64,000 bases of DNA from Oceanobacter kriegii DSM 6294 (GTDB lineage: Bacteria > Pseudomonadota > Gammaproteobacteria > Pseudomonadales > Oceanobacteraceae). A model generated the notes under the pieces. It did not search any database, was not told the DNA's origin, and was given only the letters and a program-made list of their open reading frames with translations. How positions within the stretch are numbered: the first letter of the stretch is position 1; the number at the start of each line of letters is the position of its first letter. A program made the position numbers and the translations under genes. Shown in pieces: positions 1 through 64,000 of the stretch. The stretch spans positions 127,600-191,599 of the forward strand of contig NZ_KE383933.1 in NCBI RefSeq assembly GCF_000422845.1, written 5' to 3'.

Positions 1-1030
1 GTGGTGCGGCACCGGTGCCGCCTTCTGCGCCGTCAAGAGTGATGAAGTCCGGCGCGCTTTGCAGACCACGCTGCTGGATCGCCTTGCAGAGATCCCGAAT
101 CCAGTCGATATCGCCCAGCACAGCCTTGAAACCGGTCGGTTTGCCGGTCACTGCCCGCACGTGTTCAACCATGTCCAGCAGGTCGTCTACCGAGCGAATT
201 TCCGGGTGGCCGTTGGGGCTGATGGAATCCTGATGCAGGGGAATGTGGCGAATACGGGCAATTTCTTCATTGACCTTGGCCGCAGGCAGAATCCCGCCCT
301 TGCCCGGTTTGGCACCCTGACTGAGTTTGATCTCAATCATCTTCACCTGCTCGTGCTCGGCCACTGCCTTGAGCTTGGCGTCGTCCAACTTGCCGGTTTC
401 ATCCCGTACGCCGTATTTGGCCGTACCAATCTGGAAAACGATGTCGCAGCCACCTTCCAGATGATAAGGCGACAAGCCCCCTTCGCCGGTGTTCATCCAG
501 CAGCCGGCTTTGCCCGCACCGCGAGACAAAGCGGTAACCGCAGGTTGCGACAGGGCACCAAAGCTCATGCCGGAAATATTCACCAGCGACGATGTGGTAT
601 ACGGCATACGGCAATGTTCACCGATGGTGATAGCGCCGGATTCGGCAAAATCCTGCTTCAGCGCCGGAAACGGGCTGTTTACAAAGATCACAGTGCCAGG
701 CACATCCAGACGGCGGGTAGAACCAAAGGCAATGGTGGTGCTTTCGTTTTTGGCAGCGCGATACACCCAGCTGCGCTCAGCGCGGTTAAACGGCATTTCC
801 TCGCGGTCCATGGCAAAGAAGTACTGCCGGAAGAACTCCCCCATGTGTTCAAAGAAGTATCGGAAGCGGCCGATCACCGGAAAGTTTCGACGCACTGTGT
901 GGCGGGTTTGCCGCACGTCGATGAAATACGCCCAGATGATCCAGCCGATCACCGCCAATGAACCGATGGCCAGAATAGCCAACAACACCAGCACGCCATA
1001 GGCGGCCAGTTCAAACACAGTATCCGTCAC
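1..1030 (-). CDS. FMN-binding glutamate synthase family protein (3' end missing)
   Basis: Reading the minus strand from a GTG at 1030 (GAGGAA ribosome site just upstream) gives a continuous frame of 343 codons that runs off the left edge. Residues about 5-33 form one hydrophobic membrane segment (FELAAYGVLVLLAILAIG). After this comes the glutamate synthase central/FMN domain, with VNISGMSFGALSQPAV, NTGEGGLSPYH, KPGKGGILP and LDGAEGGTGAAP, which are the FMN and 3Fe-4S region motifs of GltB. Members of this stand-alone family are usually about 500-540 aa, so roughly a third is outside the window. They lack the glutaminase domain of true GltB, and the physiological substrate is not certain. A TTGTACAA palindrome lies 20 bases upstream of the start. 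Confidence 0.88.
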   Translation of the reverse strand, partial: MTDTVFELAAYGVLVLLAILAIGSLAVIGWIIWAYFIDVRQTRHTVRRNFPVIGRFRYFFEHMGEFFRQYFFAMDREEMPFNRAERSWVYRAAKNESTTIAFGSTRRLDVPGTVIFVNSPFPALKQDFAESGAITIGEHCRMPYTTSSLVNISGMSFGALSQPAVTALSRGAGKAGCWMNTGEGGLSPYHLEGGCDIVFQIGTAKYGVRDETGKLDDAKLKAVAEHEQVKMIEIKLSQGAKPGKGGILPAAKVNEEIARIRHIPLHQDSISPNGHPEIRSVDDLLDMVEHVRAVTGKPTGFKAVLGDIDWIRDLCKAIQQRGLQSAPDFITLDGAEGGTGAAP

Positions 1031-1210
1031 GATTGTTCCTCAAGCACGGTTGTACAAGGGCCGGATGGGGAGTTGTTGTTATAGAAGGCCCGATTTTCGG
1101 CCCTATCCTAATGGGGACAGATTAGACATGAAAGTCAGGAAAATGGAGAGGGGTAACATGCACCGTTTCCGGGCCTGTACCCAGCGGCTAAAACCGGATA
1201 ATAAACGCAT

Positions 1211-1235
1211 AAAAAAAGCGGCCGTCTGGCCGCTT
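1211..1235 (-). terminator. Rho-independent terminator after the 109-aa gene
   Basis: The hairpin AAGCGGCC-GTCT-GGCCGCTT has an A run on the plus strand, which is a U run on the minus strand. It lies about 70 bases after the stop of the minus-strand gene at 1303-1632. Confidence 0.85.
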
Positions 1236-1302
1236 ATGGGGTACTGCTTCGACTGCAAGTTGGGTGCTGCAGCGTCGGGTGACTGCCGATCGTCTTCCTG
1301 AG

Positions 1303-1632
1303 TCAGGCGGTCGGGGTAATGTTCTTCACGGTTCGTGCGGTGAAGTACACAAAATTTCCTTCACTGTCACCAACCTCTACGCGGTTGGGCGACAACGGCG
1401 AACTCTTGATGGTGGCGATGTACAGGCTTCGGCACGCCACCAGATTCTTGTCGATGTCATTGAACAGCGGTTGCGAGAAGGCAAAGGTCTTGCGTTCGTT
1501 TCCGCGTTCAAGCGTCAGTACCAATTGAGCATCCGTCAGGTCACTGGCACGGCTGAAGCTTACATAGCTCACCCGATATCCCTGGTCGAACTCGTACAAA
1601 TAATGATCAAGGGCTTGGCGACTTATACTCAT
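1303..1632 (-). CDS. Hypothetical protein, 109 aa
   Basis: The gene begins at ATG with an AGGA ribosome site 7 bases upstream and is followed by a strong minus-strand terminator, which supports it being real. The product is a small soluble protein with no signal peptide, membrane segment or metal motif. It has charged and beta-rich stretches (YRVSYVSFSRASDL, LVLTLERGNERKTFAF) and ends in TARTVKNITPTA. I do not recognise a family. It sits between the glutamate-synthase-like gene and the epimerase, both on the same strand but well separated, so it is probably monocistronic. A TTGTACA motif lies 39 bases upstream of the start, possibly linking it to the light-response boxes elsewhere in this window; that link is weak. 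Confidence 0.6.
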   Translation of the reverse strand: MSISRQALDHYLYEFDQGYRVSYVSFSRASDLTDAQLVLTLERGNERKTFAFSQPLFNDIDKNLVACRSLYIATIKSSPLSPNRVEVGDSEGNFVYFTARTVKNITPTA

Positions 1633-1903
1633 TGGTATTTCCTGCAGTCAATTCAACAACTTGTACATCAAGTTCTAGTTGAGAGCGGGACGGTCTGCCA
1701 TCACCAATAACAGAAAGCTACAGTTCTTTTGCGAGCGTCAGTTTTCAGTACGTTTTCGATGACAAACAGCGCCTTCACGCAGGTTAGACAGGTCACCGGG
1801 GCGTCAAGTTTCCGGTCGTCAGGTTTTTGACCTGATCCATCGGCCAACTTTCCTCCTGCCCAGCAACGCCTGCTTAAGCCCCCTACTCAGTACTACAGAC
1901 AGA
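1633..1903. other. Intergenic region upstream of the 109-aa gene
   Basis: No supported gene. It contains TTGTACA at 1671-1677, 39 bases upstream of the minus-strand start at 1632. I could not fix a clear -35/-10 pair. Confidence 0.4.
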
Positions 1904-2815
1904 TCACCAATGGTTGCGAATGTCCCCCAGGGCGTCAGCCAGCTGTGGAAAGTGGAACTCAAAACCCTGCTGTTGCAACACCACGGGCTGCACTTTCTGC
2001 CCCTTCAACAGCAAGTCCGACATCTCACCTAACGCCAGTTTCAATGGACAACCGGGCACAGGCAGCAGCGCAGGACGTTTCAACGTTGCCGCCAGTGTGC
2101 GGCTGAACTGCGCATTGGTTTGAGCATAGGGCGAGGTCATGTTGACTGCCCCTTCCACTGGCTGATGCAGCAAGAAGTCGATGGCCCCCAGATAGTCATC
2201 CATATGAATCCACGACAAGTACTGTTCACCAGAGCCAATTCGCCCTCCAAGACCCAGTAAAAACGGCAGCCACAGCCGCTTCAACATGCCGCCGCCGGGG
2301 CCAAGCACCACGCCCGTACGCAACAACACCAGCCGTTGGGTCAGAGGTTTCAAAGGAGCAGCGGCTTGCTCCCATTCGGCGCACAAGTTGGCGGAAAAAT
2401 CACTGCCGTACGGACTTTGCTCATCCACTTGCTGCTGTTCGGCGGTGCCTTCCAGCGCCCCGTAGATGCCGATCGCCGATCCACTCAGAACCACCTCAAA
2501 GCGTTGACCGGTATTGATGGCCCACTGGGCCAGGGTATCTGTCAGCTCAATGCGGCTGTTACGCAGTACCTGTTTACGAGCTTCCGACCAGCGCTGGTCG
2601 GCAATGCCCTCACCGGCCAGGTTCACCAACCAGTCAAACGGGCCATGAAAATCATCAAACCGAGAGGCTGCCTGCTCCAGTTGCGGCCAACGTTGGCGCA
2701 CGGCGTCCGGGCGGCGGGTATACACAGACACCTGATGGCCGTCAGCCAACCATTGCGACACCAGTCGGGAACCAATAAACCCGCTCCCTCCGGTAATCAG
2801 AATACGTTTGCTCAT
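1904..2815 (-). CDS. TIGR01777 / SDR39U1 family NAD(P)-dependent epimerase (YfcH-like)
   Basis: This 303-aa protein starts with the Rossmann motif ILITGGSGFIGSRLV (residues about 5-19), then has VNLAGEGIADQRWSE and a serine/tyrosine active region near LSGSAIGIYG. The C-terminal KPALLPVPGCPLKLALGE segment is typical of the DUF1731 tail of the TIGR01777 family (E. coli YfcH, about 297 aa). The reaction is unknown; members are predicted sugar-nucleotide or lipid epimerase/dehydratases. The gene is divergent from the renalase-like gene and shares with it a 110-base region carrying TATACAA repeats. In Pseudomonas relatives such an epimerase is often found near photolyase and LitR-type genes, so membership in the light regulon is plausible. 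Confidence 0.9.
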   Translation of the reverse strand: MSKRILITGGSGFIGSRLVSQWLADGHQVSVYTRRPDAVRQRWPQLEQAASRFDDFHGPFDWLVNLAGEGIADQRWSEARKQVLRNSRIELTDTLAQWAINTGQRFEVVLSGSAIGIYGALEGTAEQQQVDEQSPYGSDFSANLCAEWEQAAAPLKPLTQRLVLLRTGVVLGPGGGMLKRLWLPFLLGLGGRIGSGEQYLSWIHMDDYLGAIDFLLHQPVEGAVNMTSPYAQTNAQFSRTLAATLKRPALLPVPGCPLKLALGEMSDLLLKGQKVQPVVLQQQGFEFHFPQLADALGDIRNHW

Positions 2816-2849
2816 ACAACCTCCAGCGAACCCGTTTGTGACATTTATA

Positions 2850-2904
2850 TATACAATACCTATACAAGATAATTCGCAATGCTAGAATGCAAAAACTTGT
2901 ACAA
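2850..2904. promoter_or_regulatory. Putative LitR/PplR-type operator cluster between divergent genes
   Basis: TATACAA occurs at 2850-2856 and again at 2861-2867, an 11-bp direct repeat. The palindrome TTGTACAA follows at 2897-2904. A possible plus-strand promoter uses TATACA (2861) as -35 and TAGAAT (2883-2888) as -10 with a 16-bp spacer, so the repeat would cover the -35. The half-site matches the T(G/A)TACA half of the PplR1 box described in P. putida, but the spacing differs. Function is inferred. Confidence 0.55.
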
Positions 2905-2925
2905 ACATCCTGTTGGAGACGCCCA

Positions 2926-3945
2926 GTGGCACATTACGCAATTATTGGCGCCGGCATGGCCGGATTGTCCGCCCTGAATCAACTCGCATCCCAGGGCCAC
3001 AAGGTCACCGTTTTCGACAAAAGCCGTGGCAGTGGTGGCCGCATGGCCACCAAAAAAGTCGGCGCTGCCAGCTGGGACATGGGCGCGCAGTTTTTCCGCG
3101 CCCATACCGAAGCGTTTCAACAGCAGCTGGAGCAATGGCAACAGGACGGCATCATCAGCGAGTGGCAGGCCAGCATCTGGCAAATTGCCAACAATCAGGC
3201 CAGTCCTTCCCCCGACACCGTCAAACGCTACGTCGCCACCCCGCGAATGACCGGCCTGAGCCGCTATATGCTGCGTTGTGCCAGTGCTTTTGAAACCGAA
3301 AGCCGCATTGTGCGGCTGCTAAAACGTCCGGCTGGCTGGCACCTGTTCAGTGACGACAACCGTGAGTTTGGCCCCTTTGACAAACTGATCGTGGCGATTC
3401 CGCCGGAACAAGCCAACGCCTTGCTGAAAACCGCCGACGACCTGGCCAGCCTGCGCGAGGCCACCCATGTGGATATGAATCCGTGCTGGACGCTGCTGCT
3501 GTCGTTTAATCAACCGCTGGCGACTGATATCGATGCTGCCTTCGTTAAAGACGGCCCCATCGGCTGGATCAGCCGCAACAACAGTAAACCCGGCCGCGAC
3601 GCCGGAGAAAGCTGGGTGATTCAGGCCAATCATCACTGGAGTAAAGACCACTGCAATGGCGAGCGCCACGGCCTGATGGAGACCTTGCAAAACGCCTTCT
3701 GGCAAGCCTTGCAGTTGCCACCCCAGCCACACGCCGAAATCTGGCTGCACCGCTGGCTGTTCTCGATACCAAATGTAGTGGAACAACCCGGCACTGTGGT
3801 GTCCAATGATGACAGCGTCGCCCTTTGCGGCGACTGGCTGCAAGCGCCCAACATCGAGGGCGCCTGGTTAAGCGGCAATCTGGCAGCGCGTCGACTCAGC
3901 GGGCAACCCCTTCCCCAACAGGACACGCTGGAAGCCTCATTATGA
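2926..3945 (+). CDS. Renalase-like FAD/NAD(P)-dependent oxidoreductase
   Basis: The GTG at 2926 is preferred because GGAGA lies 6 bases upstream and the Rossmann strand follows at once (HYAIIGAGMAGLSALNQL). An ATG at 2887 would add 13 residues without family character. The 339-aa product has the GxGxxG dinucleotide site, the FDKSRGSGGRMATKK segment typical of renalase-like and amine-oxidase-type flavoproteins, and a C-terminal FAD motif around VALCGDWLQAPNIEGAWLSG. Bacterial relatives may oxidise isomeric dihydropyridine nucleotides or unknown amines; the substrate here is unknown. Its stop overlaps an ATG of the chelatase region (ATGA at 3942-3945), so the two are co-transcribed. Operator-like repeats upstream suggest light control. 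Confidence 0.85.
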   Translation: MAHYAIIGAGMAGLSALNQLASQGHKVTVFDKSRGSGGRMATKKVGAASWDMGAQFFRAHTEAFQQQLEQWQQDGIISEWQASIWQIANNQASPSPDTVKRYVATPRMTGLSRYMLRCASAFETESRIVRLLKRPAGWHLFSDDNREFGPFDKLIVAIPPEQANALLKTADDLASLREATHVDMNPCWTLLLSFNQPLATDIDAAFVKDGPIGWISRNNSKPGRDAGESWVIQANHHWSKDHCNGERHGLMETLQNAFWQALQLPPQPHAEIWLHRWLFSIPNVVEQPGTVVSNDDSVALCGDWLQAPNIEGAWLSGNLAARRLSGQPLPQQDTLEASL

Positions 3946-3959
3946 ATCAGGAGATGACC

Positions 3960-4358
3960 ATGCCCTCACCGAACCTGCGTCAGGCCACCGTACTGCTGGC
4001 CCACGGCAGCAGTGACGCCAACTGGCTCAAGCCGTTTGAGCAACTGACCAGCAGCATTCGCCAGTCTGTGGGTGCTACCGCCCGCATTGAGTTGGCTTAC
4101 ATGGAGTTGGCCGAACCATCACTGGAAAGCGTCACCGCCCAATTATCGGATGAAGGTTACGGCGTGATTGAAGTGCTGCCGCTGTTCTTCGCTGCTGGCA
4201 GACACCTGCGCAAGGATGTGCCAATGCAGCTGGACGCCCTGTCGAAAGAACACATGGTGCGCATGACCCTGAAGCAGCCTGTTGGTCTGGAGCCTGAAGT
4301 GGCTGGCGCCATCAGCAACGTTGTGCTGCGTTCCTTACAGGAAAATAGCGAAGGCTAA
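3960..4358 (+). CDS. cbiX: Short CbiX/sirohydrochlorin chelatase family protein
   Basis: ATG at 3960 has AGGAG 6 bases upstream. An alternative ATG at 3942 overlaps the previous stop and would add six residues. The 132-aa product has the family signature VLLAHGSSDANW near the N terminus, with the metal-binding His at about residue 15. It also has VIEVLPLFFAAGRHLRKDVP, which carries the second conserved His. The length fits the single-domain CbiX-S type, which works as a homodimer. Family members insert cobalt or iron into sirohydrochlorin on the way to B12 or siroheme. Its position beside LitR-like genes is notable because classical LitR/CarH proteins use a B12 cofactor. A metal other than cobalt cannot be excluded. 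Confidence 0.8.
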   Translation: MPSPNLRQATVLLAHGSSDANWLKPFEQLTSSIRQSVGATARIELAYMELAEPSLESVTAQLSDEGYGVIEVLPLFFAAGRHLRKDVPMQLDALSKEHMVRMTLKQPVGLEPEVAGAISNVVLRSLQENSEG

Positions 4359-4394
4359 AGAAAGAAAGAAAGGAAGGAAGGAAGGAAGGAAGGA
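4357..4394. repeat. Purine tetranucleotide microsatellite (AAAG)n-(GAAG)n
   Basis: Starting inside the cbiX stop codon, about four AAAG units pass into about five GGAA units. It is a simple-sequence repeat in the 3' untranslated part of the cbiX transcript. Confidence 0.9.
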
Positions 4395-4516
4395 TAAAGA
4401 GGCGAAAGCTTAGTATTCAGCCGAACCAGATCAAACGAACAAACAAGAAAGACCAGAGCCTCGGCGCTGCTTCGCGCAGGGGCTTTTTGGCTTCTACCTA
4501 CCCCAATAGCTTGTCC

Positions 4517-4547
4517 ACCATCGCAGGCAAGCCTGCTCCTACTAGCT
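4517..4547. repeat. REP-like palindromic element
   Basis: GCAGGC (4523-4528) and GCCTGC (4531-4536) form a tight hairpin inside a sequence ending CTGCTCCTAC. This strongly resembles Pseudomonas REP elements of the GGGCAAGCCCGCTCCTAC type. Only one copy of this type was seen in the window. Confidence 0.55.
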
Positions 4548-4657
4548 CGGCTCTCCAGCTCCTTAGCCCAATTAGAGCCCAATCCCCGGAAAACCATTTC
4601 CTATCTTGTGCGCAATTCGTCGCTAAAGAACTAAACTTGGACAAAGAAACCACTACT

Positions 4658-4754
4658 TATACAAAATTGTATTTTTTGTACAAGAAAGGCTTGACCAACA
4701 ACCGCATCAAGGACCACACTAAAACCTATACAAAGCACACCTAAAGGTTATACA
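4658..4754. promoter_or_regulatory. Putative LitR/PplR operator array upstream of the photolyase operon
   Basis: TATACAA (4658-4664) and TTGTAT (4667-4672) make an inverted repeat with a 2-bp spacer, followed by the palindrome TTGTACAA (4676-4683). TATACA recurs at 4727-4732 and 4749-4754, exactly 22 bp apart, the last just before the ATG at 4758. The periodicity of about 11 bp suits a MerR-type repressor of the LitR/CarH class. I could not fix a single -35/-10 pair. Confidence 0.6.
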
Positions 4755-4757
4755 GCG

Positions 4758-5732
4758 ATGAAGGAATCCATAGAGTCCAACATCAAGATCGGTATCAGCG
4801 CCTGCCTGATGGGACAGCCCGTACGTTTTAACGGTGGCCACAAGCGTTCCCGTTTTTGCACCGACGTGCTGTCAAAGTACTTTGAATTTGTTGGTGTTTG
4901 CCCGGAAGTGGGCATTGGCATGAGCACACCTCGCCAGGCCATTCGTCTGATGAGCGAGAACGCCGACGACAGCAACATCCGTGCCGTCGGTTCTGACGAC
5001 GCCAGCCTCGATGTTACCGAACAGCTGATTGACTACGCCGAGCAGAAAGCCTCAGAAATGAATGACTTGTGCGGCTTCATTTTTATGCAAAAAAGCCCCA
5101 GCTGCGGGGTGTATGGCGTCAAGCGATACCTGGCCAACGGTCATCCGGAAGGTACTACCAGCGGCATTTTTGCCCGCGAGTTTATTGCCCGTCATCCACT
5201 GCTGCCGGTTGAAGAAGCAGGCCGCCTCAACGACGACGCTCTGCGGGAAAACTTCATGGTGCGGGTGTACACCTACCACGAATGGACCAGCTTCCGTCAG
5301 CAAGGTCTGACTCCTGCGTCACTGATCGATTTTCACAGCCGCTACAAGTATCTGGTGATGGCCCACAGCCTGGTGCATTACAAAAGCATGGGGCAGCTGC
5401 TGGCCAACCTGACCCGCGACACCCTTGAGCACATCGCCGATGAATACTTCGAGCAACTGATGACGGCCCTGGCCAAGCCAGCCAGTCGCAAGATGCACAC
5501 CAATACCCTGATGCACTTGCAGGGCTACCTGAAAAACCTGGTCACTGCGCAAGACAAACAAGAGCTGACTGGCATTATCGAGCAATACCGCACCGGCATT
5601 GTGCCGTTAATCGTACCGCTGACGCTGTTGAAGCATCACCTCAACCACCACGAGGAAGCCAACGCCTATGCGCGTCAGCAGGTGTACCTGAATCCGCATC
5701 CATACGAACTGGGATTGAGGAACAGCCTGTGA
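4758..5732 (+). CDS. DUF523-DUF1722 fusion protein (YbgA-like; TudS-like N domain)
   Basis: This 324-aa protein has two domains. The N half (about 10-155) is DUF523: ISACLMGQPVRFNGG (C16), GVCPEVGIG (C48) and KSPSCGVYG supply the conserved cysteines. In TudS thiouracil desulfurases of this family the equivalent residues hold a 4Fe-4S cluster. The C half (about 190-320) is DUF1722 (YbgA), with YKYLVMAHS, YKSMGQLLAN and PLTLLKHHL. The same fusion is frequently beside photolyase and LitR-type genes in gammaproteobacteria. It heads the operon and overlaps the MerR gene by a GTGA junction. A role in tRNA or nucleobase sulfur chemistry under light is speculation. Confidence 0.9.
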   Translation: MKESIESNIKIGISACLMGQPVRFNGGHKRSRFCTDVLSKYFEFVGVCPEVGIGMSTPRQAIRLMSENADDSNIRAVGSDDASLDVTEQLIDYAEQKASEMNDLCGFIFMQKSPSCGVYGVKRYLANGHPEGTTSGIFAREFIARHPLLPVEEAGRLNDDALRENFMVRVYTYHEWTSFRQQGLTPASLIDFHSRYKYLVMAHSLVHYKSMGQLLANLTRDTLEHIADEYFEQLMTALAKPASRKMHTNTLMHLQGYLKNLVTAQDKQELTGIIEQYRTGIVPLIVPLTLLKHHLNHHEEANAYARQQVYLNPHPYELGLRNSL

Positions 5733-6619
5733 GCAGCGTTATTCCGGAAGGCAGCTACCCGATTCGGGACTTTGCTCGCATGACCGGTGTTAATCCGGCC
5801 ACCTTGCGGGCATGGGAGCGTCGTTACGGCATCATCAAGCCACTGCGCACGCCGAAGGGTCATCGCTACTACACCAAGGACCATATTCAACGGGTAAACC
5901 ACATCCTGCACTGGCTCGAACAGGGCTATCCGATTCGTCACGTCGAACTGCTAATGTCCGAAGCCGAAATCGACCAGCAGCAAGACAACAGCGCCGCGCT
6001 GGATGAATGGAAACAGGAACAGCAGCAACTGCTGGCCGCGCTGCGGTCGTTGAATCCGCGCCGCTTGTTCGACCTCTGGAGCCATGCCTTTTCCAACTAC
6101 CCATTCGCGGTCTATTACCAGCATTGCCTGCTGCCCCTGATCGACTCCCTGCGTGGTCAGCCAAGTCATCCGATGCTGCTGAAAACCCTGACGTTCTTGT
6201 TGCATCAGCGGCTTACCTGCCTGATGGCCCAGCAACAACAACATACCGCCGACCCGGTGCTGTTATTGGCCACCAACCATCCGGATGGTGAACTCGATGT
6301 ATTGATCCGCGCCTGCTCCATCGGTGCAGCCGGGCTCAAGGTTGAATATCTGGGGCCGCACCTGACCCCCGCCGAGCTGTCGATTGCGGCCGAGTCCCTC
6401 AATGCCGCTGCCGTCTGGGTGCATTTTTTGCCCCACGATAAAACCGAGGACAGCGCCTGGCAGCGTCACCTGGACAACACCGAACTGCCACACTGGCTGT
6501 CAGGCACCGCCCCGCTACACAGCGGCGGCCGACCTCACATCAAGACCCTGACCAGCCCGGTGAACCAGCAAATACACACCTACATTCTCGGCTGTGGAGG
6601 CCGTCTGGATGAACTCTGA
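5729..6619 (+). CDS. MerR-family regulator, LitR/CarH-like without B12 motif
   Basis: The gene starts at GTG 5729, overlapping the preceding stop. The 296-aa product opens with a MerR helix-turn-helix (residues about 10-80: YPIRDFARMTGVNPATLRAWERRYGII, then TPKGHRYYT), typical of LitR/CarH. The C-terminal 200 residues have the length of the helical-bundle plus Rossmann B12 module. The hallmark DxHxxG cobalamin-binding motif is absent; ATNHPDGELD stands in that area. It is therefore probably not a direct B12 photosensor. In P. putida such PplR proteins need a short LOV protein to respond to light, and one is encoded at 40297 here. It is translationally coupled to phrB downstream. Confidence 0.85.
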   Translation: MSSVIPEGSYPIRDFARMTGVNPATLRAWERRYGIIKPLRTPKGHRYYTKDHIQRVNHILHWLEQGYPIRHVELLMSEAEIDQQQDNSAALDEWKQEQQQLLAALRSLNPRRLFDLWSHAFSNYPFAVYYQHCLLPLIDSLRGQPSHPMLLKTLTFLLHQRLTCLMAQQQQHTADPVLLLATNHPDGELDVLIRACSIGAAGLKVEYLGPHLTPAELSIAAESLNAAAVWVHFLPHDKTEDSAWQRHLDNTELPHWLSGTAPLHSGGRPHIKTLTSPVNQQIHTYILGCGGRLDEL

Positions 6620-8063
6620 TCTGAATCTGGTGTGGTTTCGCACCGACCTGCGCTGCTACGACAATCCGGCCTTGTTCCACGCCTGTGCCCAAGGGCGTCC
6701 GGTAATCGCGGTGTACTGTCACACCGCCAGCCAATGGCAGCAGCACGGTCTTGGCAAACGCAAGGTCCGCTGGATGGAAAACGCCGTCGCCGCCTTGCAA
6801 AACAACCTGCGCGCACTCGGTATTCCGCTGCTGGTGCTGGAAGCAGACACCTTCGACAACAGCGAATCCTTGCTGCAAACCCTGATCAGTGAACTGGGTG
6901 TTTCGCGTTTGTTGTTCAACAACGAATACGAAGTGAATGAACGCAAGCGCGACATCAACCTGTGCCGTTGGGCCAGGGATCAGGGTGTTGAAATCAGCCG
7001 CTACCATGACCAGTGTCTGGTGCCACCGGGCGACGTGCTGACCAAATCCGAACAGCCGTTCAAGGTCTACAGTCCATTCCGCAAGGCCTGGTTGCCAAAA
7101 GCCGAGCAACTGCTGACAACGCCTTTGGGATTGCCACAACCGTCGGCCGAACAACAGGCATTGGCCGACCAGCGCATGCAACAATTGCCATCGCGCTTGC
7201 GAACGCTGGAGCTGCAACTGTCCATCGAAACCGATGATCGCTGGAGCCACTGCGAAACCGAATTGCACGAGCAACTGCAACGCTTCGTGGATGAACACGG
7301 CCCGGACTACGACCAGCAGCGCGACCTGCCCGCCAAGCCCGGCACCAGCGCCCTGTCACCGGCACTATCGATTGGCCTGATTTCAGCGCGGCAGTGCATT
7401 CACACCGCGGTACAAGCCAACGAAGGGCGCCTGATTGGTGGCAACAAAGGGCTCGACAGCTGGATCAACGAGCTGACCTGGCGTGATTTCTACCGCCATT
7501 TGATGGTCGCCTTTCCGCAGCTGTGCAAGCACAAGTCGTTCAAGCCGGAATACGAAGGTGTGTGCTGGCGCAACAGCGAAGAAGACTTTCAGGCCTGGTG
7601 CGAAGGCCGCACCGGTTACCCGATTGTCGACGCCGCCCAGCGCCAACTGGTGCAAACCGGTTGGATGCACAACCGCCTGCGAATGATCACCGCCATGTTC
7701 CTGACAAAGCACCTGTTGATCGACTGGCGACGCGGCGAAGCATTTTTCAACCAGCACCTGATGGACGCCGACCTGGCATCCAACAACGGCGGCTGGCAAT
7801 GGAGTGCGTCTACCGGTGCCGACGGAGCGCCCTACTTCCGTATTTTCAATCCCATTGCGCAGTCGGAAAAATTTGACGCCGACGGTGAGTTCATCGCCCG
7901 TTACGTGCCGGAACTGGCCAAACTGGCGGGCAAATATCGCCATAACCCCAGTGCCTTTGAACGCCAGACTTGTGGCTACCCACAGCCGGTGGTTGACCAC
8001 AAATACGGTCGTCAACGCGCCCTCAACGCCTTCAAGGCGCTGAAAGACGCAACCCCAGCCTGA
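6609..8063 (+). CDS. phrB: Class I CPD deoxyribodipyrimidine photolyase
   Basis: ATG 6609 has GGAGG 8 bases upstream and overlaps the end of the MerR gene by 11 bases. The 484-aa product has the photolyase N-terminal alpha/beta antenna domain (LVWFRTDLRCYDNPALFHA). The FAD-binding C domain follows with GNKGLDSWINELTWRDFYRH, TGYPIVDAAQRQLVQTGWMHNRLRM and DWRRGEAFFNQHLMDADLASNNGGWQW. It repairs cyclobutane pyrimidine dimers using blue or near-UV light. E. coli PhrB is 472 aa, so this is full length. Being in an operon with a LitR-like regulator explains light induction. A cryptochrome-like function is less likely given the intact FAD domain motifs. Confidence 0.97.
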   Translation: MNSDLNLVWFRTDLRCYDNPALFHACAQGRPVIAVYCHTASQWQQHGLGKRKVRWMENAVAALQNNLRALGIPLLVLEADTFDNSESLLQTLISELGVSRLLFNNEYEVNERKRDINLCRWARDQGVEISRYHDQCLVPPGDVLTKSEQPFKVYSPFRKAWLPKAEQLLTTPLGLPQPSAEQQALADQRMQQLPSRLRTLELQLSIETDDRWSHCETELHEQLQRFVDEHGPDYDQQRDLPAKPGTSALSPALSIGLISARQCIHTAVQANEGRLIGGNKGLDSWINELTWRDFYRHLMVAFPQLCKHKSFKPEYEGVCWRNSEEDFQAWCEGRTGYPIVDAAQRQLVQTGWMHNRLRMITAMFLTKHLLIDWRRGEAFFNQHLMDADLASNNGGWQWSASTGADGAPYFRIFNPIAQSEKFDADGEFIARYVPELAKLAGKYRHNPSAFERQTCGYPQPVVDHKYGRQRALNAFKALKDATPA

Positions 8064-8123
8064 ACAAGGCCTATACCTATAAATAAGGCCGATAACCAAG
8101 GTTGATAACCAAGGAACGCTGCA

Positions 8124-8621
8124 ATGACTGCCAAGCCGCTATCACCCGCAGACCGACACGCCCTGATCACCGGCACCTACGACCAACTGGATGCCGACTC
8201 GGTCAACAGCGGCCTGCTGGCACAGCTGTACCACCCGGATGCGGTGTTCCATGATCCTTTTCACCGTGTCGAAGGCCTGCAGCAGATTCAACAGTACTTC
8301 AGTGCGCTGTATCAGTCGGTCAATGCCATCGTGTTTGAATACGGTCAATTCTGGCCCGGCAGCAGCGATGACTGTGACTGTGACTGTGACTGTGACTGTG
8401 ACTGTGACGAAAGTGCCGACATGCTGCGCTGGACCATGACGTTCAGTCACCCGGCTATAGCCTCCGGCAAGCAAATCCACGTTGAAGGCTGTACCGAACT
8501 GCACTGGCAGGATGGCAAGGTGATTCATCACCGCGACCTGTTCGACGGTGCCGACATGCTCTACAACCATTTACCGCTGATCGGCTGGGCACTGCGCAAA
8601 GTGCGGGAGCGTATGGCATGA
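8124..8621 (+). CDS. NTF2-like (SnoaL/ketosteroid-isomerase fold) protein with Cys-Asp repeat
   Basis: The 165-aa product resembles SnoaL/NTF2-like proteins of the kind found in light and singlet-oxygen-response operons: LLAQLYHPDAVFHDPFHRVEGLQQIQQYF near the N terminus and VIHHRDLFDGADMLYNHLPLIGWALR at the C terminus. Residues about 82-95 are an uninterrupted Asp-Cys alternation encoded by a 6-bp microsatellite, inserted in what should be a loop between strands. Catalytic function is unknown; related proteins are often called nuclear transport factor 2 family. It follows phrB by about 60 bases and overlaps the SDR gene by 4 bases, so it is in the same transcript. Confidence 0.85.
   Translation: MTAKPLSPADRHALITGTYDQLDADSVNSGLLAQLYHPDAVFHDPFHRVEGLQQIQQYFSALYQSVNAIVFEYGQFWPGSSDDCDCDCDCDCDCDESADMLRWTMTFSHPAIASGKQIHVEGCTELHWQDGKVIHHRDLFDGADMLYNHLPLIGWALRKVRERMA
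8370..8408 (+). repeat. In-frame (GACTGT)6.5 microsatellite
   Basis: Six and a half perfect copies of GACTGT encode seven Asp alternating with six Cys. The unit is six bases, so copy-number change would lengthen or shorten the protein without shifting frame. Confidence 0.97.
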
Positions 8622-9418
8622 CTCGCAAAGCGGCCAAGCCGCCACTGGAACAGCAAGTCATCTGGTTGATTGGTGCCAGCTCCGGCATCGGCGAAGCACT
8701 GGTCCACCAGCTCGCCGACCGTTGCTTGCAACTGGTGATCAGCGCCCGCAACGAAGACAAACTGGACCAACTGAGCTGCAAGTACCAGCGTATTTCATCG
8801 ATCGTCGCCGACGTCACTGATCTGGCCTCCATGCAGCAAGCGGCCCGCTACATAGAAGACGGCTTTGGCCGCATCGACACCGTCATCATTAACGCAGGCA
8901 CTTGCGAATACGTCGACGTTCAGGCGTTTGATTCTGCCCTGTTCCAGCGAGTGCTGGACACCAACCTGATGGGCACCGTACACAGCATCGAAGTGGCCTT
9001 GCCGCTGCTCCGAAACAGCCAACGTGGTTATCTGGTTGGCGTTGCCAGCAGCGTGACCTATCTGGCCTTGCCAAGAGCGCAAGCTTACGGAGCCAGCAAG
9101 GCCGGCATGCGCTACTTGCTGGAATCCATGCGGGCCGATCTGGCCTCTGAGCAGATCGATGTATCGGTGGTGTCACCGGGCTTTGTCAAAACCCCACTCA
9201 CCGACCGCAACGATTTCCCGATGCCCATGCGCATCAGCGCCGATGAGGCCGCCGTTGCCATCGTCAAGGGGCTGCAAGGGCGGCCGTGGGACATCCATTT
9301 TCCGAAACGCTTTACCAGGCTGATGCAATGGCTGGCAGCACTTCCTGCCTGCGCCCGCTTGGCCATCAGCCGCAAGACGTCAACCAATTCTGTAAAGGAA
9401 GCCTCTGATGAGCGATAA
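8618..9418 (+). CDS. Short-chain dehydrogenase/reductase
   Basis: This 266-aa SDR has the cofactor motif LIGASSGIGEALVHQLADR (TGxxxGxG type, about residues 14-32), the NAG strand (VIINAGTCEY) and the catalytic Ser and Tyr-x-x-x-Lys (VASSVTYLALPRAQAYGASKAG). The VSPGFVKTPLTDRN segment is characteristic of classical SDRs. It reduces or oxidises an alcohol/ketone with NAD(P)H; the substrate is not known. It overlaps the NTF2-like gene by 4 bases and the flavoprotein gene by 11 bases. The same NTF2-SDR-FAD oxidoreductase-DUF1365-methyltransferase order recurs in light or singlet-oxygen regulons of other proteobacteria, which points to membrane-lipid modification. Confidence 0.92.
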   Translation: MTRKAAKPPLEQQVIWLIGASSGIGEALVHQLADRCLQLVISARNEDKLDQLSCKYQRISSIVADVTDLASMQQAARYIEDGFGRIDTVIINAGTCEYVDVQAFDSALFQRVLDTNLMGTVHSIEVALPLLRNSQRGYLVGVASSVTYLALPRAQAYGASKAGMRYLLESMRADLASEQIDVSVVSPGFVKTPLTDRNDFPMPMRISADEAAVAIVKGLQGRPWDIHFPKRFTRLMQWLAALPACARLAISRKTSTNSVKEASDER

Positions 9419-10673
9419 ACCGTCCATTGCCGTTGTTGGTGCCGGGATTTCCGGTCTGACCAGTGCCTGGCTGCTGCGGGAGCGTTACGACGTCCACCTG
9501 TTTGAAGCCAACGACTATTTTGGTGGCCACACCCAAACCACCGACGTCGAGCTGGATGGCCAGGTGTGGCCGGTCAACACCGGTTTTATTGTTTACAACG
9601 ACTGGACGTATCCGAACTTCATCAAGCTGATGGACACCCTTGGTGTTCAAACCGAAGCCTCTGACATGAGCTTCAGCGTGTCGTGTGCGCAAACCGGCAT
9701 GGAGTACAACGGTGCCAACCTCGACAGCCTGCTAGCCAAGCGCTCGAACATTTTTAATCCGTCGTTCTGGCGCATGGTGAAAGACATCTTGCGCTTCAAC
9801 AAGGAAACCCGCGCCCAGCTGGATGCCGAATCCCTCGACCCCAAACAGACGCTAGGTGAGTACCTGACCGAACACGGCTACGGCGACTACTTCCGCCGTT
9901 ACTACATCATTCCGATGGGCGCTGCGATCTGGTCGGCCAGTGAAGCCATGATGATGGACTTCCCGGTGTATTTCTTTTTGCGCTTCTTCAACAACCACGG
10001 CTTGTTAAGCGTCAACGACCGGCCGCAGTGGCGGGTAATCTCCGGCGGCTCGCGCGCCTATGTAGGCCGTATTCTGGAAGACCTGCCGTCAAGCCAGATT
10101 CACACCAACGCCGCCATTGAACGCATCGAACGCGACAGCGACGGCGTCGAACTGGTGATTAACGGCCAACGCCACCGCTTTGATCAGGTGATTCTGGCCT
10201 GCCACAGCGACCAGGCCCTGCAACTGCTGGCACAGCCAACAGACGCCGAGCGAGCTATTTTGGGGGCGATTCCGTATCAGGATAACGACGTGGTGCTGCA
10301 CACCGACGTCAACATGCTGCCGAAGCGCCAGAAAGCCTGGGCCAGCTGGAACTACCACATCGACAGCGAACAGCGCAGCACGGTCGCGGTGACCTATCAC
10401 ATGAACCGCTTGCAGAATTATCAGGCCGCGCCGGAAGAGTTTTGTGTCACGCTGAACAAAACCGACGCCATTGATCCGGACAAGATCATCCGCAAGTTCA
10501 ATTACGCCCACCCGGTGTTCACCCTCGAGGGCATGGCCGCGCAGCAACGCCATCATGAAATCAGCGGCGCTAACCACACCCACTTCGCCGGTGCCTACTG
10601 GTTTAATGGCTTCCACGAAGACGGTGTGAATTCGGCCCTGCGAGTGTGCAAGGCATTGGGAGTCACCTTCTGA
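9408..10673 (+). CDS. COG2907-type NAD/FAD-binding oxidoreductase (amine-oxidase fold)
   Basis: The 421-aa product begins with a dinucleotide-binding motif ([19 protein letters not shown]), followed by [13 protein letters not shown] and [16 protein letters not shown], features of the COG2907 flavoproteins. The C terminus ([20 protein letters not shown]) provides the second FAD contact. Family members are found next to DUF1365 and Cfa-like methyltransferase genes and probably oxidise or desaturate a lipid; that role is inferred from context. It starts at ATG 9408 inside the 3' end of the SDR gene, and its stop shares a base with the next start (TGATG). Confidence 0.93.
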
Positions 10674-11776
10674 TGTCGCGCTTCAGCGGTCAGGGCTTCG
10701 AGGGCAACAGCGCCATTTATGAAGGCTGGGTGCGGCATCGGCGCTTCAAGGGCAAGCCCAACGATCTCCATCACAAGGTGTTTATGATGCTGCTGGACCT
10801 CGATGAAATCGACGAAGTCATGCAACAGCACCCGCTCTGGCGCAGTCAGCCTGCGTCCGGTTGGAAAGCCCGCTTTCTCCCGGCTTGCTTCACCCCAGCC
10901 CGTTTTGATGCCGCCGACTATTACGGCCAGCATGGCGATGCCCGCGCCCTCAAGCGCAGTTTGCTGCGCACTTTCGAGCAGGAGTTTGGCCTTGCCGTCG
11001 AACGCATCGAAATGCTCACCAACTTGCGTTACTACGGTTTCATCATCAATCCGCTGACGCTCTACTTTGGTTATGACGCCAATGGCCGCTGTGTCGGCAC
11101 TCTGGGCGAAGTGACCAACACGCCCTGGAAACAACGCTTTCACTACAACCTGTTGATGCCAGCAGATGATGCTCAACGCCAACCTCATCCACCCAGAGCC
11201 ATCAAACCGCAGCGCCTGATTGGTAAAAACCGCTACCAGTATCAGTTCAGCAAGTCCTTCCATGTATCGCCGTTCAACAGCCTGGACATGCAGTACCGCT
11301 GGACCCTGAATCCCCCCGAAGCGCAAACCGGCAGCCGTCTGGCAAGCCAGATGGACGTGATGCAGGACGGCGAAAGGGTCATGGACGCCACCATGAAATT
11401 GCAGCGCCAGCCGATCAGCCGGGCCGCCATGAGTCGCATTCTGTGGCGCTACCCCATGATGACGGTGCAGGTGGGACTGGGAATCTACTGGAACGCCGCC
11501 AAACTGTGGTTGAAAGGCAACCCGTATGTGCCGCATCCGCACAACGAGCCAGAGCAGGATCATGCTGAGCAGCTGCGCAGCAGTCAGCCAAGCAGCGAGC
11601 CCATTACCAAGAACAATACCAAGAACAATACCAAGAACAGTACCGAAAACAGCAACCCGCCAGACAACCGCCATAAAAACAACAACCCGAACGCTATCAG
11701 CGATCGCCCAACGGCAACCGAATCGACTTCAGACGCTGCCGAGGCAGCCCAGCCGTCTTCCACAGGAGCACGATAA
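10673..11776 (+). CDS. DUF1365 protein with asparagine/threonine-rich tail
   Basis: ATG 10673 overlaps the previous stop by one base (TGATG); an in-frame upstream GTG lies inside that gene. The first 300 or so of 367 residues form the DUF1365 domain ([66 protein letters not shown]). The biochemical role is unknown, but the gene almost always accompanies Cfa-like methyltransferase and COG2907 genes. The last 65 or so residues are unusual: low complexity, rich in Asn, Thr, Ser and Pro, and partly built from a 12-bp repeat. They are probably disordered. The stop overlaps the next ATG by one base (TAATG). Confidence 0.9.
11606..11653 (+). repeat. 12-bp tandem repeat in the DUF1365 gene tail
   Basis: ACCAAGAACAAT occurs twice, then ACCAAGAACAGT, then a decayed fourth copy ACCGAAAACAGC. 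It encodes TKNN-type units and is in frame. Confidence 0.9.
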
Positions 11777-13194
11777 TGAAAAGCCTGACGACCTCGTCCA
11801 CCGACATCGCCTGGATTGACCGCCTCTGCCGCAACGCGCTGTGCACCCGCCTGGGCCAGCTGCGCCGAGCCCACCTGACCATTCGGGAGCAAGGCCAGAC
11901 GCTGACCTTTGGCGATGCCAGCAGCGACCTGCACGCCACGGTCACACTGCACGACTCCGAAGCCTGGCGCACCATCGCCCTGTACGGCAGCGTTGGCGCT
12001 GGCGACGCCTATATGACCGGCGATTTCAGTGTCGACGACCTGCCTGCGCTGATTCGAATCCTGTGCCGCAACAAGGACGTACTCGACACCATCGACAGTG
12101 GCTGGGCCAACGCCGGTAAATGGGCGCTGAAGCTGTGGAACCACTTCCAGCGCAATACCGAAAAAGGCTCCCGCCGCAACATTGCCGCTCACTACGATCT
12201 CGGCAATGAGATGTTCAAGCTGTTCCTTGACCCGACGCTGATGTACTCCAGCGCCATTTTTCCAAACCGCGAGGCCAGCCTTGAAGAGGCCTCCCTATTC
12301 AAGCTCGACCGCCTGTGCCAGAAGCTGCAACTGACCCCCGATGATCACCTGATTGAAATCGGCACCGGCTGGGGCAGCATGGCGATTCATGCCGCCAAGC
12401 ACTACGGCTGTCGGGTAACCACCACCACCATTTCGGAAGAGCAGTACAAGCTGGCGCAACAACGGGTCGAGCAAGAAGGCTTGCAGGATCGCATCACCTT
12501 GTTGAAAGAAGACTACCGCCAGCTGCAAGGCACCTTCGACAAGCTGGTATCGGTGGAAATGATCGAAGCCGTTGGCCACCAGTACCTGAACACCTACTTC
12601 CAGACCATCAGCAAGCTGCTTAAGCCCGATGGCATTGCCGTGATTCAGGCCATCACCATCGACGACTGGCGCTACGAAAAAGCCAAAAACAGCGTCGACT
12701 TCATCAAGCGTTATATTTTCCCCGGCGGCTTCCTGCCATCCGTTACGGCAATCCAGAACGCCATGGTGACCGCTGGTGACCTGAAAACCGTGCACCTGGA
12801 AGACATCGGCACCCACTACGCCGAAACCCTGCGCCGCTGGCGAGCCGACTTTCTGGCCAACCGCGACGCCCTGCGCCAACAAGGTTACGACGATACCTTC
12901 TATCGACTGTGGGACTTCTACTTCAGCTACTGCGAAGGGGGGTTCGATGAGCGCGTGATCAGCACCGTGCAGATGGTATTCGCCAAGCCGGACAACCAGC
13001 GCGACATGCTGCTGGGCAGTTTGCAGGCACCCGCCATTACGCCATCGTTCACACAAGCTATTAGCTCAGAGGCAACGACTGCTGTGACGGAAACCATCGA
13101 AGCCACCGTAACGGCCGAAGCGTCAGAAGATGCGAGCACAACCCACACCGCAGCGGACGAAAACAAGGCCAACGGGCTCTCCCGGGCGTCCTGA
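11776..13194 (+). CDS. Cyclopropane/furan fatty acid synthase-type SAM methyltransferase
   Basis: The 472-aa product is a Cfa-family methyltransferase: NIAAHYDLGNEMFKLFLD, YSSAIF, the SAM site LIEIGTGWGSMAIHAAK, VEMIEAVGHQYL, YIFPGGFLPS and WDFYFSYCEGGF. It transfers a methyl or methylene group from SAM onto unsaturated phospholipid acyl chains. Its companions (COG2907, DUF1365, LitR-type control) fit the UfaM-like branch that makes methylated or furan fatty acids, which quench singlet oxygen, better than housekeeping Cfa; this assignment is by context. The final 45 or so residues are a Thr/Glu/Ala-rich tail absent from typical members. It begins one base inside the DUF1365 gene. Confidence 0.9.
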   Translation: MKSLTTSSTDIAWIDRLCRNALCTRLGQLRRAHLTIREQGQTLTFGDASSDLHATVTLHDSEAWRTIALYGSVGAGDAYMTGDFSVDDLPALIRILCRNKDVLDTIDSGWANAGKWALKLWNHFQRNTEKGSRRNIAAHYDLGNEMFKLFLDPTLMYSSAIFPNREASLEEASLFKLDRLCQKLQLTPDDHLIEIGTGWGSMAIHAAKHYGCRVTTTTISEEQYKLAQQRVEQEGLQDRITLLKEDYRQLQGTFDKLVSVEMIEAVGHQYLNTYFQTISKLLKPDGIAVIQAITIDDWRYEKAKNSVDFIKRYIFPGGFLPSVTAIQNAMVTAGDLKTVHLEDIGTHYAETLRRWRADFLANRDALRQQGYDDTFYRLWDFYFSYCEGGFDERVISTVQMVFAKPDNQRDMLLGSLQAPAITPSFTQAISSEATTAVTETIEATVTAEASEDASTTHTAADENKANGLSRAS

Positions 13195-13250
13195 AATCTG
13201 CTCGGGAATAAAAGACAACACAGAACAATAAAAAACACAGAGGCCCGGCC

Positions 13251-13781
13251 ATGAACAAGCAGCCGCTTCGGTTAAAACGCAGCCACCAGCTGATACTCAA
13301 CATCGCCATGTTTCAGCTGGTTTGGTTTGCCTGCATTCTCGGCGGTAACCTCTGGGCCTTGGCCGTCACGCCGCTGTTGGTGTTGTGGCATCGCACCCTG
13401 TTGCAGCCCGGCGAATGGCAGTTGATTACCGCCTATCTGTTAGCGGGTGCCGTGCTCGATACTCTGCTGATTGGCTCGGGTCAGCTGCAACTGGCCAATC
13501 ATCAAGGGCCATTGCTGCCGTATTGGCTGTGGCTGTTGTGGGGCGCGTTTGCCACCACCCTGCTACATTCACTGCACTGGCTGGTATTGCGACGCAATGC
13601 CCTGATCGTGGCGGGTGGGCTGTTGGCTCCGCTCAGTTACTACACCGGAGCCCAACTTCAACAAGCCACGCTGACCACGTTGGGCCTGCTGGTGATTGGC
13701 CTGCAGTGGGCCATGCTGATGGCATTGACCCACGTTGTCGTCATTCGACGGACAGCACAGCAGGCCGGGGGCGAATCATGA
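13251..13781 (+). CDS. DUF2878 membrane protein
   Basis: This 176-aa very hydrophobic protein has about five membrane spans (ILNIAMFQLVWFACILGG, LWALAVTPLLVLW, LITAYLLAGAVLDTLLIG, YWLWLLWGAFATTLLH, LGLLVIGLQWAMLMAL). It matches the size and composition of the DUF2878 family, inner-membrane proteins of unknown function that often follow Cfa-like genes in this kind of operon. There is a 56-base gap after the methyltransferase gene with no terminator seen. Its stop overlaps the start of a 28-codon mini-ORF by ATGA. Confidence 0.85.
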   Translation: MNKQPLRLKRSHQLILNIAMFQLVWFACILGGNLWALAVTPLLVLWHRTLLQPGEWQLITAYLLAGAVLDTLLIGSGQLQLANHQGPLLPYWLWLLWGAFATTLLHSLHWLVLRRNALIVAGGLLAPLSYYTGAQLQQATLTTLGLLVIGLQWAMLMALTHVVVIRRTAQQAGGES

Positions 13782-13864
13782 TCCAATGGCGGTTTGAAAT
13801 GCCCCGACAGAATTGCCAGACTGCGAACCCTGACGATTCAGCGAACACGGAAGCTCAAGGATGA
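13778..13864 (+). CDS. 28-aa mini-ORF bridging DUF2878 and the TonB receptor
   Basis: ATG 13778 overlaps the DUF2878 stop (ATGA), with a run of five G at a Shine-Dalgarno distance. The frame ends in TGA at 13862-13864, which overlaps the ATG of the receptor gene, again as ATGA. The predicted peptide starts MIQWRFEMPRQNC and is polar, with no signal peptide. I do not recognise it. It may be a real small protein or only a device carrying ribosomes from DUF2878 to the receptor start. The two exact stop-start overlaps are the main support. Confidence 0.4.
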   Translation: MIQWRFEMPRQNCQTANPDDSANTEAQG

Positions 13865-16020
13865 CCCTACTCGCTTATACACTTCGGCCTGCCAAATCAT
13901 CTGGGCCTGCGACATCTCGAACGATCAAGCGCCGGCCAACCAAAGCCCAGCCTGTTTGGGCACTGGCGATGCTTGCCGTCGGTATGCTGCCTGTATCGGC
14001 GTTCGCCAACACCGATTCCGCCGACATTGCCAACACTAACGCAGACCCGGACCTCATCTATCAGGATGCCGAAGTGGTCGAAGTGTTAGGCATCAAGGAA
14101 CCACTGACCACGGTAAAAACCGAACGACTGCTGAAAGTCCCCGGTGCCGGTAACGACCCATTACGAGCCATCGGCAGCTTGCCCGGCGTAGTGTTCAGCT
14201 CAGCGCAAAGCTCCGAACCGGCGGTACGTGGCTCATCGCCGGACGACAACGCTTTTTACATCGACTTCTTTCCGGTGGGTTATATCTTCCACACCGATGC
14301 CTCCAGTATCCTCAGCGACAACGTGATTGGCGATTTTGCCCTGCTGCCAGCGGCCTTTGGCCCGGCGTATAACGGCTCCACCGGTGCCGTCATTGATGCT
14401 CAGTCGCGCCGCCCGGATTTTGGTAACCGTCAGGCCGTAATCGACTTCAGCTTGCTGAAAGCCGGGATCTTTTTCGAGCAACCCACCGGCGACAATCAGG
14501 GCTTTTACCTGTCTGCCCGCCAGAGCCTGTTCCAGTACTACATCGAAAACCTGCTCGACGATGAGGAATTCGAATTCACCACCGTGCCGGAATACTACGA
14601 CTATCAGGGCAAGTACGAGTACGCCGTCAGCACCACCGAATCCATCACCTTCAACGTCATAGGCGCTCGCGACAAAGCCGGCTTGCTGTTCGACGAAGAC
14701 TCCGACCAGGTGCAGCAAGACCCCGGTCTGGATGGCGGCATTGGCTTTGAGCAGTACTTCAACAGCCAGGCCTTGCTGTGGGAAAAGATTTACCCCTCCG
14801 GACTGCAACAAAAACTGGGCCTGGCCCAACTGGAGCAGAAGCTGCAATTCAGCATTGGCAATAGCAACCGCATTGATGTGAAGGTGAACGACTACACCGT
14901 CAAAAGCCAGTTCAGCCAATTTGTGAACCTCGACCACGAACTCAGCTGGGGGCTGGAGTTTGGCCAGGCGCATATCGGCGGCAGCGGCCGCTACGCCGGT
15001 CCCCCTTGCGATGAGTTTCAACCGGACTGCCGACTGGTGGACGGCACCGAAACCATCGACAGTCGCTTTGATGAAGTGGTCAACAGTCTGGACCTCAGCC
15101 TCGCCGACCGCTGGCAGGTGAACGAGGACTGGGAGCTGACCCCGGGCGTACTGGTGTCCGTTGAGGACTACACCGAAGAGTGGTTTATCGAACCCAAATT
15201 GCAAAGCCGCTGGCGCTTTGCGCCGTTCTGGAACCTCACCAGCGGTTACGGCCAATACCACGACTTCCCGGACAACTTTGGCCAGTACGCTGAGGATTTC
15301 GGCAACCCCGACCTGAAACTGCCCACCGCCAACCATTGGGTGCTGGGGCTGGAGCACGAATGGCGTGACGACCTGCTGGTCAAGCTGGAAACCTATTACA
15401 AAACCATGGATCGGCTGGTGATCGCTCGCCAGTCAGCGGACAACTACCCCGATCTCAGCAGCCAGCAATACAGCGAACTGCCCCGCTACAGCAACGATGC
15501 CCACGGCAAGGCCTGGGGCGTGGAGTTGTTTATCAACAAGGATCTGACCGATCAATGGTACGGCTGGGCCTCATTGGCCTGGTCTCATACAGAACGCACC
15601 AACGACATTACCGGCGAAGACTTTCGCTACGCCTACGACCAGCCGGTGGTCATTAATAGCGTCATTGGCTACGAACTCAGCGACCGCACCACGCTGGGCC
15701 TGAAATGGCGCTATCAGAGCGGCCAGCTGGTCACCCCATTGCTGGGGGCCGAGCAGGACAGCGACAACCCCGAGCTGTACAACCCGATCTACGGCGACAT
15801 CAATTCCGAGCGCTTGCCCGCCTATCACAGCCTCGACGTTCGTATGGATCGGCTGTACCTGTTCGAGGGTTGGGAAATGACGCTGTACGGAGAAATTCTG
15901 AATCTCTACGGCCGCGATAACGTGATCGACTATGACTACAAAAATGCCGATTACAGCGAGCGGGAAGACGTCACCGACTTGCCCACCATTGTTTCTTTGG
16001 GTGTAAAAATCGAGCTGTAG
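13861..16020 (+). CDS. TonB-dependent outer-membrane receptor
   Basis: The 719-aa product has a basic N region and a hydrophobic signal segment (VWALAMLAVGMLPVSAFA, about residues 32-49). A plug domain follows (VLGIKEPLTTVKTERLLKV, IGSLPGVVFSSAQSSEPAVRG, DNAFYIDFFPVGYIFH), then a long barrel ending in VSLGVKIEL. It would import an unknown ligand across the outer membrane using TonB energy. It is not BtuB-like in length or plug sequence. The start overlaps the mini-ORF stop, so it appears to be the last gene of the light operon, an unusual companion for photolyase and lipid genes. No terminator was found after it. Confidence 0.88.
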   Translation: MTLLAYTLRPAKSSGPATSRTIKRRPTKAQPVWALAMLAVGMLPVSAFANTDSADIANTNADPDLIYQDAEVVEVLGIKEPLTTVKTERLLKVPGAGNDPLRAIGSLPGVVFSSAQSSEPAVRGSSPDDNAFYIDFFPVGYIFHTDASSILSDNVIGDFALLPAAFGPAYNGSTGAVIDAQSRRPDFGNRQAVIDFSLLKAGIFFEQPTGDNQGFYLSARQSLFQYYIENLLDDEEFEFTTVPEYYDYQGKYEYAVSTTESITFNVIGARDKAGLLFDEDSDQVQQDPGLDGGIGFEQYFNSQALLWEKIYPSGLQQKLGLAQLEQKLQFSIGNSNRIDVKVNDYTVKSQFSQFVNLDHELSWGLEFGQAHIGGSGRYAGPPCDEFQPDCRLVDGTETIDSRFDEVVNSLDLSLADRWQVNEDWELTPGVLVSVEDYTEEWFIEPKLQSRWRFAPFWNLTSGYGQYHDFPDNFGQYAEDFGNPDLKLPTANHWVLGLEHEWRDDLLVKLETYYKTMDRLVIARQSADNYPDLSSQQYSELPRYSNDAHGKAWGVELFINKDLTDQWYGWASLAWSHTERTNDITGEDFRYAYDQPVVINSVIGYELSDRTTLGLKWRYQSGQLVTPLLGAEQDSDNPELYNPIYGDINSERLPAYHSLDVRMDRLYLFEGWEMTLYGEILNLYGRDNVIDYDYKNADYSEREDVTDLPTIVSLGVKIEL

Positions 16021-16293
16021 CCGCACTCTTTCGATTGACGCATTCATGTCACCAATCGGAAATTTTCGGCCACTCAGTCAGGATTTACTGCACTAATCAG
16101 CGATATATAGATAAATTCGAAGATACCTATCAGAACAATAGCTACAATTTCACTTCTATTGTTCCAGTTATTATGGCAAATTAGTTAAATACTGAATGCC
16201 ACCTGTTTTAGCGATTGTTGCACTGCTTAGCCTGACTAAACGGTAAAAGCTGTCAGTAGCGACATTCGACTCACTGCTCAGCGGGAGACCCAC

Positions 16294-17253
16294 ATGCAGA
16301 TCGGAAAAAGAGAGGAATTTGACCTGAACGAAATGGCCATTTTCGTTCATGTTGTCGAAGCTGGTAGCTTCACCGGTGCCGCGCGCAATCTGGGTCTGCC
16401 AAAGTCGACCGTCAGTCGCAAAATCACCCAGCTGGAAGAGCGTCTGGGTGTGCGCCTGATTCAACGTACAACCCGTTCCTTGCGCCTGACCGATACCGGC
16501 AACGCCTATTACGGCCACTGTTCTCGCATCCTCAGCGAAATTGAGGAAGCCAACATTGCCGTCACCCAGATGCAAACCACGCCAACCGGTACCCTGCGCA
16601 TCACCGCACCGGTGCTGTTTGGCTCCACAGTACTGTCGAGCCTGATTTCAGAATTCATGGATTTGCATCCACAGCTGAACATCGACCTGGTGCTGTCTGA
16701 CCAGATGCTGGATCTGGTGCAGGAAGGCATCGACATTGCCTTCCGTATTGGCCAGCTGGAGGACTCTTCCCTGATTGGTCGCTACCTGGGCGACGTCCGT
16801 GCCGTGATGTGTGCAAGCCCGGAATACCTGCGTCGCTTTGGTACGCCGCACCACCCTGACGACCTGTCGAACCACCGTCTGATCACCGCTTCGCGCTGGT
16901 TGCAGTGGAACATGGAAGGCCCGAGTGGCGAAGAGATCAACATTCCGGTGAAACCGAAACTGCAAGCCAACGACTTTGCGTCACTGTACGCACTGGCGCT
17001 GTCTGGTTCCGGCGTGACACCGCTGCCAGCCCTGATTGCTGCCCCAGCCATTCAGGCCGGTGAACTGGTACCGGTACTGGCCGACTACCCGTTTGAAGCC
17101 AGCCCGATTCACGCGCTGTACCCAAGCAACCGTCACCTGTCCGCCAAGGTGCGCAGCTTTGTTGAGTTCGTGATTGATAACATTCGTCCAAACCCACCAT
17201 GGGAAGTGGACCTGCCAAGCGACGAAGTGAGCGAAGCAACAGTACTGAACTGA
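16294..17253 (+). CDS. LysR-family transcriptional regulator
   Basis: ATG 16294 follows GGGAG at good distance. The 319-aa product has the LysR winged helix-turn-helix (FVHVVEAGSFTGAARNLGLP, STVSRKITQLEERLGVRL) within its first 70 residues. A two-lobed effector domain follows (TLRITAPVLFGSTVLSSLI, GIDIAFRIGQLEDSSLIGR). The pattern is that of the CrgA/AaeR/DmlR group. No divergent partner gene adjoins it, since the upstream neighbour is the same-strand TonB receptor 273 bases away, so its target is unknown. A strong terminator follows. Confidence 0.93.
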   Translation: MQIGKREEFDLNEMAIFVHVVEAGSFTGAARNLGLPKSTVSRKITQLEERLGVRLIQRTTRSLRLTDTGNAYYGHCSRILSEIEEANIAVTQMQTTPTGTLRITAPVLFGSTVLSSLISEFMDLHPQLNIDLVLSDQMLDLVQEGIDIAFRIGQLEDSSLIGRYLGDVRAVMCASPEYLRRFGTPHHPDDLSNHRLITASRWLQWNMEGPSGEEINIPVKPKLQANDFASLYALALSGSGVTPLPALIAAPAIQAGELVPVLADYPFEASPIHALYPSNRHLSAKVRSFVEFVIDNIRPNPPWEVDLPSDEVSEATVLN

Positions 17254-17284
17254 AGTACTGACTAACAACAGGCCCAACAAAAAG

Positions 17285-17320
17285 AAAAGCCCGCGTTACG
17301 TCAGTAGCGCGGGCTTTTTG
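17285..17320. terminator. Bidirectional terminator between convergent genes
   Basis: AAAGCCCGCG and CGCGGGCTTT form a 10-bp stem flanked by A and T runs. It ends both the LysR gene (+) and the receiver-protein gene (-). Confidence 0.92.
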
Positions 17321-17342
17321 TTAAGCGAGTATGTCCAGTGTC

Positions 17343-18536
17343 TTAAGCCATCGACTTGCCGGTGGTTTCTTCCAGCAACTCCAGCAGTTGGTTCAATTCG
17401 CGGGTATCACCGTGCTCACTCGACATGGCCGAGTCGATTTTTTCCAGCAACTGGGTCAAGCCGTTATCGATCCGAACGCCCTGGTTAAACACCCGGGTGG
17501 TTTCAGAGATACCGGTTTCCATAATCTCCTGAATCGATTTTTCCTGATACTCGTCCATCCCCAAAAACTGCACCGTGTGCTCTACCCCGGCCGCCATGGT
17601 TTCCACCACGCTGGCAATGTCTTGCATAACGTGCTGGTACGAATCATCTACCGTGCGCATTAGCCCGCGCATGGACTCCGCTAACTGCATCACCACCTTG
17701 CTTTCCAGCTGCATGGTGTAGATGTTGTCCAGCGCTTCGATGCGCGCATGAGCCCCCTGCAACAGCGAGAACACGTTGTCCTTGATGGCGCCGTACTTTT
17801 TTGAATCGTTCATTGGCATGTTTTTCACCAACAGCGACACCTTGCCGTAGTTCATGATGGAACGCTTGCCAAAGTCGACGTAACGACCCTGATCACGACA
17901 TTCCATCAGCAGTGCCGATTCCAGCTCCTTGGCCATGCCGTTGGCTTCCATGTTCTTGACCGCGTAGCGACCACGCATTTGCAGGCTGCAATTCAGGCCG
18001 TAGTTTTTCAACGCCTGAAACAGCCTCATGCCCAGTTCATCCAGGTTGTCGCAATTATTCACGTCCAGCAGAAACTGGATGTTAACCCCCAGATCGGAGG
18101 TATCAGACATGGCGATAAACGCCATTTCGTTGGCTTGTTTGAGCTGCACTTTCAGCTGGTCGCTGGCAACCTTGTTGAACATTACCCGGTCAACACGCGC
18201 CCGCAGCTCCTGCATGTCGGTGTCGGTTACATAGTCATCACAACCGGCTTCATAGGCATCCATACGGGAATCCAGGCTGGCACCCGCGCCCATCAGGACC
18301 ACTGGAATATCAGCCCCCTGCTCGGCTTCCTTGATGTGTTTGCAGGCTTCAACGCTGCCCACGGCACCAAAACTGGCAATATCGATCAGTATCATCCTGA
18401 CCTGGGCCAGCTCACGATGCTGTAAGGCGGCTTCTGCTGCGTCGCAATATTCGACCTGATAACCACCGTTCAGGGCAGTTTCTACTTGCTCCAGAGAATG
18501 GGAGGCCAGAATCAGGGCGCTGTAGGGTGTCCTCAT
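17343..18536 (-). CDS. Receiver-domain protein with degenerate phosphorylation site
   Basis: The 397-aa product starts with a CheY-like fold (about 1-125). The phospho-acceptor position is Asp52 (MILIDIASFG), and VVLMGAG and GCDDYVTD follow the usual secondary structure. The acidic pair normally following strand 1 is replaced by ILASHS, and the conserved Lys after strand 5 is missing (YVTDTDM), so normal phosphorylation is doubtful. The remaining 270 residues are mostly helical with no GGDEF, EAL, kinase or DNA-binding motif that I can see. It is separated from the LuxR-family gene by 128 bases on the same strand, which suggests a functional link. Confidence 0.75.
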   Translation of the reverse strand: MRTPYSALILASHSLEQVETALNGGYQVEYCDAAEAALQHRELAQVRMILIDIASFGAVGSVEACKHIKEAEQGADIPVVLMGAGASLDSRMDAYEAGCDDYVTDTDMQELRARVDRVMFNKVASDQLKVQLKQANEMAFIAMSDTSDLGVNIQFLLDVNNCDNLDELGMRLFQALKNYGLNCSLQMRGRYAVKNMEANGMAKELESALLMECRDQGRYVDFGKRSIMNYGKVSLLVKNMPMNDSKKYGAIKDNVFSLLQGAHARIEALDNIYTMQLESKVVMQLAESMRGLMRTVDDSYQHVMQDIASVVETMAAGVEHTVQFLGMDEYQEKSIQEIMETGISETTRVFNQGVRIDNGLTQLLEKIDSAMSSEHGDTRELNQLLELLEETTGKSMA

Positions 18537-18664
18537 GCGTCACGTCCATTTTGGTGTTGGTAACTCTCCCTTAGGTTTAGACGATAGCTTTACAACTTGC
18601 CAATCTGGTCGCTGTTCAAAATACGAGCAAAATTGTTCTATTTTTCCTGGGCAAATACTGATAG

Positions 18665-21262
18665 TTACAACAGTAGCAACTCTTTTGCCTTGCGGATCGC
18701 CTGGGTGCGGTTCTTGACCCCCAGCTTCATATTGATTTTGCGGGCATGGCTTTTGACCGTATGAATCGAGATAAACAACTGGGCGGCAATTTCCTGATTC
18801 GAAGCCCCCTCGGCGATCTTGCGCAACACATCGTGTTCACGGTCACTCAGCTGCACCCGCACCGTGACACTGGCCGGAGTTTCCGATGAGGCAGTCGAGT
18901 TGTACAACTCCGGCAACCAGGCACGGAAGCTCATACCGATGCCCTCATGACGCATGTGATGGCCCAGCTGATTAAACATGTGCTGGCTTTCGGCAATCTG
19001 GTTTTTACCGCGCAGGGCTGCGGCCCGCATCATTTGAATCAACAGCTTGATCAGCGGGCTGGAATTGCAGCGCAGCCACTCATCGACTTCGGTCAGGCAG
19101 TCGTCGTAACGACCGCACAGCAAATACAAACGGGCTCGGGTCGCAGCAACAAAATCCGGCAGCATCGGGAAAATCTCCGGCCGCTGCACATGCGACAGAT
19201 GACGACTGCCCAGCACTTGTTCAATGCCTTCTTCAGCACGGTGATATTTGCCCTGAAAGATCCACACATTGGCCTTCACCAGCATCAGCCAGAGGTATAC
19301 CTCGGTATCAACTCCCCAGCGTTGCATCAGCCGCTCGGCATCGTCCAGACAGTCCAGCGCCTTGCTGGCCTGGCCGTGGGCTGCCAGCTCCATCGCTTGC
19401 AGGCCGTAACCGTAAGTCACCAGCACGTCACCGGATTTGCAGCAGTGGCTGATGCCTTGCTCCAACAGGGTCAGCAAGTGCTTGGGGTCTTCCCCTGTCA
19501 CCCACTGCAAAAACGCCTTGTACAACAGCAAGCGCCCCATCGGCATCGCTGACAGGTGTTCGGGCAGGCTTTGCAAACGTTGAATGCCGCCATCCACCAG
19601 GCTTTTGCTGAACGGGAAATGGCCGCGATGCAGTTCAATACGGGCCTGATCAAACAGCGCCAGGGCTTCCAGCGTCAGGCTGCCATACTGGCGGGAAATA
19701 CTGACGGCGGTGCGATTGCAGGCCCGCGCAGCGTCGAGGTCGGTTTCAGCCAACGCCTGATACGTCAGTGTGCTGGCCATCAAAAAGCGCACGCTGTAGC
19801 GCTCCGGGGGTAACTCTTGCAGCGCTTCGAAGCAAAGGCTGCTGGCCGATTTGCTATTGCCTTTCAGCCGCGCCATATAGCCTTGCAGGGATTTCAGCTC
19901 GGCGGGTTCCAGCTGCTGCCCCTGAGCCAGGTGGCGTAGCAACGACTCAGCCCGGCGCAGTCGGTAGGTCAGCATCCAGGCCCAACAGGCCAGCTGCATC
20001 AAGCGTGGTGATTGACGCAGAACGATCTCACCAGCGCGATCACACCAGTCCACCAGCCCGGCAATATCCAGACTGGCCAGCAAGGCTTCAGCACGGGTTT
20101 CCACCCACACCGCCAAGCCACCGTGAATGGCCGAACGCTGACCATGCTCCAGCGCCTGCACAGGCTGCTGGTGTTTGTCATACCACTCAAAAGCCCGCTG
20201 ATGCCAGATCTCCTGATCCCGTTCGGTCACAGCGGCAGCCGCCACCTCGACAAAGGCCGGTTCCAGTTCGGCCCAATTGACCCGCTCCTGCGCCACCAGA
20301 AAACCGCTGCGCACCATGGATTGCATCAGGTCCCGACAGGCGTAGCCGTTAACATGCGACAATAGCCCTTCGCACACCGGCCCCAGCACCGCCGCCTGTT
20401 GTAACAAGCGGCGTTCTTCGCGACTGATGCCTGCCAGAGTGTCGGTCAGCCAGTAATCCTGCAATTCAAAATTGGCCAGCCCGACCGACACCGTGGCCAG
20501 ATTCCCCGAGGCACGTAAACACGCCGTCCAGATAGCAATCGCGGCGGGCCAGCCGTGAAACCGTTGATCCAGCAGTCGTTGATCGTCGCTGTCCAACGCC
20601 AGCTGCTGCCCTTGCAGCCAATGCTCGGTATCCTCCCGACTCCAGCGCAGCTGCTGAATACCAATATGGGTAACGTCTTCAGCCATCAAAATTGCCGTCG
20701 CCGATGTTGGCAACGCCCGTGAAGCCACCACCAACGACAATGCCGCAGGTTGCAATCGAATCAGTTCACACAGCAACCGCCATCCGCTGACGTCCATCAG
20801 ATGGGCGTCGTCGAGACAAAGACAGTATTCCAGCGGCTTACGGGCACTGTCCGAGGCTTGTTGCAATAACGCCGTCCAGCAGCCCAATAATCCAAGGGTG
20901 CCTGAACGAGGCTGCCAGCTTTGGCGAGCTTGTTGCGCCAGTTGCAGCGCCTGCTCGGAGCCGTCCAGGTGCATTAACAGCGGCAGCAGCTCGTTGTCAG
21001 AATCGCCAAACTCACAATTGATCCAGACCACCTTACGGCCACTGCTCTGACGGACCTGATAATAGCGCCGCAGCCATTCCGATTTACCAAATCCAGCAGG
21101 GGCCTGAACCCACACCAGAGCAGCAGACGTTGCGATATTCGCGTCCGGTTCGGCACGCTGAAGCGGCACCCGTGGCGCATTGGCGGGGCGATGACGAGCG
21201 GGCAAATTCAATGCGCCCGTCGCAGAGGCGAGCGGTTCTTGATCGGAGGGTGATGCGTACAT
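18665..21262 (-). CDS. LAL/MalT-type LuxR-family transcriptional regulator
   Basis: This large 865-aa protein carries an N-terminal STAND-type ATPase: Walker A APAGFGKSEW near residues 54-63 and a Walker B-like CLCLDDAHLMD. A long helical repeat region resembling the TPR-like MalT sensor follows. The C-terminal LuxR helix-turn-helix is LSDREHDVLRKIAEGASNQ with SIHTVKSHARKIN. The size is close to MalT (901 aa) and AlkS. The family activates transcription when an inducer and ATP bind. The inducer is unknown; an alkane role as for AlkS is only a possibility, as no alkane genes are in the window. Confidence 0.92.
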   Translation of the reverse strand: MYASPSDQEPLASATGALNLPARHRPANAPRVPLQRAEPDANIATSAALVWVQAPAGFGKSEWLRRYYQVRQSSGRKVVWINCEFGDSDNELLPLLMHLDGSEQALQLAQQARQSWQPRSGTLGLLGCWTALLQQASDSARKPLEYCLCLDDAHLMDVSGWRLLCELIRLQPAALSLVVASRALPTSATAILMAEDVTHIGIQQLRWSREDTEHWLQGQQLALDSDDQRLLDQRFHGWPAAIAIWTACLRASGNLATVSVGLANFELQDYWLTDTLAGISREERRLLQQAAVLGPVCEGLLSHVNGYACRDLMQSMVRSGFLVAQERVNWAELEPAFVEVAAAAVTERDQEIWHQRAFEWYDKHQQPVQALEHGQRSAIHGGLAVWVETRAEALLASLDIAGLVDWCDRAGEIVLRQSPRLMQLACWAWMLTYRLRRAESLLRHLAQGQQLEPAELKSLQGYMARLKGNSKSASSLCFEALQELPPERYSVRFLMASTLTYQALAETDLDAARACNRTAVSISRQYGSLTLEALALFDQARIELHRGHFPFSKSLVDGGIQRLQSLPEHLSAMPMGRLLLYKAFLQWVTGEDPKHLLTLLEQGISHCCKSGDVLVTYGYGLQAMELAAHGQASKALDCLDDAERLMQRWGVDTEVYLWLMLVKANVWIFQGKYHRAEEGIEQVLGSRHLSHVQRPEIFPMLPDFVAATRARLYLLCGRYDDCLTEVDEWLRCNSSPLIKLLIQMMRAAALRGKNQIAESQHMFNQLGHHMRHEGIGMSFRAWLPELYNSTASSETPASVTVRVQLSDREHDVLRKIAEGASNQEIAAQLFISIHTVKSHARKINMKLGVKNRTQAIRKAKELLLL

Positions 21263-21572
21263 GGCTGCCGTGCCTGACGTTATTATTGTTCGCCAAGAGT
21301 ATCACCACAGCCACTGGCGCGTGTCATGTCGTGCAGAAGATGAATGGCAGTTATGGGTAATTTTGTTCGTTCTGGTGATTGTTTGGTTCGATGAGGTAAA
21401 GCCCAAACGCTGACCACGCCATACAAGGTTGTGGAGCAAACCGGGAGTGGAACGACAGAAAAGGAATGAGTGGAACGACAGAAAAGGAATAGGAGAAAGG
21501 CAGAGTTAAAAGGACAGGATCAACAGGTTAGAATCGGAAACCACCGCAGCCGGTGGTTCCCTGAATCAGCGA
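21263..21572. other. Intergenic region between grxD and the LAL regulator
   Basis: No convincing gene in 310 bases. It contains a 23-bp-period tandem duplication (21446-21490) and a hairpin GGAAACCACCG/CGGTGGTTCC (21536-21560) just after the grxD stop. The hairpin may act as a weak terminator; its U tail is poor. Confidence 0.6.
21446..21490. repeat. Two tandem copies of a 22-bp sequence
   Basis: The 22-bp sequence starting AGTGGAACGACAG occurs at 21446-21467 and again, identically, at 21469-21490, separated by one base. Confidence 0.95.
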
Positions 21573-21893
21573 TCAGGCTTCTGGAGCAGCTTCTTCCAGC
21601 AGGGTTTTCAGTTCACCCTTTTCGAACATCTCGGTCACGATGTCACAACCGCCAACCAGCTCACCGTTTACCCACAGCTGCGGGAACGTAGGCCAGTTTG
21701 CATATACCGGCAAATTGGTACGAATTTCCGGGTTGGACAGCACGTCAACGTACGCGAACTTCTGACCACATTCCATCACCGCCTGCACAGTGCGAGCAGA
21801 GAAACCACACATAGGCTGGTTAGGAGAACCTTTCATGTACAGCAGGATGGTGTTGTTCTCAATCTGGTCTTTGATGACGTCCATAATTTCCAT
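21573..21893 (-). CDS. grxD: Monothiol glutaredoxin, Grx4 family
   Basis: This 106-aa protein has the Grx4 pattern: ILLYMKGSPNQPMCGFSART with the monothiol CGFS site, FAYVDVLSNPEIR, NWPTFPQLWVNGELVGGCDIV. Such proteins bind a 2Fe-2S cluster with glutathione and deliver it to partners. The length is slightly less than E. coli GrxD (115 aa), with a shorter tail. The start is ATG at 21893 after an AGAGAGA sequence. It is monocistronic by layout. Confidence 0.97.
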   Translation of the reverse strand: MEIMDVIKDQIENNTILLYMKGSPNQPMCGFSARTVQAVMECGQKFAYVDVLSNPEIRTNLPVYANWPTFPQLWVNGELVGGCDIVTEMFEKGELKTLLEEAAPEA

Positions 21894-22057
21894 GGTGATG
21901 TCTCTCTTTTAGCAAGGCATTAATCGATTCTTGTGGAATATGGGGATGATGCCCGGTGTTTCAAGCGACCGCCCCCGCACACATTCCGGATTGATTCTGA
22001 GAATACCACAGAGTCGAATATTCCCGACAGTTGCGCTTGGGCTTTCAGTATTAGCCG

Positions 22058-22756
22058 TCAGTCCCACCCCTGAATCAGCAAACTGTCGTCAGCGTCCAGT
22101 GAAATCCCATGCTTAACATCCAACAAGGGTGCCATGCTCAAAGGCTCCCCTTGAGGGGTACAGCCGCGAAATACTACCACCCGGCTGCGACCATCCTGCC
22201 AGCGTTCAATCAGCTCGGCGGGTAGCCTGATTTCACACGACTGCCGTGCTTTGAACATCCACTCCCGCGCCGACGCTTGTGGCGATAACCGCAACCGCTC
22301 TACCGTGACAGGAAACCGCTGCTCCAAGGGTTCAAGCCCCTCGCACTCAATCCCCTCGCAAGCAAGACGTTCAAACCCTCGGTCGTCGTCATGGAAGCCA
22401 ACGCCAAACCGCAACTCAGGTAGGCTTCCGGACAAGTCCGCAGTAGCCAGCGACACCGGTTCAACAACGTCAAAGCCCATTTGCCGGGTCAGCGCCATCA
22501 GCCAATCACGATGAGCCGGATACGCATCGCTGTGCATCAGTGCCACCCGAACCTGGGTGTATCCCAACCGCCGAGCCTGCATCAACTGCAAGGCCAGCGT
22601 TTCCGGTTGTAAAGCCCGCACGACGCTGCCATCCGGCAAGATCCGCTCATCGGCTTCCAGAATCATGTCGTTGGCGTGGGTCAGAGGTGCAACGCTGCCG
22701 CGCAGGCCGTAGCTGGTGATCCAGACAATGGGGAGATGATCAGGTGAAGTGGTCAT
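22058..22756 (-). CDS. Hypothetical protein with a hydantoinase/oxoprolinase-like segment
   Basis: I take ATG 22756 as start; a GTG ten codons upstream (22786) is possible and neither has a clear ribosome site. In the 232-aa product the segment DERILPDGSVVRAL with ARRLGYTQVRVALMHSDAYPAHRDWL closely resembles a subdomain of hydantoinase A/5-oxoprolinase. The ATPase-like GGTFTD site and most of the usual 650-plus residues are missing. The remainder is unfamiliar. It may be a divergent accessory protein or a remnant. No partner HyuB gene is nearby. Confidence 0.55.
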   Translation of the reverse strand: MTTSPDHLPIVWITSYGLRGSVAPLTHANDMILEADERILPDGSVVRALQPETLALQLMQARRLGYTQVRVALMHSDAYPAHRDWLMALTRQMGFDVVEPVSLATADLSGSLPELRFGVGFHDDDRGFERLACEGIECEGLEPLEQRFPVTVERLRLSPQASAREWMFKARQSCEIRLPAELIERWQDGRSRVVVFRGCTPQGEPLSMAPLLDVKHGISLDADDSLLIQGWD

Positions 22757-22936
22757 GGAGCAAAGACAGGCTCTAACAAAAGGCACACATTAAAGGCATA
22801 CGTTAACAAAGAGGGATGGTTTGGGACACTTTTCCCTCTCTGCTCTGTCCTCTCGGCTATTCCTTTATCACAGCCTTTGGAACAGCCTCAGCCTAACCCT
22901 TATTACAGACTCAGTCAGAACCACTATCGGGTTTTA

Positions 22937-23581
22937 TCAAGGCATATGCGCAACGTAAGAGGCGACATCTTTCAGTTGTTGCTCGGTCAGGTTCTGCACC
23001 ACCGCGACCATCGGTGATTGCGCACGCTCCGGGTTTTTGGAGAGGAAATTCAGCAGCGTGGTTTCCAGGTATTCGTAGGGCTGACCGGCAATGCGCGGGT
23101 ATTCGCGGGAGCCGTGGGCAGACTGCCCATGGCAGGCGAAACACATGGAATCGTACAGCTGCTTACCCTGATCAGACGGTGCAACCGGTTGCTGGCGGGG
23201 CTTCACTTCCTTGTCGGCAAAATACAGTGCAATCGCCACCCGCTCCTTGTCGGTCAATTGCTTGGCCAGTTTGCTCATCACGTAATCCTTGCGAATACCG
23301 TTGGCAAAATGCTCAAACTGGGTAAACAGGTAGGCGGCGTTCTGGCTGGCCAGATTGGGAATGTAATCACGTTTGCTGTTGCCGTCCCGACCGTGACAGG
23401 AAAAACACAGGATGCCGCGCTCTTCCCCTTGCACGATCGCAGCCTGATGGGCTTGCTCGTTTTGTTCAATATGGATCATGTCACGAATCAGCTCGTCGAC
23501 CGTCTCATCTGCGACGACCCGGGCGCTGAAAATACTTACCAACAAACCAGTAAACAGAAAGATCGCACGGCGGTTCTTCAT
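22937..23581 (-). CDS. Diheme cytochrome c (c4-like)
   Basis: The 214-aa product has a Sec signal peptide (IFLFTGLLVSIFSARVVA, cleaved near residue 24) and two heme c sites, CFSCH and CFACH, about 90 residues apart. Each is followed by cytochrome c4-type surroundings (PNLASQNAAYLFTQ and YPRIAGQPYEYL), and Met ligands are likely in YVMSKLAKQL and SPMVAVVQ. It is a periplasmic electron carrier, typically to terminal oxidases. The start is ATG 23581. No other respiratory gene is adjacent. Confidence 0.93.
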   Translation of the reverse strand: MKNRRAIFLFTGLLVSIFSARVVADETVDELIRDMIHIEQNEQAHQAAIVQGEERGILCFSCHGRDGNSKRDYIPNLASQNAAYLFTQFEHFANGIRKDYVMSKLAKQLTDKERVAIALYFADKEVKPRQQPVAPSDQGKQLYDSMCFACHGQSAHGSREYPRIAGQPYEYLETTLLNFLSKNPERAQSPMVAVVQNLTEQQLKDVASYVAHMP

Positions 23582-23878
23582 TGATCATCAAACTCCTTTA
23601 TCCGGACGGCTAACTTAACGACACAGCCGCCACCGACCAAGAGAAAACCCGCCCTCCACAGCCATTAGTTGAACACTGAATGACCTGTATCAAAATTCGT
23701 CAGACCAATTGTCATGATGTCCCGTAATCGCCCGGCCAGCGCCCCACCAAGACACGACCGCCTTCGCCCTGAAGGCCCGCAACACAGAGTATTTACCGGA
23801 TTCGAGTGTCGCCTTTGAAAGTGATCGGGTAGACTGTCCGCCTTCTTTTATTCACGCACTGATTGTTTACAAGCCGAC
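23582..23878. other. Divergent promoter region, cytochrome c / leuS
   Basis: About 300 bases between the divergent cytochrome gene and leuS. I see no additional gene or clear operator. Confidence 0.5.
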
Positions 23879-26461
23879 ATGATGCAAGAAACCTACGTAC
23901 CCCATGAAATTGAGCCTGCTGTCCAGCAACAGTGGGACGAAAACCAGGTGTTTAAAGCCGTTGTCGACAGCAACAAAGAGAAGTTCTACTGCCTGTCGAT
24001 GTTCCCGTACCCAAGCGGCCGACTACACATGGGTCACGTACGTAACTACACCATCGGTGACGTGATCTCCCGCTACCAGCGCATGCAAGGCAAGAACGTG
24101 ATGCAGCCTATGGGCTGGGACGCGTTTGGCCTGCCTGCTGAAAACGCTGCGATCAAGAACAAGACCGCACCGGCGAAGTGGACCAAAGAGAACATTGCCT
24201 ACATGAAGAACCAGCTGAAATCGCTGGGCTTCGGTTACGACTGGGACCGTGAAATCGCCACCTGCGATCCGGACTACTACCGTTGGGAACAGTGGTTCTT
24301 CACCAAGCTGATCGACAAGGATCTGGCTTACAAGAAAGTCTCCGCGGTGAACTGGTGTCCACACGACCAGACCGTACTGGCCAACGAACAGGTGATCGAA
24401 GGCTGCTGCTGGCGTTGTGATACCCCGGTTGAGCGCAAGGAAATCCCGCAGTGGTTTATCCGCATCACCGCTTACGCCGAAGAGCTGCTGAACGATCTGG
24501 ATCAGCTGGATGGCTGGCCTGAGCAGGTAAAAACCATGCAGCGCAACTGGATTGGCAAATCCCGTGGCGTGCAGTTCAAGTTTGATCTGGCCGGTCGTGA
24601 CGACCAGCTGGAAGTGTACACCACCCGTCCTGACACCCTGATGGGCGTGAGCTACGTCGCTGTGGCTGCTGGTCACCCGCTGGCCAAGGAAGCCGCCGCC
24701 AACAACCCGGAACTGGCCGCCTTCATTGAAGAGTGCCAGAAGTCCGGTACCGCCGAAGCGGACGTTGCCACCAAGGAAAAGAAAGGCCTGAAGACCGGCT
24801 TCAAAGCCATTCACCCACTGAATGGCAAGGAAGTGGATGTTTGGGTAGCCAACTTCGTACTGATGGAATTTGGCACCGGCGCCGTGATGGCGGTTCCAGC
24901 CCACGACCAGCGTGACTGGGAATTCGCCCAGCAGTACGGCATTGATATCCAGCAGGTGATTGAGCCAGCAGCGGGTGAAGAGATCGACCTGACCGCAGCG
25001 GCCTACACCGAAAAAGGCAAGCTGGTGAATTCCGGTGAATTCGACGGCCTGGAATTTGAAGCCGCCTTTGATGCCGTTGCCGCCAAACTGGCCGAGCTCG
25101 GCAAAGGCGAAATCAAGGTGAACTACCGCCTGCGCGACTGGGGCGTAAGCCGCCAGCGTTACTGGGGCGCACCGATTCCGGTGATCCGCACCGCCGATGA
25201 CAAGATGGTTCCAACCCCAGCGGACATGCTGCCGGTTGAGCTGCCAACCGACGTTGTGATGGACGGTGTGAACTCACCAATCAAGAACAACCCGGATTTT
25301 GAAAACATCACCCTGAACGGTGAAAGCGCGTTCCGCGAAACCGATACCTTCGACACCTTTATGGAGTCTTCCTGGTACTTCGCTCGTTACTGCTCGCCAA
25401 AAGCCGACCAGATGCTGGACCCAACCGAAGCCAACTACTGGCTGCCGGTAGACCAGTACATCGGTGGTATCGAACACGCGATTCTGCACCTGCTGTATTC
25501 CCGCTTCTTCCACAAACTGCTGCGTGATGCCGGTCTGGTGGAAAGCGACGAGCCATTCAAATCCCTGCTGTGTCAGGGCATGGTGCTGGCTGACGCCTTC
25601 TACTACACCAATGAAAACGGCGGCAAAGAGTGGGTTAACCCAACCGAAGTCGACGTTGAGCGTAACGACAAGGGCGGCATGGCCTCTGCCAAGCGCAAGA
25701 CCGACGGTCTGGAGCTGAGCTACGCTGGCATGAGCAAGATGTCGAAGTCGAAGAACAACGGCGTCGATCCGCAGGAAGCCATCCAACAGTACGGTGCCGA
25801 CACCGTGCGTGTGTACACCATGTTCGCAGCGCCACCAGAGCAAACCCTGGAATGGGCTGACTCCGGCGTGCAGGGCGTGCAGCGCTTCCTGCAGCGTGTA
25901 TGGCGTCTGGCGTTCGAGCTGAAGCAGCACGAAGCGGTATCTGTTGCTGCCGACCAGCTGCCAAAAGCCGACAAGGACGCCCGTCGCAAACTGCACGAAA
26001 CCATCGCCAAGGCATCTGATGACATTGGTCGTCGCTACAACTTCAATACCGGCATCGCTGCCATCATGGAGTTGATGAAGACCCTGACCAAGCTCGACCT
26101 GACCGTCGACAGCAGCCGCTCTGTGGCAGCCGAAGCTCTGGATGCCATCGTCCGTATGCTGAGCCCAATGGCTCCGCACATGACCCAGCAACTGTGGACC
26201 GAGTTCGGTAACGAAGGCCTGGTGGTCGACGCTGCATGGCCTGCTGTGGATGAGTCCGCACTGGTGGCCGACAGCATTCAGCTGATCGTTCAGGTCAACG
26301 GCAAGCTGCGCGCCAAGCTGGAAGCCCCGGCCTCTGCCGGCAAGGATGAGCTGGAAGCCATGGCCATGTCCGACGAAGCGGTACAACGCCAGATCGAAGG
26401 CAAGACCGTTCGCAAGGTCATCGTGGTACCGGGCAAACTGGTCAACATCGTGGCCAACTGA
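23879..26461 (+). CDS. leuS: Leucyl-tRNA synthetase
   Basis: This 860-aa protein is the same length as E. coli LeuS. The HIGH-type motif is in [15 protein letters not shown] and the KMSKS motif in [14 protein letters not shown]. The editing domain contains [15 protein letters not shown] and [15 protein letters not shown]. It attaches leucine to tRNA-Leu in the cytoplasm. Two adjacent ATGs (23879, 23882) are possible starts; the family usually begins MQE, favouring the second by one residue. It leads the conserved group leuS-lptE-holA. Confidence 0.98.
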
Positions 26462-26473
26462 TCGGGATATTCC

Positions 26474-26983
26474 GTGAGCTTTCTGACATCACGTTTGAAA
26501 AATGCCACCGCCCTGCTGCTGACACTGTGCCTTGCCACCGTGCTCAGCAGCTGTGGCTGGCAGCTGCGGGGGCAACACCAGCCTCCGGCGGCCTACAAGG
26601 TACTGACCCTGAACAGCAGTCTTTCCGACGCCAACCAGCTGCAACTGAGCTACCGGCTCAATGAAGGCGGCTGGATCGTTAAAGACACCCCTGCCGACAG
26701 CCAGGCCTTGTTAAACCTCGACAAGCTCAACATCCGTCAGCGTACCCAAACCATCAACAGTGCCGGTGAAGTGGCCGAGTACGAACTGGTGGGCCAACTG
26801 ACAGGACAACTGGTCTCCCAACATGGCGACGTGACGCCCATCAGCATCACCACCCAGGTGTGGTACGACAACGACGTGACGCGTGTTGCCGCCACCCAGT
26901 TGGAAAAAGAAGCCCGCACCCGCGAACTGGTCGACAAGCTGTTCAACCTGTTGATCCTGCGTCTGCAAAGCGTCGACAACTGA
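26474..26983 (+). CDS. lptE: LPS-assembly lipoprotein LptE
   Basis: Starting at GTG 26474, 12 bases after leuS, the 169-aa product has a lipoprotein signal with lipobox LSSC (Cys at about residue 27), followed by GWQLRG, typical of LptE/RlpB. It forms the outer-membrane plug complex with LptD that places LPS on the surface. The position between leuS and holA is the standard gammaproteobacterial arrangement. Confidence 0.95.
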   Translation: MSFLTSRLKNATALLLTLCLATVLSSCGWQLRGQHQPPAAYKVLTLNSSLSDANQLQLSYRLNEGGWIVKDTPADSQALLNLDKLNIRQRTQTINSAGEVAEYELVGQLTGQLVSQHGDVTPISITTQVWYDNDVTRVAATQLEKEARTRELVDKLFNLLILRLQSVDN

Positions 26984-26984
26984 T

Positions 26985-28019
26985 ATGAAACTGCGCCTCG
27001 ACCAACTCGATGGCCAGCTGGGTAAATCGCTGGCCGGTATCTATCTGGTGACTGGCGACGAGCCGCTGTTGGTGATGGAAGCCTGTGACCGGATTCGGGC
27101 CAAAGCCCGTACGGCGGGCTTTGACGAACGCCAGCTGTTTCACGCTGAAGCCGGTTTCGACTGGAACCAGCTACGCGATGAAGCCGAAGCCATGTCGTTG
27201 TTTGCCAGCCAGCGTTTGCTGGAAGTGCGGATTCCCAATGGCAAGCCCTCCGACAAGGGCGAAACCCTCAAATCCCTGGCCAAATCCAACAACCCGGACA
27301 ACCTGGTGTTGGTGATGTGCCCTCGCCTCGACAGCAAAACCCAGAACACCGCCTGGTTCAAAGCCATCGAAAAAGACGGAGTGGTGGTGCAAATCTGGCC
27401 GATCGAGCGCAACCAATACCCCGGCTGGCTGAAAAACCGGCTGCAACAGGCAGGTCTGCAAGCCGATCCGGCCGCCGTCGCCATGCTGGCTCATCATACC
27501 GAAGGCAACTTGCTGGCAGCGGTTCAGGAAATCGAAAAGCTGCGCATCAGCGGCGTTCAGGTAGTCACCGAAGAAATGCTGTCCGGCATACTTGGTGACA
27601 ACTCCCGCTTTGACGCTTTTGGTTACGCCGATGCCTGCATGGTCGGCAACATCAAGGACGCCAGCCGGATGCTGTCGCACCTGAAATCGGAAGGCGTGGA
27701 CGCCTTGTCCATTCTCGGCGCATTAGTGCATAAACTGAGACAATTACTCGCCTTGCACGGTAAAACCGGTCAGCAGCTCAGTGAAGCGTTCAAGCAGTCC
27801 CGTATCTGGCCACGACAGCAAAATGGCTACAAATCGGCCATCTCCCGACTGACCCGACAGCAACTTCATGAAGCCATGATGATGGCCGAAAAAGTCGATG
27901 CGGCAGCCAAGGGAATGGGCGGCGACCCTTGGTTATTACTGGGCGAACTGACGGTTCTGATCACCGGGACACAACTGTATCGTTCCTCCCATTCAGGCCA
28001 TTCCTTTGGCTCTTATTGA
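26985..28019 (+). CDS. holA: DNA polymerase III delta subunit
   Basis: The 344-aa product matches HolA (E. coli 343 aa): KSLAGIYLVTGDEPLLVMEACDRIR at the N terminus, FASQRLLEVRIPNGKPSDKG, and HHTEGNLLAAVQEIEKL in the lid region. It opens the beta clamp as part of the clamp loader. The ATG follows the lptE stop by one base. No terminator was seen downstream. Confidence 0.96.
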   Translation: MKLRLDQLDGQLGKSLAGIYLVTGDEPLLVMEACDRIRAKARTAGFDERQLFHAEAGFDWNQLRDEAEAMSLFASQRLLEVRIPNGKPSDKGETLKSLAKSNNPDNLVLVMCPRLDSKTQNTAWFKAIEKDGVVVQIWPIERNQYPGWLKNRLQQAGLQADPAAVAMLAHHTEGNLLAAVQEIEKLRISGVQVVTEEMLSGILGDNSRFDAFGYADACMVGNIKDASRMLSHLKSEGVDALSILGALVHKLRQLLALHGKTGQQLSEAFKQSRIWPRQQNGYKSAISRLTRQQLHEAMMMAEKVDAAAKGMGGDPWLLLGELTVLITGTQLYRSSHSGHSFGSY

Positions 28020-28236
28020 GTAATAGCTCACAATTGGATAAAAACGATTGTGACACACTGAACGGAACAGAAAGTTTATTGTCTCTGGTCTGAACCCTTA
28101 CAGATTTGTAAGGATATGCGGTATCTTTGTTTGCACTCCGTTCATAATGGAGTAAAGTTCATAAGGTTAAATAGAGATAACCAGCAAGAATATCCATACT
28201 CCTGCAGGGGAACCTATCACTGGGAAGGTAATCGGG

Positions 28237-28833
28237 ATGTACTCTGTAAAACAGCAACGTAACGCAGACCTGGTCTGGGATCTTCAGAAGATCCACCAGC
28301 ACAAGCGTGCCGTTAATTTCGTCAAACAGTTCGAAAACCACTTTTGTGTTTTCTCGGCTTCCGTACGCCAGTTGTACACCAACTACAGCGTATTCTTCCC
28401 GGAAGAAGCCAACCGTCAGCTGGTGATCCTGCCAGATCCCTACGCGTTTCATGATACGTTCAGCCACCTGTCACCAGAGGCTGTTCAATCAACCGGTTTG
28501 CACGTTATTCCGGGCAACCTGATCGGTAAAAGTGGCTTGTACCTGATCATCTCTCACCGTGACAAGAACGTTCGTTCGGTGCCAATTCCTTTCCAGGAAG
28601 GTATCCGTCAGATTCTGCGCCGTTCCAACAGCGAAGATCCGTTCCTGCCGGTACTGATGAAAGGTGACTTGCGTGAGTTCAACGAACAGCTGCCATGCTT
28701 GCATCTGCATCGTTTGCGCCTGAAAGAGCTGCGTGCCATGTCATCACTGGATCGTGAGAGCATTCGCTCTGTGATCACTGACAAGCTGATGACCCTGTAT
28801 CAGGAATCCGGTGCTTTGAATCTGAAAGCCTGA
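28237..28833 (+). CDS. Hypothetical protein, 198 aa
   Basis: ATG 28237 has GGGAAGG about 12 bases upstream and a strong terminator follows the gene, so it is well supported. The product is soluble, basic and without signal peptide (MYSVKQQRNADLVWDL, FVKQFENHFCVFSASVRQLY, LYLIISHRDKNVRSVPIPF, ELRAMSSLDRESIRSV). I do not recognise a family; it may be specific to this lineage. It is separated by 217 bases from holA and is probably its own transcription unit. Confidence 0.8.
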   Translation: MYSVKQQRNADLVWDLQKIHQHKRAVNFVKQFENHFCVFSASVRQLYTNYSVFFPEEANRQLVILPDPYAFHDTFSHLSPEAVQSTGLHVIPGNLIGKSGLYLIISHRDKNVRSVPIPFQEGIRQILRRSNSEDPFLPVLMKGDLREFNEQLPCLHLHRLRLKELRAMSSLDRESIRSVITDKLMTLYQESGALNLKA

Positions 28834-28844
28834 TTCAGCACCAG

Positions 28845-28882
28845 ACATAAAAAAACGAGCCTTGAGCTCGTTTTTTTATGTC
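28845..28882. terminator. Bidirectional terminator
   Basis: ACATAAAAAAACGAGC, loop CTTGA, then GCTCGTTTTTTTATGT: a long stem with A/T runs on both sides, between the 198-aa gene (+) and the SDR gene (-). Confidence 0.93.
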
Positions 28883-28938
28883 TGCTATTTGCCGCAGTAC
28901 CGATCTGCACTGAGCAGTACCGATTTGATTTGCACCGA

Positions 28939-29763
28939 TTAATCAGCGGCCCTGAAATACCCTCGCACCAAACGGCTGAGGCCGGTACGCCAAGGCTTTT
29001 TCTTGATGCCAAAGGTGTGAAACAGCTGCTCTACCTCACTGTTGGCCGTCATCAAGGCCGGTCGAACACCCTCTTCTGCAACAATTTCCAGACGCACTTC
29101 GGTGAAGTCCTCATACTGGCTGGCTTCAGACAGCAGCGCCTCAGCAAAAGCGTACGACGTCACTGGCTCAACACCATTGAAGTGATAGGTGCCCCACAAA
29201 TCGTCCGAGCAATCCGCCTGCTTCAGCATCGCCAACAGCACACTGGCAATGTCGTCTTCCGGGGTTGGGCTGAATGGCAGTTGATCGTCCAGCGACAACG
29301 ACTGATCCTGGCGTAACTGCGTCAGCAAGGCGTGGGCAAAGTCGCCGCTGCTGACTGAAAACTGCTGGCCAACGCGCAGGATCAGATGCCGACGGGTCTG
29401 TCGTACCCGGGCTTCGGCAGCCAGCAAACCTTTGGCAATCGCCTGCTCGCTGAACACCTCGGTTGCTTCGCTGATACGACCGTCTTTCTCGTAGGGGTAC
29501 ACCGCCGTAGAGGATACAAACACCACCGCGGCGTCGTTGTCTTCAGCCAGTTCCAGCCAGTTTTCCAGCTCATTGAGGTCGGCGGCAGCAAACAGTGAAG
29601 GGGTGATAATGAAGAACGGCTGACCGCTGGATTGCAGGGTGACCCGCTCCTGGCTCTCAATCGCCAGTCCCTTGTAGAGGTAATTCTCCGCTGCCAGCGC
29701 CTTGATCAGGTGTTGGCCAATCGGACGGTCGGCACCAATTACATAGCTGTAAAACGAATTCAC
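28939..29763 (-). CDS. Extended SDR, sugar-nucleotide-reductase-like (RfbD-like)
   Basis: The 274-aa product has an atypical N-terminal nucleotide site (SYVIGADRPIGQHLIKAL, lacking the usual GGTG), a VVFVSSTAVYPYEKDGRISE segment like the extended SDR catalytic Ser/Tyr region, and LRVGQQFSVSSGDFAHALL. The fold resembles dTDP-4-dehydrorhamnose reductases, but no sugar biosynthesis genes adjoin it. The Tyr-x-x-x-Lys pair is not clear, so it may be non-catalytic. It is the downstream member of a pair with the 125-aa gene (21-base gap). Confidence 0.75.
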   Translation of the reverse strand: MNSFYSYVIGADRPIGQHLIKALAAENYLYKGLAIESQERVTLQSSGQPFFIITPSLFAAADLNELENWLELAEDNDAAVVFVSSTAVYPYEKDGRISEATEVFSEQAIAKGLLAAEARVRQTRRHLILRVGQQFSVSSGDFAHALLTQLRQDQSLSLDDQLPFSPTPEDDIASVLLAMLKQADCSDDLWGTYHFNGVEPVTSYAFAEALLSEASQYEDFTEVRLEIVAEEGVRPALMTANSEVEQLFHTFGIKKKPWRTGLSRLVRGYFRAAD

Positions 29764-29784
29764 AGAAAAAGTCTCGTCAGGTGA

Positions 29785-30162
29785 TCAGTGTTGCAGCGAC
29801 ATGCGAAGCTGTTCGTTGGCGTTGCGTAACGCATCGGCTTTGTTGGCAAACATACGAACATCATTAAGGCCAATCAGCAATACCTGTTCGTCCGCCAGTC
29901 CAACATAGCCTGCCCGGGTTTCGCGTATCAACGGAAAGTCGCCTTCAATGCGCAGTCCTTCCGGGAAAGGTTGCAGGCGAATCAGGCCGTTACCCAGAGC
30001 ATCAGAGAGCTGGTCTTTCTGGCGGTACAGGGCAATGGCATCACGGCCAATCACCAGAACCGTACCATTCACCAGCTCCGCCGCAGTCACGTCGGTGCCA
30101 GATGCCAGTTGATCGTCCCAGACGGTGTTAATCAGATCGGATGATCCTGCTGCAAGAACCAT
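29785..30162 (-). CDS. Hypothetical protein, 125 aa
   Basis: ATG 30162 is preferred over an upstream TTG (30177) because GGAAG lies 6 bases before it. The product (VLAAGSSDLINTVWDD, NGTVLVIGRDAIALYRQKDQL, ADEQVLLIGLNDVRMFANKA) is soluble, beta-strand rich and not recognised. It probably forms a transcription unit with the SDR-like gene downstream. Confidence 0.7.
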   Translation of the reverse strand: MVLAAGSSDLINTVWDDQLASGTDVTAAELVNGTVLVIGRDAIALYRQKDQLSDALGNGLIRLQPFPEGLRIEGDFPLIRETRAGYVGLADEQVLLIGLNDVRMFANKADALRNANEQLRMSLQH

Positions 30163-30232
30163 AGCGGGCTTCCACAATCGAAAACGCCTAGTTTACGGCA
30201 TCGCGCTGCAATATCCGATAGTGATAAGGCGA

Positions 30233-30484
30233 TCAGAACAGCTCGATGTCGTCGTCGTTATCCGGGGCCGATTTTCGCCGTCGGTCATTTTCTTCGGCCA
30301 ACACCAGGTCCTTGAGATCGGAGAGTTCGTTGTCCGTCAGTTCGGTGATGTCGATGGAGCGGAAGGTACGGCGCATGGTTCGGTAGGCTTCATAGCAATT
30401 TTTATGTGCAGGGCCCATCGACGGAACGGTGACACCACCGACGCCAAACACGGGCTGCTTACAAAAAACGCATTTGAGGGACAT
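30233..30484 (-). CDS. Small zinc-ribbon-like protein (DUF2175-like)
   Basis: The frame is open farther upstream, but residues before the ATG at 30484 look non-coding and overlap the neighbouring gene, so I choose 30484. The 83-aa product begins MSLKCVFCKQPVFGVGG and has a second cluster GPAHKNCYEAY. C5, C8, H27 and C30 would form a plausible zinc site. The C terminus is acidic (DNDDDIELF). It resembles small DUF2175-type proteins of unknown function. It follows the membrane protein gene by about 100 bases. Confidence 0.7.
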   Translation of the reverse strand: MSLKCVFCKQPVFGVGGVTVPSMGPAHKNCYEAYRTMRRTFRSIDITELTDNELSDLKDLVLAEENDRRRKSAPDNDDDIELF

Positions 30485-30587
30485 ATGAACCACAACCGGT
30501 AAATTCACTGATGAAATCAGTTTAGGCAGCAATCCGGATGTTCTCCAGCAAGGCTGCCTTTTCTTTGCCAATTGTGAGCCACGTAGC

Positions 30588-30953
30588 TCAGTTTTGTGGC
30601 AGCCGATTGGTATCTGACGGGACGAAGCCAATCTCACATTCAACCGGGCGGTTCTTGCCATCCACCAGAATGCCCGCCACCGCAACGCCGTTGGTCGGTC
30701 GCAGCAACAGGTAGCCATCGACACAGAACGATTCCTTACCGGAGCTTTTCGGCGATACCTTGACGTTGTAGCCCGGGTCCAGCGACAACAGCTGGAATTC
30801 ATCGATCAGTGCCTTGTCGGCTTTGGACGGGTGATTGACGAAGCCGTAATATTCCATTGCCAGCACTGCGATCACCACACCGGCAATAAAACCGATGCCC
30901 GTGGCACGCGCGGTATCCGGGCGTTCTGGCTGCTTGCTTGATTGATCACTCAC
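30588..30953 (-). CDS. Hypothetical single-pass membrane protein, 121 aa
   Basis: The gene starts with GTG at 30953 inside the end of ubiX (8-base overlap). A single membrane span (IGFIAGVVIAVLAMEYYGF, about residues 19-37) precedes a roughly 80-residue domain, probably periplasmic, with a pair of Cys (SFCVDG, PVECEIG) that could form a disulfide. The family is unknown. It is co-transcribed with mpl-ubiX. Confidence 0.75.
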   Translation of the reverse strand: MSDQSSKQPERPDTARATGIGFIAGVVIAVLAMEYYGFVNHPSKADKALIDEFQLLSLDPGYNVKVSPKSSGKESFCVDGYLLLRPTNGVAVAGILVDGKNRPVECEIGFVPSDTNRLPQN

Positions 30954-31599
30954 CCTGCTGCTCTCCTGTTGAATCCGGTTCGCCCCATTTGGGCATTAAT
31001 GATTGCGGTACACCCAGCTGGTTAAGAATGCGCGCCACCACAAAATCGATGATGTCCTGCAAGGACTGTGGCCGATTATAAAACCCCGGACTGGCCGGAA
31101 TAATGACCGCGCCCATGCGTTTGAGCGATAGCATGTTATTCAGGTGAATTTCCGAATACGGACTTTCGCGCGGCACCAGAATCATCTTGCGATCTTCCTT
31201 CAGAGCCACATCGGCCGCCCGTTCGATCAGGTTGTCGCTGGCACCCACCGCAATCGCCGAGAGAGTACCGGTGCTGCACGGACAAATGACCAGCGGCCCT
31301 GGCTGGCCAGAACCGGATGCCCAGGGAGCCATCCAGTCGTCGCGGCCAAACACCCGAATCATAGTGGAGTCGGCTTCGAGCTTGAGGTACTGCTGCAGAG
31401 CCAGTAGCTGCCCTTGGGGTTTGCCCGGCAAGGTCAGATCGGTTTCGGTGGCGGTCACCAGCAAGGCCGCTTTGGAGAAAATCACATCCACCGGACGCCC
31501 TGCGGCCACCAGCACTTCAATCAGGCGCAGCGCATAGGGTGTACCTGAAGCACCGGTCACCGCCACACAAATACGTTCTGCCGGGTTGGGGGTTGTCAT
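30946..31599 (-). CDS. ubiX: Flavin prenyltransferase UbiX
   Basis: ATG 31599 overlaps the mpl stop (TGATG), giving 217 aa. The N terminus VAVTGASGTPYALRLIEVL is the FMN site of UbiX/Pad1. Further family features are ICPCSTGTLSAIAVGASDNLIERAADVALKE and LVPRESPYSEIHLNNMLSLKRMG. It joins dimethylallyl phosphate to FMN to make the prenylated flavin needed by UbiD in ubiquinone synthesis. UbiD is not in the window. Confidence 0.97.
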   Translation of the reverse strand: MTTPNPAERICVAVTGASGTPYALRLIEVLVAAGRPVDVIFSKAALLVTATETDLTLPGKPQGQLLALQQYLKLEADSTMIRVFGRDDWMAPWASGSGQPGPLVICPCSTGTLSAIAVGASDNLIERAADVALKEDRKMILVPRESPYSEIHLNNMLSLKRMGAVIIPASPGFYNRPQSLQDIIDFVVARILNQLGVPQSLMPKWGEPDSTGEQQGE

Positions 31600-32975
31600 C
31601 ACCGCTGTGCTCCTTCGTTTACCCAGTTGCCATTTACCCAATCAGCAAAGCGATGAGGCAAACCGCTAAAGCCGCCGTTCGACATAAACACCACCCGATC
31701 ACCCGGGTGAACCAGCGCCTGTAACGCCTGATAGATCGTTTCAGCATCGTGGTAGCAGCGGCCAGAGTCGTCCAGCTGCGGCTCGATGGTCCAACCCAGA
31801 TTCGGTGCTTCCAGCCACAGGGTTTGATCCGCCGCGGCCGCAGAGGCCACCAGCGAATCCTTGTGGACGCCCATTTTCATGGTGTTAGAGCGCGGCTCCA
31901 GCACGGCGATCAAACGCTGCCCCTCGGCCAGCCCCGCGCGCGCGCCGGCCAACGTGGTTTCAATTGCGGTCGGGTGATGGGCGAAGTCATCAAACACTTC
32001 GATCTGGCAGGCATCCCGATGCAGGGCTTCCATGCGTCGCTTCGGCAAACGGAATTGCGCCAGCGCTTCGGCCGCCGTCGAAATCGATACGCCAACATGG
32101 TGCGCCGCCAAGACCGCTGCACAGGCGTTGTTGATGTTGTGCTGTCCGGTAAGGCCCCAATTCACCGTTGCTTTGGTCTCGCTCCCCAAACACAGCTCAA
32201 AGGCACTGCCATCGGCTTGCAGCGGCTTGCCATGTAGCTGGCTGCTATCGCCAAAGGCTTCGCTGTCGGACCAGCAGCCACGCTCCAATACGCGCGTCAG
32301 TGCGGTTTCTGATTGCGGGTAAATGATCTTGCCGGATGCCGGAACCAGTCGCACCAGATGATGAAACTGGGTTTCGATGGCGGCCAGATCGGCGAAGATA
32401 TCAGCGTGGTCAAATTCAAGATTGTTGAGCACCAGCGTACGCGGTTTGTAATGAACGAACTTGGAACGCTTGTCGAAGAAGGCAGTGTCGTACTCGTCCG
32501 CTTCGATCACAAAAAATGGCGTCTCGCCAAGTCGTGCCGACACATCAAAGTTACCCGGTACACCGCCAATCAGGAATCCCGGTGCCATACCGGCGTAATC
32601 GAGAATCCAGGCCAGCATGGAAGAGGTCGAGGTTTTTCCATGAGTACCGGCAACCGCGCACACCCAGCGTTCACCCAGCACATGGTCGCGCAGCCACTGC
32701 GGCCCTGAGCAATAAGGCAGATTGCGCTCCAGCACATACTCCACCGACGGGTTGCCGCGGGACATGGCATTGCCAATCACCACCAGCTCGACATCGGCAG
32801 GAATGTCAGCGGGATCAAAGCCGCTGATCAGTTCAATTCCGGCCGCACTCAGCTGGTCGCTCATTGGCGGGTAAACCCCTTGGTCACTGCCCGACACCTG
32901 ATGCCCCAGAGCCTTGGCCAGCTGTGCCAGCGAGCCCATAAACGTGCCGCAAATACCAAGAAAATGTAGCTTCAT
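31599..32975 (-). CDS. mpl: UDP-N-acetylmuramate:L-alanyl-gamma-D-glutamyl-meso-diaminopimelate ligase
   Basis: ATG 32975 (after GAGACGGA) gives 458 aa, close to E. coli Mpl (457); an ATG four codons upstream is less likely. It opens with LHFLGICGTFMGSLAQLAK and GSDQGVYPPMS, has the ATP loop GTHGKTSTSSMLAWIL, and ends in the Mur ligase C domain (SNGGFSGLPHRFADW). Mpl reuses the murein tripeptide by ligating it to UDP-MurNAc in peptidoglycan recycling. Cytoplasmic, first gene of the mpl-ubiX unit. Confidence 0.97.
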   Translation of the reverse strand: MKLHFLGICGTFMGSLAQLAKALGHQVSGSDQGVYPPMSDQLSAAGIELISGFDPADIPADVELVVIGNAMSRGNPSVEYVLERNLPYCSGPQWLRDHVLGERWVCAVAGTHGKTSTSSMLAWILDYAGMAPGFLIGGVPGNFDVSARLGETPFFVIEADEYDTAFFDKRSKFVHYKPRTLVLNNLEFDHADIFADLAAIETQFHHLVRLVPASGKIIYPQSETALTRVLERGCWSDSEAFGDSSQLHGKPLQADGSAFELCLGSETKATVNWGLTGQHNINNACAAVLAAHHVGVSISTAAEALAQFRLPKRRMEALHRDACQIEVFDDFAHHPTAIETTLAGARAGLAEGQRLIAVLEPRSNTMKMGVHKDSLVASAAAADQTLWLEAPNLGWTIEPQLDDSGRCYHDAETIYQALQALVHPGDRVVFMSNGGFSGLPHRFADWVNGNWVNEGAQR

Positions 32976-33399
32976 ATTCCGTCTCATCGCTGGGCTGTTA
33001 ACGCCCCAAAGCGGATAGTTTATCGCCTATAACCTGCGAACCCTACCCCTGTCATGCAGACTGTCACGCAACAATTCCACTGAAATCCGCCCCCCAATCC
33101 GGTACTATCCGGCCCCGGGACCCTCTGAATAACTCGGTGCTGGCTTTGGATGACAGGGCGACGCTGAATCACGAAGCTGATTTGCAGGCCTGGCGGGTCA
33201 AGTCAAAAATCAGCGACACAGAGTCAGCAAGGCCCTGCCATCCCCGTAGGGCGCGCCCTGACTTGAAAAAGCCATTTCGCGATATCCGCCGCGGGATTGT
33301 AGAGAGCCAATGGCAAACTGCAGGACTCGTGCAAAGCTGTGCGGAGTTATTCAAAGGGTCCCACTTACCGAATCTGACCAAATCGAGGGCGAGCACATA
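32976..33399. other. Divergent intergenic region, mpl / fbp, with possible fbp leader structure
   Basis: About 420 bases without a supported gene. TCAAGTCA (33198-33205) pairs with TGACTTGA (33259-33266) around an inner GCCCT/AGGGC stem (33232-33252), which could form a structured leader in an fbp transcript. Short open frames here lack ribosome sites and family features. Confidence 0.4.
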
Positions 33400-34368
33400 A
33401 TGCTTAGACTAAGGAGCTTTTTACAGCAGCACTGTAACGACATGGAGCTGGTTGATGTTATTGATCAACTGGGTGTCACCTGCAAGGACATTGCACATCA
33501 GCTGACGCTGGGTGATCTGGCGGGCATTCTGGGCAGCGCCGAACAGGAAAATGTTCAGGGCGAATGCCAGAAGAAGCTGGACGTCATCGCCAACGATTTG
33601 CTGAAAGACGCCCTCGCCGCCATGCCAAGCGTGAAAGGCATCGCCAGCGAAGAAGAACCGGACCCGGTTGCCTGCAACGACAACGGCAAGTTCCTGGTGC
33701 TGTTCGACCCGTTGGATGGCTCTTCCAACATCGACATCAACGTGTCGGTTGGCACCATTTTCTCCATTCTGAAAGCACCAGCCGACAAATCCGGTGGCGA
33801 CGAGCAAGCCTACCTGCAATGCGGCCGTGAACAAGTGGCGGCCGGTTACGTGCTGTATGGCCCATCCACCATCATGATGCTGACGACCGGTAACGGCGTT
33901 TATTCGTTCACGCTGGATAGCCGTCAGGGCGAATACCTGCTGATGAAAGAGAACATCCAGGTATCTCCGGACACCAAGGAATTCGCCATCAACATGTCCA
34001 ACCAGCGCTTCTGGCTGGAGAGCATGCAAAACTACGTGGCGGATCTGCTGCAAGGCGAAGAAGGCCCACTGGGCAAACGCTACAACATGCGCTGGGTTGC
34101 AGCGATGGTGGCTGAGATTCACCGCATCCTGACCCGAGGCGGTATTTTCATGTACCCATTCGACAACCGCGATCCGTCCAAGCCGGGCAAGCTGCGTCTG
34201 ATGTACGAAGCCAACCCGATGAGCATGCTGATGGAACAGGCTGGCGGCAAATGCAGCACGGCGTTTGAATCCATCATGGACATTCAGCCGGAAGGCATTC
34301 ACCAGCGGGTTTCCGTGGTGATGGGTTCGGCCAACGAAGTCGCTGCCGCTGAGAAATACCACGCCTGA
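33400..34368 (+). CDS. fbp: Class 1 fructose-1,6-bisphosphatase
   Basis: ATG 33400 with GAGGGCGAG upstream gives 322 aa. The catalytic signature [20 protein letters not shown] is intact, as are [25 protein letters not shown] (metal ligands), [21 protein letters not shown] and [12 protein letters not shown]. The enzyme removes the 1-phosphate in gluconeogenesis with Mg2+. Longer upstream frames are not family-like. A terminator follows. Confidence 0.97.
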
Positions 34369-34390
34369 TTCAGGACGGTAAATTCAGTAC

Positions 34391-34427
34391 AAAAAAGCCA
34401 GCATCCGGGCACTGATGCTGGCTTTTT
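34391..34427. terminator. Bidirectional terminator, fbp / histidine kinase
   Basis: AAAAAAGCCAGCATC and GATGCTGGCTTTTT form a long stem with A and T runs between the convergent fbp and kinase genes. Confidence 0.93.
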
Positions 34428-34451
34428 GCGTTTCAGACGACCTGTTTTCCG

Positions 34452-36347
34452 TCAGGAGACGATTTCCTGCTCGCCACAGGCATTCCAGCGAGACACCATC
34501 TTTTGCATTTGCGCCAGCGACACCGGTTTGCTGATGAAGTCGTCCATCCCCACCGCCAGACAGCGCTGCCTAACTTCATCGGAACTGTTGGCGGTACAGG
34601 CAATAATCGGACAGCTGATTCCCCGTTGACGTAACGCTTCGGTGGTTTCAAAGCCATCCAGGCCCGGCATTTGGCAATCCATCAGGATCAGATCAAAGGT
34701 GTGCGCTTCGATCAACTGCAAGCAACGCTCACCACTTTCGGCAATGGTGATGTCGGCATCGGGGCAGACCCGATTCAGCATCTTCTGAGCCACCTTCAGG
34801 TTCACCTGATTGTCTTCCACCACCAGAATCCGCCCACGCTGCTCAGATGCATGGCCTGAATGCTCGGTCTCTTGTTCTCCTGCCAGTTTAAGCGGCAGAT
34901 TCACCACCACGTGAGTGCCCTGACCGTGGTTGTCATTCAACTGAATGCCGCCCCCCAGTACATGGCAAATATGATGGGAAATGGTCAGCCCCAGCCCCAT
35001 ACCGTCGTACTGGCGGTTGAACGACGACGATACCTGGGCAAACGCCTGGGTTACCTTATGGCGTTGATCGGCAGGAATACCAATGCCGCTGTCGATGATA
35101 TCCACCACCAGCCAGTGATGCTCCAACTGCGGGTACAACGAAAACTTGATCAGCACATAGCCGTCGTCAGTGAATTTAACGGCATTATCAATCAGGTGCC
35201 GCAGCGCCTGACGAATCAGGGAGGGGTCCATCAGCAGCGATTGCTGACACAGTTGCGGGTCAAATTCGACCACAAAAGAGAGCTCTTTCTCCATCGCTTT
35301 GTGGCGAAACTCTTCCATCAGCTGATCAAGCTCTTGCGGCAAACAATGCGCTTCGAACGCAATCGGCATATTGATTTTGTCGGTATCAACGACGATCAGG
35401 ATGTCTTCCAGAATTTGCGACAAACCCGCCAGCGACTTCGCTGCCATGCTTCGATACTCGTCGAATTCGGACTGTGATACGTCCTGGCGAATCAGCTGCA
35501 AGGCCCCGCTAATGCCATTCAGCGGGGTTCTCACTTCGTGGCTGATCATGGACAAAAATTCACTTTTGGCTCGCAGCGCCTGTTCGGTCTTGAGCTTTTC
35601 CGAACGCAGCTGGGCGGTGTAGCGACTCTGGTTTTGGCGGGCGCTTTCCAACGACTCCGCCAAACGGTTGGCACTGAGTTGCAGCTCACCAATTTCTGCA
35701 CCGTTATCAACATCAATGCTGCCGTCGGTCTTGCCATTGGCCAGCAAGCGAATAAACGACGTCAGTTTTTCCAGCGGTGGAATCATGGTGGTGGAGATTG
35801 CACCGGCGACCATCATGGATACCAGAATCACCCCAATGCCTGTCATCAGCGACTGAATCAGAATGGCGTCCTGGCGCTGAAGGTTGAACGTATCGGTAAT
35901 TTCCAGCCGCACCCGACCAATGGTTTCCAGCAGCATGTCGCCTTCACCCATGTCGTTAAAGGCATCAAACGCCGGGATTTCCTGGGTGATCGGTTGCTCA
36001 ACAAAGCGCATATCAGCGAGAGGGATTTCGGCATAACGGTCAATCTGGCGATAGAACACCCGCTCGTCGTCGAGGTTACGAATCTCAACCGAGGCAATCG
36101 CCGGCTGCTTCAATACACTGCCGACCACAGGCTCCAACATGGCGTAATTGCCAGAGAACAGCGGGTATTCCGCCGAGGCGGCGAGGTTTTCCAGTGCGAT
36201 TTCCGTCAGCACCCGGGTTTCGCGCTGCATTTCTTCCCAGCGCTTGAACATGTGATAACTGGTAATCAGCAACGCCGCCACCAACACAGGTACGGTGCCT
36301 ACCAACAGCACACGCATCCGGATCGGCCAACGGCGCACCGAAATCAT
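34452..36347 (-). CDS. Hybrid sensor histidine kinase (HAMP-HisKA-HATPase-REC)
   Basis: This 631-aa inner-membrane kinase has membrane spans at about 11-30 and 165-188 enclosing a periplasmic sensor of about 130 residues. A HAMP-like linker (to about 235) and a coiled helix lead to the H-box SMISHEVRTPLNG with His270. The ATP-binding domain has N-box LIDNAVKF, DSGIGI and GMGLGL, and the C-terminal receiver has LILMDCQMPG with Asp557. It overlaps by 4 bases the gene for a periplasmic substrate-binding-like protein, its likely sensor partner. No separate response regulator with a DNA-binding domain is adjacent. BarA-like layout. Confidence 0.95.
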   Translation of the reverse strand: MISVRRWPIRMRVLLVGTVPVLVAALLITSYHMFKRWEEMQRETRVLTEIALENLAASAEYPLFSGNYAMLEPVVGSVLKQPAIASVEIRNLDDERVFYRQIDRYAEIPLADMRFVEQPITQEIPAFDAFNDMGEGDMLLETIGRVRLEITDTFNLQRQDAILIQSLMTGIGVILVSMMVAGAISTTMIPPLEKLTSFIRLLANGKTDGSIDVDNGAEIGELQLSANRLAESLESARQNQSRYTAQLRSEKLKTEQALRAKSEFLSMISHEVRTPLNGISGALQLIRQDVSQSEFDEYRSMAAKSLAGLSQILEDILIVVDTDKINMPIAFEAHCLPQELDQLMEEFRHKAMEKELSFVVEFDPQLCQQSLLMDPSLIRQALRHLIDNAVKFTDDGYVLIKFSLYPQLEHHWLVVDIIDSGIGIPADQRHKVTQAFAQVSSSFNRQYDGMGLGLTISHHICHVLGGGIQLNDNHGQGTHVVVNLPLKLAGEQETEHSGHASEQRGRILVVEDNQVNLKVAQKMLNRVCPDADITIAESGERCLQLIEAHTFDLILMDCQMPGLDGFETTEALRQRGISCPIIACTANSSDEVRQRCLAVGMDDFISKPVSLAQMQKMVSRWNACGEQEIVS

Positions 36348-37249
36348 GGTTGCTCCTGTTGCCGCAGGGTCTCGGCCAGCTGCTCTGCATCCGGCAGAAT
36401 CAGGTTCAACGAGCGAGCAACCTGCTCGTTATAACGCACCTTGAAATACGGGTTGTATCCCGCCGCAGGCCAATCGCCCTGTTGCCCGGCCGTTACCAGC
36501 TCAGCCAACCGGCGGGCGGTGTCGCCAAGGTCACTGTAGGTCGACGCCAGCGCACCGGCCCGGATATAGGCGCTCGAAGGGCCAATCAGAGGGCGACTCT
36601 GGCGATAGGCGGTAATCAGGATGTTCTTGATATTGGCAGCGCTGTAGAGGGTCGTATCGTAAATACCGATCAGCGCCTGACTGCTTTGCAACAGGTCGAC
36701 CAAAGCACGATTCAGACTGTCGTAGTCGTCGAGGTAATAGGCCTGAAGACGCTTGCTGTCCAGACTGTCTTCGCAGTCGCACAATGTCAGCAGCGACTGC
36801 TGATTGGTCGCCAGTACGCCCAACGGCTGATCATCACCGATCAGGGACTGCGCCAGTGCGATTTGACGTGAAAATGGGGGTTCCAGATAGATGGCGCTTT
36901 GCAGTGCCAGTGCAGGGACTTGCTGAGCCGGTATCAGCACCGCCAGAGTCGGGATATTGGCCGGAATACGGTCACGGGCCGTCAGTGCTTGCTGGCCGAC
37001 CAGCACCACCACATCGGCTTGCTGCACACGGTCTTCAAAGCGAGGGCTGCTGGTCAACACCACCGTTGCCTGGGCGTTGGCCAGCTCGGCGGTATTGGCC
37101 GCCAGACGGGATACAGAATCGGCCTTCTTGTGGCTGACAAATGCCAGTTCAAGGGCGCAGGAGACGTTGAATACCAACAGCAACGCCAGGCTCAGCAGCG
37201 CTGTGGTCCAACTCCTCCTGTTTTCGTCACTGAAACACCTTGCATCCAT
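36344..37249 (-). CDS. ABC_sub_bind family periplasmic protein
   Basis: The 301-aa product has an N-terminal signal sequence (TTALLSLALLLVFNVSCALE) followed by the two-lobed PF04392-like fold (AQATVVLTSSPRFEDRVQQADVVVLVGQQAL, PANIPTLAVLIPAQQVPALAL, RQSRPLIGPSSAYIRAGALAS). Such proteins usually bind small molecules for ABC importers, but no permease or ATPase gene is present. It lies between a TonB receptor gene (17-base gap) and a hybrid kinase gene (4-base overlap). A role as ligand-binding subunit of a sensing system is therefore likely; this is inference. Confidence 0.85.
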   Translation of the reverse strand: MDARCFSDENRRSWTTALLSLALLLVFNVSCALELAFVSHKKADSVSRLAANTAELANAQATVVLTSSPRFEDRVQQADVVVLVGQQALTARDRIPANIPTLAVLIPAQQVPALALQSAIYLEPPFSRQIALAQSLIGDDQPLGVLATNQQSLLTLCDCEDSLDSKRLQAYYLDDYDSLNRALVDLLQSSQALIGIYDTTLYSAANIKNILITAYRQSRPLIGPSSAYIRAGALASTYSDLGDTARRLAELVTAGQQGDWPAAGYNPYFKVRYNEQVARSLNLILPDAEQLAETLRQQEQP

Positions 37250-37265
37250 GCAATCTGTCTTCCTG

Positions 37266-39536
37266 TTAGAAATTGATACCAGCCTGAACGTAGAACAGGT
37301 TACTGGTATTGTACCTCTGATTACTGTAGATCAGCGGGTTGCTATCAATCACATGATGCACGAAGAACCCGAGTGACGGTTGGTATTTACCAATCCGATC
37401 AAACACCTTGAAGTTCACTTCGGCACGACGATAGCTGTTGTCCTTGCTCTTGGCATACTGGTTGTAAGCGTCATACCAGAAGTAGGAACCGGTCAGGCTC
37501 CAGTTTTCTTCACGGTGACTCCAGCTTGCAACCAGGCTGTTCTGGGCACTCAGGCGGGTATCCGTCAGGTAAGAGCGGTATACATCGCCATCCGGCTCAA
37601 TGGTGTCCTCGCCTTCCACATCCACATTGATGTAGGCAGCCGTTAACCACAACCAGTCTTTCGCCGTCGCTTCCCAATTGAGTTGCATCTCAACACCTTC
37701 GATGTCCATGTGGGTGTTGGCGTTCAACTCCAGCGTCTGGATATTGATCGGATCTGTGATCAAATTCTCCATATGCTCGCGGAAAATCTTCACATCCAGT
37801 TCGATGCCCGGCTCATTGAAGCGACCATAATACCCCAATTCCAGGCTGGTGATGCGTTCGTGATCAAGATCCCGTGCGCCCGGCCATTGATGCAGATAGA
37901 AGGTTCCTTCATCGGCATAGAGGTAATTGTCGTTCAACCCGGTAACGTCAATCTGGAAGTTCGGGTTCTGTTCCAGCAGGTCCGGCGAGCGGGTCGCGCG
38001 CGAATGAATCAGACGCACACTCTGCTGCGGGGTAATCAGGTAATTCAGGCCGATACGCGGTGAGAACACGCTGTCGTTGGCGTCTTCCTTCTCCCAGGTG
38101 CCACCAGCGTTCAGCAGCAGGTCGTCCAGCAGCCAGTATTCCAGATTACCGAACAAGCGATAGGTATCGTTTTTCACCGTGCCGTCAAAGTAGGTGCGGG
38201 AATACACCTGATCGCGGCGCAGGTTCAGGCCCATCACGGTCCGCAGGGACTCGGTCCAGCGGCGGGTGTCCTGAATTTCGATATCAAAACGCTCGTCACG
38301 GCTGGTGTTCTCAATGGTGCCTTCAGTGCGCTGGGTCAGTAGTGACAAGTCACCACCGGTATTGGCCAGAATCTGGCCAATGTAGCCCATGCCTGTTGTG
38401 TCCAGACCATAACCCATCAAGCGCTGCATCAGCTCACTTTGCGCGTCGGAAGCCGCCACCGTACCGGCATAGACTTCGCCAATCAGGTTTTGCAGTTCAT
38501 ACACAAAACCGTCCGCCAGAGTGTTGTTGTAACGGTACAAATCGAACAGCGCCGGATCGATCATCAGCGTATACGGATTCACCGTTGCCGAACTCTCCCG
38601 CACTTCGCGCTGCCAGTAGCCACGCACATAGGCGGAATGGTCGACGTCAAAGTCTTTCGACAACTTCGCCAGCACCATGCCCTGACGGGAATCCACATCC
38701 GGGGCTGAGGTATAGAGGTCGTTCTGACGAATATCGGTGTGACCGGCCTTGTAGGACGCCTGGGTCTGCAGAACCCAACCGCTGTCGAAGGTCTGGTTAC
38801 GCGCCAGCGACATAAAGCCATGGCGCACGCCATCGCGGTACTGGTCACTGTGGCTGTTGCGGTCAGAACCGTCGAAGCCATCGCTGGCGGATACTTGCCC
38901 AGTCACCCGCCAGGCGGCGCCACCGGCAAGCCAGGAATGACTCAGATAGCCATCATCGACACCGTTGTTGCCATTGCGATAACGCAACTGGGTTCCCAGA
39001 GAATCGCCCGGGTGTTTGGTGATGATGTTGATCACGCCCTGGAAGGAGTTCGAGCCATAGGTTGCTGAACTGGGGCCGCGGGTCACTTCGATACGCTGAA
39101 TGTCTTCCAACGCCACCGGGATGTCGTTCCAGGTCACCGAGGCAATCGCTGCCCGGTAAACCGAGCGACCATCCACCAGCACCTGCAAGCGCCGCGACAC
39201 GCTGGGAGCCCCTGCGTGATACGCCACCGACGCGTTGTTTTCGTCATCGCCATGACCAATGAACATGCCAGGCACAAACCGCATCAAATCCGGCAGGGTA
39301 CGGACACCCCACGCCTCGATCTGTTGTGCCTCAATAATGGTTACACTGGCTGGTACTTCTGCCCGAGGTTGACGTAATCGCGTGGCGGTCAGTACCACCG
39401 GCAATTCGTGATCCTCGAAAATTCCTTCTTCACCTAACTCGTCCGTGAGCAGCATCTCGTCCAGTTCATCAGCTATAACCTGATTTGCTCCCGCCAGACT
39501 GGCGCAAAGCAAAATTGAACTCGCCAAAAATTTCAT
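37266..39536 (-). CDS. TonB-dependent receptor (first gene of a sensing operon)
   Basis: ATG 39536 starts a clear signal peptide (MKFLASSILLCASLAGA); the open frame upstream of it is not coding-like. The 756-aa product has a short acidic N region, then the plug: LPVVLTATRLRQP, ASVTIIEAQQIEAWGVRTL, LQVLVDGRSVYR, DIQRIEVTRGPSSATYGSNSF. The barrel ends in LFYVQAGINF with terminal Phe, the BAM recognition signal. The ligand is unknown. It forms an operon with the periplasmic binding protein and hybrid kinase, suggesting that the imported ligand is also sensed. Confidence 0.93.
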   Translation of the reverse strand: MKFLASSILLCASLAGANQVIADELDEMLLTDELGEEGIFEDHELPVVLTATRLRQPRAEVPASVTIIEAQQIEAWGVRTLPDLMRFVPGMFIGHGDDENNASVAYHAGAPSVSRRLQVLVDGRSVYRAAIASVTWNDIPVALEDIQRIEVTRGPSSATYGSNSFQGVINIITKHPGDSLGTQLRYRNGNNGVDDGYLSHSWLAGGAAWRVTGQVSASDGFDGSDRNSHSDQYRDGVRHGFMSLARNQTFDSGWVLQTQASYKAGHTDIRQNDLYTSAPDVDSRQGMVLAKLSKDFDVDHSAYVRGYWQREVRESSATVNPYTLMIDPALFDLYRYNNTLADGFVYELQNLIGEVYAGTVAASDAQSELMQRLMGYGLDTTGMGYIGQILANTGGDLSLLTQRTEGTIENTSRDERFDIEIQDTRRWTESLRTVMGLNLRRDQVYSRTYFDGTVKNDTYRLFGNLEYWLLDDLLLNAGGTWEKEDANDSVFSPRIGLNYLITPQQSVRLIHSRATRSPDLLEQNPNFQIDVTGLNDNYLYADEGTFYLHQWPGARDLDHERITSLELGYYGRFNEPGIELDVKIFREHMENLITDPINIQTLELNANTHMDIEGVEMQLNWEATAKDWLWLTAAYINVDVEGEDTIEPDGDVYRSYLTDTRLSAQNSLVASWSHREENWSLTGSYFWYDAYNQYAKSKDNSYRRAEVNFKVFDRIGKYQPSLGFFVHHVIDSNPLIYSNQRYNTSNLFYVQAGINF

Positions 39537-39692
39537 AGGTTGTTTTGTAATTCGCTGCTCTTTTTCCCGCTGCCCTCTGTCAAGAGTGTCAACGGGTTCT
39601 ACTAACGGCTTTATACTGATGTAGGCCTGACAGAACAAGTATCAGGCGGCTATAATCCGGCCCAAACCAAACACTGACCAAGGGAAAACAAC

Positions 39693-40220
39693 ATGAGCTA
39701 CAACTCAGTGTCCGCAGGCAAAGACCTTCCAAACGACGTTTACGTGGTAATTGAAATTCCTGCTAACCATGCGCCGATCAAGTACGAAATTGACAAGGAC
39801 ATGGACTGCCTGATGGTTGACCGTTTTATGGCAACCCCGATGTTCTACCCAGCCAACTACGGCTACATCAACGATACTCTGGCGGGTGATGGCGACCCTC
39901 TGGACGTGCTGGTTGTGACTCCTTACCCAGTACAGCCGGGCTCCGTGATCCGTGCTCGTCCAGTCGGTGTTCTTAATATGGAAGACGAGGGTGGCGAAGA
40001 CGTCAAGCTGCTGGCCGTTCCTCACACCAAGCTGACCAAGATCTACGACGACGTTCAGGACATCAACGATGTTCCTCAACTGCTGCGTGACCAGATTGCT
40101 CACTTCTTCGAGAACTACAAGGATCTGGAAGCTGGCAAGTGGGTTAAAGTCCGCGACTGGGGCAATGCCGACGACGCTCGCAAGCTGATCGAAGAATCTG
40201 CCGCTGCCTACAAGGGCTAA
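39693..40220 (+). CDS. ppa: Inorganic pyrophosphatase
   Basis: The 175-aa product is the size of E. coli Ppa (176). It contains [21 protein letters not shown], the active-site signature [14 protein letters not shown] with metal-binding Asp residues, and [15 protein letters not shown]. It hydrolyses pyrophosphate in the cytoplasm with Mg2+. A ribosome site AAGGG precedes the ATG and a terminator follows. Confidence 0.98.
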
Positions 40221-40246
40221 GCGACGGTTGTTCAAACAGCACGCAC

Positions 40247-40274
40247 AAAAAAGCCGGGTTACCCCGGCTTTTTT
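40247..40274. terminator. Bidirectional terminator, ppa / LOV gene
   Basis: AAAAAAGCCGGG, short loop TTAC, then CCCGGCTTTTTT. It serves both convergent genes. Confidence 0.93.
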
Positions 40275-40296
40275 GTGGCTGTCAGCTTTGTAGCGG

Positions 40297-40740
40297 TCAG
40301 TTTTGCTTGGCCTGCAGCGCCTCGAACTGACGTTTCAGCTCGACAAATTCCGATACATCTTTTTGTACACCAATGTAATACATCAACTGTTCATCTTCGC
40401 TGTACACAGGTGACAAACTCAATTCGTTCCAGAACATCGAGCCATCCTTGCGGTAATTGCGCAGGGTCACCCGCGCCGATTTGCCTTCCTTGATGGCCTG
40501 ACGAATCTCTTCAATACCCTGCTGCTCACGATCACCGGCCTGCAGGAAACGGCAGTCCTGATAGAGAATTTCATCCGCGCTGTAGCCGGTAAGCCGCTCA
40601 AATGCCTTGTTCACATAGATCAGGATGTTGTCTTCACCTTCCTGTTCCGCAATGACAATGCCATCGTTGGAAGCGTCGACGGCTTTTTTAAGCAGATCGA
40701 GGTTGATCGGGCCCTGCGGGTCTGTTGGCTGGTCAAACAT
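40297..40740 (-). CDS. Short LOV-domain blue-light photoreceptor (PpSB-LOV-like)
   Basis: The 147-aa product is a single LOV/PAS domain with short flanking helices. The photoactive site is YQDCRFLQ with Cys63. Flavin-contact residues are present in RNYRKDGSMFWNELSLSPV (N95, N105) and IGVQKDV (Q126). It closely follows the Pseudomonas putida PpSB1/PpSB2-LOV pattern (VDASNDGIVIAE, TGYSADEILYQDCRF), with about 10 extra N-terminal residues and no output domain. Blue light should form a Cys-FMN adduct. It is divergent from a LitR-like MerR gene, the same pairing as ppSB-LOV/pplR. GGAGA precedes the ATG. It could signal by protein contact with the MerR proteins. Confidence 0.93.
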   Translation of the reverse strand: MFDQPTDPQGPINLDLLKKAVDASNDGIVIAEQEGEDNILIYVNKAFERLTGYSADEILYQDCRFLQAGDREQQGIEEIRQAIKEGKSARVTLRNYRKDGSMFWNELSLSPVYSEDEQLMYYIGVQKDVSEFVELKRQFEALQAKQN

Positions 40741-40766
40741 GAAATATCTCCGCGTATGATGCTGGA

Positions 40767-40795
40767 AAAGTAATCAGCATGGCGCGTCGGGTCAA
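40767..40795 (-). promoter_or_regulatory. Candidate sigma70 promoter of the LOV gene
   Basis: On the minus strand TTGACC (40790-40795) and TACTTT (40767-40772) are separated by 17 bp, upstream of the LOV start at 40740. Confidence 0.5.
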
Positions 40796-40854
40796 GTATT
40801 GACGCGCCAAAGTCGCGGCGGGTTTTTACATTAGCGGTAGCAACGAATAGAATC

Positions 40855-40870
40855 TGTACAACCTTGTATA
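40855..40870. promoter_or_regulatory. Putative LitR/PplR operator between LOV and MerR genes
   Basis: TGTACAA-CC-TTGTATA reads as a near-perfect inverted repeat. On the minus strand it is also two T(G/A)TACA half-sites 10 bp apart. It lies in the 205-bp divergent region of the LOV and MerR genes. Confidence 0.6.
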
Positions 40871-40945
40871 TTGGTTGTTTACCTTGTTTGATCTTTTCCA
40901 CGTCCGCAAGCACCTGTCCCGCTTGCCAAGCACGAGCGCCCTATC

Positions 40946-41863
40946 ATGACTGGCAGTAGTTCCGAGTCGACTGCGGCTTATTACCCGATCCGCGTCGTAG
41001 CATCCGAAACCGGCATCAATGCAATCACACTGCGCGCTTGGGAGCGTCGCTATGGATTGATCGAACCCAAACGCACCGCCAAAGGCCACCGCCTCTACAC
41101 CGAGCAGGACATCAAGCTGATCAAGCAGATTGTCTCTTTGCTGAACCGCGGTATTCCTATTTCCCAGGCTCAGGCCATGGTCGCCAACGGCGAAACCCTG
41201 CCCGACTCCGGCACTGGCGTCAGCAAGCCATCGCAGTGGCAGGTGTACCGTGAGCAACTGGCCAACGCCTGCCAACAGTTTGATGAGCGAGCACTGGCGA
41301 AAACCTTCGACGAAGTGTGCCAGTTCTTCCCGGTCGAAATGGCGCTGCGGTTTCTGTTTATCCCCTTTGCCCAGCAACTGCGCGAGCAGTCCACCCATTC
41401 TCTTGGCCCTGCCCGCATCAGCCTGTACGAGTCGTTTCTGTATTCGCGACTGGCGTGGCGTCTGTCGGATAACAGCCAACCCGCAGATACCCGGGTATTG
41501 ATCGCCAACTGCACCCGCGATTCGGAAATCGATCTGCTGTTTGTGGCCTTGCTGGTGCGTCAATTTGGTCTGGGCATTACCCATTTGTCCCACCTCACCA
41601 CCGCCGAGCAAATCATTCAGCTGATCAAGGAATGCAAGCAGTGGCCGGTGATGGTGCTGCAGGTTGAACGCATGCCTGACAGCAACCACGTGCAGCAATA
41701 CCGTAAGGTCGCCATCGAAACTGGCATGCCGGTGTTTGTGATTGGCGCTGCCATGGACGCCCACCCGCGCCTGAAAGAGGCCGGTTTGATTCCGCTGATG
41801 TCGGACGATTTACAAAATGCGGCCCTCACGGTTCGCGATATTATTGAAGGAATGACGGCATGA
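40946..41863 (+). CDS. MerR-family regulator, LitR/PplR-like (second copy)
   Basis: The 305-aa product has a MerR helix-turn-helix almost identical in layout to that of the 5729 gene: YYPIRVVASETGINAITLRAWERRYGLIE and TAKGHRLYT, about residues 11-80. The C-terminal region has the length of a CarH sensor module but no DxHxxG cobalamin motif (LIANCTRDSEIDLLF in the corresponding area). It pairs divergently with the short LOV gene, matching the pplR/ppSB-LOV arrangement of P. putida, where both proteins are required for light induction. It overlaps rsmC by an ATGA junction. Confidence 0.88.
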   Translation: MTGSSSESTAAYYPIRVVASETGINAITLRAWERRYGLIEPKRTAKGHRLYTEQDIKLIKQIVSLLNRGIPISQAQAMVANGETLPDSGTGVSKPSQWQVYREQLANACQQFDERALAKTFDEVCQFFPVEMALRFLFIPFAQQLREQSTHSLGPARISLYESFLYSRLAWRLSDNSQPADTRVLIANCTRDSEIDLLFVALLVRQFGLGITHLSHLTTAEQIIQLIKECKQWPVMVLQVERMPDSNHVQQYRKVAIETGMPVFVIGAAMDAHPRLKEAGLIPLMSDDLQNAALTVRDIIEGMTA

Positions 41864-42870
41864 GCCAGGCCCCGTATCAACTACTGTGCCGCCACGAAGA
41901 TTTACACACCGACCGCACGCTGGTCATCAGCGCTGAAGCCAACCTCGACCCGGACTGGGTGCAACTGGCTCGCGACACCGGTGTCAGCCTGCAAAGCTGG
42001 AACTGGACCACCTACCAGAATGCCAAACGCCAACTGGGCGAGGACAAAGTCAGCTTTGGGGTACCGGACAACGAGCTGCCGGACAACACCGAACGGGTGA
42101 TTCTGCTGTGGCCAAAATCCAAGGTATTGGCACAAGCTCTGGTTGAGCAACTGGCCAAAACACCGGACCACCGCTACCTGCCTGAACTCTGGATCGTTGG
42201 TGCCAATGACGCCGGCGGCAAGAGCATCAACAACGCATTGAAATCACTGGCCGACTGCGAAAAACAGGACAGCGCCCGTCGCTGTTCGCTGTGGTCAGCC
42301 CTGCTGAAACCACAGGAAGGCAGCTTCAACTGGTTGCGACTGGCCAAACCGACCCCCTATAAAGACGATTCTTTCCTGTCGTTGCCCGGCGTCTTCAGCC
42401 AGGGCAGCCTCGACGCTGGCACCGAATTGTTGCTGGAAACCCTGCCACCACTGCATGGCAATGCACTGGATCTTGGCTGTGGCAGCGGCATCATCGGTTT
42501 GACCACCGTGAACGACAAAACCACCATGACCCTGTCGGACGTCGACGCCATGGCACTACGCAGCGCGGCACTGAACAGCGCCCGCAAGGGACTGGAAGTG
42601 AGCATCGTGCCAAGCGACGGCTTGGCCGACATCAGCGGTCGTTTCAACTATATTTTATCCAATCCGCCGTTCCACAGCGGCAAGGAAACGGATTACACCA
42701 TTGTTGAAACCCTGTTCCGTCAGGCCCGTGATCACCTGACCGTGAACGGCGAAGTCTGGTTGGTGGCCAACCGTCACCTGCCTTACGAAGAGTTGGCCAA
42801 GGGGCACTTTTCCCAAATAGAGGAAATGGCCAGCGGCCGTGGTTTCAAGGTTATTCGTCTGCGCCGCTGA
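41860..42870 (+). CDS. rsmC: 16S rRNA (guanine1207-N2)-methyltransferase
   Basis: The 336-aa product (E. coli RsmC 343 aa) has an N-terminal pseudo-methyltransferase domain and a C-terminal catalytic domain. Its SAM motif is ALDLGCGSGIIGL and its catalytic motif is SNPPFHSGKETDY. It methylates G1207 of 16S rRNA. It begins within the MerR gene stop (ATGA), so it is translationally linked to a light regulator, an unusual partner for an rRNA methylase. Confidence 0.95.
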   Translation: MSQAPYQLLCRHEDLHTDRTLVISAEANLDPDWVQLARDTGVSLQSWNWTTYQNAKRQLGEDKVSFGVPDNELPDNTERVILLWPKSKVLAQALVEQLAKTPDHRYLPELWIVGANDAGGKSINNALKSLADCEKQDSARRCSLWSALLKPQEGSFNWLRLAKPTPYKDDSFLSLPGVFSQGSLDAGTELLLETLPPLHGNALDLGCGSGIIGLTTVNDKTTMTLSDVDAMALRSAALNSARKGLEVSIVPSDGLADISGRFNYILSNPPFHSGKETDYTIVETLFRQARDHLTVNGEVWLVANRHLPYEELAKGHFSQIEEMASGRGFKVIRLRR

Positions 42871-42935
42871 CCCAACTCATCGCCGCTAATTAGCTTCATT
42901 ACCACTATCTGGCTCCGCTGTTTAAGGAAGGCCCT

Positions 42936-44972
42936 ATGGATGTTACGCCGACCACTGCCGCCTTCCGTTCAAGTGGGCTCACCTGCTCTCGGCTACCTCG
43001 GCTTACCGCACTGCTGCTGATTATCTTTGGCAGCACAGCGGCACAGGCTGCCGAGCGCCTGTATCAGGCCAGCTGGTTTGAAACCAGCCACCCTGATACC
43101 GCCATGGACATGCTGACTCGCATTGCCGGCGCCGGACGGGTCAAAACAGCACTGGCCACCGACGACCTGCTGATCGACGGCCTGAATTCCGATTACCAAC
43201 AAGTTGAGATTAACGGCATCACGGTGCAGTCCAGCGCCAACAGCCTGCATCGGCTGCTCGACCGCATTCCCTCCAGCGAAGTACAAGCCATTGAAGTACG
43301 TCGTAACCCAGGTTACGACAGCGACTTTGGCGGCGGCGCTGCGGCCACCATCAACGTCATTCTGAAACAATCTCAACGCCAGCAACTGGACGTGGGTTGG
43401 TTACCGGCCACCAGCGACCAGCGCAGCAATCACAGTGGCTCCCTGCATCTGGCCCGCGGTGCCGACGAACACTGGCAACTATCGGCCTCAAAAACCCAGC
43501 TCAGCGACACCGTCAGTGGTTACTTTACCGATAACAGCCGTCGCCGCTGGCAACAGCAACGGGAACAACAGGACCTGTTTCTGCGCGCCGGTTATCGGGG
43601 CATGCGCAACGCCCGCGCCAGCTGGGCAGCCAACCTGCTGTACTTGCAGGGCCGCCGTCAGTTTCAGCAAAACGCCCTGCCGCTGTCACTGCGGTTCAAC
43701 GTCCACGAGCCAGACCTCGGTGCCAGTGACTACGACAGTCACAACGCCATGCTGCTGTGGAATCTGCAAACCAGCATCAACTGGGACACCATCAAAAGTC
43801 GGCTGATGCTGTCGGGCCAGCAAACTACCGAAGACGTGAACTCCGACTTTTTTGACGACAGCAATCGCCAGCACAGATACAAACTGGAATGGCGTATTCG
43901 TGAAACCTGGGATGAGCACCGCTGGTCCGGCAGTGCTTCCTGGCTGATTCGCAAGATGTCGTCACGACTGTCCAACCCGCAACAACCGGACAGTCAGGTG
44001 CAATCCTTGTCACTGCTGGAAAACCGCCTATCAGGCCATCTGGCCGACCACTGGCAGGTCACCCCGGATACCCGCCTGACGGTTGGCTTGCGTGTCGACA
44101 GCTACGAGCTGAAACAGCAAAACCAGAGTGGCAGCGACAGCGACATTGCCACCGGCACCGCCTGGCTGCCGAACAGCACGCTGGAATATCAACTGGATGA
44201 TCGCGAGAGCATTGCCCTGTCGATCGGCCAATCCGTCAAGCCGATTCCGGCGGTCGACCGCATTGAGCATCAGGTGCGTGGCTCGGGCAGCACCACCTGG
44301 CTCGGCAATCCGGATCTGGACGACGAAATCACCACCCAAAGCCGCATTGAGTACCGCCGCCGCTTTCAGCCAGACCAACCCGCTCACCACTATGGTTTTA
44401 CCCTCGCAGTCAGTCAGCGTTTGATCAGTCGAGCGCTGTACTACGAGTTTGAACGCAGCAGCCAAAACAACACCGACATGACCACCATCACGCCCAATAA
44501 CAGTGACCAACCGACGGTAATACGAGCGATTTCGGCCAGCTATGAAAGCCGCCCGGAAGTGTTCGGTGTGCCCTTTACGCTGGCGCTATCAGGCAGCCTG
44601 TTCAAGACCGAAGTCCAGCACGACAGCGAGATCAATGGCAGCAACCGCTCCCGTATCAGCCAGACTCCCGACAGCCAATGGAAGCTGTCGTTATCGCACT
44701 GGTTTAACCGTCGCCTGAACGCTGGCGTCAGCTGGCAACATCAGGGGCAGTCACGGCAAATTGCCAACGGTGACGACGGCGAAGTCAGCATTCATACCTC
44801 CCGCACCGGCCGCTTTCAGGGGCACTTGCACTGGGGCCAGGAACGCGGTTGGTACAGCGCGTTGAAGTTTACCTATCAGCGCGGTGAGCGTTACCAGTCT
44901 GACGAAGCCAATTTCACCGTTGACGCCAACCCCGGCTGGCACTGGAGCCTTAATGGCGGCTGGCAGTATTAA
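42936..44972 (+). CDS. TonB-dependent receptor-type outer-membrane protein
   Basis: This 678-aa protein starts at ATG 42936 after AAGGAAGG. It has a signal peptide (about 25-40, TALLLIIFGSTAAQAA). A reduced plug domain follows (DTAMDMLTRIAGAGRV, LLIDGLNSDYQQVEINGITV, LLDRIPSSEVQAIEVRRNP, AAATINVILKQSQ), which lacks an obvious N-terminal TonB box. The barrel is long and ends LNGGWQY with an aromatic C terminus. It resembles the outer-membrane beta-barrel receptors related to CirA; the ligand is unknown. It follows rsmC by 65 bases and may be co-transcribed. Confidence 0.85.
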   Translation: MDVTPTTAAFRSSGLTCSRLPRLTALLLIIFGSTAAQAAERLYQASWFETSHPDTAMDMLTRIAGAGRVKTALATDDLLIDGLNSDYQQVEINGITVQSSANSLHRLLDRIPSSEVQAIEVRRNPGYDSDFGGGAAATINVILKQSQRQQLDVGWLPATSDQRSNHSGSLHLARGADEHWQLSASKTQLSDTVSGYFTDNSRRRWQQQREQQDLFLRAGYRGMRNARASWAANLLYLQGRRQFQQNALPLSLRFNVHEPDLGASDYDSHNAMLLWNLQTSINWDTIKSRLMLSGQQTTEDVNSDFFDDSNRQHRYKLEWRIRETWDEHRWSGSASWLIRKMSSRLSNPQQPDSQVQSLSLLENRLSGHLADHWQVTPDTRLTVGLRVDSYELKQQNQSGSDSDIATGTAWLPNSTLEYQLDDRESIALSIGQSVKPIPAVDRIEHQVRGSGSTTWLGNPDLDDEITTQSRIEYRRRFQPDQPAHHYGFTLAVSQRLISRALYYEFERSSQNNTDMTTITPNNSDQPTVIRAISASYESRPEVFGVPFTLALSGSLFKTEVQHDSEINGSNRSRISQTPDSQWKLSLSHWFNRRLNAGVSWQHQGQSRQIANGDDGEVSIHTSRTGRFQGHLHWGQERGWYSALKFTYQRGERYQSDEANFTVDANPGWHWSLNGGWQY

Positions 44973-45004
44973 TTTGCCAGCCCTACCGAAACCCAGGCCA
45001 GAAA

Positions 45005-45036
45005 CAAAAACGACAGCCCAAAGGCTGCCGTTCTTT
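45005..45036 (-). terminator. Terminator of speD (minus strand)
   Basis: On the minus strand AACGGCAGCC-TTTG-GGCTGTCGTT forms a 10-bp stem with one G-U pair, followed by TTTGTTT. It may also stop the plus-strand receptor gene. Confidence 0.7.
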
Positions 45037-45068
45037 AATTACTTACCTACTCACTTACCTGGAAGCAC

Positions 45069-45863
45069 TTACTCTGGCATGTTGCGGGAGTAGAAGATTT
45101 CCAGCATCTCACGACGCAGCTTGCCTTCAATTTCCGTACGCTCTTCGGCTGACAGGTTTTGTGCCGCTTCGCCAAACAGGTAGTTGTCCAGCTCGAAGTC
45201 CTTCAACAGCATCTTGGTGTGGAAGGTGTTTTCCTGATACACGTTCACGTCGATCATCTGATAGGCGTTCTGGGTATCTTCGGTCAGGTAGTTCTGGATC
45301 GAGTTGATGTCGTGATCAATGTAGTGCTTCACGCCGTCCACATCGCGGGTAAAACCACGCACGCGGTAATCGACGGTCACGATATCGGAGTCGAACGAGT
45401 GAATCAGGTAGTTCAGCGCTTTCAGCGGTGAAATCAGACCACAGGTCGACACGTCGATATCGGCACGGAACGTACTGATACCGCCGTGTGGGTGGCTTTC
45501 AGGGTAGGTGTGAACCGTAACGTGGCTCTTGTCCAGGTGTCCCACCACAGAATCACGCAGCGGGCCTGGCTTTTCTTCCATCAGGTCTTCGCTGGGTGGT
45601 ACTTCGTGTTCTGCGATCAGAATCGTTACGCTTGCGCCTTCCGGTTCATAATCCTGACGGGCCACATTCAGAATGTTGGCACCGATAATATCCACTACAT
45701 CCCCAAGAATCTGGGTCAGACGGTCTGCATTATATAATTCGTCGATGTATTTGATGTACTCCTGACGTTCTTTCTCGTTTTGCGTATAGCAAATATCGTA
45801 GATGTTGAAGCTCAGGGATTTGGTCAGGTTGTTGAAGCCGTGAAGGCGCAACTTGTTGTTCAA
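45069..45863 (-). CDS. speD: S-adenosylmethionine decarboxylase proenzyme
   Basis: The 264-aa product has exactly the length of E. coli SpeD. It contains the self-cleavage site [18 protein letters not shown], in which the Ser becomes the pyruvoyl group, and [20 protein letters not shown]. It supplies decarboxylated SAM for spermidine synthesis. Its neighbours OsmC, crp and trpCDG have the same order in Pseudomonas. The start is ATG 45863. Confidence 0.98.
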
Positions 45864-45961
45864 TAGAGTGTCCTCAATTACCCCGCAAAGCGGTGGAGTC
45901 AGGTTTCAAACGGTTGCCAGGCAGCCCCGGCAACTTGTGTCGATCAGATGTCGTCGATCTG

Positions 45962-46378
45962 TCAGTCTTCGATCACTTCATGGCTGTGGGTAATTTCCAC
46001 GCCCGCTTGCTCCAGCATGATGGACGCTGAGCAGTATTTTTCGGCCGACAGCTTCACCGCACGCTCGACGCTAGCGGCTTTCAGGTCCTTGCCTTTCACC
46101 TTGAAGTGAACATGAATTTTGGTGAATACCGACGGTACGCTGTCAGCGCGTTCTGCTTCGATGGAGGCCACACAGTCGGTCACCTGCTGACGTTGCTTGG
46201 TCAGAATACTCATCACATCAAAGCTGGTGCAGCCGCCCAGACCCAGCAGCAACATTTCCATCGGACGTACGCCCATGTTGCGACCGCCGTGATCTTCCGG
46301 TCCATCCATGACAACGGAATGACCGCTGCCGGATTCGCCCAGGAACATGGCACCATCTACCCATTTGATTTCTGCTTT
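45962..46378 (-). CDS. OsmC-family protein
   Basis: ATG 46378 with GAAGGAC just upstream gives 138 aa; the open frame farther upstream is not family-like. The family pattern is clear: GRNMGVRPMEMLLLGLGGCTSFDVMSIL with the first redox Cys, and SAEKYCSASIMLEQAGVEITHSHEV with the second. OsmC-type proteins reduce organic peroxides; this YhfA-like subgroup has an uncertain substrate. It is encoded next to crp and speD. Confidence 0.93.
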   Translation of the reverse strand, partial: KAEIKWVDGAMFLGESGSGHSVVMDGPEDHGGRNMGVRPMEMLLLGLGGCTSFDVMSILTKQRQQVTDCVASIEAERADSVPSVFTKIHVHFKVKGKDLKAASVERAVKLSAEKYCSASIMLEQAGVEITHSHEVIED

Positions 46379-46771
46379 CATATGTCCTTCCCGACCAGTC
46401 ACCATCGCCACAACGCATGGCGATTCAAGGTTGCGGAGGGTATCACATAGAAGGAAGTCAGTTAAAACAAAGGTCCCTCTCCAACGTGGCTGCGGCCCGG
46501 CTTTTTGGGCCATGGTGATTGCAAAAAATTGTGCTGTTTTGGCAATGACAGGGAACCGGTCATGACTGACGCAGTCGGAACAGGCGCTTGAATCGCAGCC
46601 ACAGTTACAGATATGGTTTCAAGCTGCTACTTAACAAACTGCACCGATTGTTTGTGACAGGCGTCACCGCCTGAAGCAAAATCGCTAACAGAACGAGCGA
46701 TAGAGTGAGATACTGAAGCGCTTCTTAAGCTTGATTGTTTCATCATTTCGCAAATGGATTGGAAGCCCGAT
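46379..46771. other. Divergent regulatory region, osmC-like / crp
   Basis: About 390 bases without a supported gene; contains a near-consensus CRP site at 46653-46668. Confidence 0.6.
46653..46668. promoter_or_regulatory. Likely CRP/Vfr binding site upstream of crp
   Basis: TGTGA-CAGGCG-TCACC differs by one base from the consensus TGTGA-N6-TCACA. It sits 104 bases upstream of the crp start, which suggests autoregulation. Confidence 0.75.
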
Positions 46772-47410
46772 ATGAGCCTGGTTAAACCGCCGCAAAAGGA
46801 CCCTTACCTGGAAGACTTCCTGAGCCAATGTCACCGTCGTCGTTACCCTGCACGTAGTACGCTGATTTACGCTGGCGAGGAAAGCAACACTCTTTATTAC
46901 CTGGTCAAAGGATCGGTCAGTGTCATCATCGAAGATGAAGACGGCCGCGATATGATCATGGCCTACCTGAACCCGGGGGATTTCTTCGGTGAAATGGGCC
47001 TGTTTGAAGAAGAACAGTCACCACGCACCGCCTGGGTGAAAGCCAAAACCGAATGTGAAGTGGCTGAAATCAGCTATGCCAAGTTCGAGGAAATGGTCAA
47101 ACTGAACCCGTCACTGATGTTCAAGCTGTTCCGTCAAATGGCCAATCGCCTGAGCCACACCACCCGCAAAGCCGGTGACCTGGTGTTTATGGACGTGACT
47201 GGCCGCGTCGCCCGCACTTTGCTGGAGCTGAGCAAGCAGCCGGATGCCATGACCCACCCGGACGGTATGCAGATCAAGATTACCCGTCAGGAAATTGGCC
47301 GCATTGTGGGTTGTTCCCGCGAAATGGTTGGCCGGGTTCTGAAAGATCTGGAAGACGGTGGACTGGTGTCTGTGAAAGGCAAAACCATGGTGGTTTACGG
47401 CACTCGTTAA
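46772..47410 (+). CDS. crp: cAMP-activated global regulator CRP (Vfr-like)
   Basis: ATG 46772 has GGAAG 6 bases upstream; an ATG six codons earlier is less likely. The 212-aa product is close to P. aeruginosa Vfr. The cyclic-nucleotide domain contains [21 protein letters not shown] and the phosphate-binding cassette [10 protein letters not shown] with PRTAWV. The C helix follows, and the helix-turn-helix [22 protein letters not shown] is identical to the CRP type. The synteny with trpCDG and speD also matches Vfr. Confidence 0.97.
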
Positions 47411-47446
47411 TCCCTGCCTTCATACCGCCGATGCTCATCGAGCAGA

Positions 47447-47482
47447 TACAAAAAAGCGCTGACATGTCAGCGCTTTTTTCGT
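47447..47482. terminator. Bidirectional terminator, crp / trpC
   Basis: AAAAAAGCGCTGAC and GTCAGCGCTTTTTT around AT form a nearly perfect palindrome between convergent crp and trpC. Confidence 0.93.
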
Positions 47483-47531
47483 TTTCGGACCGGGCTTCAG
47501 GGCCGCTTTTCAAACGGCTCTTTCAATCCAT

Positions 47532-48338
47532 TCAGAAGAACAGCTTCTGCAACTCTTCGCCCGGCTCTTCAGCACGCATAAAGGCTTCACCCACCAGGAA
47601 ACCGTGAACGTTGTGCTGACGCATTTCAGCCACTTCGTCGCGGCCAAAGATACCGCTTTCAGTGACCAGCAATTTGCCCTGAGGCACCATATCCAGCAAG
47701 CCGTAGGTGGTTTGCAGGGTCACGTCGAAGGTATGCAGGTTGCGGTTGTTAATGCCCAGCAATGGCGTTTGCAGCTTCAGTGCGGACTCCATTTCCTTGG
47801 CGTCGTGCACTTCGACCAGCACATCCAGACCCAGCTCCAGCGCCAGGCCTTCAAGATCTTGCAACTGCATGTCGGACAACGCCGATACAATAAGCAGCAC
47901 ACAGTCAGCACCGATCTGACGGGCTTCGTAAATCTGATAAGGGTCGACCAGAAAATCCTTGCGGATTACCGGCAGAGAGCAGGCTGCACGGGCTTCTTTC
48001 AGGTAGTCCTCATGGCCCTGAAAGTACTCGGCATCGGTCAGCACCGACAAACAGGCCGCACCGCCTTTCTCATAAGACTCGGCGATTTGACCCGGGACAA
48101 AGTTCTCGCGGATCACGCCTTTTGATGGCGAGGCTTTTTTGATTTCAGCAATCACCGCTGGCAAGCCAGCGTCGACCTTGGCTTTCATCGCCGCGTGAAA
48201 ACCACGCAGCGCGTCCGGGTCCATATCCAGCGCCTGAGCCTTCAGCTCGTTCAATGGCAGGCTTTTGCTGCGCAAAGCAATTTCTTCCTGCTTGGTCAGC
48301 AGGATTTTTTTCAGAATGGTTGGCGTATCGTTGTTCAC
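47532..48338 (-). CDS. trpC: Indole-3-glycerol-phosphate synthase
   Basis: The 268-aa monofunctional TrpC has the family motifs [68 protein letters not shown] and TESGIF. It catalyses ring closure of CdRP to indole-glycerol phosphate in tryptophan synthesis. As in pseudomonads it is not fused to TrpF. Last gene of the trpE-G-D-C set. Confidence 0.98.
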
Positions 48339-48359
48339 TGTCAGTTACCTTGCTGGCTA

Positions 48360-49406
48360 TCAGCTTTGCGCGTCTTCAGCGAGGTATTCAGAGAAGCTCG
48401 CCAGTTCTTTCATTTTTTCCAGTGCCAGACCCGAATAAATCGCGTCCTGCGCCATGCTGACACCGTCTTTCAGGTTCATCGCCAAACCGGCAACGTAGAT
48501 CGCCGCACCGGCGTTCAGCGCCAGCATGTCGGCGGCTTTTTCACCCGCCGGGGTTTTGCGTTTGCCGAGTGCGTCACGGATCAGCTCCAGGCTTTGCTCG
48601 GCGCCATCAACACTCAGACCTTCCAGGCTCTGACGCTCAATGCCGAGGTCTTCCGGGGTGATGGTCAGCTCACGCAGCTCGCCCATGTAGAGTTCGCAGG
48701 CGTGGGTTGGACCCGCGAGGCTGATTTCATCCAGTCCTTCGTCGGAATGCACCACCAGCACATGGCCAGCGTTCAGACGTTGCAGGGTTTCCGCAATCGG
48801 CTTGATCAGGTCTTTTGAGTACACACCAATCACCTGATTCGGCACACCTGCCGGGTTGGTCATTGGGCCAAGAATGTTGAACACGGTGCGCATGCCCAGC
48901 GACTTGCGCACACCAATGGCGTGCTTCATGGCGCTGTGGTGCATTGGCGCAAACATAAAGCCGACACCCAGCTCTTCGATGCAACGGGCAACCTGTTCGC
49001 TGTTCAGTTGCAGGTTCACACCCGCTGCTTCCAGCAAATCGGCACTGCCGGATTTGGAAGACACACCACGGTTACCGTGTTTGGCCACCTTGCCACCGGC
49101 CGCCGCCACCACAAAGGAAGACGCGGTGGAGACGTTGAACATGTTAGCACCGTCACCGCCAGTACCGACGATGTCGACGGCGTGCAGCGGGTGTACTTCA
49201 ACTCCACTGGCCAGTTCGCGCATGACTTTCACGGCACCGACGATTTCGTCGATGGTTTCGCCTTTCATGCGCAGGGCAACCAGAAAGCCGCCCACCTGGG
49301 CAGGATCGGCCTGGCCGGTCATGATCTGGTTCATCACCTCGATCATTTCTTCGGTGGTCAGGTTTTCACGCTCGACCACTTTGGACAAGGCTTCACGAAT
49401 TTCCAT
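48360..49406 (-). CDS. trpD: Anthranilate phosphoribosyltransferase
   Basis: The 348-aa product has the PRPP and Mg sites of TrpD ([40 protein letters not shown]) and the GPMTNPAG segment. It transfers phosphoribose to anthranilate. It lies 13 bases after trpG and 21 before trpC. Not fused to trpG, unlike E. coli. Confidence 0.98.
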
Positions 49407-49419
49407 TTTGGTCTCCTGT

Positions 49420-50007
49420 TCAATCCAGTCGCATTTGCAGAAAGTTATTCAGCAAATCGTGGCCGTGTTGGGTAAGAATTGATTCCGGGTGGAACTGCAC
49501 ACCTTCAATCGGCAGTTCCTTGTGACGTACGCCCATGATTTCTTCCATCGAGCCGTCTTCGTTTTCCGTCCAGGCGGTAATTTCCAGACAGTCCGGAATG
49601 GTGTCCTTGTCGATCACCAGCGAATGGTAACGGGTGGCCTGATACGGATTGGTCAGCCCGGCAAACACGCCCTTGTCGCTGTGGTGAATGGCCGACAGCT
49701 TGCCGTGCATCACTTGCCCGGCGCGAACGATGTCACCGCCAAACACCTGACCAATGGACTGGTGGCCCAGACAGATGCCCAGAATCGGCAATTTGCCGGC
49801 GAAGTAACGAATGGCCTCCATCGAGATACCGGCTTCGTTCGGCGTGCATGGCCCCGGTGAAATCACCAGATGGTCCGGGTTCATGGCTTCGATATCTTCA
49901 ATGGTGATTTCGTCATTGCGAAACACCCGCACATCGGCACCCAGTTCCGCAAAATACTGTACGACGTTGTAGGTAAAAGAGTCGTAGTTATCAATCATTA
50001 CCAGCAT
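49420..50007 (-). CDS. trpG: Anthranilate synthase glutamine amidotransferase component
   Basis: ATG 50007 has GGAG 6 bases upstream; an ATG four codons earlier is less likely. The 195-aa class I amidotransferase has [15 protein letters not shown], the nucleophile loop [13 protein letters not shown], and the His-Glu pair in QFHPESILT. It supplies ammonia to TrpE, and may also serve PabB as in other gammaproteobacteria. Confidence 0.97.
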
Positions 50008-50081
50008 GTTGTGCTCCATCGCGGCCAGCCTGTGCGGCCGCGCTAAAATTCGGTTGAACGGCTATTCGGAAAACTGACGGA

Positions 50082-51566
50082 TCACTGATCCAGTCCGGCT
50101 TCGGCCAGAGCCACGGCTCTGAACATCGCACGACCCTTGTTCAGGGTTTCCTGCCATTCCATCTCAGGCACCGAATCGGCCACCAGACCGGCACCGGCCT
50201 GAATGTTCAACACACCGTCCTTGATCACCGCAGTACGAATGGCGATGGCAGTATCCATATTGCCGTTCCAGCTCAGGTAACCCACGGCACCGCCGTAAAC
50301 GCCACGCTTGGTGTGTTCAAACTCGTCGATGATTTCCATCGCGCGGATTTTTGGAGCACCGCTCAAGGTACCGGCAGGATGCACTGCACGCAGTACATCC
50401 ATGGCAGTAATACCTTCTTTCACCTGACCCGTGACGTTGGACACAATGTGCATCACGTGGCTGTAACGCTCGACCACCATCTGTTCGGTGAGGTTCACCT
50501 CGCCGGTTTGCGCCACCCGGCCGACGTCGTTACGGCCAAGGTCAATCAGCATCAGGTGTTCGGCGATTTCTTTCGGATCGGCCAGCAGCTCTTCTTCCAG
50601 CGCCTTGTCTTTTTCCGGGGTATCGCCACGCTTGCGGGTACCGGCAATCGGACGCACGGTGACTTCGCCGTCTTCCAGACGCGCCAGAATTTCCGGCGAA
50701 GAACCCACCACGTGGAAGTCATCGAGGTGCAGGCAGTACATGTAAGGAGACGGATTCAGGGTGCGCAGGGCACGGTAGATATTGACCGGATCACCACTGA
50801 ATGGCACCTGCATGCGCTGCGACAGCACACACTGCATGATATCGCCGGACAGCACGTATTCCTTGACCGATTCCACCGCCGACTTGAACTCATCCGCGCC
50901 GTACACCGACTGGAAATCTTCTTCAGCCACGGTACGGGATTCCGCCAAAGGCTGACCAATTGGGCCGGAATATGGCGTCCGCAGGGTTTCGCGCAGCTGC
51001 TCCAGACGTTGCTGGGCCTTGTTGTACGCGTCGTCCTGCTGTGGGTCGGCCAGCACAATCAGGTTGAGCTTGCCGCTGAGGTTATCGAACACCACCACTT
51101 CTTCAGACACCATCAGCAGGATGTCCGGCGTGCCGATTTCATCCGGCGGGCAGGTTTTCATCAAGCGCGGCTCGATGTAACGCACGGTGTCGTAACCAAA
51201 GTAGCCCACCAGACCGCCCTGGAAACGTGGCAGACCTTCGAGGTCGGGCACCTTGTAGCTTTGCTGCAATTCGGAGACGTATTCCAGCGGGTCTTTTACG
51301 TCCAGCTCGCTGACGATTTGGCCGTTTTCAAGGCGCGTCACACGATGGCCTGAGACCTTGATCACTTCGCGGGCAGGCAAGCCAATGATCGAATAACGGC
51401 CCCACTTTTCGCCGCCCTGGACAGACTCAAACAGGTAGGAATACGGCGCATTGGCCAGTTTCAGGTAAGTGCTCAGAGGCGTGTCGATATCAGCCAACAC
51501 CTGGCGTGCAACAGGAATACGGTTATAGCCCTGCTCAACCAGTGAGTTAAATTCTTGCAGTGTCAT
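50082..51566 (-). CDS. trpE: Anthranilate synthase component I
   Basis: ATG 51566 gives 494 aa, the pseudomonad TrpE length; upstream codons are not family-like. The chorismate-binding domain contains [32 protein letters not shown] and [21 protein letters not shown]. The N-terminal LLESxxxx-type feedback region ([17 protein letters not shown]) suggests tryptophan inhibition. It is 74 bases upstream of trpG. I found no Trp-rich leader peptide or attenuator. Confidence 0.97.
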
Positions 51567-51813
51567 ATGGGTAGGAACCTGATAGAAATTGTAAACGCAA
51601 TTAGAGATGCCCACGCGGGCAGATAGGCGATGCGTTTACCACCATCGACGGACGAGCAGTTGACCTTTTTGCAGAGGGCAGTTGAGTGGGTAAAACACCA
51701 CGAGCTCCCGGATAATTATTTTGACAAGACCTGCATCATAACAGATGACCGAAGCACGGCAAGCCAGCAAGCAAGCCGTTTCTGGCACAGCGGCCAGCCC
51801 AACAAAAGGCGGT

Positions 51814-52482
51814 TCAGTTACGCCAGTCCAGCGATGGCCAACCGTTCAGCTCCGCGGCCTCACGCAGCCGCTTGTTAGGATTCAGCACCACCGGCTGGCC
51901 AACCCGTTCCAGTAACGGCAAATCAGCATGGCTATCCGTGTAGAAGGCAGCATCACTGAAGCGAAGGCCGCGCTCGCGCAGAAACGCTCGCGCCAGCCCC
52001 ACCTTGCCATTGCCATAACACAGCGGTCGCTGCAAACCGGTGATTTTGTTATCCACCACCCGCAAACAGTTACTGATGACGTGTTGAATGCCCAGCGCGT
52101 CGGCGTAGGCCCGGGCAACGTACTCGTCGGCACCGGTAATCATCACAGGCTCAATACCTTGACGCTGGTAGCCATACAGCAAGGAAGCCGCCTGGGGATA
52201 GATATGCAGATGGCCGCGCTCCAGAAAAAACTCGTCCACCCGCTGTTGGTAATCGGTCAGAGCCATGCCGCGAGCGCGGGTTTTGTAATAGTGCGACAAG
52301 CGCCAGTGGGTCACCCGGCCTTTCTTGTAGGCACGGTACAACGACGCCAGAGCCAGCGTGGCTTCAACCAGCGCCCAGCGTTCGCGGCGAACCCGCCACT
52401 TGATCCAGAGGCTGTTAGCATCCTTGTTGATCAAAGAGTCGTCGAGATCAAAAAAAACGACCTTGACTGGATATACCTGCAT
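51814..52482 (-). CDS. HAD-superfamily phosphatase (HAD-IB, SerB-like)
   Basis: ATG 52482 is chosen over a TTG 6 codons upstream. The 222-aa product has HAD motif I VVFFDLDDSLINKD, motif II PVMITGADEYV, motif III Lys (GNGKVGLAR) and motif IV FYTDSHADLPLLE. It belongs to the HAD-IB group that includes phosphoserine phosphatase and CicA-like proteins. The helical cap (WRVRRERWALVEATLAL) fits; the substrate is unknown. It is separated from trpE by about 250 bases. Confidence 0.9.
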   Translation of the reverse strand: MQVYPVKVVFFDLDDSLINKDANSLWIKWRVRRERWALVEATLALASLYRAYKKGRVTHWRLSHYYKTRARGMALTDYQQRVDEFFLERGHLHIYPQAASLLYGYQRQGIEPVMITGADEYVARAYADALGIQHVISNCLRVVDNKITGLQRPLCYGNGKVGLARAFLRERGLRFSDAAFYTDSHADLPLLERVGQPVVLNPNKRLREAAELNGWPSLDWRN

Positions 52483-52970
52483 GACCTGAATTCCTGTCAA
52501 TGAACCGCCAGACTAACACGCATCCAACCCGCGCCGTAGCTTGAAACACTCTAGTCAACAGACTTATGAACAAAGCCACATTTCATTTGGCTGAGCCACA
52601 AACCCACATCAATTTGGCTCGTTTATTCACACAAATATGACAACCAGACGATTGACGTGATGACAACTTGATGTAATCTGAAGGTGAAGTCACGGAACAA
52701 ACCGACTTCCGAATGATCACAAAATCAGGCTTTGGCAAAAACAGAATTTAGCTATCAAGCCTATGATTTTTAAGGTTTTTACACTCTACAACTTTGGCTA
52801 CCAAAGAGGAGGACGCAATCCGAACAGGGCATGCGGTAAAGACTGAGGCCATCGTCAACAAGGCCCGGCCATTCGTATGCCAGCAAATAAACCGCGGGCG
52901 ACAGGTCAACACGCCGTCACCCACCGCCGAATATCCGGCATCGCCTTATGCTTGTTACTAAGGAGCGTTT
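52483..52970. other. Long intergenic region before the HPF-like gene
   Basis: Nearly 490 bases without a supported gene. It holds a small hairpin CTTTGG-CTA-CCAAAG (52792-52806) followed by GGAGG with no good start codon, and two similar ATTTGGCT stretches near 52575-52620. The hpf promoter presumably lies here, but I could not place it. Confidence 0.4.
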
Positions 52971-53330
52971 ATGAAAGGTCTGGCAATCAGTTTTCGTGAC
53001 ATCGAACATTCAGATGCGATTGAGAACACCATTCGCGAAAAAGCCGACAAACTCACCTCCACCTATGACGACATCACCGGCATTCGCGCCGTCGTCGCCA
53101 TGCCACACAACCACAGTTACAAAGGCCGATTGGCGCATGTATCTCTGGAAGTCGGTTTACCCGGCGAGACCGTGGCAATTACCCACGACAGTCACGACAG
53201 CCCAGAGCATGAGGATATGTATTTTGCCGTGCGCAATGCCTTCGACAAGGCCCAGCGCAAGATTCGCAAAATCCACGAGCGTCGCGTCGACAGCAAGCGC
53301 CGCTCCGGGCCAACCGCCCACACCGCCTGA
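52971..53330 (+). CDS. HPF/RaiA family ribosome-associated protein
   Basis: ATG 52971 follows AAGGAG. The 119-aa product matches the S30AE fold (LAISFRDIEHSDAIENTIREKADKL, HSYKGRLAHVSLEVGLPGE, DMYFAVRNAFDKAQRKI), with a basic C terminus, the short HPF/YfiA class. These proteins bind the 30S decoding region and hibernate ribosomes in stationary phase or stress. It is not in the usual rpoN-hpf-ptsN context, so it may be a second paralogue. A terminator follows. Confidence 0.92.
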   Translation: MKGLAISFRDIEHSDAIENTIREKADKLTSTYDDITGIRAVVAMPHNHSYKGRLAHVSLEVGLPGETVAITHDSHDSPEHEDMYFAVRNAFDKAQRKIRKIHERRVDSKRRSGPTAHTA

Positions 53331-53355
53331 ACAGGCGCGTTAACTCACCAACTTG

Positions 53356-53382
53356 AAAGCCAGCCTTGCGCTGGCTTTTTTG
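53356..53382 (+). terminator. Terminator of the HPF-like gene
   Basis: AAAGCCAGC-CTTGC-GCTGGCTTT followed by further T, 26 bases after the stop. Confidence 0.9.
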
Positions 53383-53392
53383 TGCCCAGCCG

Positions 53393-53585
53393 TTTTGTCG
53401 GATGGCGCAAGCTTATCCGACATGCATAACGGTTGAGTATTGTAGGTCCTATGAAGACGCGCAGCGGCTGCCATCGGATGGGCCTCGTTGCAATGGTTTT
53501 GTCGGATGGCGCAAGCTTATCCGACCTACGTAACGGTGGAGTTTTGTAGGTTCGATAAAGACGCGAAGCGGCTGCCATCGGACGC
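53393..53585. repeat. Pair of REP-like direct repeats (about 89 bp, 104-bp period)
   Basis: Two near-identical units start at 53393 and 53497. Each opens with TTTTGTCGGATGGCGCAAGC and contains the hairpin arms GTCGGAT and ATCCGAC (53397-53420 and 53501-53524). Each ends with GCGGCTGCCATCGGA. The hairpin is of the kind seen in enterobacterial and pseudomonad REP/BIME elements. It occupies the convergent gap between the HPF-like gene and the acyl-CoA dehydrogenase. Confidence 0.85.
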
Positions 53586-53631
53586 CGTAGCAAGTATCTG
53601 TTTAGCATGAGTCACTCGGACAGGCAGCCAC

Positions 53632-53660
53632 AAAAAAGCCGCTCGGGTGAGCGGCTTTGA
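53632..53660 (-). terminator. Terminator of the acyl-CoA dehydrogenase gene
   Basis: AAAAAAGCCGCTC-GGGT-GAGCGGCTTT on the plus strand; the minus-strand transcript ends in U residues. Confidence 0.9.
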
Positions 53661-53705
53661 TGTAGCACATAAATAAAAGCTGCGATGCCTTACAGGAAGA
53701 CCTGC

Positions 53706-55517
53706 TTACAGGAAAGCAAAGTCGTCTTCTTGCAGGGACATCAGGCTGGCAGAGCCGGCGGTCATGGCAACCGCATGGGCCTTGGTGCGCGGCAGGATAC
53801 GGTCGAAGTAGAACTGAGCCGTTTGCAGCTTGGCCTTGTAGTAGGCTTCTTCCGTGGTACCCGCATCCAGTTTCTGCTGCGCGACTTCGGCCATACGTGC
53901 CCAGAAGTAACCCAGTACGATGTAACCGGAGTACATCAGGTAATCCACTGCAGCGGCACCCACTTCGTCGCGGTTTTTCATCGCGCCCATACCAATTTTC
54001 ATGGTCAGGTCGCCCCACTCTTTGTTCACTTCTGCCAGTGCTTTTTGCAGCTTGGTCACCTGCTTGCTGGAACCACCTGCTTTGCAGAACTTGTGAACGA
54101 TCTTGGTGAAACGACGCAGGCTGGCGCCCTGGGTCATCAGCACCTTACGACCCAACAGGTCAAGGGCCTGAATACCGGTGGTGCCTTCGTAGATGGTGGC
54201 GATACGAGTATCACGCACCAGCTGTTCCATACCCCACTCGGCAATAAAGCCGTGACCGCCGTATACCTGCATACCCAGGTTGGTGGCTTCGCAGCCCGCT
54301 TCGGTCAGGAAGGCTTTGGCAATTGGCGTCAGGAAGCTCAGCAGTTCTTCAGCTTCTTTACGCTCGTCTTCGGTTTCTGCTTTCTTGACGATGTCGTTCT
54401 GCTGGGAAGCGAAGTACACCAGCGCACGGCTGGCCTCGTTCAGCGCTTTCTGGGTCAGCAGCATACGACGTACGTCCGGGTGAACGATGATCGGGTCAGC
54501 GGCTTTTTCCGGTGCTTTCGGACCAGTCAGGGAACGCATGGCCAGACGTTCTTTGGCGTAAGCCAGTGCGCCCTGGAAGGAAGCTTCCATCGCAGAGGAA
54601 CCTTGCAGTGCTGTACCGATACGAGCGGTGTTCATAAAGGTGAACATGCAGTTCAGACCCTTGTTCTCAGGGCCAATCAGCCAGCCTTTGGCACCGTCGA
54701 AGTTCATCACACAGGTGGCGTTACCGTGGATACCCATCTTGTGTTCCAGCGAGCCACAGCTCACGGCGTTACGGTCGCCCGGCGTGCCATCTTCGTTTGG
54801 CAGCTGCTTTGGTACGATGAACAGGGAAATACCCTTGGTGCCTTCCGGAGCACCCGGCAGACGCGCCAGTACGATATGGACGATGTTCTCGGCCATGTCG
54901 TGTTCACCCGCGGAAATAAAGATTTTGGTACCGGTAATGCTGTAGCTGCCGTCGGCGTTTGGCTCAGCCTTGGTTTTCAGAATACCCAGGTCGGAGCCAC
55001 AGTGCGGCTCGGTCAGACACATGGTGCCGGTCCACTCACCGGATACCAGTTTGGTCAGGTAGGTTTCTTTCTGTTCCTGGGTGCCGTGCAGGTCGATGGT
55101 GTTCATCGCACCGTGAGACAGACCCGGGTACATGCCCCATGACCAGTTGGAAGAACCAACCATTTCGGAAATAACAATACCGAGGGACTCCGGCAGGCCC
55201 TGACCGCCCCACTCTTCTTCGTGGGCCAGCGAAGGCCAACCGCCTTCAACGAATTTGGCGTAGGCTTCCTTGAAGCCTGTCGGGGTTTTCACCGAGCCGT
55301 CTTCTTCATTACGCACACAACCTTCGGTGTCGCCAACACGGTTCAGTGGCGCCAACTCCTGCTCACAAAAACGGGCACCTTCAGCAATGATGGCATCAAC
55401 CATTTCCGGCGTTGCGGTTTCCGCATAGGCTGGAATGCTGGCGTAGTGCGACGGCATATCCAGCAGTTCATCCATTACGAATTTAATTTCACGCAGGGGA
55501 GCTTTGTAATCTGGCAT
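53706..55517 (-). CDS. Acyl-CoA dehydrogenase with C-terminal extension (DmdC/AidB-like)
   Basis: The 603-aa product has the acyl-CoA dehydrogenase core (MCLTEPHCGSDLGILKT, KIFISAGEHDMAENIVH, MFTFMNTARIGTALQG, and catalytic Glu in IYEGTTGIQALDLLGRK). It also has an N-terminal acyl-CoA dehydrogenase cap and a roughly 120-residue C-terminal helical extension. This is the pattern of the 3-methylmercaptopropionyl-CoA or long-chain acyl-CoA dehydrogenase subgroup. It oxidises acyl-CoA with FAD in beta-oxidation. Two PsrA-like operators upstream fit control by fatty acids. Monocistronic. Confidence 0.93.
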   Translation of the reverse strand: MPDYKAPLREIKFVMDELLDMPSHYASIPAYAETATPEMVDAIIAEGARFCEQELAPLNRVGDTEGCVRNEEDGSVKTPTGFKEAYAKFVEGGWPSLAHEEEWGGQGLPESLGIVISEMVGSSNWSWGMYPGLSHGAMNTIDLHGTQEQKETYLTKLVSGEWTGTMCLTEPHCGSDLGILKTKAEPNADGSYSITGTKIFISAGEHDMAENIVHIVLARLPGAPEGTKGISLFIVPKQLPNEDGTPGDRNAVSCGSLEHKMGIHGNATCVMNFDGAKGWLIGPENKGLNCMFTFMNTARIGTALQGSSAMEASFQGALAYAKERLAMRSLTGPKAPEKAADPIIVHPDVRRMLLTQKALNEASRALVYFASQQNDIVKKAETEDERKEAEELLSFLTPIAKAFLTEAGCEATNLGMQVYGGHGFIAEWGMEQLVRDTRIATIYEGTTGIQALDLLGRKVLMTQGASLRRFTKIVHKFCKAGGSSKQVTKLQKALAEVNKEWGDLTMKIGMGAMKNRDEVGAAAVDYLMYSGYIVLGYFWARMAEVAQQKLDAGTTEEAYYKAKLQTAQFYFDRILPRTKAHAVAMTAGSASLMSLQEDDFAFL

Positions 55518-55651
55518 CTCGTTTACCTCGTCGCCTTACTCGTTGTTTGGCCGGTTTGGGAGTTCCGACTCAAATTCAGTTATCAGTGTAGCTGTTTGTT
55601 TTTATATCTGATGGTCGTTAGCAGAAGACCATCTTAACCATTTGATAATTT

Positions 55652-55665
55652 CAAACAAGTGTTTG
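55652..55665. promoter_or_regulatory. PsrA-like operator 1
   Basis: CAAAC-AAGT-GTTTG is a perfect inverted repeat matching the reported PsrA pattern (G/C)AAAC-N2-4-GTTT(G/C). It lies about 135 bases upstream of the acyl-CoA dehydrogenase start. Confidence 0.7.
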
Positions 55666-55714
55666 AAACATACGTTCGCTTCATGGCGAAGTCAAGCGTT
55701 TGCTGTGCGAAAGT

Positions 55715-55728
55715 CAGACAAGTGTTTG
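55715..55728. promoter_or_regulatory. PsrA-like operator 2
   Basis: CAGAC-AAGT-GTTTG is one mismatch from operator 1 and 63 bp (six helical turns) away, so both could be occupied on the same DNA face. Confidence 0.6.
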
Positions 55729-55835
55729 AATCAGAATATCCACCCGGGCACGCGGCGGCGAGAAATATTGCGTAGCAAAATTGTGTCGGGATGCTTCAGA
55801 GGATCATCAGGGACGATGACAGTGGCAGATGTGTC

Positions 55836-56447
55836 TTACACGTGTTCGTCGAGCAAGGCTTCGATGTTCACAGGGCCGCCCAGCTGGCTTACCTGCAACA
55901 GGGTTTCGGTGGCCTGACGCAGCCGGGCGTTGGTTTCGGCAAAGCGTTCAGCTGCGGTTGGTTTGTCTTGTTGCTCTGCTCGTTCTTGTTCCGCTCTGGA
56001 ATCAGATTGGCCTTCGTCACTTGAACGGGCCTCGGCGATAGCATCATTGGCGGCGTCATTCGCAGCATCGCTGTTCAGTCCAAAGGCTTCGGCCGCATCA
56101 ACGATAAAAACCCGACCGTCCATTGCCGCTTGTTCCATTTGGCTCAAGGGCAGCTCGGGAGCCGCGGACTGTGTGTCGGTGTCCATGTCTATGTCAGCAT
56201 CTAAATTCATGCTGGCCGAGCCAAGACCAACCACCGAAGGTGATGACAACGCGTCAGCACCTGCACCCGCAATACCGGAAGTGGTATTTGCAGGCAGCAG
56301 AGTTGCCGTGCCGGATTCAGCCGCGAAGGCAGCGCCAGAGGAACTGCTTAAGGAAGCCGACGACAGGTCGGCCGCTTCCCTCAGTTCATCTTCGCGCTGT
56401 TGGCGATACTGATCCACACGTTGTTGTTGCTGGAGCTCCTCCAGCAT
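55836..56447 (-). CDS. Hypothetical low-complexity protein, about 203 aa
   Basis: The frame is open from ATG 56447; it also stays open upstream to the end of the neighbouring gene without a standard start. The product has a Gln/Arg-rich coiled N terminus (LEELQQQQRVDQYRQQRE). Ser/Ala-rich disorder, Asp repeats (NLDADIDMDTDTQ), an Ala/Asp helix and a final QVSQLGGPVNIEALLDEHV follow. No family recognised. It is paired with the 87-aa gene upstream; the two may encode motility-linked or secreted products, but that is a guess. Confidence 0.5.
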   Translation of the reverse strand: MLEELQQQQRVDQYRQQREDELREAADLSSASLSSSSGAAFAAESGTATLLPANTTSGIAGAGADALSSPSVVGLGSASMNLDADIDMDTDTQSAAPELPLSQMEQAAMDGRVFIVDAAEAFGLNSDAANDAANDAIAEARSSDEGQSDSRAEQERAEQQDKPTAAERFAETNARLRQATETLLQVSQLGGPVNIEALLDEHV

Positions 56448-56500
56448 TTTCTGCAGGGATTCTTGATCCCGGGCGGAGTCGGTCGTCTCGTCAGGAGACG

Positions 56501-56764
56501 TCAGGCTTGGGTATCCAGCAAACTGCCCAGCTGAGTATTCTGAGCTTCGATTAGCTTCCCGGCTGCGCCCACCAGTTGCTTTCCCTCTTGCATGTCCACA
56601 ACCGCTTCGGAAATGGATGAGGTTTCGTCAACGGGCCTCTGCGTCGTCGAATCTGCCACTTGTTGCGCGGCGACCGTCAGCTTGTTGTCGGCCTGGCCAA
56701 ATGCCTGGCTGGCCTGGGAATAGCCGTTGGTCATTACCGAGCCGCTGGTAGAACCAATATTCAT
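56501..56764 (-). CDS. Hypothetical protein, 87 aa, flagellar rod/YjfB-like C terminus
   Basis: ATG 56764 is preferred (GGAG upstream); an earlier start would add 12 unrelated residues. The product is rich in Gln, Ser and Ala (GYSQASQAFGQADNKL, VAAQQVADST). It ends AAGKLIEAQNTQLGSLLDTQA, resembling the conserved C terminus of small YjfB-like or rod-associated proteins in Pseudomonas. Function unknown. It is just upstream of the 203-aa low-complexity gene on the same strand. Confidence 0.6.
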   Translation of the reverse strand: MNIGSTSGSVMTNGYSQASQAFGQADNKLTVAAQQVADSTTQRPVDETSSISEAVVDMQEGKQLVGAAGKLIEAQNTQLGSLLDTQA

Positions 56765-56861
56765 GGCGTGCTCCTGTGTTGAACGGGTGAATAAATGCAT
56801 GTGTTCTGAATCAACACTACGCTTTGTTCAAAAAACAACCACAGAGTTTGGTAACAGCCCT

Positions 56862-56917
56862 GTACAAAATGTAAGCTGAGTTCAGATAGTCAGTCAGATT
56901 TGTACAAGGATGTACTT
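56862..56917. promoter_or_regulatory. Putative LitR/PplR half-sites over the comF start region
   Basis: TGTACAA-AA-TGTA at 56862-56874, and TTGTACAA-GGA-TGTAC at 56900-56915. In the second, T(G/A)TACA-like half-sites are 10 bp apart and overlap the AGGA ribosome site of comF (ATG 56918). Confidence 0.5.
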
Positions 56918-57790
56918 ATGGCCCCCTCAAGTTTTTTAAACAGCGTCAGACAGCGCTGGCAACAAACACGAGCGACCGTTTTTCAGTCCAACGGCCAGTT
57001 GAATCCGGCTGCCAACAGCAGCGGCGGTAGTAACCCACCGAGTTTGAATGCCTTCGCACTGTGCGAAATCTGTTTATCGTCGCTGCAAGGCTGTGCCGGA
57101 TTTATCTGCAACGACTGCGAACGCTGGTTGTTGCAAGCCGCACCGGCAGCGCAATCCAGCTGCAGCCAGTGCGGCGAAATCAACCTGCAACAAGCGACAC
57201 CATTGAACGGCTTCTGGCGCTGCCGTCCCTGCCAACAACAGTCTCCTGCGTTTGATTACAGCCATCACACCGCGCTCTACGCCGGTCCCGTCATGCACTG
57301 GGTTCAGCAAGCCAAGGACAAGCACAACAGCCAATGGATGCTAAAGCTGGCACGCTGGATGGCCCGTTACCCACCAGCACAGTTAAGGGCTGTTGATCGC
57401 CTGATTCCGGTGCCTTCCAACCGCTGGCGTCGCTGGCAGCGTGGCTTTGACCCGGCCGGAGTGCTGGCCGACGAGCTCGCCCGGGTTCACCAACTGACCG
57501 TCGACAAGCAGCGTTTGGAACGACTCCCTGGCCATGGCCAACGAGGCCTGAATCGCGTCGAACGACTCGGCAACATCCGCAGCAGTTACCGCCTGACCAA
57601 CGTCGAATCCGCCAGCAGCCAGCCCCTGGCAGGCCAGCATGTCATGATCGTCGACGATGTGATGACCACCGGTGCCACGGCCGATGGGCTGGCGCAACTG
57701 CTGAAGCAACAGGGCGCTGCCATTGTCGGCGTCTGGACGCTGGCCCGAACCCCACCTCCCGGTTGGTTTGTGCGCACACGCCGGGAATGA
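56918..57790 (+). CDS. comF: ComF-family phosphoribosyltransferase-like protein
   Basis: ATG 56918 with AGGA 7 bases upstream gives 290 aa; a TTG six codons earlier lies in the operator-like palindrome. After a Ser/Asn-rich N-terminal stretch there are zinc-ribbon Cys pairs (CEIC, CNDC, CSQC, CRPC), then the phosphoribosyltransferase-like domain. RGFDPAGVLADELAR and the PRPP loop VMIVDDVMTTGAT are intact. ComF/GntX proteins help DNA uptake in competent bacteria; the biochemical role is unclear. The N-terminal 40 residues are longer than usual. Confidence 0.92.
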   Translation: MAPSSFLNSVRQRWQQTRATVFQSNGQLNPAANSSGGSNPPSLNAFALCEICLSSLQGCAGFICNDCERWLLQAAPAAQSSCSQCGEINLQQATPLNGFWRCRPCQQQSPAFDYSHHTALYAGPVMHWVQQAKDKHNSQWMLKLARWMARYPPAQLRAVDRLIPVPSNRWRRWQRGFDPAGVLADELARVHQLTVDKQRLERLPGHGQRGLNRVERLGNIRSSYRLTNVESASSQPLAGQHVMIVDDVMTTGATADGLAQLLKQQGAAIVGVWTLARTPPPGWFVRTRRE

Positions 57791-57850
57791 TCAAAGCAAG
57801 CCAGCCGCGTGCTTGTCAGGCATAATCCGGCCATTATTGCGGAGAACCTC

Positions 57851-58837
57851 ATGACCACAGATAGCCACCCTTATTCCCGATTGTCCCAGGAAGACGTTAT
57901 GGACGCCGTGGAGGCATTGGGCCTCTACACCGACGCTCGCGTATTTCCCCTCAACAGTTACGAAAATAGGGTGTACCAGGTCGGCATCGAAGACGATAAC
58001 CCGGTGATTGCGAAGTTTTACCGCCCCGGCCGTTGGTCGCGCGAGAGCATTCTGGAAGAGCATCAGTTCATGCTGGAGTTGCAGCAAGAGGACATTCCCG
58101 TGGTCGCACCGCTGACGTTCGACGAGCGCAGCCTGTTTGATCACAAGGAATTTATGTTCACCCTGTTTCCCCGCCGTGGTGGCCATGCGCCGGAACTGTC
58201 ATCCAAACAAGATCTGGAGCTACTGGGCCGCTGGCTGGCGCGTATTCATCAGGTCGGTGGCTGGCAGGAGTTTCAGCATCGCCCTCGCATTGCCGGAGCT
58301 GACGATATTCGTTGGGCTGCGGAAACCGTGCTGAACTCCGGCATGATGCCGGAAGACTACCGCGCGGTGTACGAAAGCCTCTGGCCACAACTGCAAACGC
58401 TGGTGCAACAGCAGTTTGATGGCTGCGATTTCCGCTCCATTCGCCTGCACGGCGATTTGCACACCGGCAACCTGCTGCTGCGCGACGAGCAACTGTGGCT
58501 GGTCGACTTCGACGACTGCCTGCAAGGGCCTGCGATGCAAGACATCTGGATGCTACTGAGCGGCTCTCGCGAAGAGCAACTGGAACAGCTGGAGGCCATT
58601 CGTCAGGGCTATGAAATGTTCCGTCCATTCCCCTACCACGAGCTGCGTCTGGTCGAAGCCCTGCGCACCTTGCGGGTAATGAAATACGCGGCCTGGTTGA
58701 GCCAGCGTTGGGACGACCCGGCCTTCCCGATTGCCTTCCCGTGGTTTGAAGGACACCGCTTCTGGTCAGAGCATTTGCTGACCCTGCGTGAACAGGTTGC
58801 GGCACTTTATGAGGAACCTTTGGCCCTGTTTGGCTGA
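57851..58837 (+). CDS. srkA: Stress response kinase SrkA (YihE)
   Basis: ATG 57851 with GGAG upstream gives 328 aa, the same length as E. coli SrkA. Matching features are PLNSYENRVYQVG, AKFYRPGRWSRESILEEHQF, the catalytic LHGDLHTGNLLLRD and the metal-binding VDFDDCLQGPAMQDIWMLLSG. It is a Ser/Thr protein kinase of the aminoglycoside-phosphotransferase fold, countering lethal stress and MazF. It follows comF by 60 bases. Confidence 0.97.
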   Translation: MTTDSHPYSRLSQEDVMDAVEALGLYTDARVFPLNSYENRVYQVGIEDDNPVIAKFYRPGRWSRESILEEHQFMLELQQEDIPVVAPLTFDERSLFDHKEFMFTLFPRRGGHAPELSSKQDLELLGRWLARIHQVGGWQEFQHRPRIAGADDIRWAAETVLNSGMMPEDYRAVYESLWPQLQTLVQQQFDGCDFRSIRLHGDLHTGNLLLRDEQLWLVDFDDCLQGPAMQDIWMLLSGSREEQLEQLEAIRQGYEMFRPFPYHELRLVEALRTLRVMKYAAWLSQRWDDPAFPIAFPWFEGHRFWSEHLLTLREQVAALYEEPLALFG

Positions 58838-58874
58838 CACATAAGGACATTCAGTAATACAGGACTCGTCATTT

Positions 58875-59372
58875 ATGGCATCCACGTTGAATAAGACCCT
58901 GATCGCCGCCGCCATGACAGCGGCATCTGCTACCGCCCTGGCCGATGACCACACCGACCGTTTGTATCTGGGCGGCAGCTTCAGCTACAACACCATCGAC
59001 TCCCCGTTTGATGGCGGCGACAGCATTGATGCAACGGGTATTCAGGGTTTTGGTGGCTACCAGCTGGGGCAGTATTCCGGTGGTCTGTCGACCAAGGTGG
59101 AGCTGGGCTTCAGCCAAACCGATGACTTCGACAACACCAACGAAGACATCACCGGTGTCTGGGTCGCCATGGTGGGTGAAAAAGAACTGCCGGAAGTCGA
59201 TCCCAACCTGTCACTGATTGGCCGCGTCGGCCTCGACTTTGGTGATGACGATGGCCTGCTGACCGGCTTTGGTGTTGGCTACGACATCAGCGACCGTCTG
59301 GAAGTGCGTGGGGAGTTTGTTAACAAGGATGCTTCCAACCAGTATCTGGCGAGCTTGCTGGTCCACCTGTAA
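58875..59372 (+). CDS. Small outer-membrane beta-barrel-like protein
   Basis: The 165-aa product has a signal peptide (TLIAAAMTAASATALA, cleaved about residue 23). Alternating amphipathic strands with Gly/Asp turns follow (LYLGGSFSYNTIDSPF, QGFGGYQLGQYSGGL, LSLIGRVGLDFGDDDG, LEVRGEFVNKDAS), and it ends YLASLLVHL. It resembles OmpA-like or opacity barrels of about 8 strands. Function unknown. It follows srkA by 37 bases. Confidence 0.75.
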   Translation: MASTLNKTLIAAAMTAASATALADDHTDRLYLGGSFSYNTIDSPFDGGDSIDATGIQGFGGYQLGQYSGGLSTKVELGFSQTDDFDNTNEDITGVWVAMVGEKELPEVDPNLSLIGRVGLDFGDDDGLLTGFGVGYDISDRLEVRGEFVNKDASNQYLASLLVHL

Positions 59373-59448
59373 CAGCCAGCCAAGCCTATTCCTGGCTGAC
59401 GTCTTGCTGGCCCGTCTTATTCGACAGCCCTGCAAGGTGCAAAATCCG

Positions 59449-59487
59449 GACACAAAAAAACCGGCAAGTTAGCCGGTTTTTTTGTGT
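59449..59487. terminator. Bidirectional terminator
   Basis: ACACAAAAAAACCGGC and GCCGGTTTTTTTGTGT around AAGTTA: a strong symmetrical stem between convergent genes. Confidence 0.93.
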
Positions 59488-59490
59488 CTG

Positions 59491-59515
59491 AAAGTCGACG
59501 TTTAACGTCGACTTT
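59491..59515. repeat. Perfect 25-bp palindrome
   Basis: AAAGTCGACGTT-T-AACGTCGACTTT has 12-bp arms and a single central base. It is followed by another stem GGCGTT/AACGCC (59520-59537) directly before the stop of the DUF1329 gene. Confidence 0.95.
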
Positions 59516-59539
59516 CAACGGCGTTTTAGACAACGCCTG

Positions 59540-60901
59540 TTAACGACGACCTGAGCGACGCAATGCCGAGGTGGTGTAGTCACGGGAAGAACGCTCGATA
59601 CCAAACTTGTAGGTACCGTCTTCCTCGTTATCCAGACCCAGCGCCAGGTAACGACCAGAGGTCAGATCGTACAGCACTTCAAGACCGGTCCACGGCACGT
59701 TGGCCTGGTAGTAGCTCACCTCGTGACCTTCAGCCACACGCCACAACACACCACGACCGTCGTAATGGTCGATGATGCCGGCTTGCCAGGTATCTTCATC
59801 CAGGTAGAAGGTACGCTTGGCGTAAATATGGCGGTTGCCGTCTTTCAGAGTGGCTTCCACTTTCCATACCCGGTGCAGTTCATAGCGGGCATGATCCTGA
59901 TTGATGTGACCTGCCTTGACGATGTCATCGTACTTCAGGTCGCCGGATTCCAGCTTGTAGGCGTTGTACGGAATGTACATTTCCTGCTTGCCCACCAGTT
60001 TCCAGTCGTAGCGATCAGGTGCACCGTTGTAGAGGTCGAAGTTATCCGAGGTACGCATACCGTCGGAGGCCGTTCCCGGAGAATCGTAGGCAATGGTCGG
60101 TGCGCGACGAACCTTACGAGAGCCGGCGTTGTAGATCCACGCCTTACGCGGTTCTTTCACCTGATCCAGGGTTTCGTGCACCAGCAGTACGTTACCGGCC
60201 AGACGCGCTGGCGACAGTACATCCTGCTTGAAGTAGAACAGCACGTTGTCGTCTTTGCCCGGCTCGTAGTCGGTCAGTTCTTCACGGAAGGTAAATTCCT
60301 CACCGAACTGCACCAGCGTGTAGTCGCCGTTGGCCTGCGGTGTTACCTGACCCACAGTACGCTCAACGCTACCACCACGGTAACGAACGATATGGTTCCA
60401 GATGGCTTCGAGACCATTTTGTGGAATCGGGAATGGCGTGCCCATCACGTAGTTCTTGAGGCCGTTACCGCCGTCTACCAGCTCGGTTTTGCTGGCGTTT
60501 TCAATGCTGGCATCGTAGATGGCCTGCGGGTACGCCGCAGTACGATGGGTTGGGTACACCGGCATACGGTAGGTATCCGGGTACTTCTTGAACATCGCCT
60601 TTTGGCCTTCGGACAGCTTGTCGGCGTACTGCATGTAGTTTTCAGCAGTGATCACAAACAGCGGTGTTTCGTCGGCAAACGGGTCCACCAGCTTGCCGCC
60701 TTCTTTATAGCCTGCTGGCGGGGTTTGCAGACCACCGTTCCAGGCCGGAATATCGCCAGCAGCGGCTTTCTGCGCGCCCACCGGGGTCAATTCACCGCCC
60801 AGCTTGGCAGCTTCAGCGGTCGATACGGCTGCATGCGCTGCGGTCCCCATCAGGGACAGCAGCAAGGCGCCACTCAGGGTTCGAATCGATGTTTTCAACA
60901 T
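59540..60901 (-). CDS. DUF1329 family periplasmic protein
   Basis: The 453-aa product has a signal peptide (LSGALLLSLMGTAAHA) and the DUF1329 pattern: AAKLGGELTPVGAQKAAAGD, IPAWNGGLQTPPAGY, PDTYRMPVYPTHRTAAYP, RVWKVEATLKDGNRHIYAKR. The fold is LolA/B-like by family prediction; function unknown. It follows the DUF1302 gene by 31 bases; AGGA precedes the ATG. The DUF1302-DUF1329 pair often accompanies lipases or RND-type exporters and may handle a hydrophobic ligand between membranes. Confidence 0.93.
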   Translation of the reverse strand: MLKTSIRTLSGALLLSLMGTAAHAAVSTAEAAKLGGELTPVGAQKAAAGDIPAWNGGLQTPPAGYKEGGKLVDPFADETPLFVITAENYMQYADKLSEGQKAMFKKYPDTYRMPVYPTHRTAAYPQAIYDASIENASKTELVDGGNGLKNYVMGTPFPIPQNGLEAIWNHIVRYRGGSVERTVGQVTPQANGDYTLVQFGEEFTFREELTDYEPGKDDNVLFYFKQDVLSPARLAGNVLLVHETLDQVKEPRKAWIYNAGSRKVRRAPTIAYDSPGTASDGMRTSDNFDLYNGAPDRYDWKLVGKQEMYIPYNAYKLESGDLKYDDIVKAGHINQDHARYELHRVWKVEATLKDGNRHIYAKRTFYLDEDTWQAGIIDHYDGRGVLWRVAEGHEVSYYQANVPWTGLEVLYDLTSGRYLALGLDNEEDGTYKFGIERSSRDYTTSALRRSGRR

Positions 60902-60932
60902 TCTTATATCCTCACTAGGTCGCCTGAGCCAA

Positions 60933-62822
60933 TCAGAAAGAGTACTTCGCAGACAGGGTGATATTGTCGCGATCTTTCATCTGGTTGTATTCGCCACCAG
61001 TATAGTTGGTGTAGCTCAGGTCGATGGACGTCTGGTTCATGTATACAAAGCGCAAGGTACCGCCGGTGGTCAGACGGTTGTTAATGAACTGAGCGCCCGG
61101 CTCAGGACCATTACCCTTGTCGTAGGCCAGTGACAGAATCGGTGTGATGTTCACCCCTGCAAAGGCGTTGTTGTAATCCAGTGCCGCACGCAGGCGAATA
61201 CCACCGGACCACTTTGTGACATAACCATCGTCGGTACAGTTCGCCAAATGGGCGTTTTGGCCGGAATTATCAGCACCGGTTGGTGTGGTATCCGCAGTAC
61301 AGTAGTTGGTGTCGCCGAACACGCCGTCGTTGTTACCGATACCCCAGGCACCGGAACGGCCATAACGGGCGTCGTCGGTGGATGGCAGGTCTGGAATGTA
61401 AGCCACACCGGCCTCACCCACCAGCGCCATACGGTCTGCACCGAACACGCGGTCGAAGATGGTGATGTAAGTGGTCTGGAACTGCCACATATCGTACTCA
61501 TCGTAGCCTTTGGCCAGCTCACCGCTCAGTGCAGTTGGATCGCCACCCACTTCTTCCAGACGACGCTGGTACATACGGCTGTATGGCGCCGCGTTACCTG
61601 CCAGCAGCAGCTCGAACGCGTTCCACTGCAACGGCATATCCGGCTTGTAGCTCAGTTCACCGGAAACCGATGCACCGCTTTCGGTTGCCGTGGCAAAGCT
61701 CAGCCCCATGATCTTCAGATCTTCCGGATAGGAAATCTGATACATCGGGTATTTGCTCTGATAGGTCGCATTGGCGTTGTAAGCCGCATGTTCTTCGTAA
61801 TTCACCACCACACCGTTGATGTACGGCAGACGGCTGTGAATGTTCATGTAGTAGGCACCGAATTCGGTGTCACCCAGTGCTTCGGAATACCAGCGGAAGG
61901 CCAGACCGTACTGGCCCTGGTTATCCGGTGTATCGTCTTTCATGCGTTCGGCAACCGGAGCAACCCGGTCGGTCATGGCAACACCATTGGCAATTTCGTT
62001 ATCACGGAATTCAATGATGTCACGCTCGTCAGCAACACCGGCCAGGATTACCGGGCCACAGCCGTCGGCAACAAAGTCAGCGGTAGAGAAGAAGGTTCCG
62101 CAAGCGTCGGTACGGGTCTTTTCCCACTGCAGTTGATAGAAGGCTTCAAACGACAGATCTGGCGTCAGGCCTACGGAGGTGTACAGCATGTTGACCGGCA
62201 GCAGTGCTTCTTTCAGCTCGGCACCCGGCTTACGGAATGCCGAAGCATCAACCGGGTTAATGCTGTTCACACCGCCCTGAATAAAGGTGCTTTCACCCCA
62301 GCTCAGAACCTGACGACCGGCACGTACCAGCACCGGGGTGTAACCAATTTCGAAATCGGCCCAGACGTAGGCGTCCAGCAAATCCCAACCGCTGCCCGCA
62401 GCGTCTTTGGTCTCGTCACTGTATTCCTTGAACTGCGGATCGCCGTTCATGATGGCATCGTCATAGAAAGCACGGGCACGGAAGAAACCGCCGTAGTTTT
62501 CGTAACTGATGTCGAGGTCACCGCTCCACTTGATGGTGCGGGTGTACATGTCGCCCTTGTTGTAGTTCAGGGTTCCATCATCGTAGTTGTACGAGGAGCC
62601 GGAGCCGCCGTTACCCGTCGCCGTGCCGTTGGCAGGCATGATCTGGTAAGCACCCGGGTCTTGGGTACGCCAGCCAACACCCGCACTGATGGTGTTGTCG
62701 ATGCGCACATCGGCACCGGCCAGTTCAAATTCCAGGGCGTTAGCGGATGCCATGGTCACCGCCGTTACAGCCAACGCCAGCGGGGCTTTTTTGAAGACGA
62801 TATTCATCGCTTTGCTTTTCAT
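60933..62822 (-). CDS. DUF1302 family outer-membrane protein
   Basis: ATG 62822 has GGAGAAG 6 bases upstream. The 629-aa product has a signal peptide (KKAPLALAVTAVTMASANA) and a long beta-barrel. Family features include FELAGADVRIDNTISAGVGWR, RAGRQVLSWGESTFIQGGVNSINPVD and PVNMLYTSVGLTPDLSFEAFYQ, with a C-terminal Phe (ITLSAKYSF) for BAM insertion. It likely forms a channel for a hydrophobic compound. Between the lipase (21 bases upstream) and DUF1329 (31 bases downstream), so one operon. Confidence 0.94.
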   Translation of the reverse strand: MKSKAMNIVFKKAPLALAVTAVTMASANALEFELAGADVRIDNTISAGVGWRTQDPGAYQIMPANGTATGNGGSGSSYNYDDGTLNYNKGDMYTRTIKWSGDLDISYENYGGFFRARAFYDDAIMNGDPQFKEYSDETKDAAGSGWDLLDAYVWADFEIGYTPVLVRAGRQVLSWGESTFIQGGVNSINPVDASAFRKPGAELKEALLPVNMLYTSVGLTPDLSFEAFYQLQWEKTRTDACGTFFSTADFVADGCGPVILAGVADERDIIEFRDNEIANGVAMTDRVAPVAERMKDDTPDNQGQYGLAFRWYSEALGDTEFGAYYMNIHSRLPYINGVVVNYEEHAAYNANATYQSKYPMYQISYPEDLKIMGLSFATATESGASVSGELSYKPDMPLQWNAFELLLAGNAAPYSRMYQRRLEEVGGDPTALSGELAKGYDEYDMWQFQTTYITIFDRVFGADRMALVGEAGVAYIPDLPSTDDARYGRSGAWGIGNNDGVFGDTNYCTADTTPTGADNSGQNAHLANCTDDGYVTKWSGGIRLRAALDYNNAFAGVNITPILSLAYDKGNGPEPGAQFINNRLTTGGTLRFVYMNQTSIDLSYTNYTGGEYNQMKDRDNITLSAKYSF

Positions 62823-62843
62823 ATTGTTCTTCTCCGCAAAGGC

Positions 62844-64000
62844 TTAGTTGGATTCAAGTACTGAAGTATTAACCGTACCAAAGGCACCGTTAATCATCAG
62901 AACCGACTCGGTAACCATTTCGGCAAAGGCCGTCAGGCTGTCCGCGTTGGCAAAGGTTGCATGAGTGCCAGTGGCAAAGCGGGTTTGGGCACGCAGCGGC
63001 GTCGACAAGCTGGTGGTGTCTGTCGAGGCATCAACGGTTTCCAGACCCAGCAACGCGGCCAGACCATCGGTACCCGCCATCGGCGCACGGTAGCCTGCCA
63101 GACCACTGGTCAGACCCAAAGCAGGTGCATAGGCCGCATAAGGGTTGGTGTCATTGTCGTAGAAGTAGTCGAAGTTCGGCACCGTATGATCCGCCGGGAA
63201 CATGCCAGCCAGTTTGAAGCCATCTGGCAGGGAAATACCGGATGCATCCGTTGGCAGTGCATTACCACCCACCATGTTGAACAGCAGCACTGGAGTATCG
63301 GTGGCCGCCAATGTTGCTGCCGCGTTGGCCGGGTCGATCACATCCACCGCAGACTGGAAGACATACATGTATTTTTCGTAGTTGGACGTACCTACGGCAA
63401 TACCGGATGCGGCCAACGCGCCGGAAATGGTCGGACCAAAGGCCGGTGAGTTATCCAGCAGCTTGGTCAGGTGGGCACCACCGTTGGCCAGAATCACACC
63501 CTGCAATTCAGACAGGTTGTCGTTGGCCGCCAAAACAGCAGCGTCGTTGTTCACCGCAGCATAAGTCGTTGCGACAATCGCACCCAGGGAGTGACCCGCC
63601 AGGTAAACGCGATCCAGATCGAAGCCAACGCCGGTAGGCTGGGCTGCAACCGCATCGCTGATGTTGCCAAGGCTGGCGTTCACATTCAGCAGATCAGCCA
63701 CGGCCTGACGCACGTTGTCGCGCGTACGGGTAAAGTTGGACAGGTTAATAAAGGTAGAACCCGACGTGCCAGCGGCAACGTCACCGTCCGTACCTTCCGT
63801 TTCAACCGTGCCATCAAAGTCCATTTCCCAACGGATACCGTTGCTGTCCTGCCAGATGTTGCCGTGGCGCTCGGCCGCACCGGTGGCCGCAGAAGCACCG
63901 CCGGAAAGCGCAATCGCTGCCGCCCATGGAGAGCCGGTGTAGGAAGCCTGACTGGCATCCATGCTGAAACGGATGGTGCTGTTATCGACTGTGTTACCGT
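62844..64000 (-). CDS. VolA/Pla-1-type extracellular lipase (5' end missing)
   Basis: The frame stays open to the right edge, with residues upstream of an internal Met reading VDNSTIRFSM, so the true start is outside the window. The visible 380 or so residues contain the serine hydrolase elbow VYLAGHSLGAIVATTYAAV (GxSxG), LSELQGVILANGGAHL, and a likely acid/His region near FPADHTVPNFDYF. It resembles the C-terminal half of VolA/Pla-1 (phospho)lipases of Vibrio and relatives, which are surface lipoproteins of about 700-800 aa. It heads the DUF1302-DUF1329 operon. Confidence 0.82.
   Translation of the reverse strand, partial: GNTVDNSTIRFSMDASQASYTGSPWAAAIALSGGASAATGAAERHGNIWQDSNGIRWEMDFDGTVETEGTDGDVAAGTSGSTFINLSNFTRTRDNVRQAVADLLNVNASLGNISDAVAAQPTGVGFDLDRVYLAGHSLGAIVATTYAAVNNDAAVLAANDNLSELQGVILANGGAHLTKLLDNSPAFGPTISGALAASGIAVGTSNYEKYMYVFQSAVDVIDPANAAATLAATDTPVLLFNMVGGNALPTDASGISLPDGFKLAGMFPADHTVPNFDYFYDNDTNPYAAYAPALGLTSGLAGYRAPMAGTDGLAALLGLETVDASTDTTSLSTPLRAQTRFATGTHATFANADSLTAFAEMVTESVLMINGAFGTVNTSVLESN

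Follow-up and report, generated by a model that had tools for sequence, protein, structure and literature searches.

Gene content of the locus

The window, by which we mean the whole 64,000-nucleotide stretch of the genome of Oceanobacter kriegii DSM 6294, a probably marine bacterium, that was analysed, carries a photolyase operon with a pair of oxidoreductase genes and a CbiX-like gene upstream, and, at some distance, a gene for a short LOV protein next to a second regulator. The features are as follows, with the basis of each assignment in brackets.

1904..2815, minus strand: yfcH-like oxidoreductase, divergent from the FAD gene (TIGR01777, E 1.2e-94, 317 bits against a cut-off of 207)
2850..2903: predicted operator in the yfcH-like/FAD gap, half-sites TATACA at 2850, TATACA at 2861 and TGTACA at 2898 (sequence)
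2929..3945, plus strand: FAD-dependent oxidoreductase, amine-oxidase family (Pfam); start GTG 2929 chosen over ATG 2887
3960..4358, plus strand: CbiX/sirohydrochlorin-chelatase-like protein, between the FAD gene and rudS (ORF, named by eye)
4658..4754: predicted operator/promoter of the rudS operon, half-sites at 4658, 4677, 4727 and 4749 (sequence, counts)
4758..5732, plus strand: rudS, TudS-like desulfidase (2-thiouracil desulfurase) fused to DUF1722 (Pfam)
5729..6619, plus strand: MerR1, predicted LitR/CarH-like repressor within the operon (Pfam, CarH alignment, tree)
6594..8063, plus strand: phr, CPD photolyase (PRK10674 equivalog, 526.6 bits against a cut-off of 506)
8124..8621, plus strand: SnoaL-like protein (Pfam)
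8618..9418, plus strand: short-chain dehydrogenase, SDR (Pfam)
9408..10673, plus strand: FAD protein, probably UfaD-like from domain and order (Pfam)
10646..11776, plus strand: DUF1365 protein (Pfam)
11776..13194, plus strand: Cfa/UfaM-type lipid methyltransferase (CMAS, E 1.8e-83)
13251..13781, plus strand: DUF2878 protein (Pfam)
13861..16020, plus strand: TonB-dependent-receptor-like outer-membrane protein at the operon end (OMP_b-brl_3)
40297..40740, minus strand: short LOV blue-light receptor, photoactive Cys63 (domain search, PDB matches, comparison of relatives)
40855..40870: predicted operator palindrome TGTACAACCTTGTATA in the LOV/MerR2 gap (sequence)
40946..41863, plus strand: MerR2, predicted LitR/CarH-like repressor, divergent from LOV (CarH alignment, structure model)
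41860..42870, plus strand: rsmC-like methyltransferase (MTS and MTS_N domains)

The operon with a CPD photolyase and a Cfa/UfaM-type methyltransferase, which had been claimed in a first-pass annotation, is indeed present, running from rudS to the DUF2878 gene (4758-13781) and followed by the receptor gene; the order rudS-litR-phr-SnoaL-SDR-FAD-DUF1365-ufaM-DUF2878 emerges from Pfam, from the family loci and from Pseudomonas mendocina. Domain content and order fit the furan fatty acid pathway, in which the DUF1365 protein, judged by its place, would presumably be the UfaO-like component. The Ufa pathway, with UfaD and its partners, is taken from PMC7380195, and RudS belongs to a family described as de-modifying tRNA s4U (PMC11417400). 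The same annotation held that this lineage carries a different cargo, which is mostly wrong: P. mendocina EF27 has a near-identical gene order, including the yfcH-like gene in an equivalent divergent position to the FAD oxidoreductase gene, and its protein at the matching place is 54% identical to the UfaM-type methyltransferase. In the EF27 stretch, no match was obtained for either the CbiX-like gene or the terminal receptor. Among the family loci, the FAD oxidoreductase has an ortholog in 20 of 21 and the CbiX-like gene a match in all 21.

The LOV receptor and two LitR-like proteins lacking B12 ligands

The 147-aa LOV ORF consists of a lone PAS/LOV domain without an effector domain and retains Cys63, in agreement with the short LOV receptor proposed earlier. 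Its best PDB matches are chains named ‘Sensory box protein’ (7r5n, E 6.5e-58), which we take to be Pseudomonas short LOVs. The photoactive cysteine lies in YQDCRFLQ, and CRFLQ is present in 79 of the 80 named relatives kept, the remaining one (L089) having CRFMQ. The gene is flanked by a pyrophosphatase gene on one side and merR2-rsmC on the other, and a sigma-E-like match with one mismatch spans its start (40730-40757).

MerR1 and MerR2, only distantly related to each other, both match Thermus CarH (5c8d; E 1.1e-14 and 2.8e-14, respectively) over the HTH and part of the C-terminal region. That CarH-like proteins could sense light through B12 themselves, as class I CarH, and make LOV superfluous finds some encouragement in the MerR2 structure model, whose best PDB matches are CarH over the HTH, the helical bundle and the Rossmann part. 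However, where CarH has its cobalamin-ligand histidine ahead of EIGAM, MerR1 has Gly and MerR2 has Ser in the alignments, and the W...EEH stretch of CarH is kept in neither protein, so that we give this explanation hardly any credence. The same alignments bear out the description of the two proteins as LitR-like MerRs devoid of a B12 motif. Compared with class I LitR/CarH of Thermus, Bacillus and Myxococcus, the fold and HTH are thus alike, with CarH as the best structural match, whereas B12 ligands are absent and the presumed sensor is a separate LOV protein. The rsmC-like ORF overlaps the MerR2 stop codon and is therefore probably co-transcribed with merR2; the same order recurs in one relative (G001, locus L179).

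Predicted operators

The published PplR/PmlR operator half-site is T(A/G)TACA. The full published operator with N12 spacing gave a weak result in the window, six matches with up to two mismatches against 2.9 expected, a number reached in 11 of 100 shuffles, and this prompted an analysis of half-sites. The looser TGTACA-N12-TGTACA, with up to three mismatches, is in excess (29 versus 17; 0/100 shuffles), its matches being spread across the window with only one in the rudS gap.

Nine of the 32 half-sites in the window fall into three intergenic gaps totalling 717 bp, where 0.36 would be expected (binomial P 6e-11). Dinucleotide shuffles reached the observed count in 0 of 2000 cases for the rudS gap, 1 of 2000 for the yfcH/FAD gap and 18 of 2000 for the LOV/MerR2 gap. 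Upstream of rudS, half-site pairs occupy the operon promoter, which has a -35-like TTGAC at 4691, and the region before the start codon, the last half-site stopping 3 bp short of the ATG. The yfcH-like/FAD half-sites, two of which (2850 and 2861) form an 11-bp tandem, surround a promoter-like TATACA-N16-TAGAAT found by a promoter scan. The palindrome TGTACAACCTTGTATA sits just downstream of a TTTACA-N17-TAGAAT-like promoter, read by eye, directed at MerR2. Spacings in the window are 13 and 16 bp, against the 12 bp published for Pseudomonas, a Pseudomonas consensus that we treat as non-defining for the wider kind of system. Given the operators at 2850-2903, the regulon may start as far left as 1904, so that the interval reported earlier, from 4758, is probably too short on that side.

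These sites recur in relatives. In all 21 relatives, the 140 bp preceding rudS contain three or more half-sites together with a TTGAC (half-site background 0.10), and the half-site spacing of site 1 is 14 bp in 14 of the 21; in the same footprint scan, half-sites were found upstream of phr in 0/21 and of cfa in 0/20. The 160 bp upstream in the yfcH-like/FAD gap, a region picked after the sites had been seen, contain at least two half-sites in 19 of 20 relatives. All 24 LOV/MerR gaps, the window's included, have at least one half-site and 16 have at least two. Outside the locus, cryB is preceded by at least one half-site in all 12 genomes with LOV/LitR (only one in four of them) and in none of seven without, as counted by eye. 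This gene, light-induced in P. mendocina according to PMC9758184, also has upstream half-site sequence in O. kriegii, with a single half-site intact. The EF27 rudS promoter (L262) shows the elements of the PMC9758184 description in similar places.

Genome-wide, the pattern TATACAAN{2,32}TRTACA, built after the sites had been seen, has eight matches, five of them in the three window gaps, compared with one for the reversed control. The only zero-mismatch site for TRTACAANNTTGTAYA in the 4.5-Mb genome is the one in the LOV/MerR2 gap; with up to two mismatches, there is no genome-wide excess (23 versus 24 in the control). Several candidates were discarded: an operator match some 160 bp ahead of an htpX-like gene (C2:396862), one within a glycosyltransferase-like ORF (C19:15734), and three whose neighbours have no obvious link (C11:19504, L228; C12:14141, L229; C9:143951, L227). 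The half-sites at comF (56861 and 56901) were rejected because, of six genus relatives, only G002 and G006 have one upstream half-site. A site at a TetR/acyl-CoA dehydrogenase pair in relatives (L216, L218, L222), which we would guess may be the operator of that TetR itself, was left out, and repeated TATACAGTG...TATATACA matches in the family scan, presumably LexA boxes, were excluded from the counts.

The promoters also bear on control by singlet oxygen or ROS, in which ChrR/sigma-E together with a MerR would switch the operon as in the blue-light response of Vibrio cholerae, with LOV incidental. There, the blue-light response requires ChrR and a MerR (PMC5241685), and the Rhodobacter RSP1087-1091 operon was studied in chrR-deleted cells (PMC7380195); moreover, the window has more TGATC-N18-CGTAT matches, at up to two mismatches, than expected (56 versus 36; 1/100 shuffles). 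Yet the gap upstream of rudS (4359-4757) contains none of the 56, and TTGAC, a sigma-70-like -35 element, is found in 21 of 21 rudS promoters, which makes this route very improbable.

Distribution and phylogeny of LOV–LitR pairs

The search for LOV–MerR pairs in related genomes that the first-pass annotation had proposed revealed both adjacency and co-occurrence. Of the best 80 named loci, 44 have a LitR gene near LOV, in divergent (19), convergent (20) or tandem (5) arrangement; the fetched flanks of the other 36, all Halomonas relatives included, yielded no LitR. Across 55 genomes, a short LOV (E < 1e-50) is present in 25 and MerR1 (E <= 1e-37) in 23, all within those 25.

A first LitR tree of 71 rows had long branches, and 13 rows were dropped, leaving 58 for clade tests, with classes III-V absent from the rows; the Halothiobacillaceae rows (L094, L124, L138) stayed in, outside the named PmlR groups. 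In the best tree, MerR1 falls on one side of a branch with the LitRs of Pseudomonas phr operons (PmlR1 type), with support of 85/78, not starred. In the 58-row tree, a single clade of MerR2 with the LOV-adjacent Pseudomonas LitRs of the PmlR2 type was rejected (p-AU 0.0133), and MerR2 is not shown to be an ortholog of PmlR2. The earlier suggestion of the same Pseudomonas logic in another lineage thus holds for the shared operators, the adjacency in three arrangements and the co-occurrence, but not for membership of MerR2 in the PmlR2 clade.

These data also weigh on a division into two separate circuits, MerR1 alone acting on the photolyase operon and LOV–MerR2 on itself (and rsmC) or on other genes. 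In favour of it, merR1 lies inside the operon that MerR1 would control, the two MerRs are only distant relatives of each other, and one genome (G050) has LOV without a LitR in its 1.5-kb flanks. Nevertheless, one half-site type is common to all three window gaps, 23 of the 25 LOV genomes have MerR1, and P. mendocina PmlR2 directly binds a rudS-type promoter (PMC9758184); we therefore consider separate circuits unlikely.

A model for blue-light control

Most probably, the locus encodes a photoprotection regulon that blue light induces and that belongs to the PmSB-LOV/PmlR type. The LOV/LitR link to the operon now has sequence support, from which light-dependent expression may be inferred. In the dark, judging from the operators and published PmlR2, MerR2 and probably MerR1 would bind the T(A/G)TACA half-sites beside the -35 element and between the transcription and translation starts, blocking RNA polymerase. 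Blue light would form an FMN-Cys63 adduct in the LOV protein, which, by analogy with P. mendocina, would then bind the HTH part of the repressor and remove it from DNA. This would release rudS-merR1-phr-SnoaL-SDR-FAD-DUF1365-ufaM-DUF2878-receptor, yfcH, FAD-cbiX and merR2-rsmC, and probably cryB elsewhere in the genome, while MerR1, being made from the very operon that it targets, would serve to reset the switch. Against this reading stand the weak result for the strict N12 operator, the scatter of the looser matches, the lack of a genome-wide excess of TRTACAANNTTGTAYA with mismatches, the 36 loci whose fetched flanks yielded no LitR, the separation of MerR2 from PmlR2 in the tree, the single intact half-site at the O. 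kriegii cryB and the sigma-E-like match at the LOV start.

The closest known system, PmSB-LOV/PmlR1/PmlR2 of P. mendocina (PMC9758184), likewise has a short LOV with the cysteine and a pair of LitR-like MerRs, encoded within the rudS-phr-ufaM operon and close to LOV, respectively. Its operon keeps the same order and, in strain EF27, is preceded by yfcH-like and FAD genes with half-sites of their own, while TRTACA half-sites mark both the promoter and the stretch ahead of the start codon. It differs in the spacing of half-sites, in the clade of the LOV-adjacent LitR, in the absence of a matching receptor at the operon end, in having LOV and LitR convergent with a gene between them rather than divergent and adjacent, and in fol genes flanking LOV. 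Pseudomonas putida KT2440, as described in PMC9758184, PMC11014904 and PMC11417400, similarly controls phrB, ufaM and cryB through short LOVs (PpSB1/PpSB2-LOV) and LitR paralogs (PplR1-3), but with three LitRs and two LOVs, compared with the two LitRs and one LOV found in O. kriegii. V. cholerae shares a MerR in the blue-light response, with photolyase genes studied, whereas its route runs through ROS and sigma-E (PMC5241685), for which the rudS upstream gap has no match.

Our reading would extend the biochemically worked-out Pseudomonas circuit to another clade with a predicted operator map, and allow the way in which LOV acts on LitR to be tested with a second, diverged pair. Such pairs, with a shared half-site but another repressor clade and spacing, could provide material for defining the contact surface and for optogenetic tools. 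An outer-membrane receptor under light control and an enzyme that de-modifies tRNA s4U would be among the parts of photoprotection.

The terminal receptor

In 20 of 21 family loci, the receptor gene comes last in the operon. Homologs outside the family are rare (11 of 320 other genomes sampled in the class, cut-off 1e-60), and operon, LitR and LOV queries found no match in the 1.5-kb flanks of the 13 outside-family receptor loci fetched; hence, in this sample, the link between receptor and light operon is confined to the Oceanobacter–Thalassolituus family. It is conceivable, though we lean against it, that the light switch of this family gained an uptake function and that the LOV–LitR pairing is a repeatedly evolved module. 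If so, light would gate the import of some substrate through a TonB-dependent receptor together with lipid remodelling, and short LOVs would have recruited non-orthologous LitR partners more than once, in the PmlR2 type, the family MerR2 and Halothiobacillaceae. The distance separating the receptor gene from the preceding ORF was measurable in 15 of 20 loci and falls between -41 and 99 bp there.

Gene content and the LOV and MerR proteins

The putative light-response system of the window is of an already known LOV/LitR kind, that of PmSB-LOV, PmlR1 and PmlR2 in Pseudomonas mendocina, with the receptor and the half-site spacing as variations. The P. mendocina study describes homologs of PmlR2 and PmSB-LOV as conserved in 'Pseudomonas spp. 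and closely related bacteria' (PMC9758184); titles and abstract beginnings of open-licence literature yielded nothing on such a system in the Oceanobacter-Thalassolituus family, nor on the receptor. The features concerned are as follows.

5729-6619, MerR1, in the operon rudS-merR1-phr-SnoaL-SDR-FAD-DUF1365-Cfa/UfaM-DUF2878
13861-16020, outer-membrane receptor (TonB-dependent-receptor-like), beginning 79 bp after DUF2878
40297-40740, minus strand, short LOV, a single PAS/LOV domain with nothing further
40946-41863, plus strand, MerR2, divergent from LOV
41860-42870, plus strand, rsmC-like methyltransferase, overlapping the MerR2 stop codon

The photolyase and Cfa/UfaM-type methyltransferase operon of the first-pass annotation was recovered as the gene order from rudS to DUF2878, but its 'different cargo' was mostly mistaken: the order from the yfcH-like gene through DUF2878 is the same in P. 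mendocina EF27, and most of the cargo is therefore shared. The CbiX-like gene and the receptor had no match in the 17-kb EF27 stretch. Unlike the two relatives that were read (L160 and L161), in which a fatty-acid-desaturase-like gene (named by eye) lies 3' of phr and another gene follows DUF2878, the window carries neither. The SnoaL-like protein contains an alternating Asp-Cys run (DDCDCDCDCDCDCD), hence a short tandem DNA repeat at ~8367-8410; an AAGG/GGAA simple repeat lies at ~4365-4395, just 3' of the CbiX-like gene and upstream of the rudS promoter.

The short LOV receptor proposed earlier stands, with its photoactive Cys63 kept in all 80 named relatives retained (the best 80 of 536 loci), the closest of which belong to Oceanobacter, Thalassolituus, Bacterioplanes and Oleibacter. 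In the PDB it matches 'Sensory box protein' chains best, which come from Pseudomonas. Nearby, a run of minus-strand genes (34452-39638) encodes a hybrid histidine kinase and a TonB-dependent receptor, along with a protein that has no Pfam match. Over the LOV start, TGATC-N18-CGTAT occurs with one mismatch (40730-40757, plus strand); matches to this Vibrio sigma-E consensus are in excess across the whole window (56 versus 36).

The absence of a B12 motif from the two LitR-like MerR proteins was borne out as well: Thermus CarH aligns with both, and in these alignments neither the His before EIGAM nor the W...EEH stretch of CarH is conserved in MerR1 or MerR2. CarH also provides the best PDB matches (5c8f, E 1.6e-14) of an AlphaFold2 model of MerR2 (mean pLDDT 84.2, pTM 0.65), which reaches a target TM of about 0.8 against cobalamin-domain entries; at full length, the query TM against CarH is 0.50-0.58 with high rmsd, and the domain arrangement is thus unmatched. 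The rsmC-like gene, an rRNA modification gene, adjoins MerR2 in a second genome too (L179 of G001) and may be under the light repressor.

Operators in the window and genome

In P. mendocina, PmlR2 is reported to repress a promoter of the rudS type through T(G/A)TACA-N12-TGTA(C/T)A sites, of which one covers the -35 and the other falls between the transcription start and the ATG; lit PmSB-LOV takes the repressor off (PMC9758184). The EF27 rudS promoter (L262), with TATACA-N12-TGTACA enclosing TTGACT, then TATGAT and TGTACA-N12-TGTACA, agrees with the published description (PMC9758184). In the window, TTGAC comes only after the second half-site of site 1, and the half-sites are spaced 13 and 16 apart rather than 12; half-sites precede the FAD gene in both.

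Searched with the published pattern at up to two mismatches, the window gave 6 matches versus 2.9 expected, a count reached in 11 of 100 shuffles; TGTACA-N12-TGTACA at up to three mismatches gave 29 versus 17 (0/100 shuffles), scattered through the window. Single T(A/G)TACA half-sites number 32, nine of them in three intergenic gaps totalling 717 bp, namely the rudS upstream gap, the LOV/MerR2 gap and the gap between the yfcH-like and FAD genes (0.36 expected, binomial P 6e-11), the first two gaps being implied by the earlier finding and the third picked after the sites were known.

Across the 4.5-Mb genome (G000, in which the window is C8:127600-191599), the palindrome TRTACAANNTTGTAYA has its sole zero-mismatch copy in the LOV/MerR2 gap and one-mismatch copies at three places, the rudS promoter among them; at up to two mismatches there was no excess (23 versus 24 in the control). 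The pattern TATACAAN{2,32}TRTACA, devised once the sites were known, matched eight times versus once in the reversed control, five of the eight in the three gaps. A one-mismatch palindrome copy ~160 bp 5' of a gene for an htpX-like protease (L002, G000:C2:396862) is possibly an additional target, or chance. Two TGTACA half-sites (56861-56918) stand immediately 5' of a comF-like start codon; upstream of comF, only two of six genus relatives have one.

Conservation in relatives

Upstream of rudS, all 21 family loci (L156-L176) carry at least three half-sites within 140 bp (mean 4.2, against a background of 0.10 per 140 bp), together with TTGAC. Upstream of the other genes, any half-site is found at phr in 0/21, cfa in 0/20, SDR in 2/20, merR1 in 2/21 and lysR in 1/14, and the FAD gene has at least two within 160 bp in 19/20. 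LOV/MerR gaps (n=24, the window's own counted) all contain at least one, and 16 contain at least two.

The cryB gene (PF04244) is light-induced in P. mendocina (PMC9758184). Half-sites counted by eye occur upstream of cryB in 12/12 genomes with LOV/LitR versus 0/7 without (Fisher P 2e-5), although these are not 19 independent cases because the genomes are related; the site is single in four of the 12, and the window genome's own cryB has one. Beyond phr and cryB, this genome encodes two tandem photolyase/cryptochrome-family genes (5675-8794 of L185, G000:C4:68000-82000).

In one locus of the same family (L180, G019:C2:121000-140000), rudS and the lipid genes are kept beside a divergent, very diverged MerR; no close short-LOV match was found in that genome, nor any half-site upstream of rudS, and the locus is possibly under a different regulator.

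Of the 21 family loci, 20 carry the receptor, and L170 lacks it. A mechanical rule gave a gap for 15 of these 20, in which the receptor gene starts -41 to 99 bp after the ORF before it. In L159 it is directly 3' of phr, in a stretch without lipid genes. In a sample of 320 further genomes from the class, 11 have a homolog at E <= 1e-60; within 1.5 kb on either side of the loci examined, none of the operon queries found a match.

LOV-LitR pairing across genomes

The pairing recurs in related genomes: of 536 confirmed short-LOV loci the best 80 were kept, and in 44 of these a LitR lies within the flanking sequence that was fetched. The arrangement is divergent in 19 (all 19 of the Oceanobacter-Thalassolituus group), convergent in 20 (Pseudomonas and kin) and tandem in five (Halothiobacillaceae). 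No LitR was found in the fetched flanks, some of them short, of 36 of these 80, mostly from Halomonas relatives and Ectothiorhodospiraceae; in all five of those searched genome-wide (G070, G071, G072, G073 and G075), a LitR-like gene lies beside phr elsewhere.

MerR1 groups with phr-operon LitRs of Pseudomonas (support 85/78, not starred), and a single clade of MerR2 and LOV-adjacent Pseudomonas LitRs was rejected (p-AU 0.013), in groups tested once the first tree was known and with long branches present. LOV may therefore have different LitR paralogs as partners from one lineage to another.

Across 55 relatives, a short LOV occurs in 25 (E < 1e-50) and MerR1 in 23 (E <= 1e-37), all 23 falling within the 25. 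LOV and MerR1 share a contig at less than 60 kb in 15 of the 23 (some 30-58 kb apart in 14 and 5 kb apart in one), are more than 1 Mb apart in three and lie on separate contigs in five.
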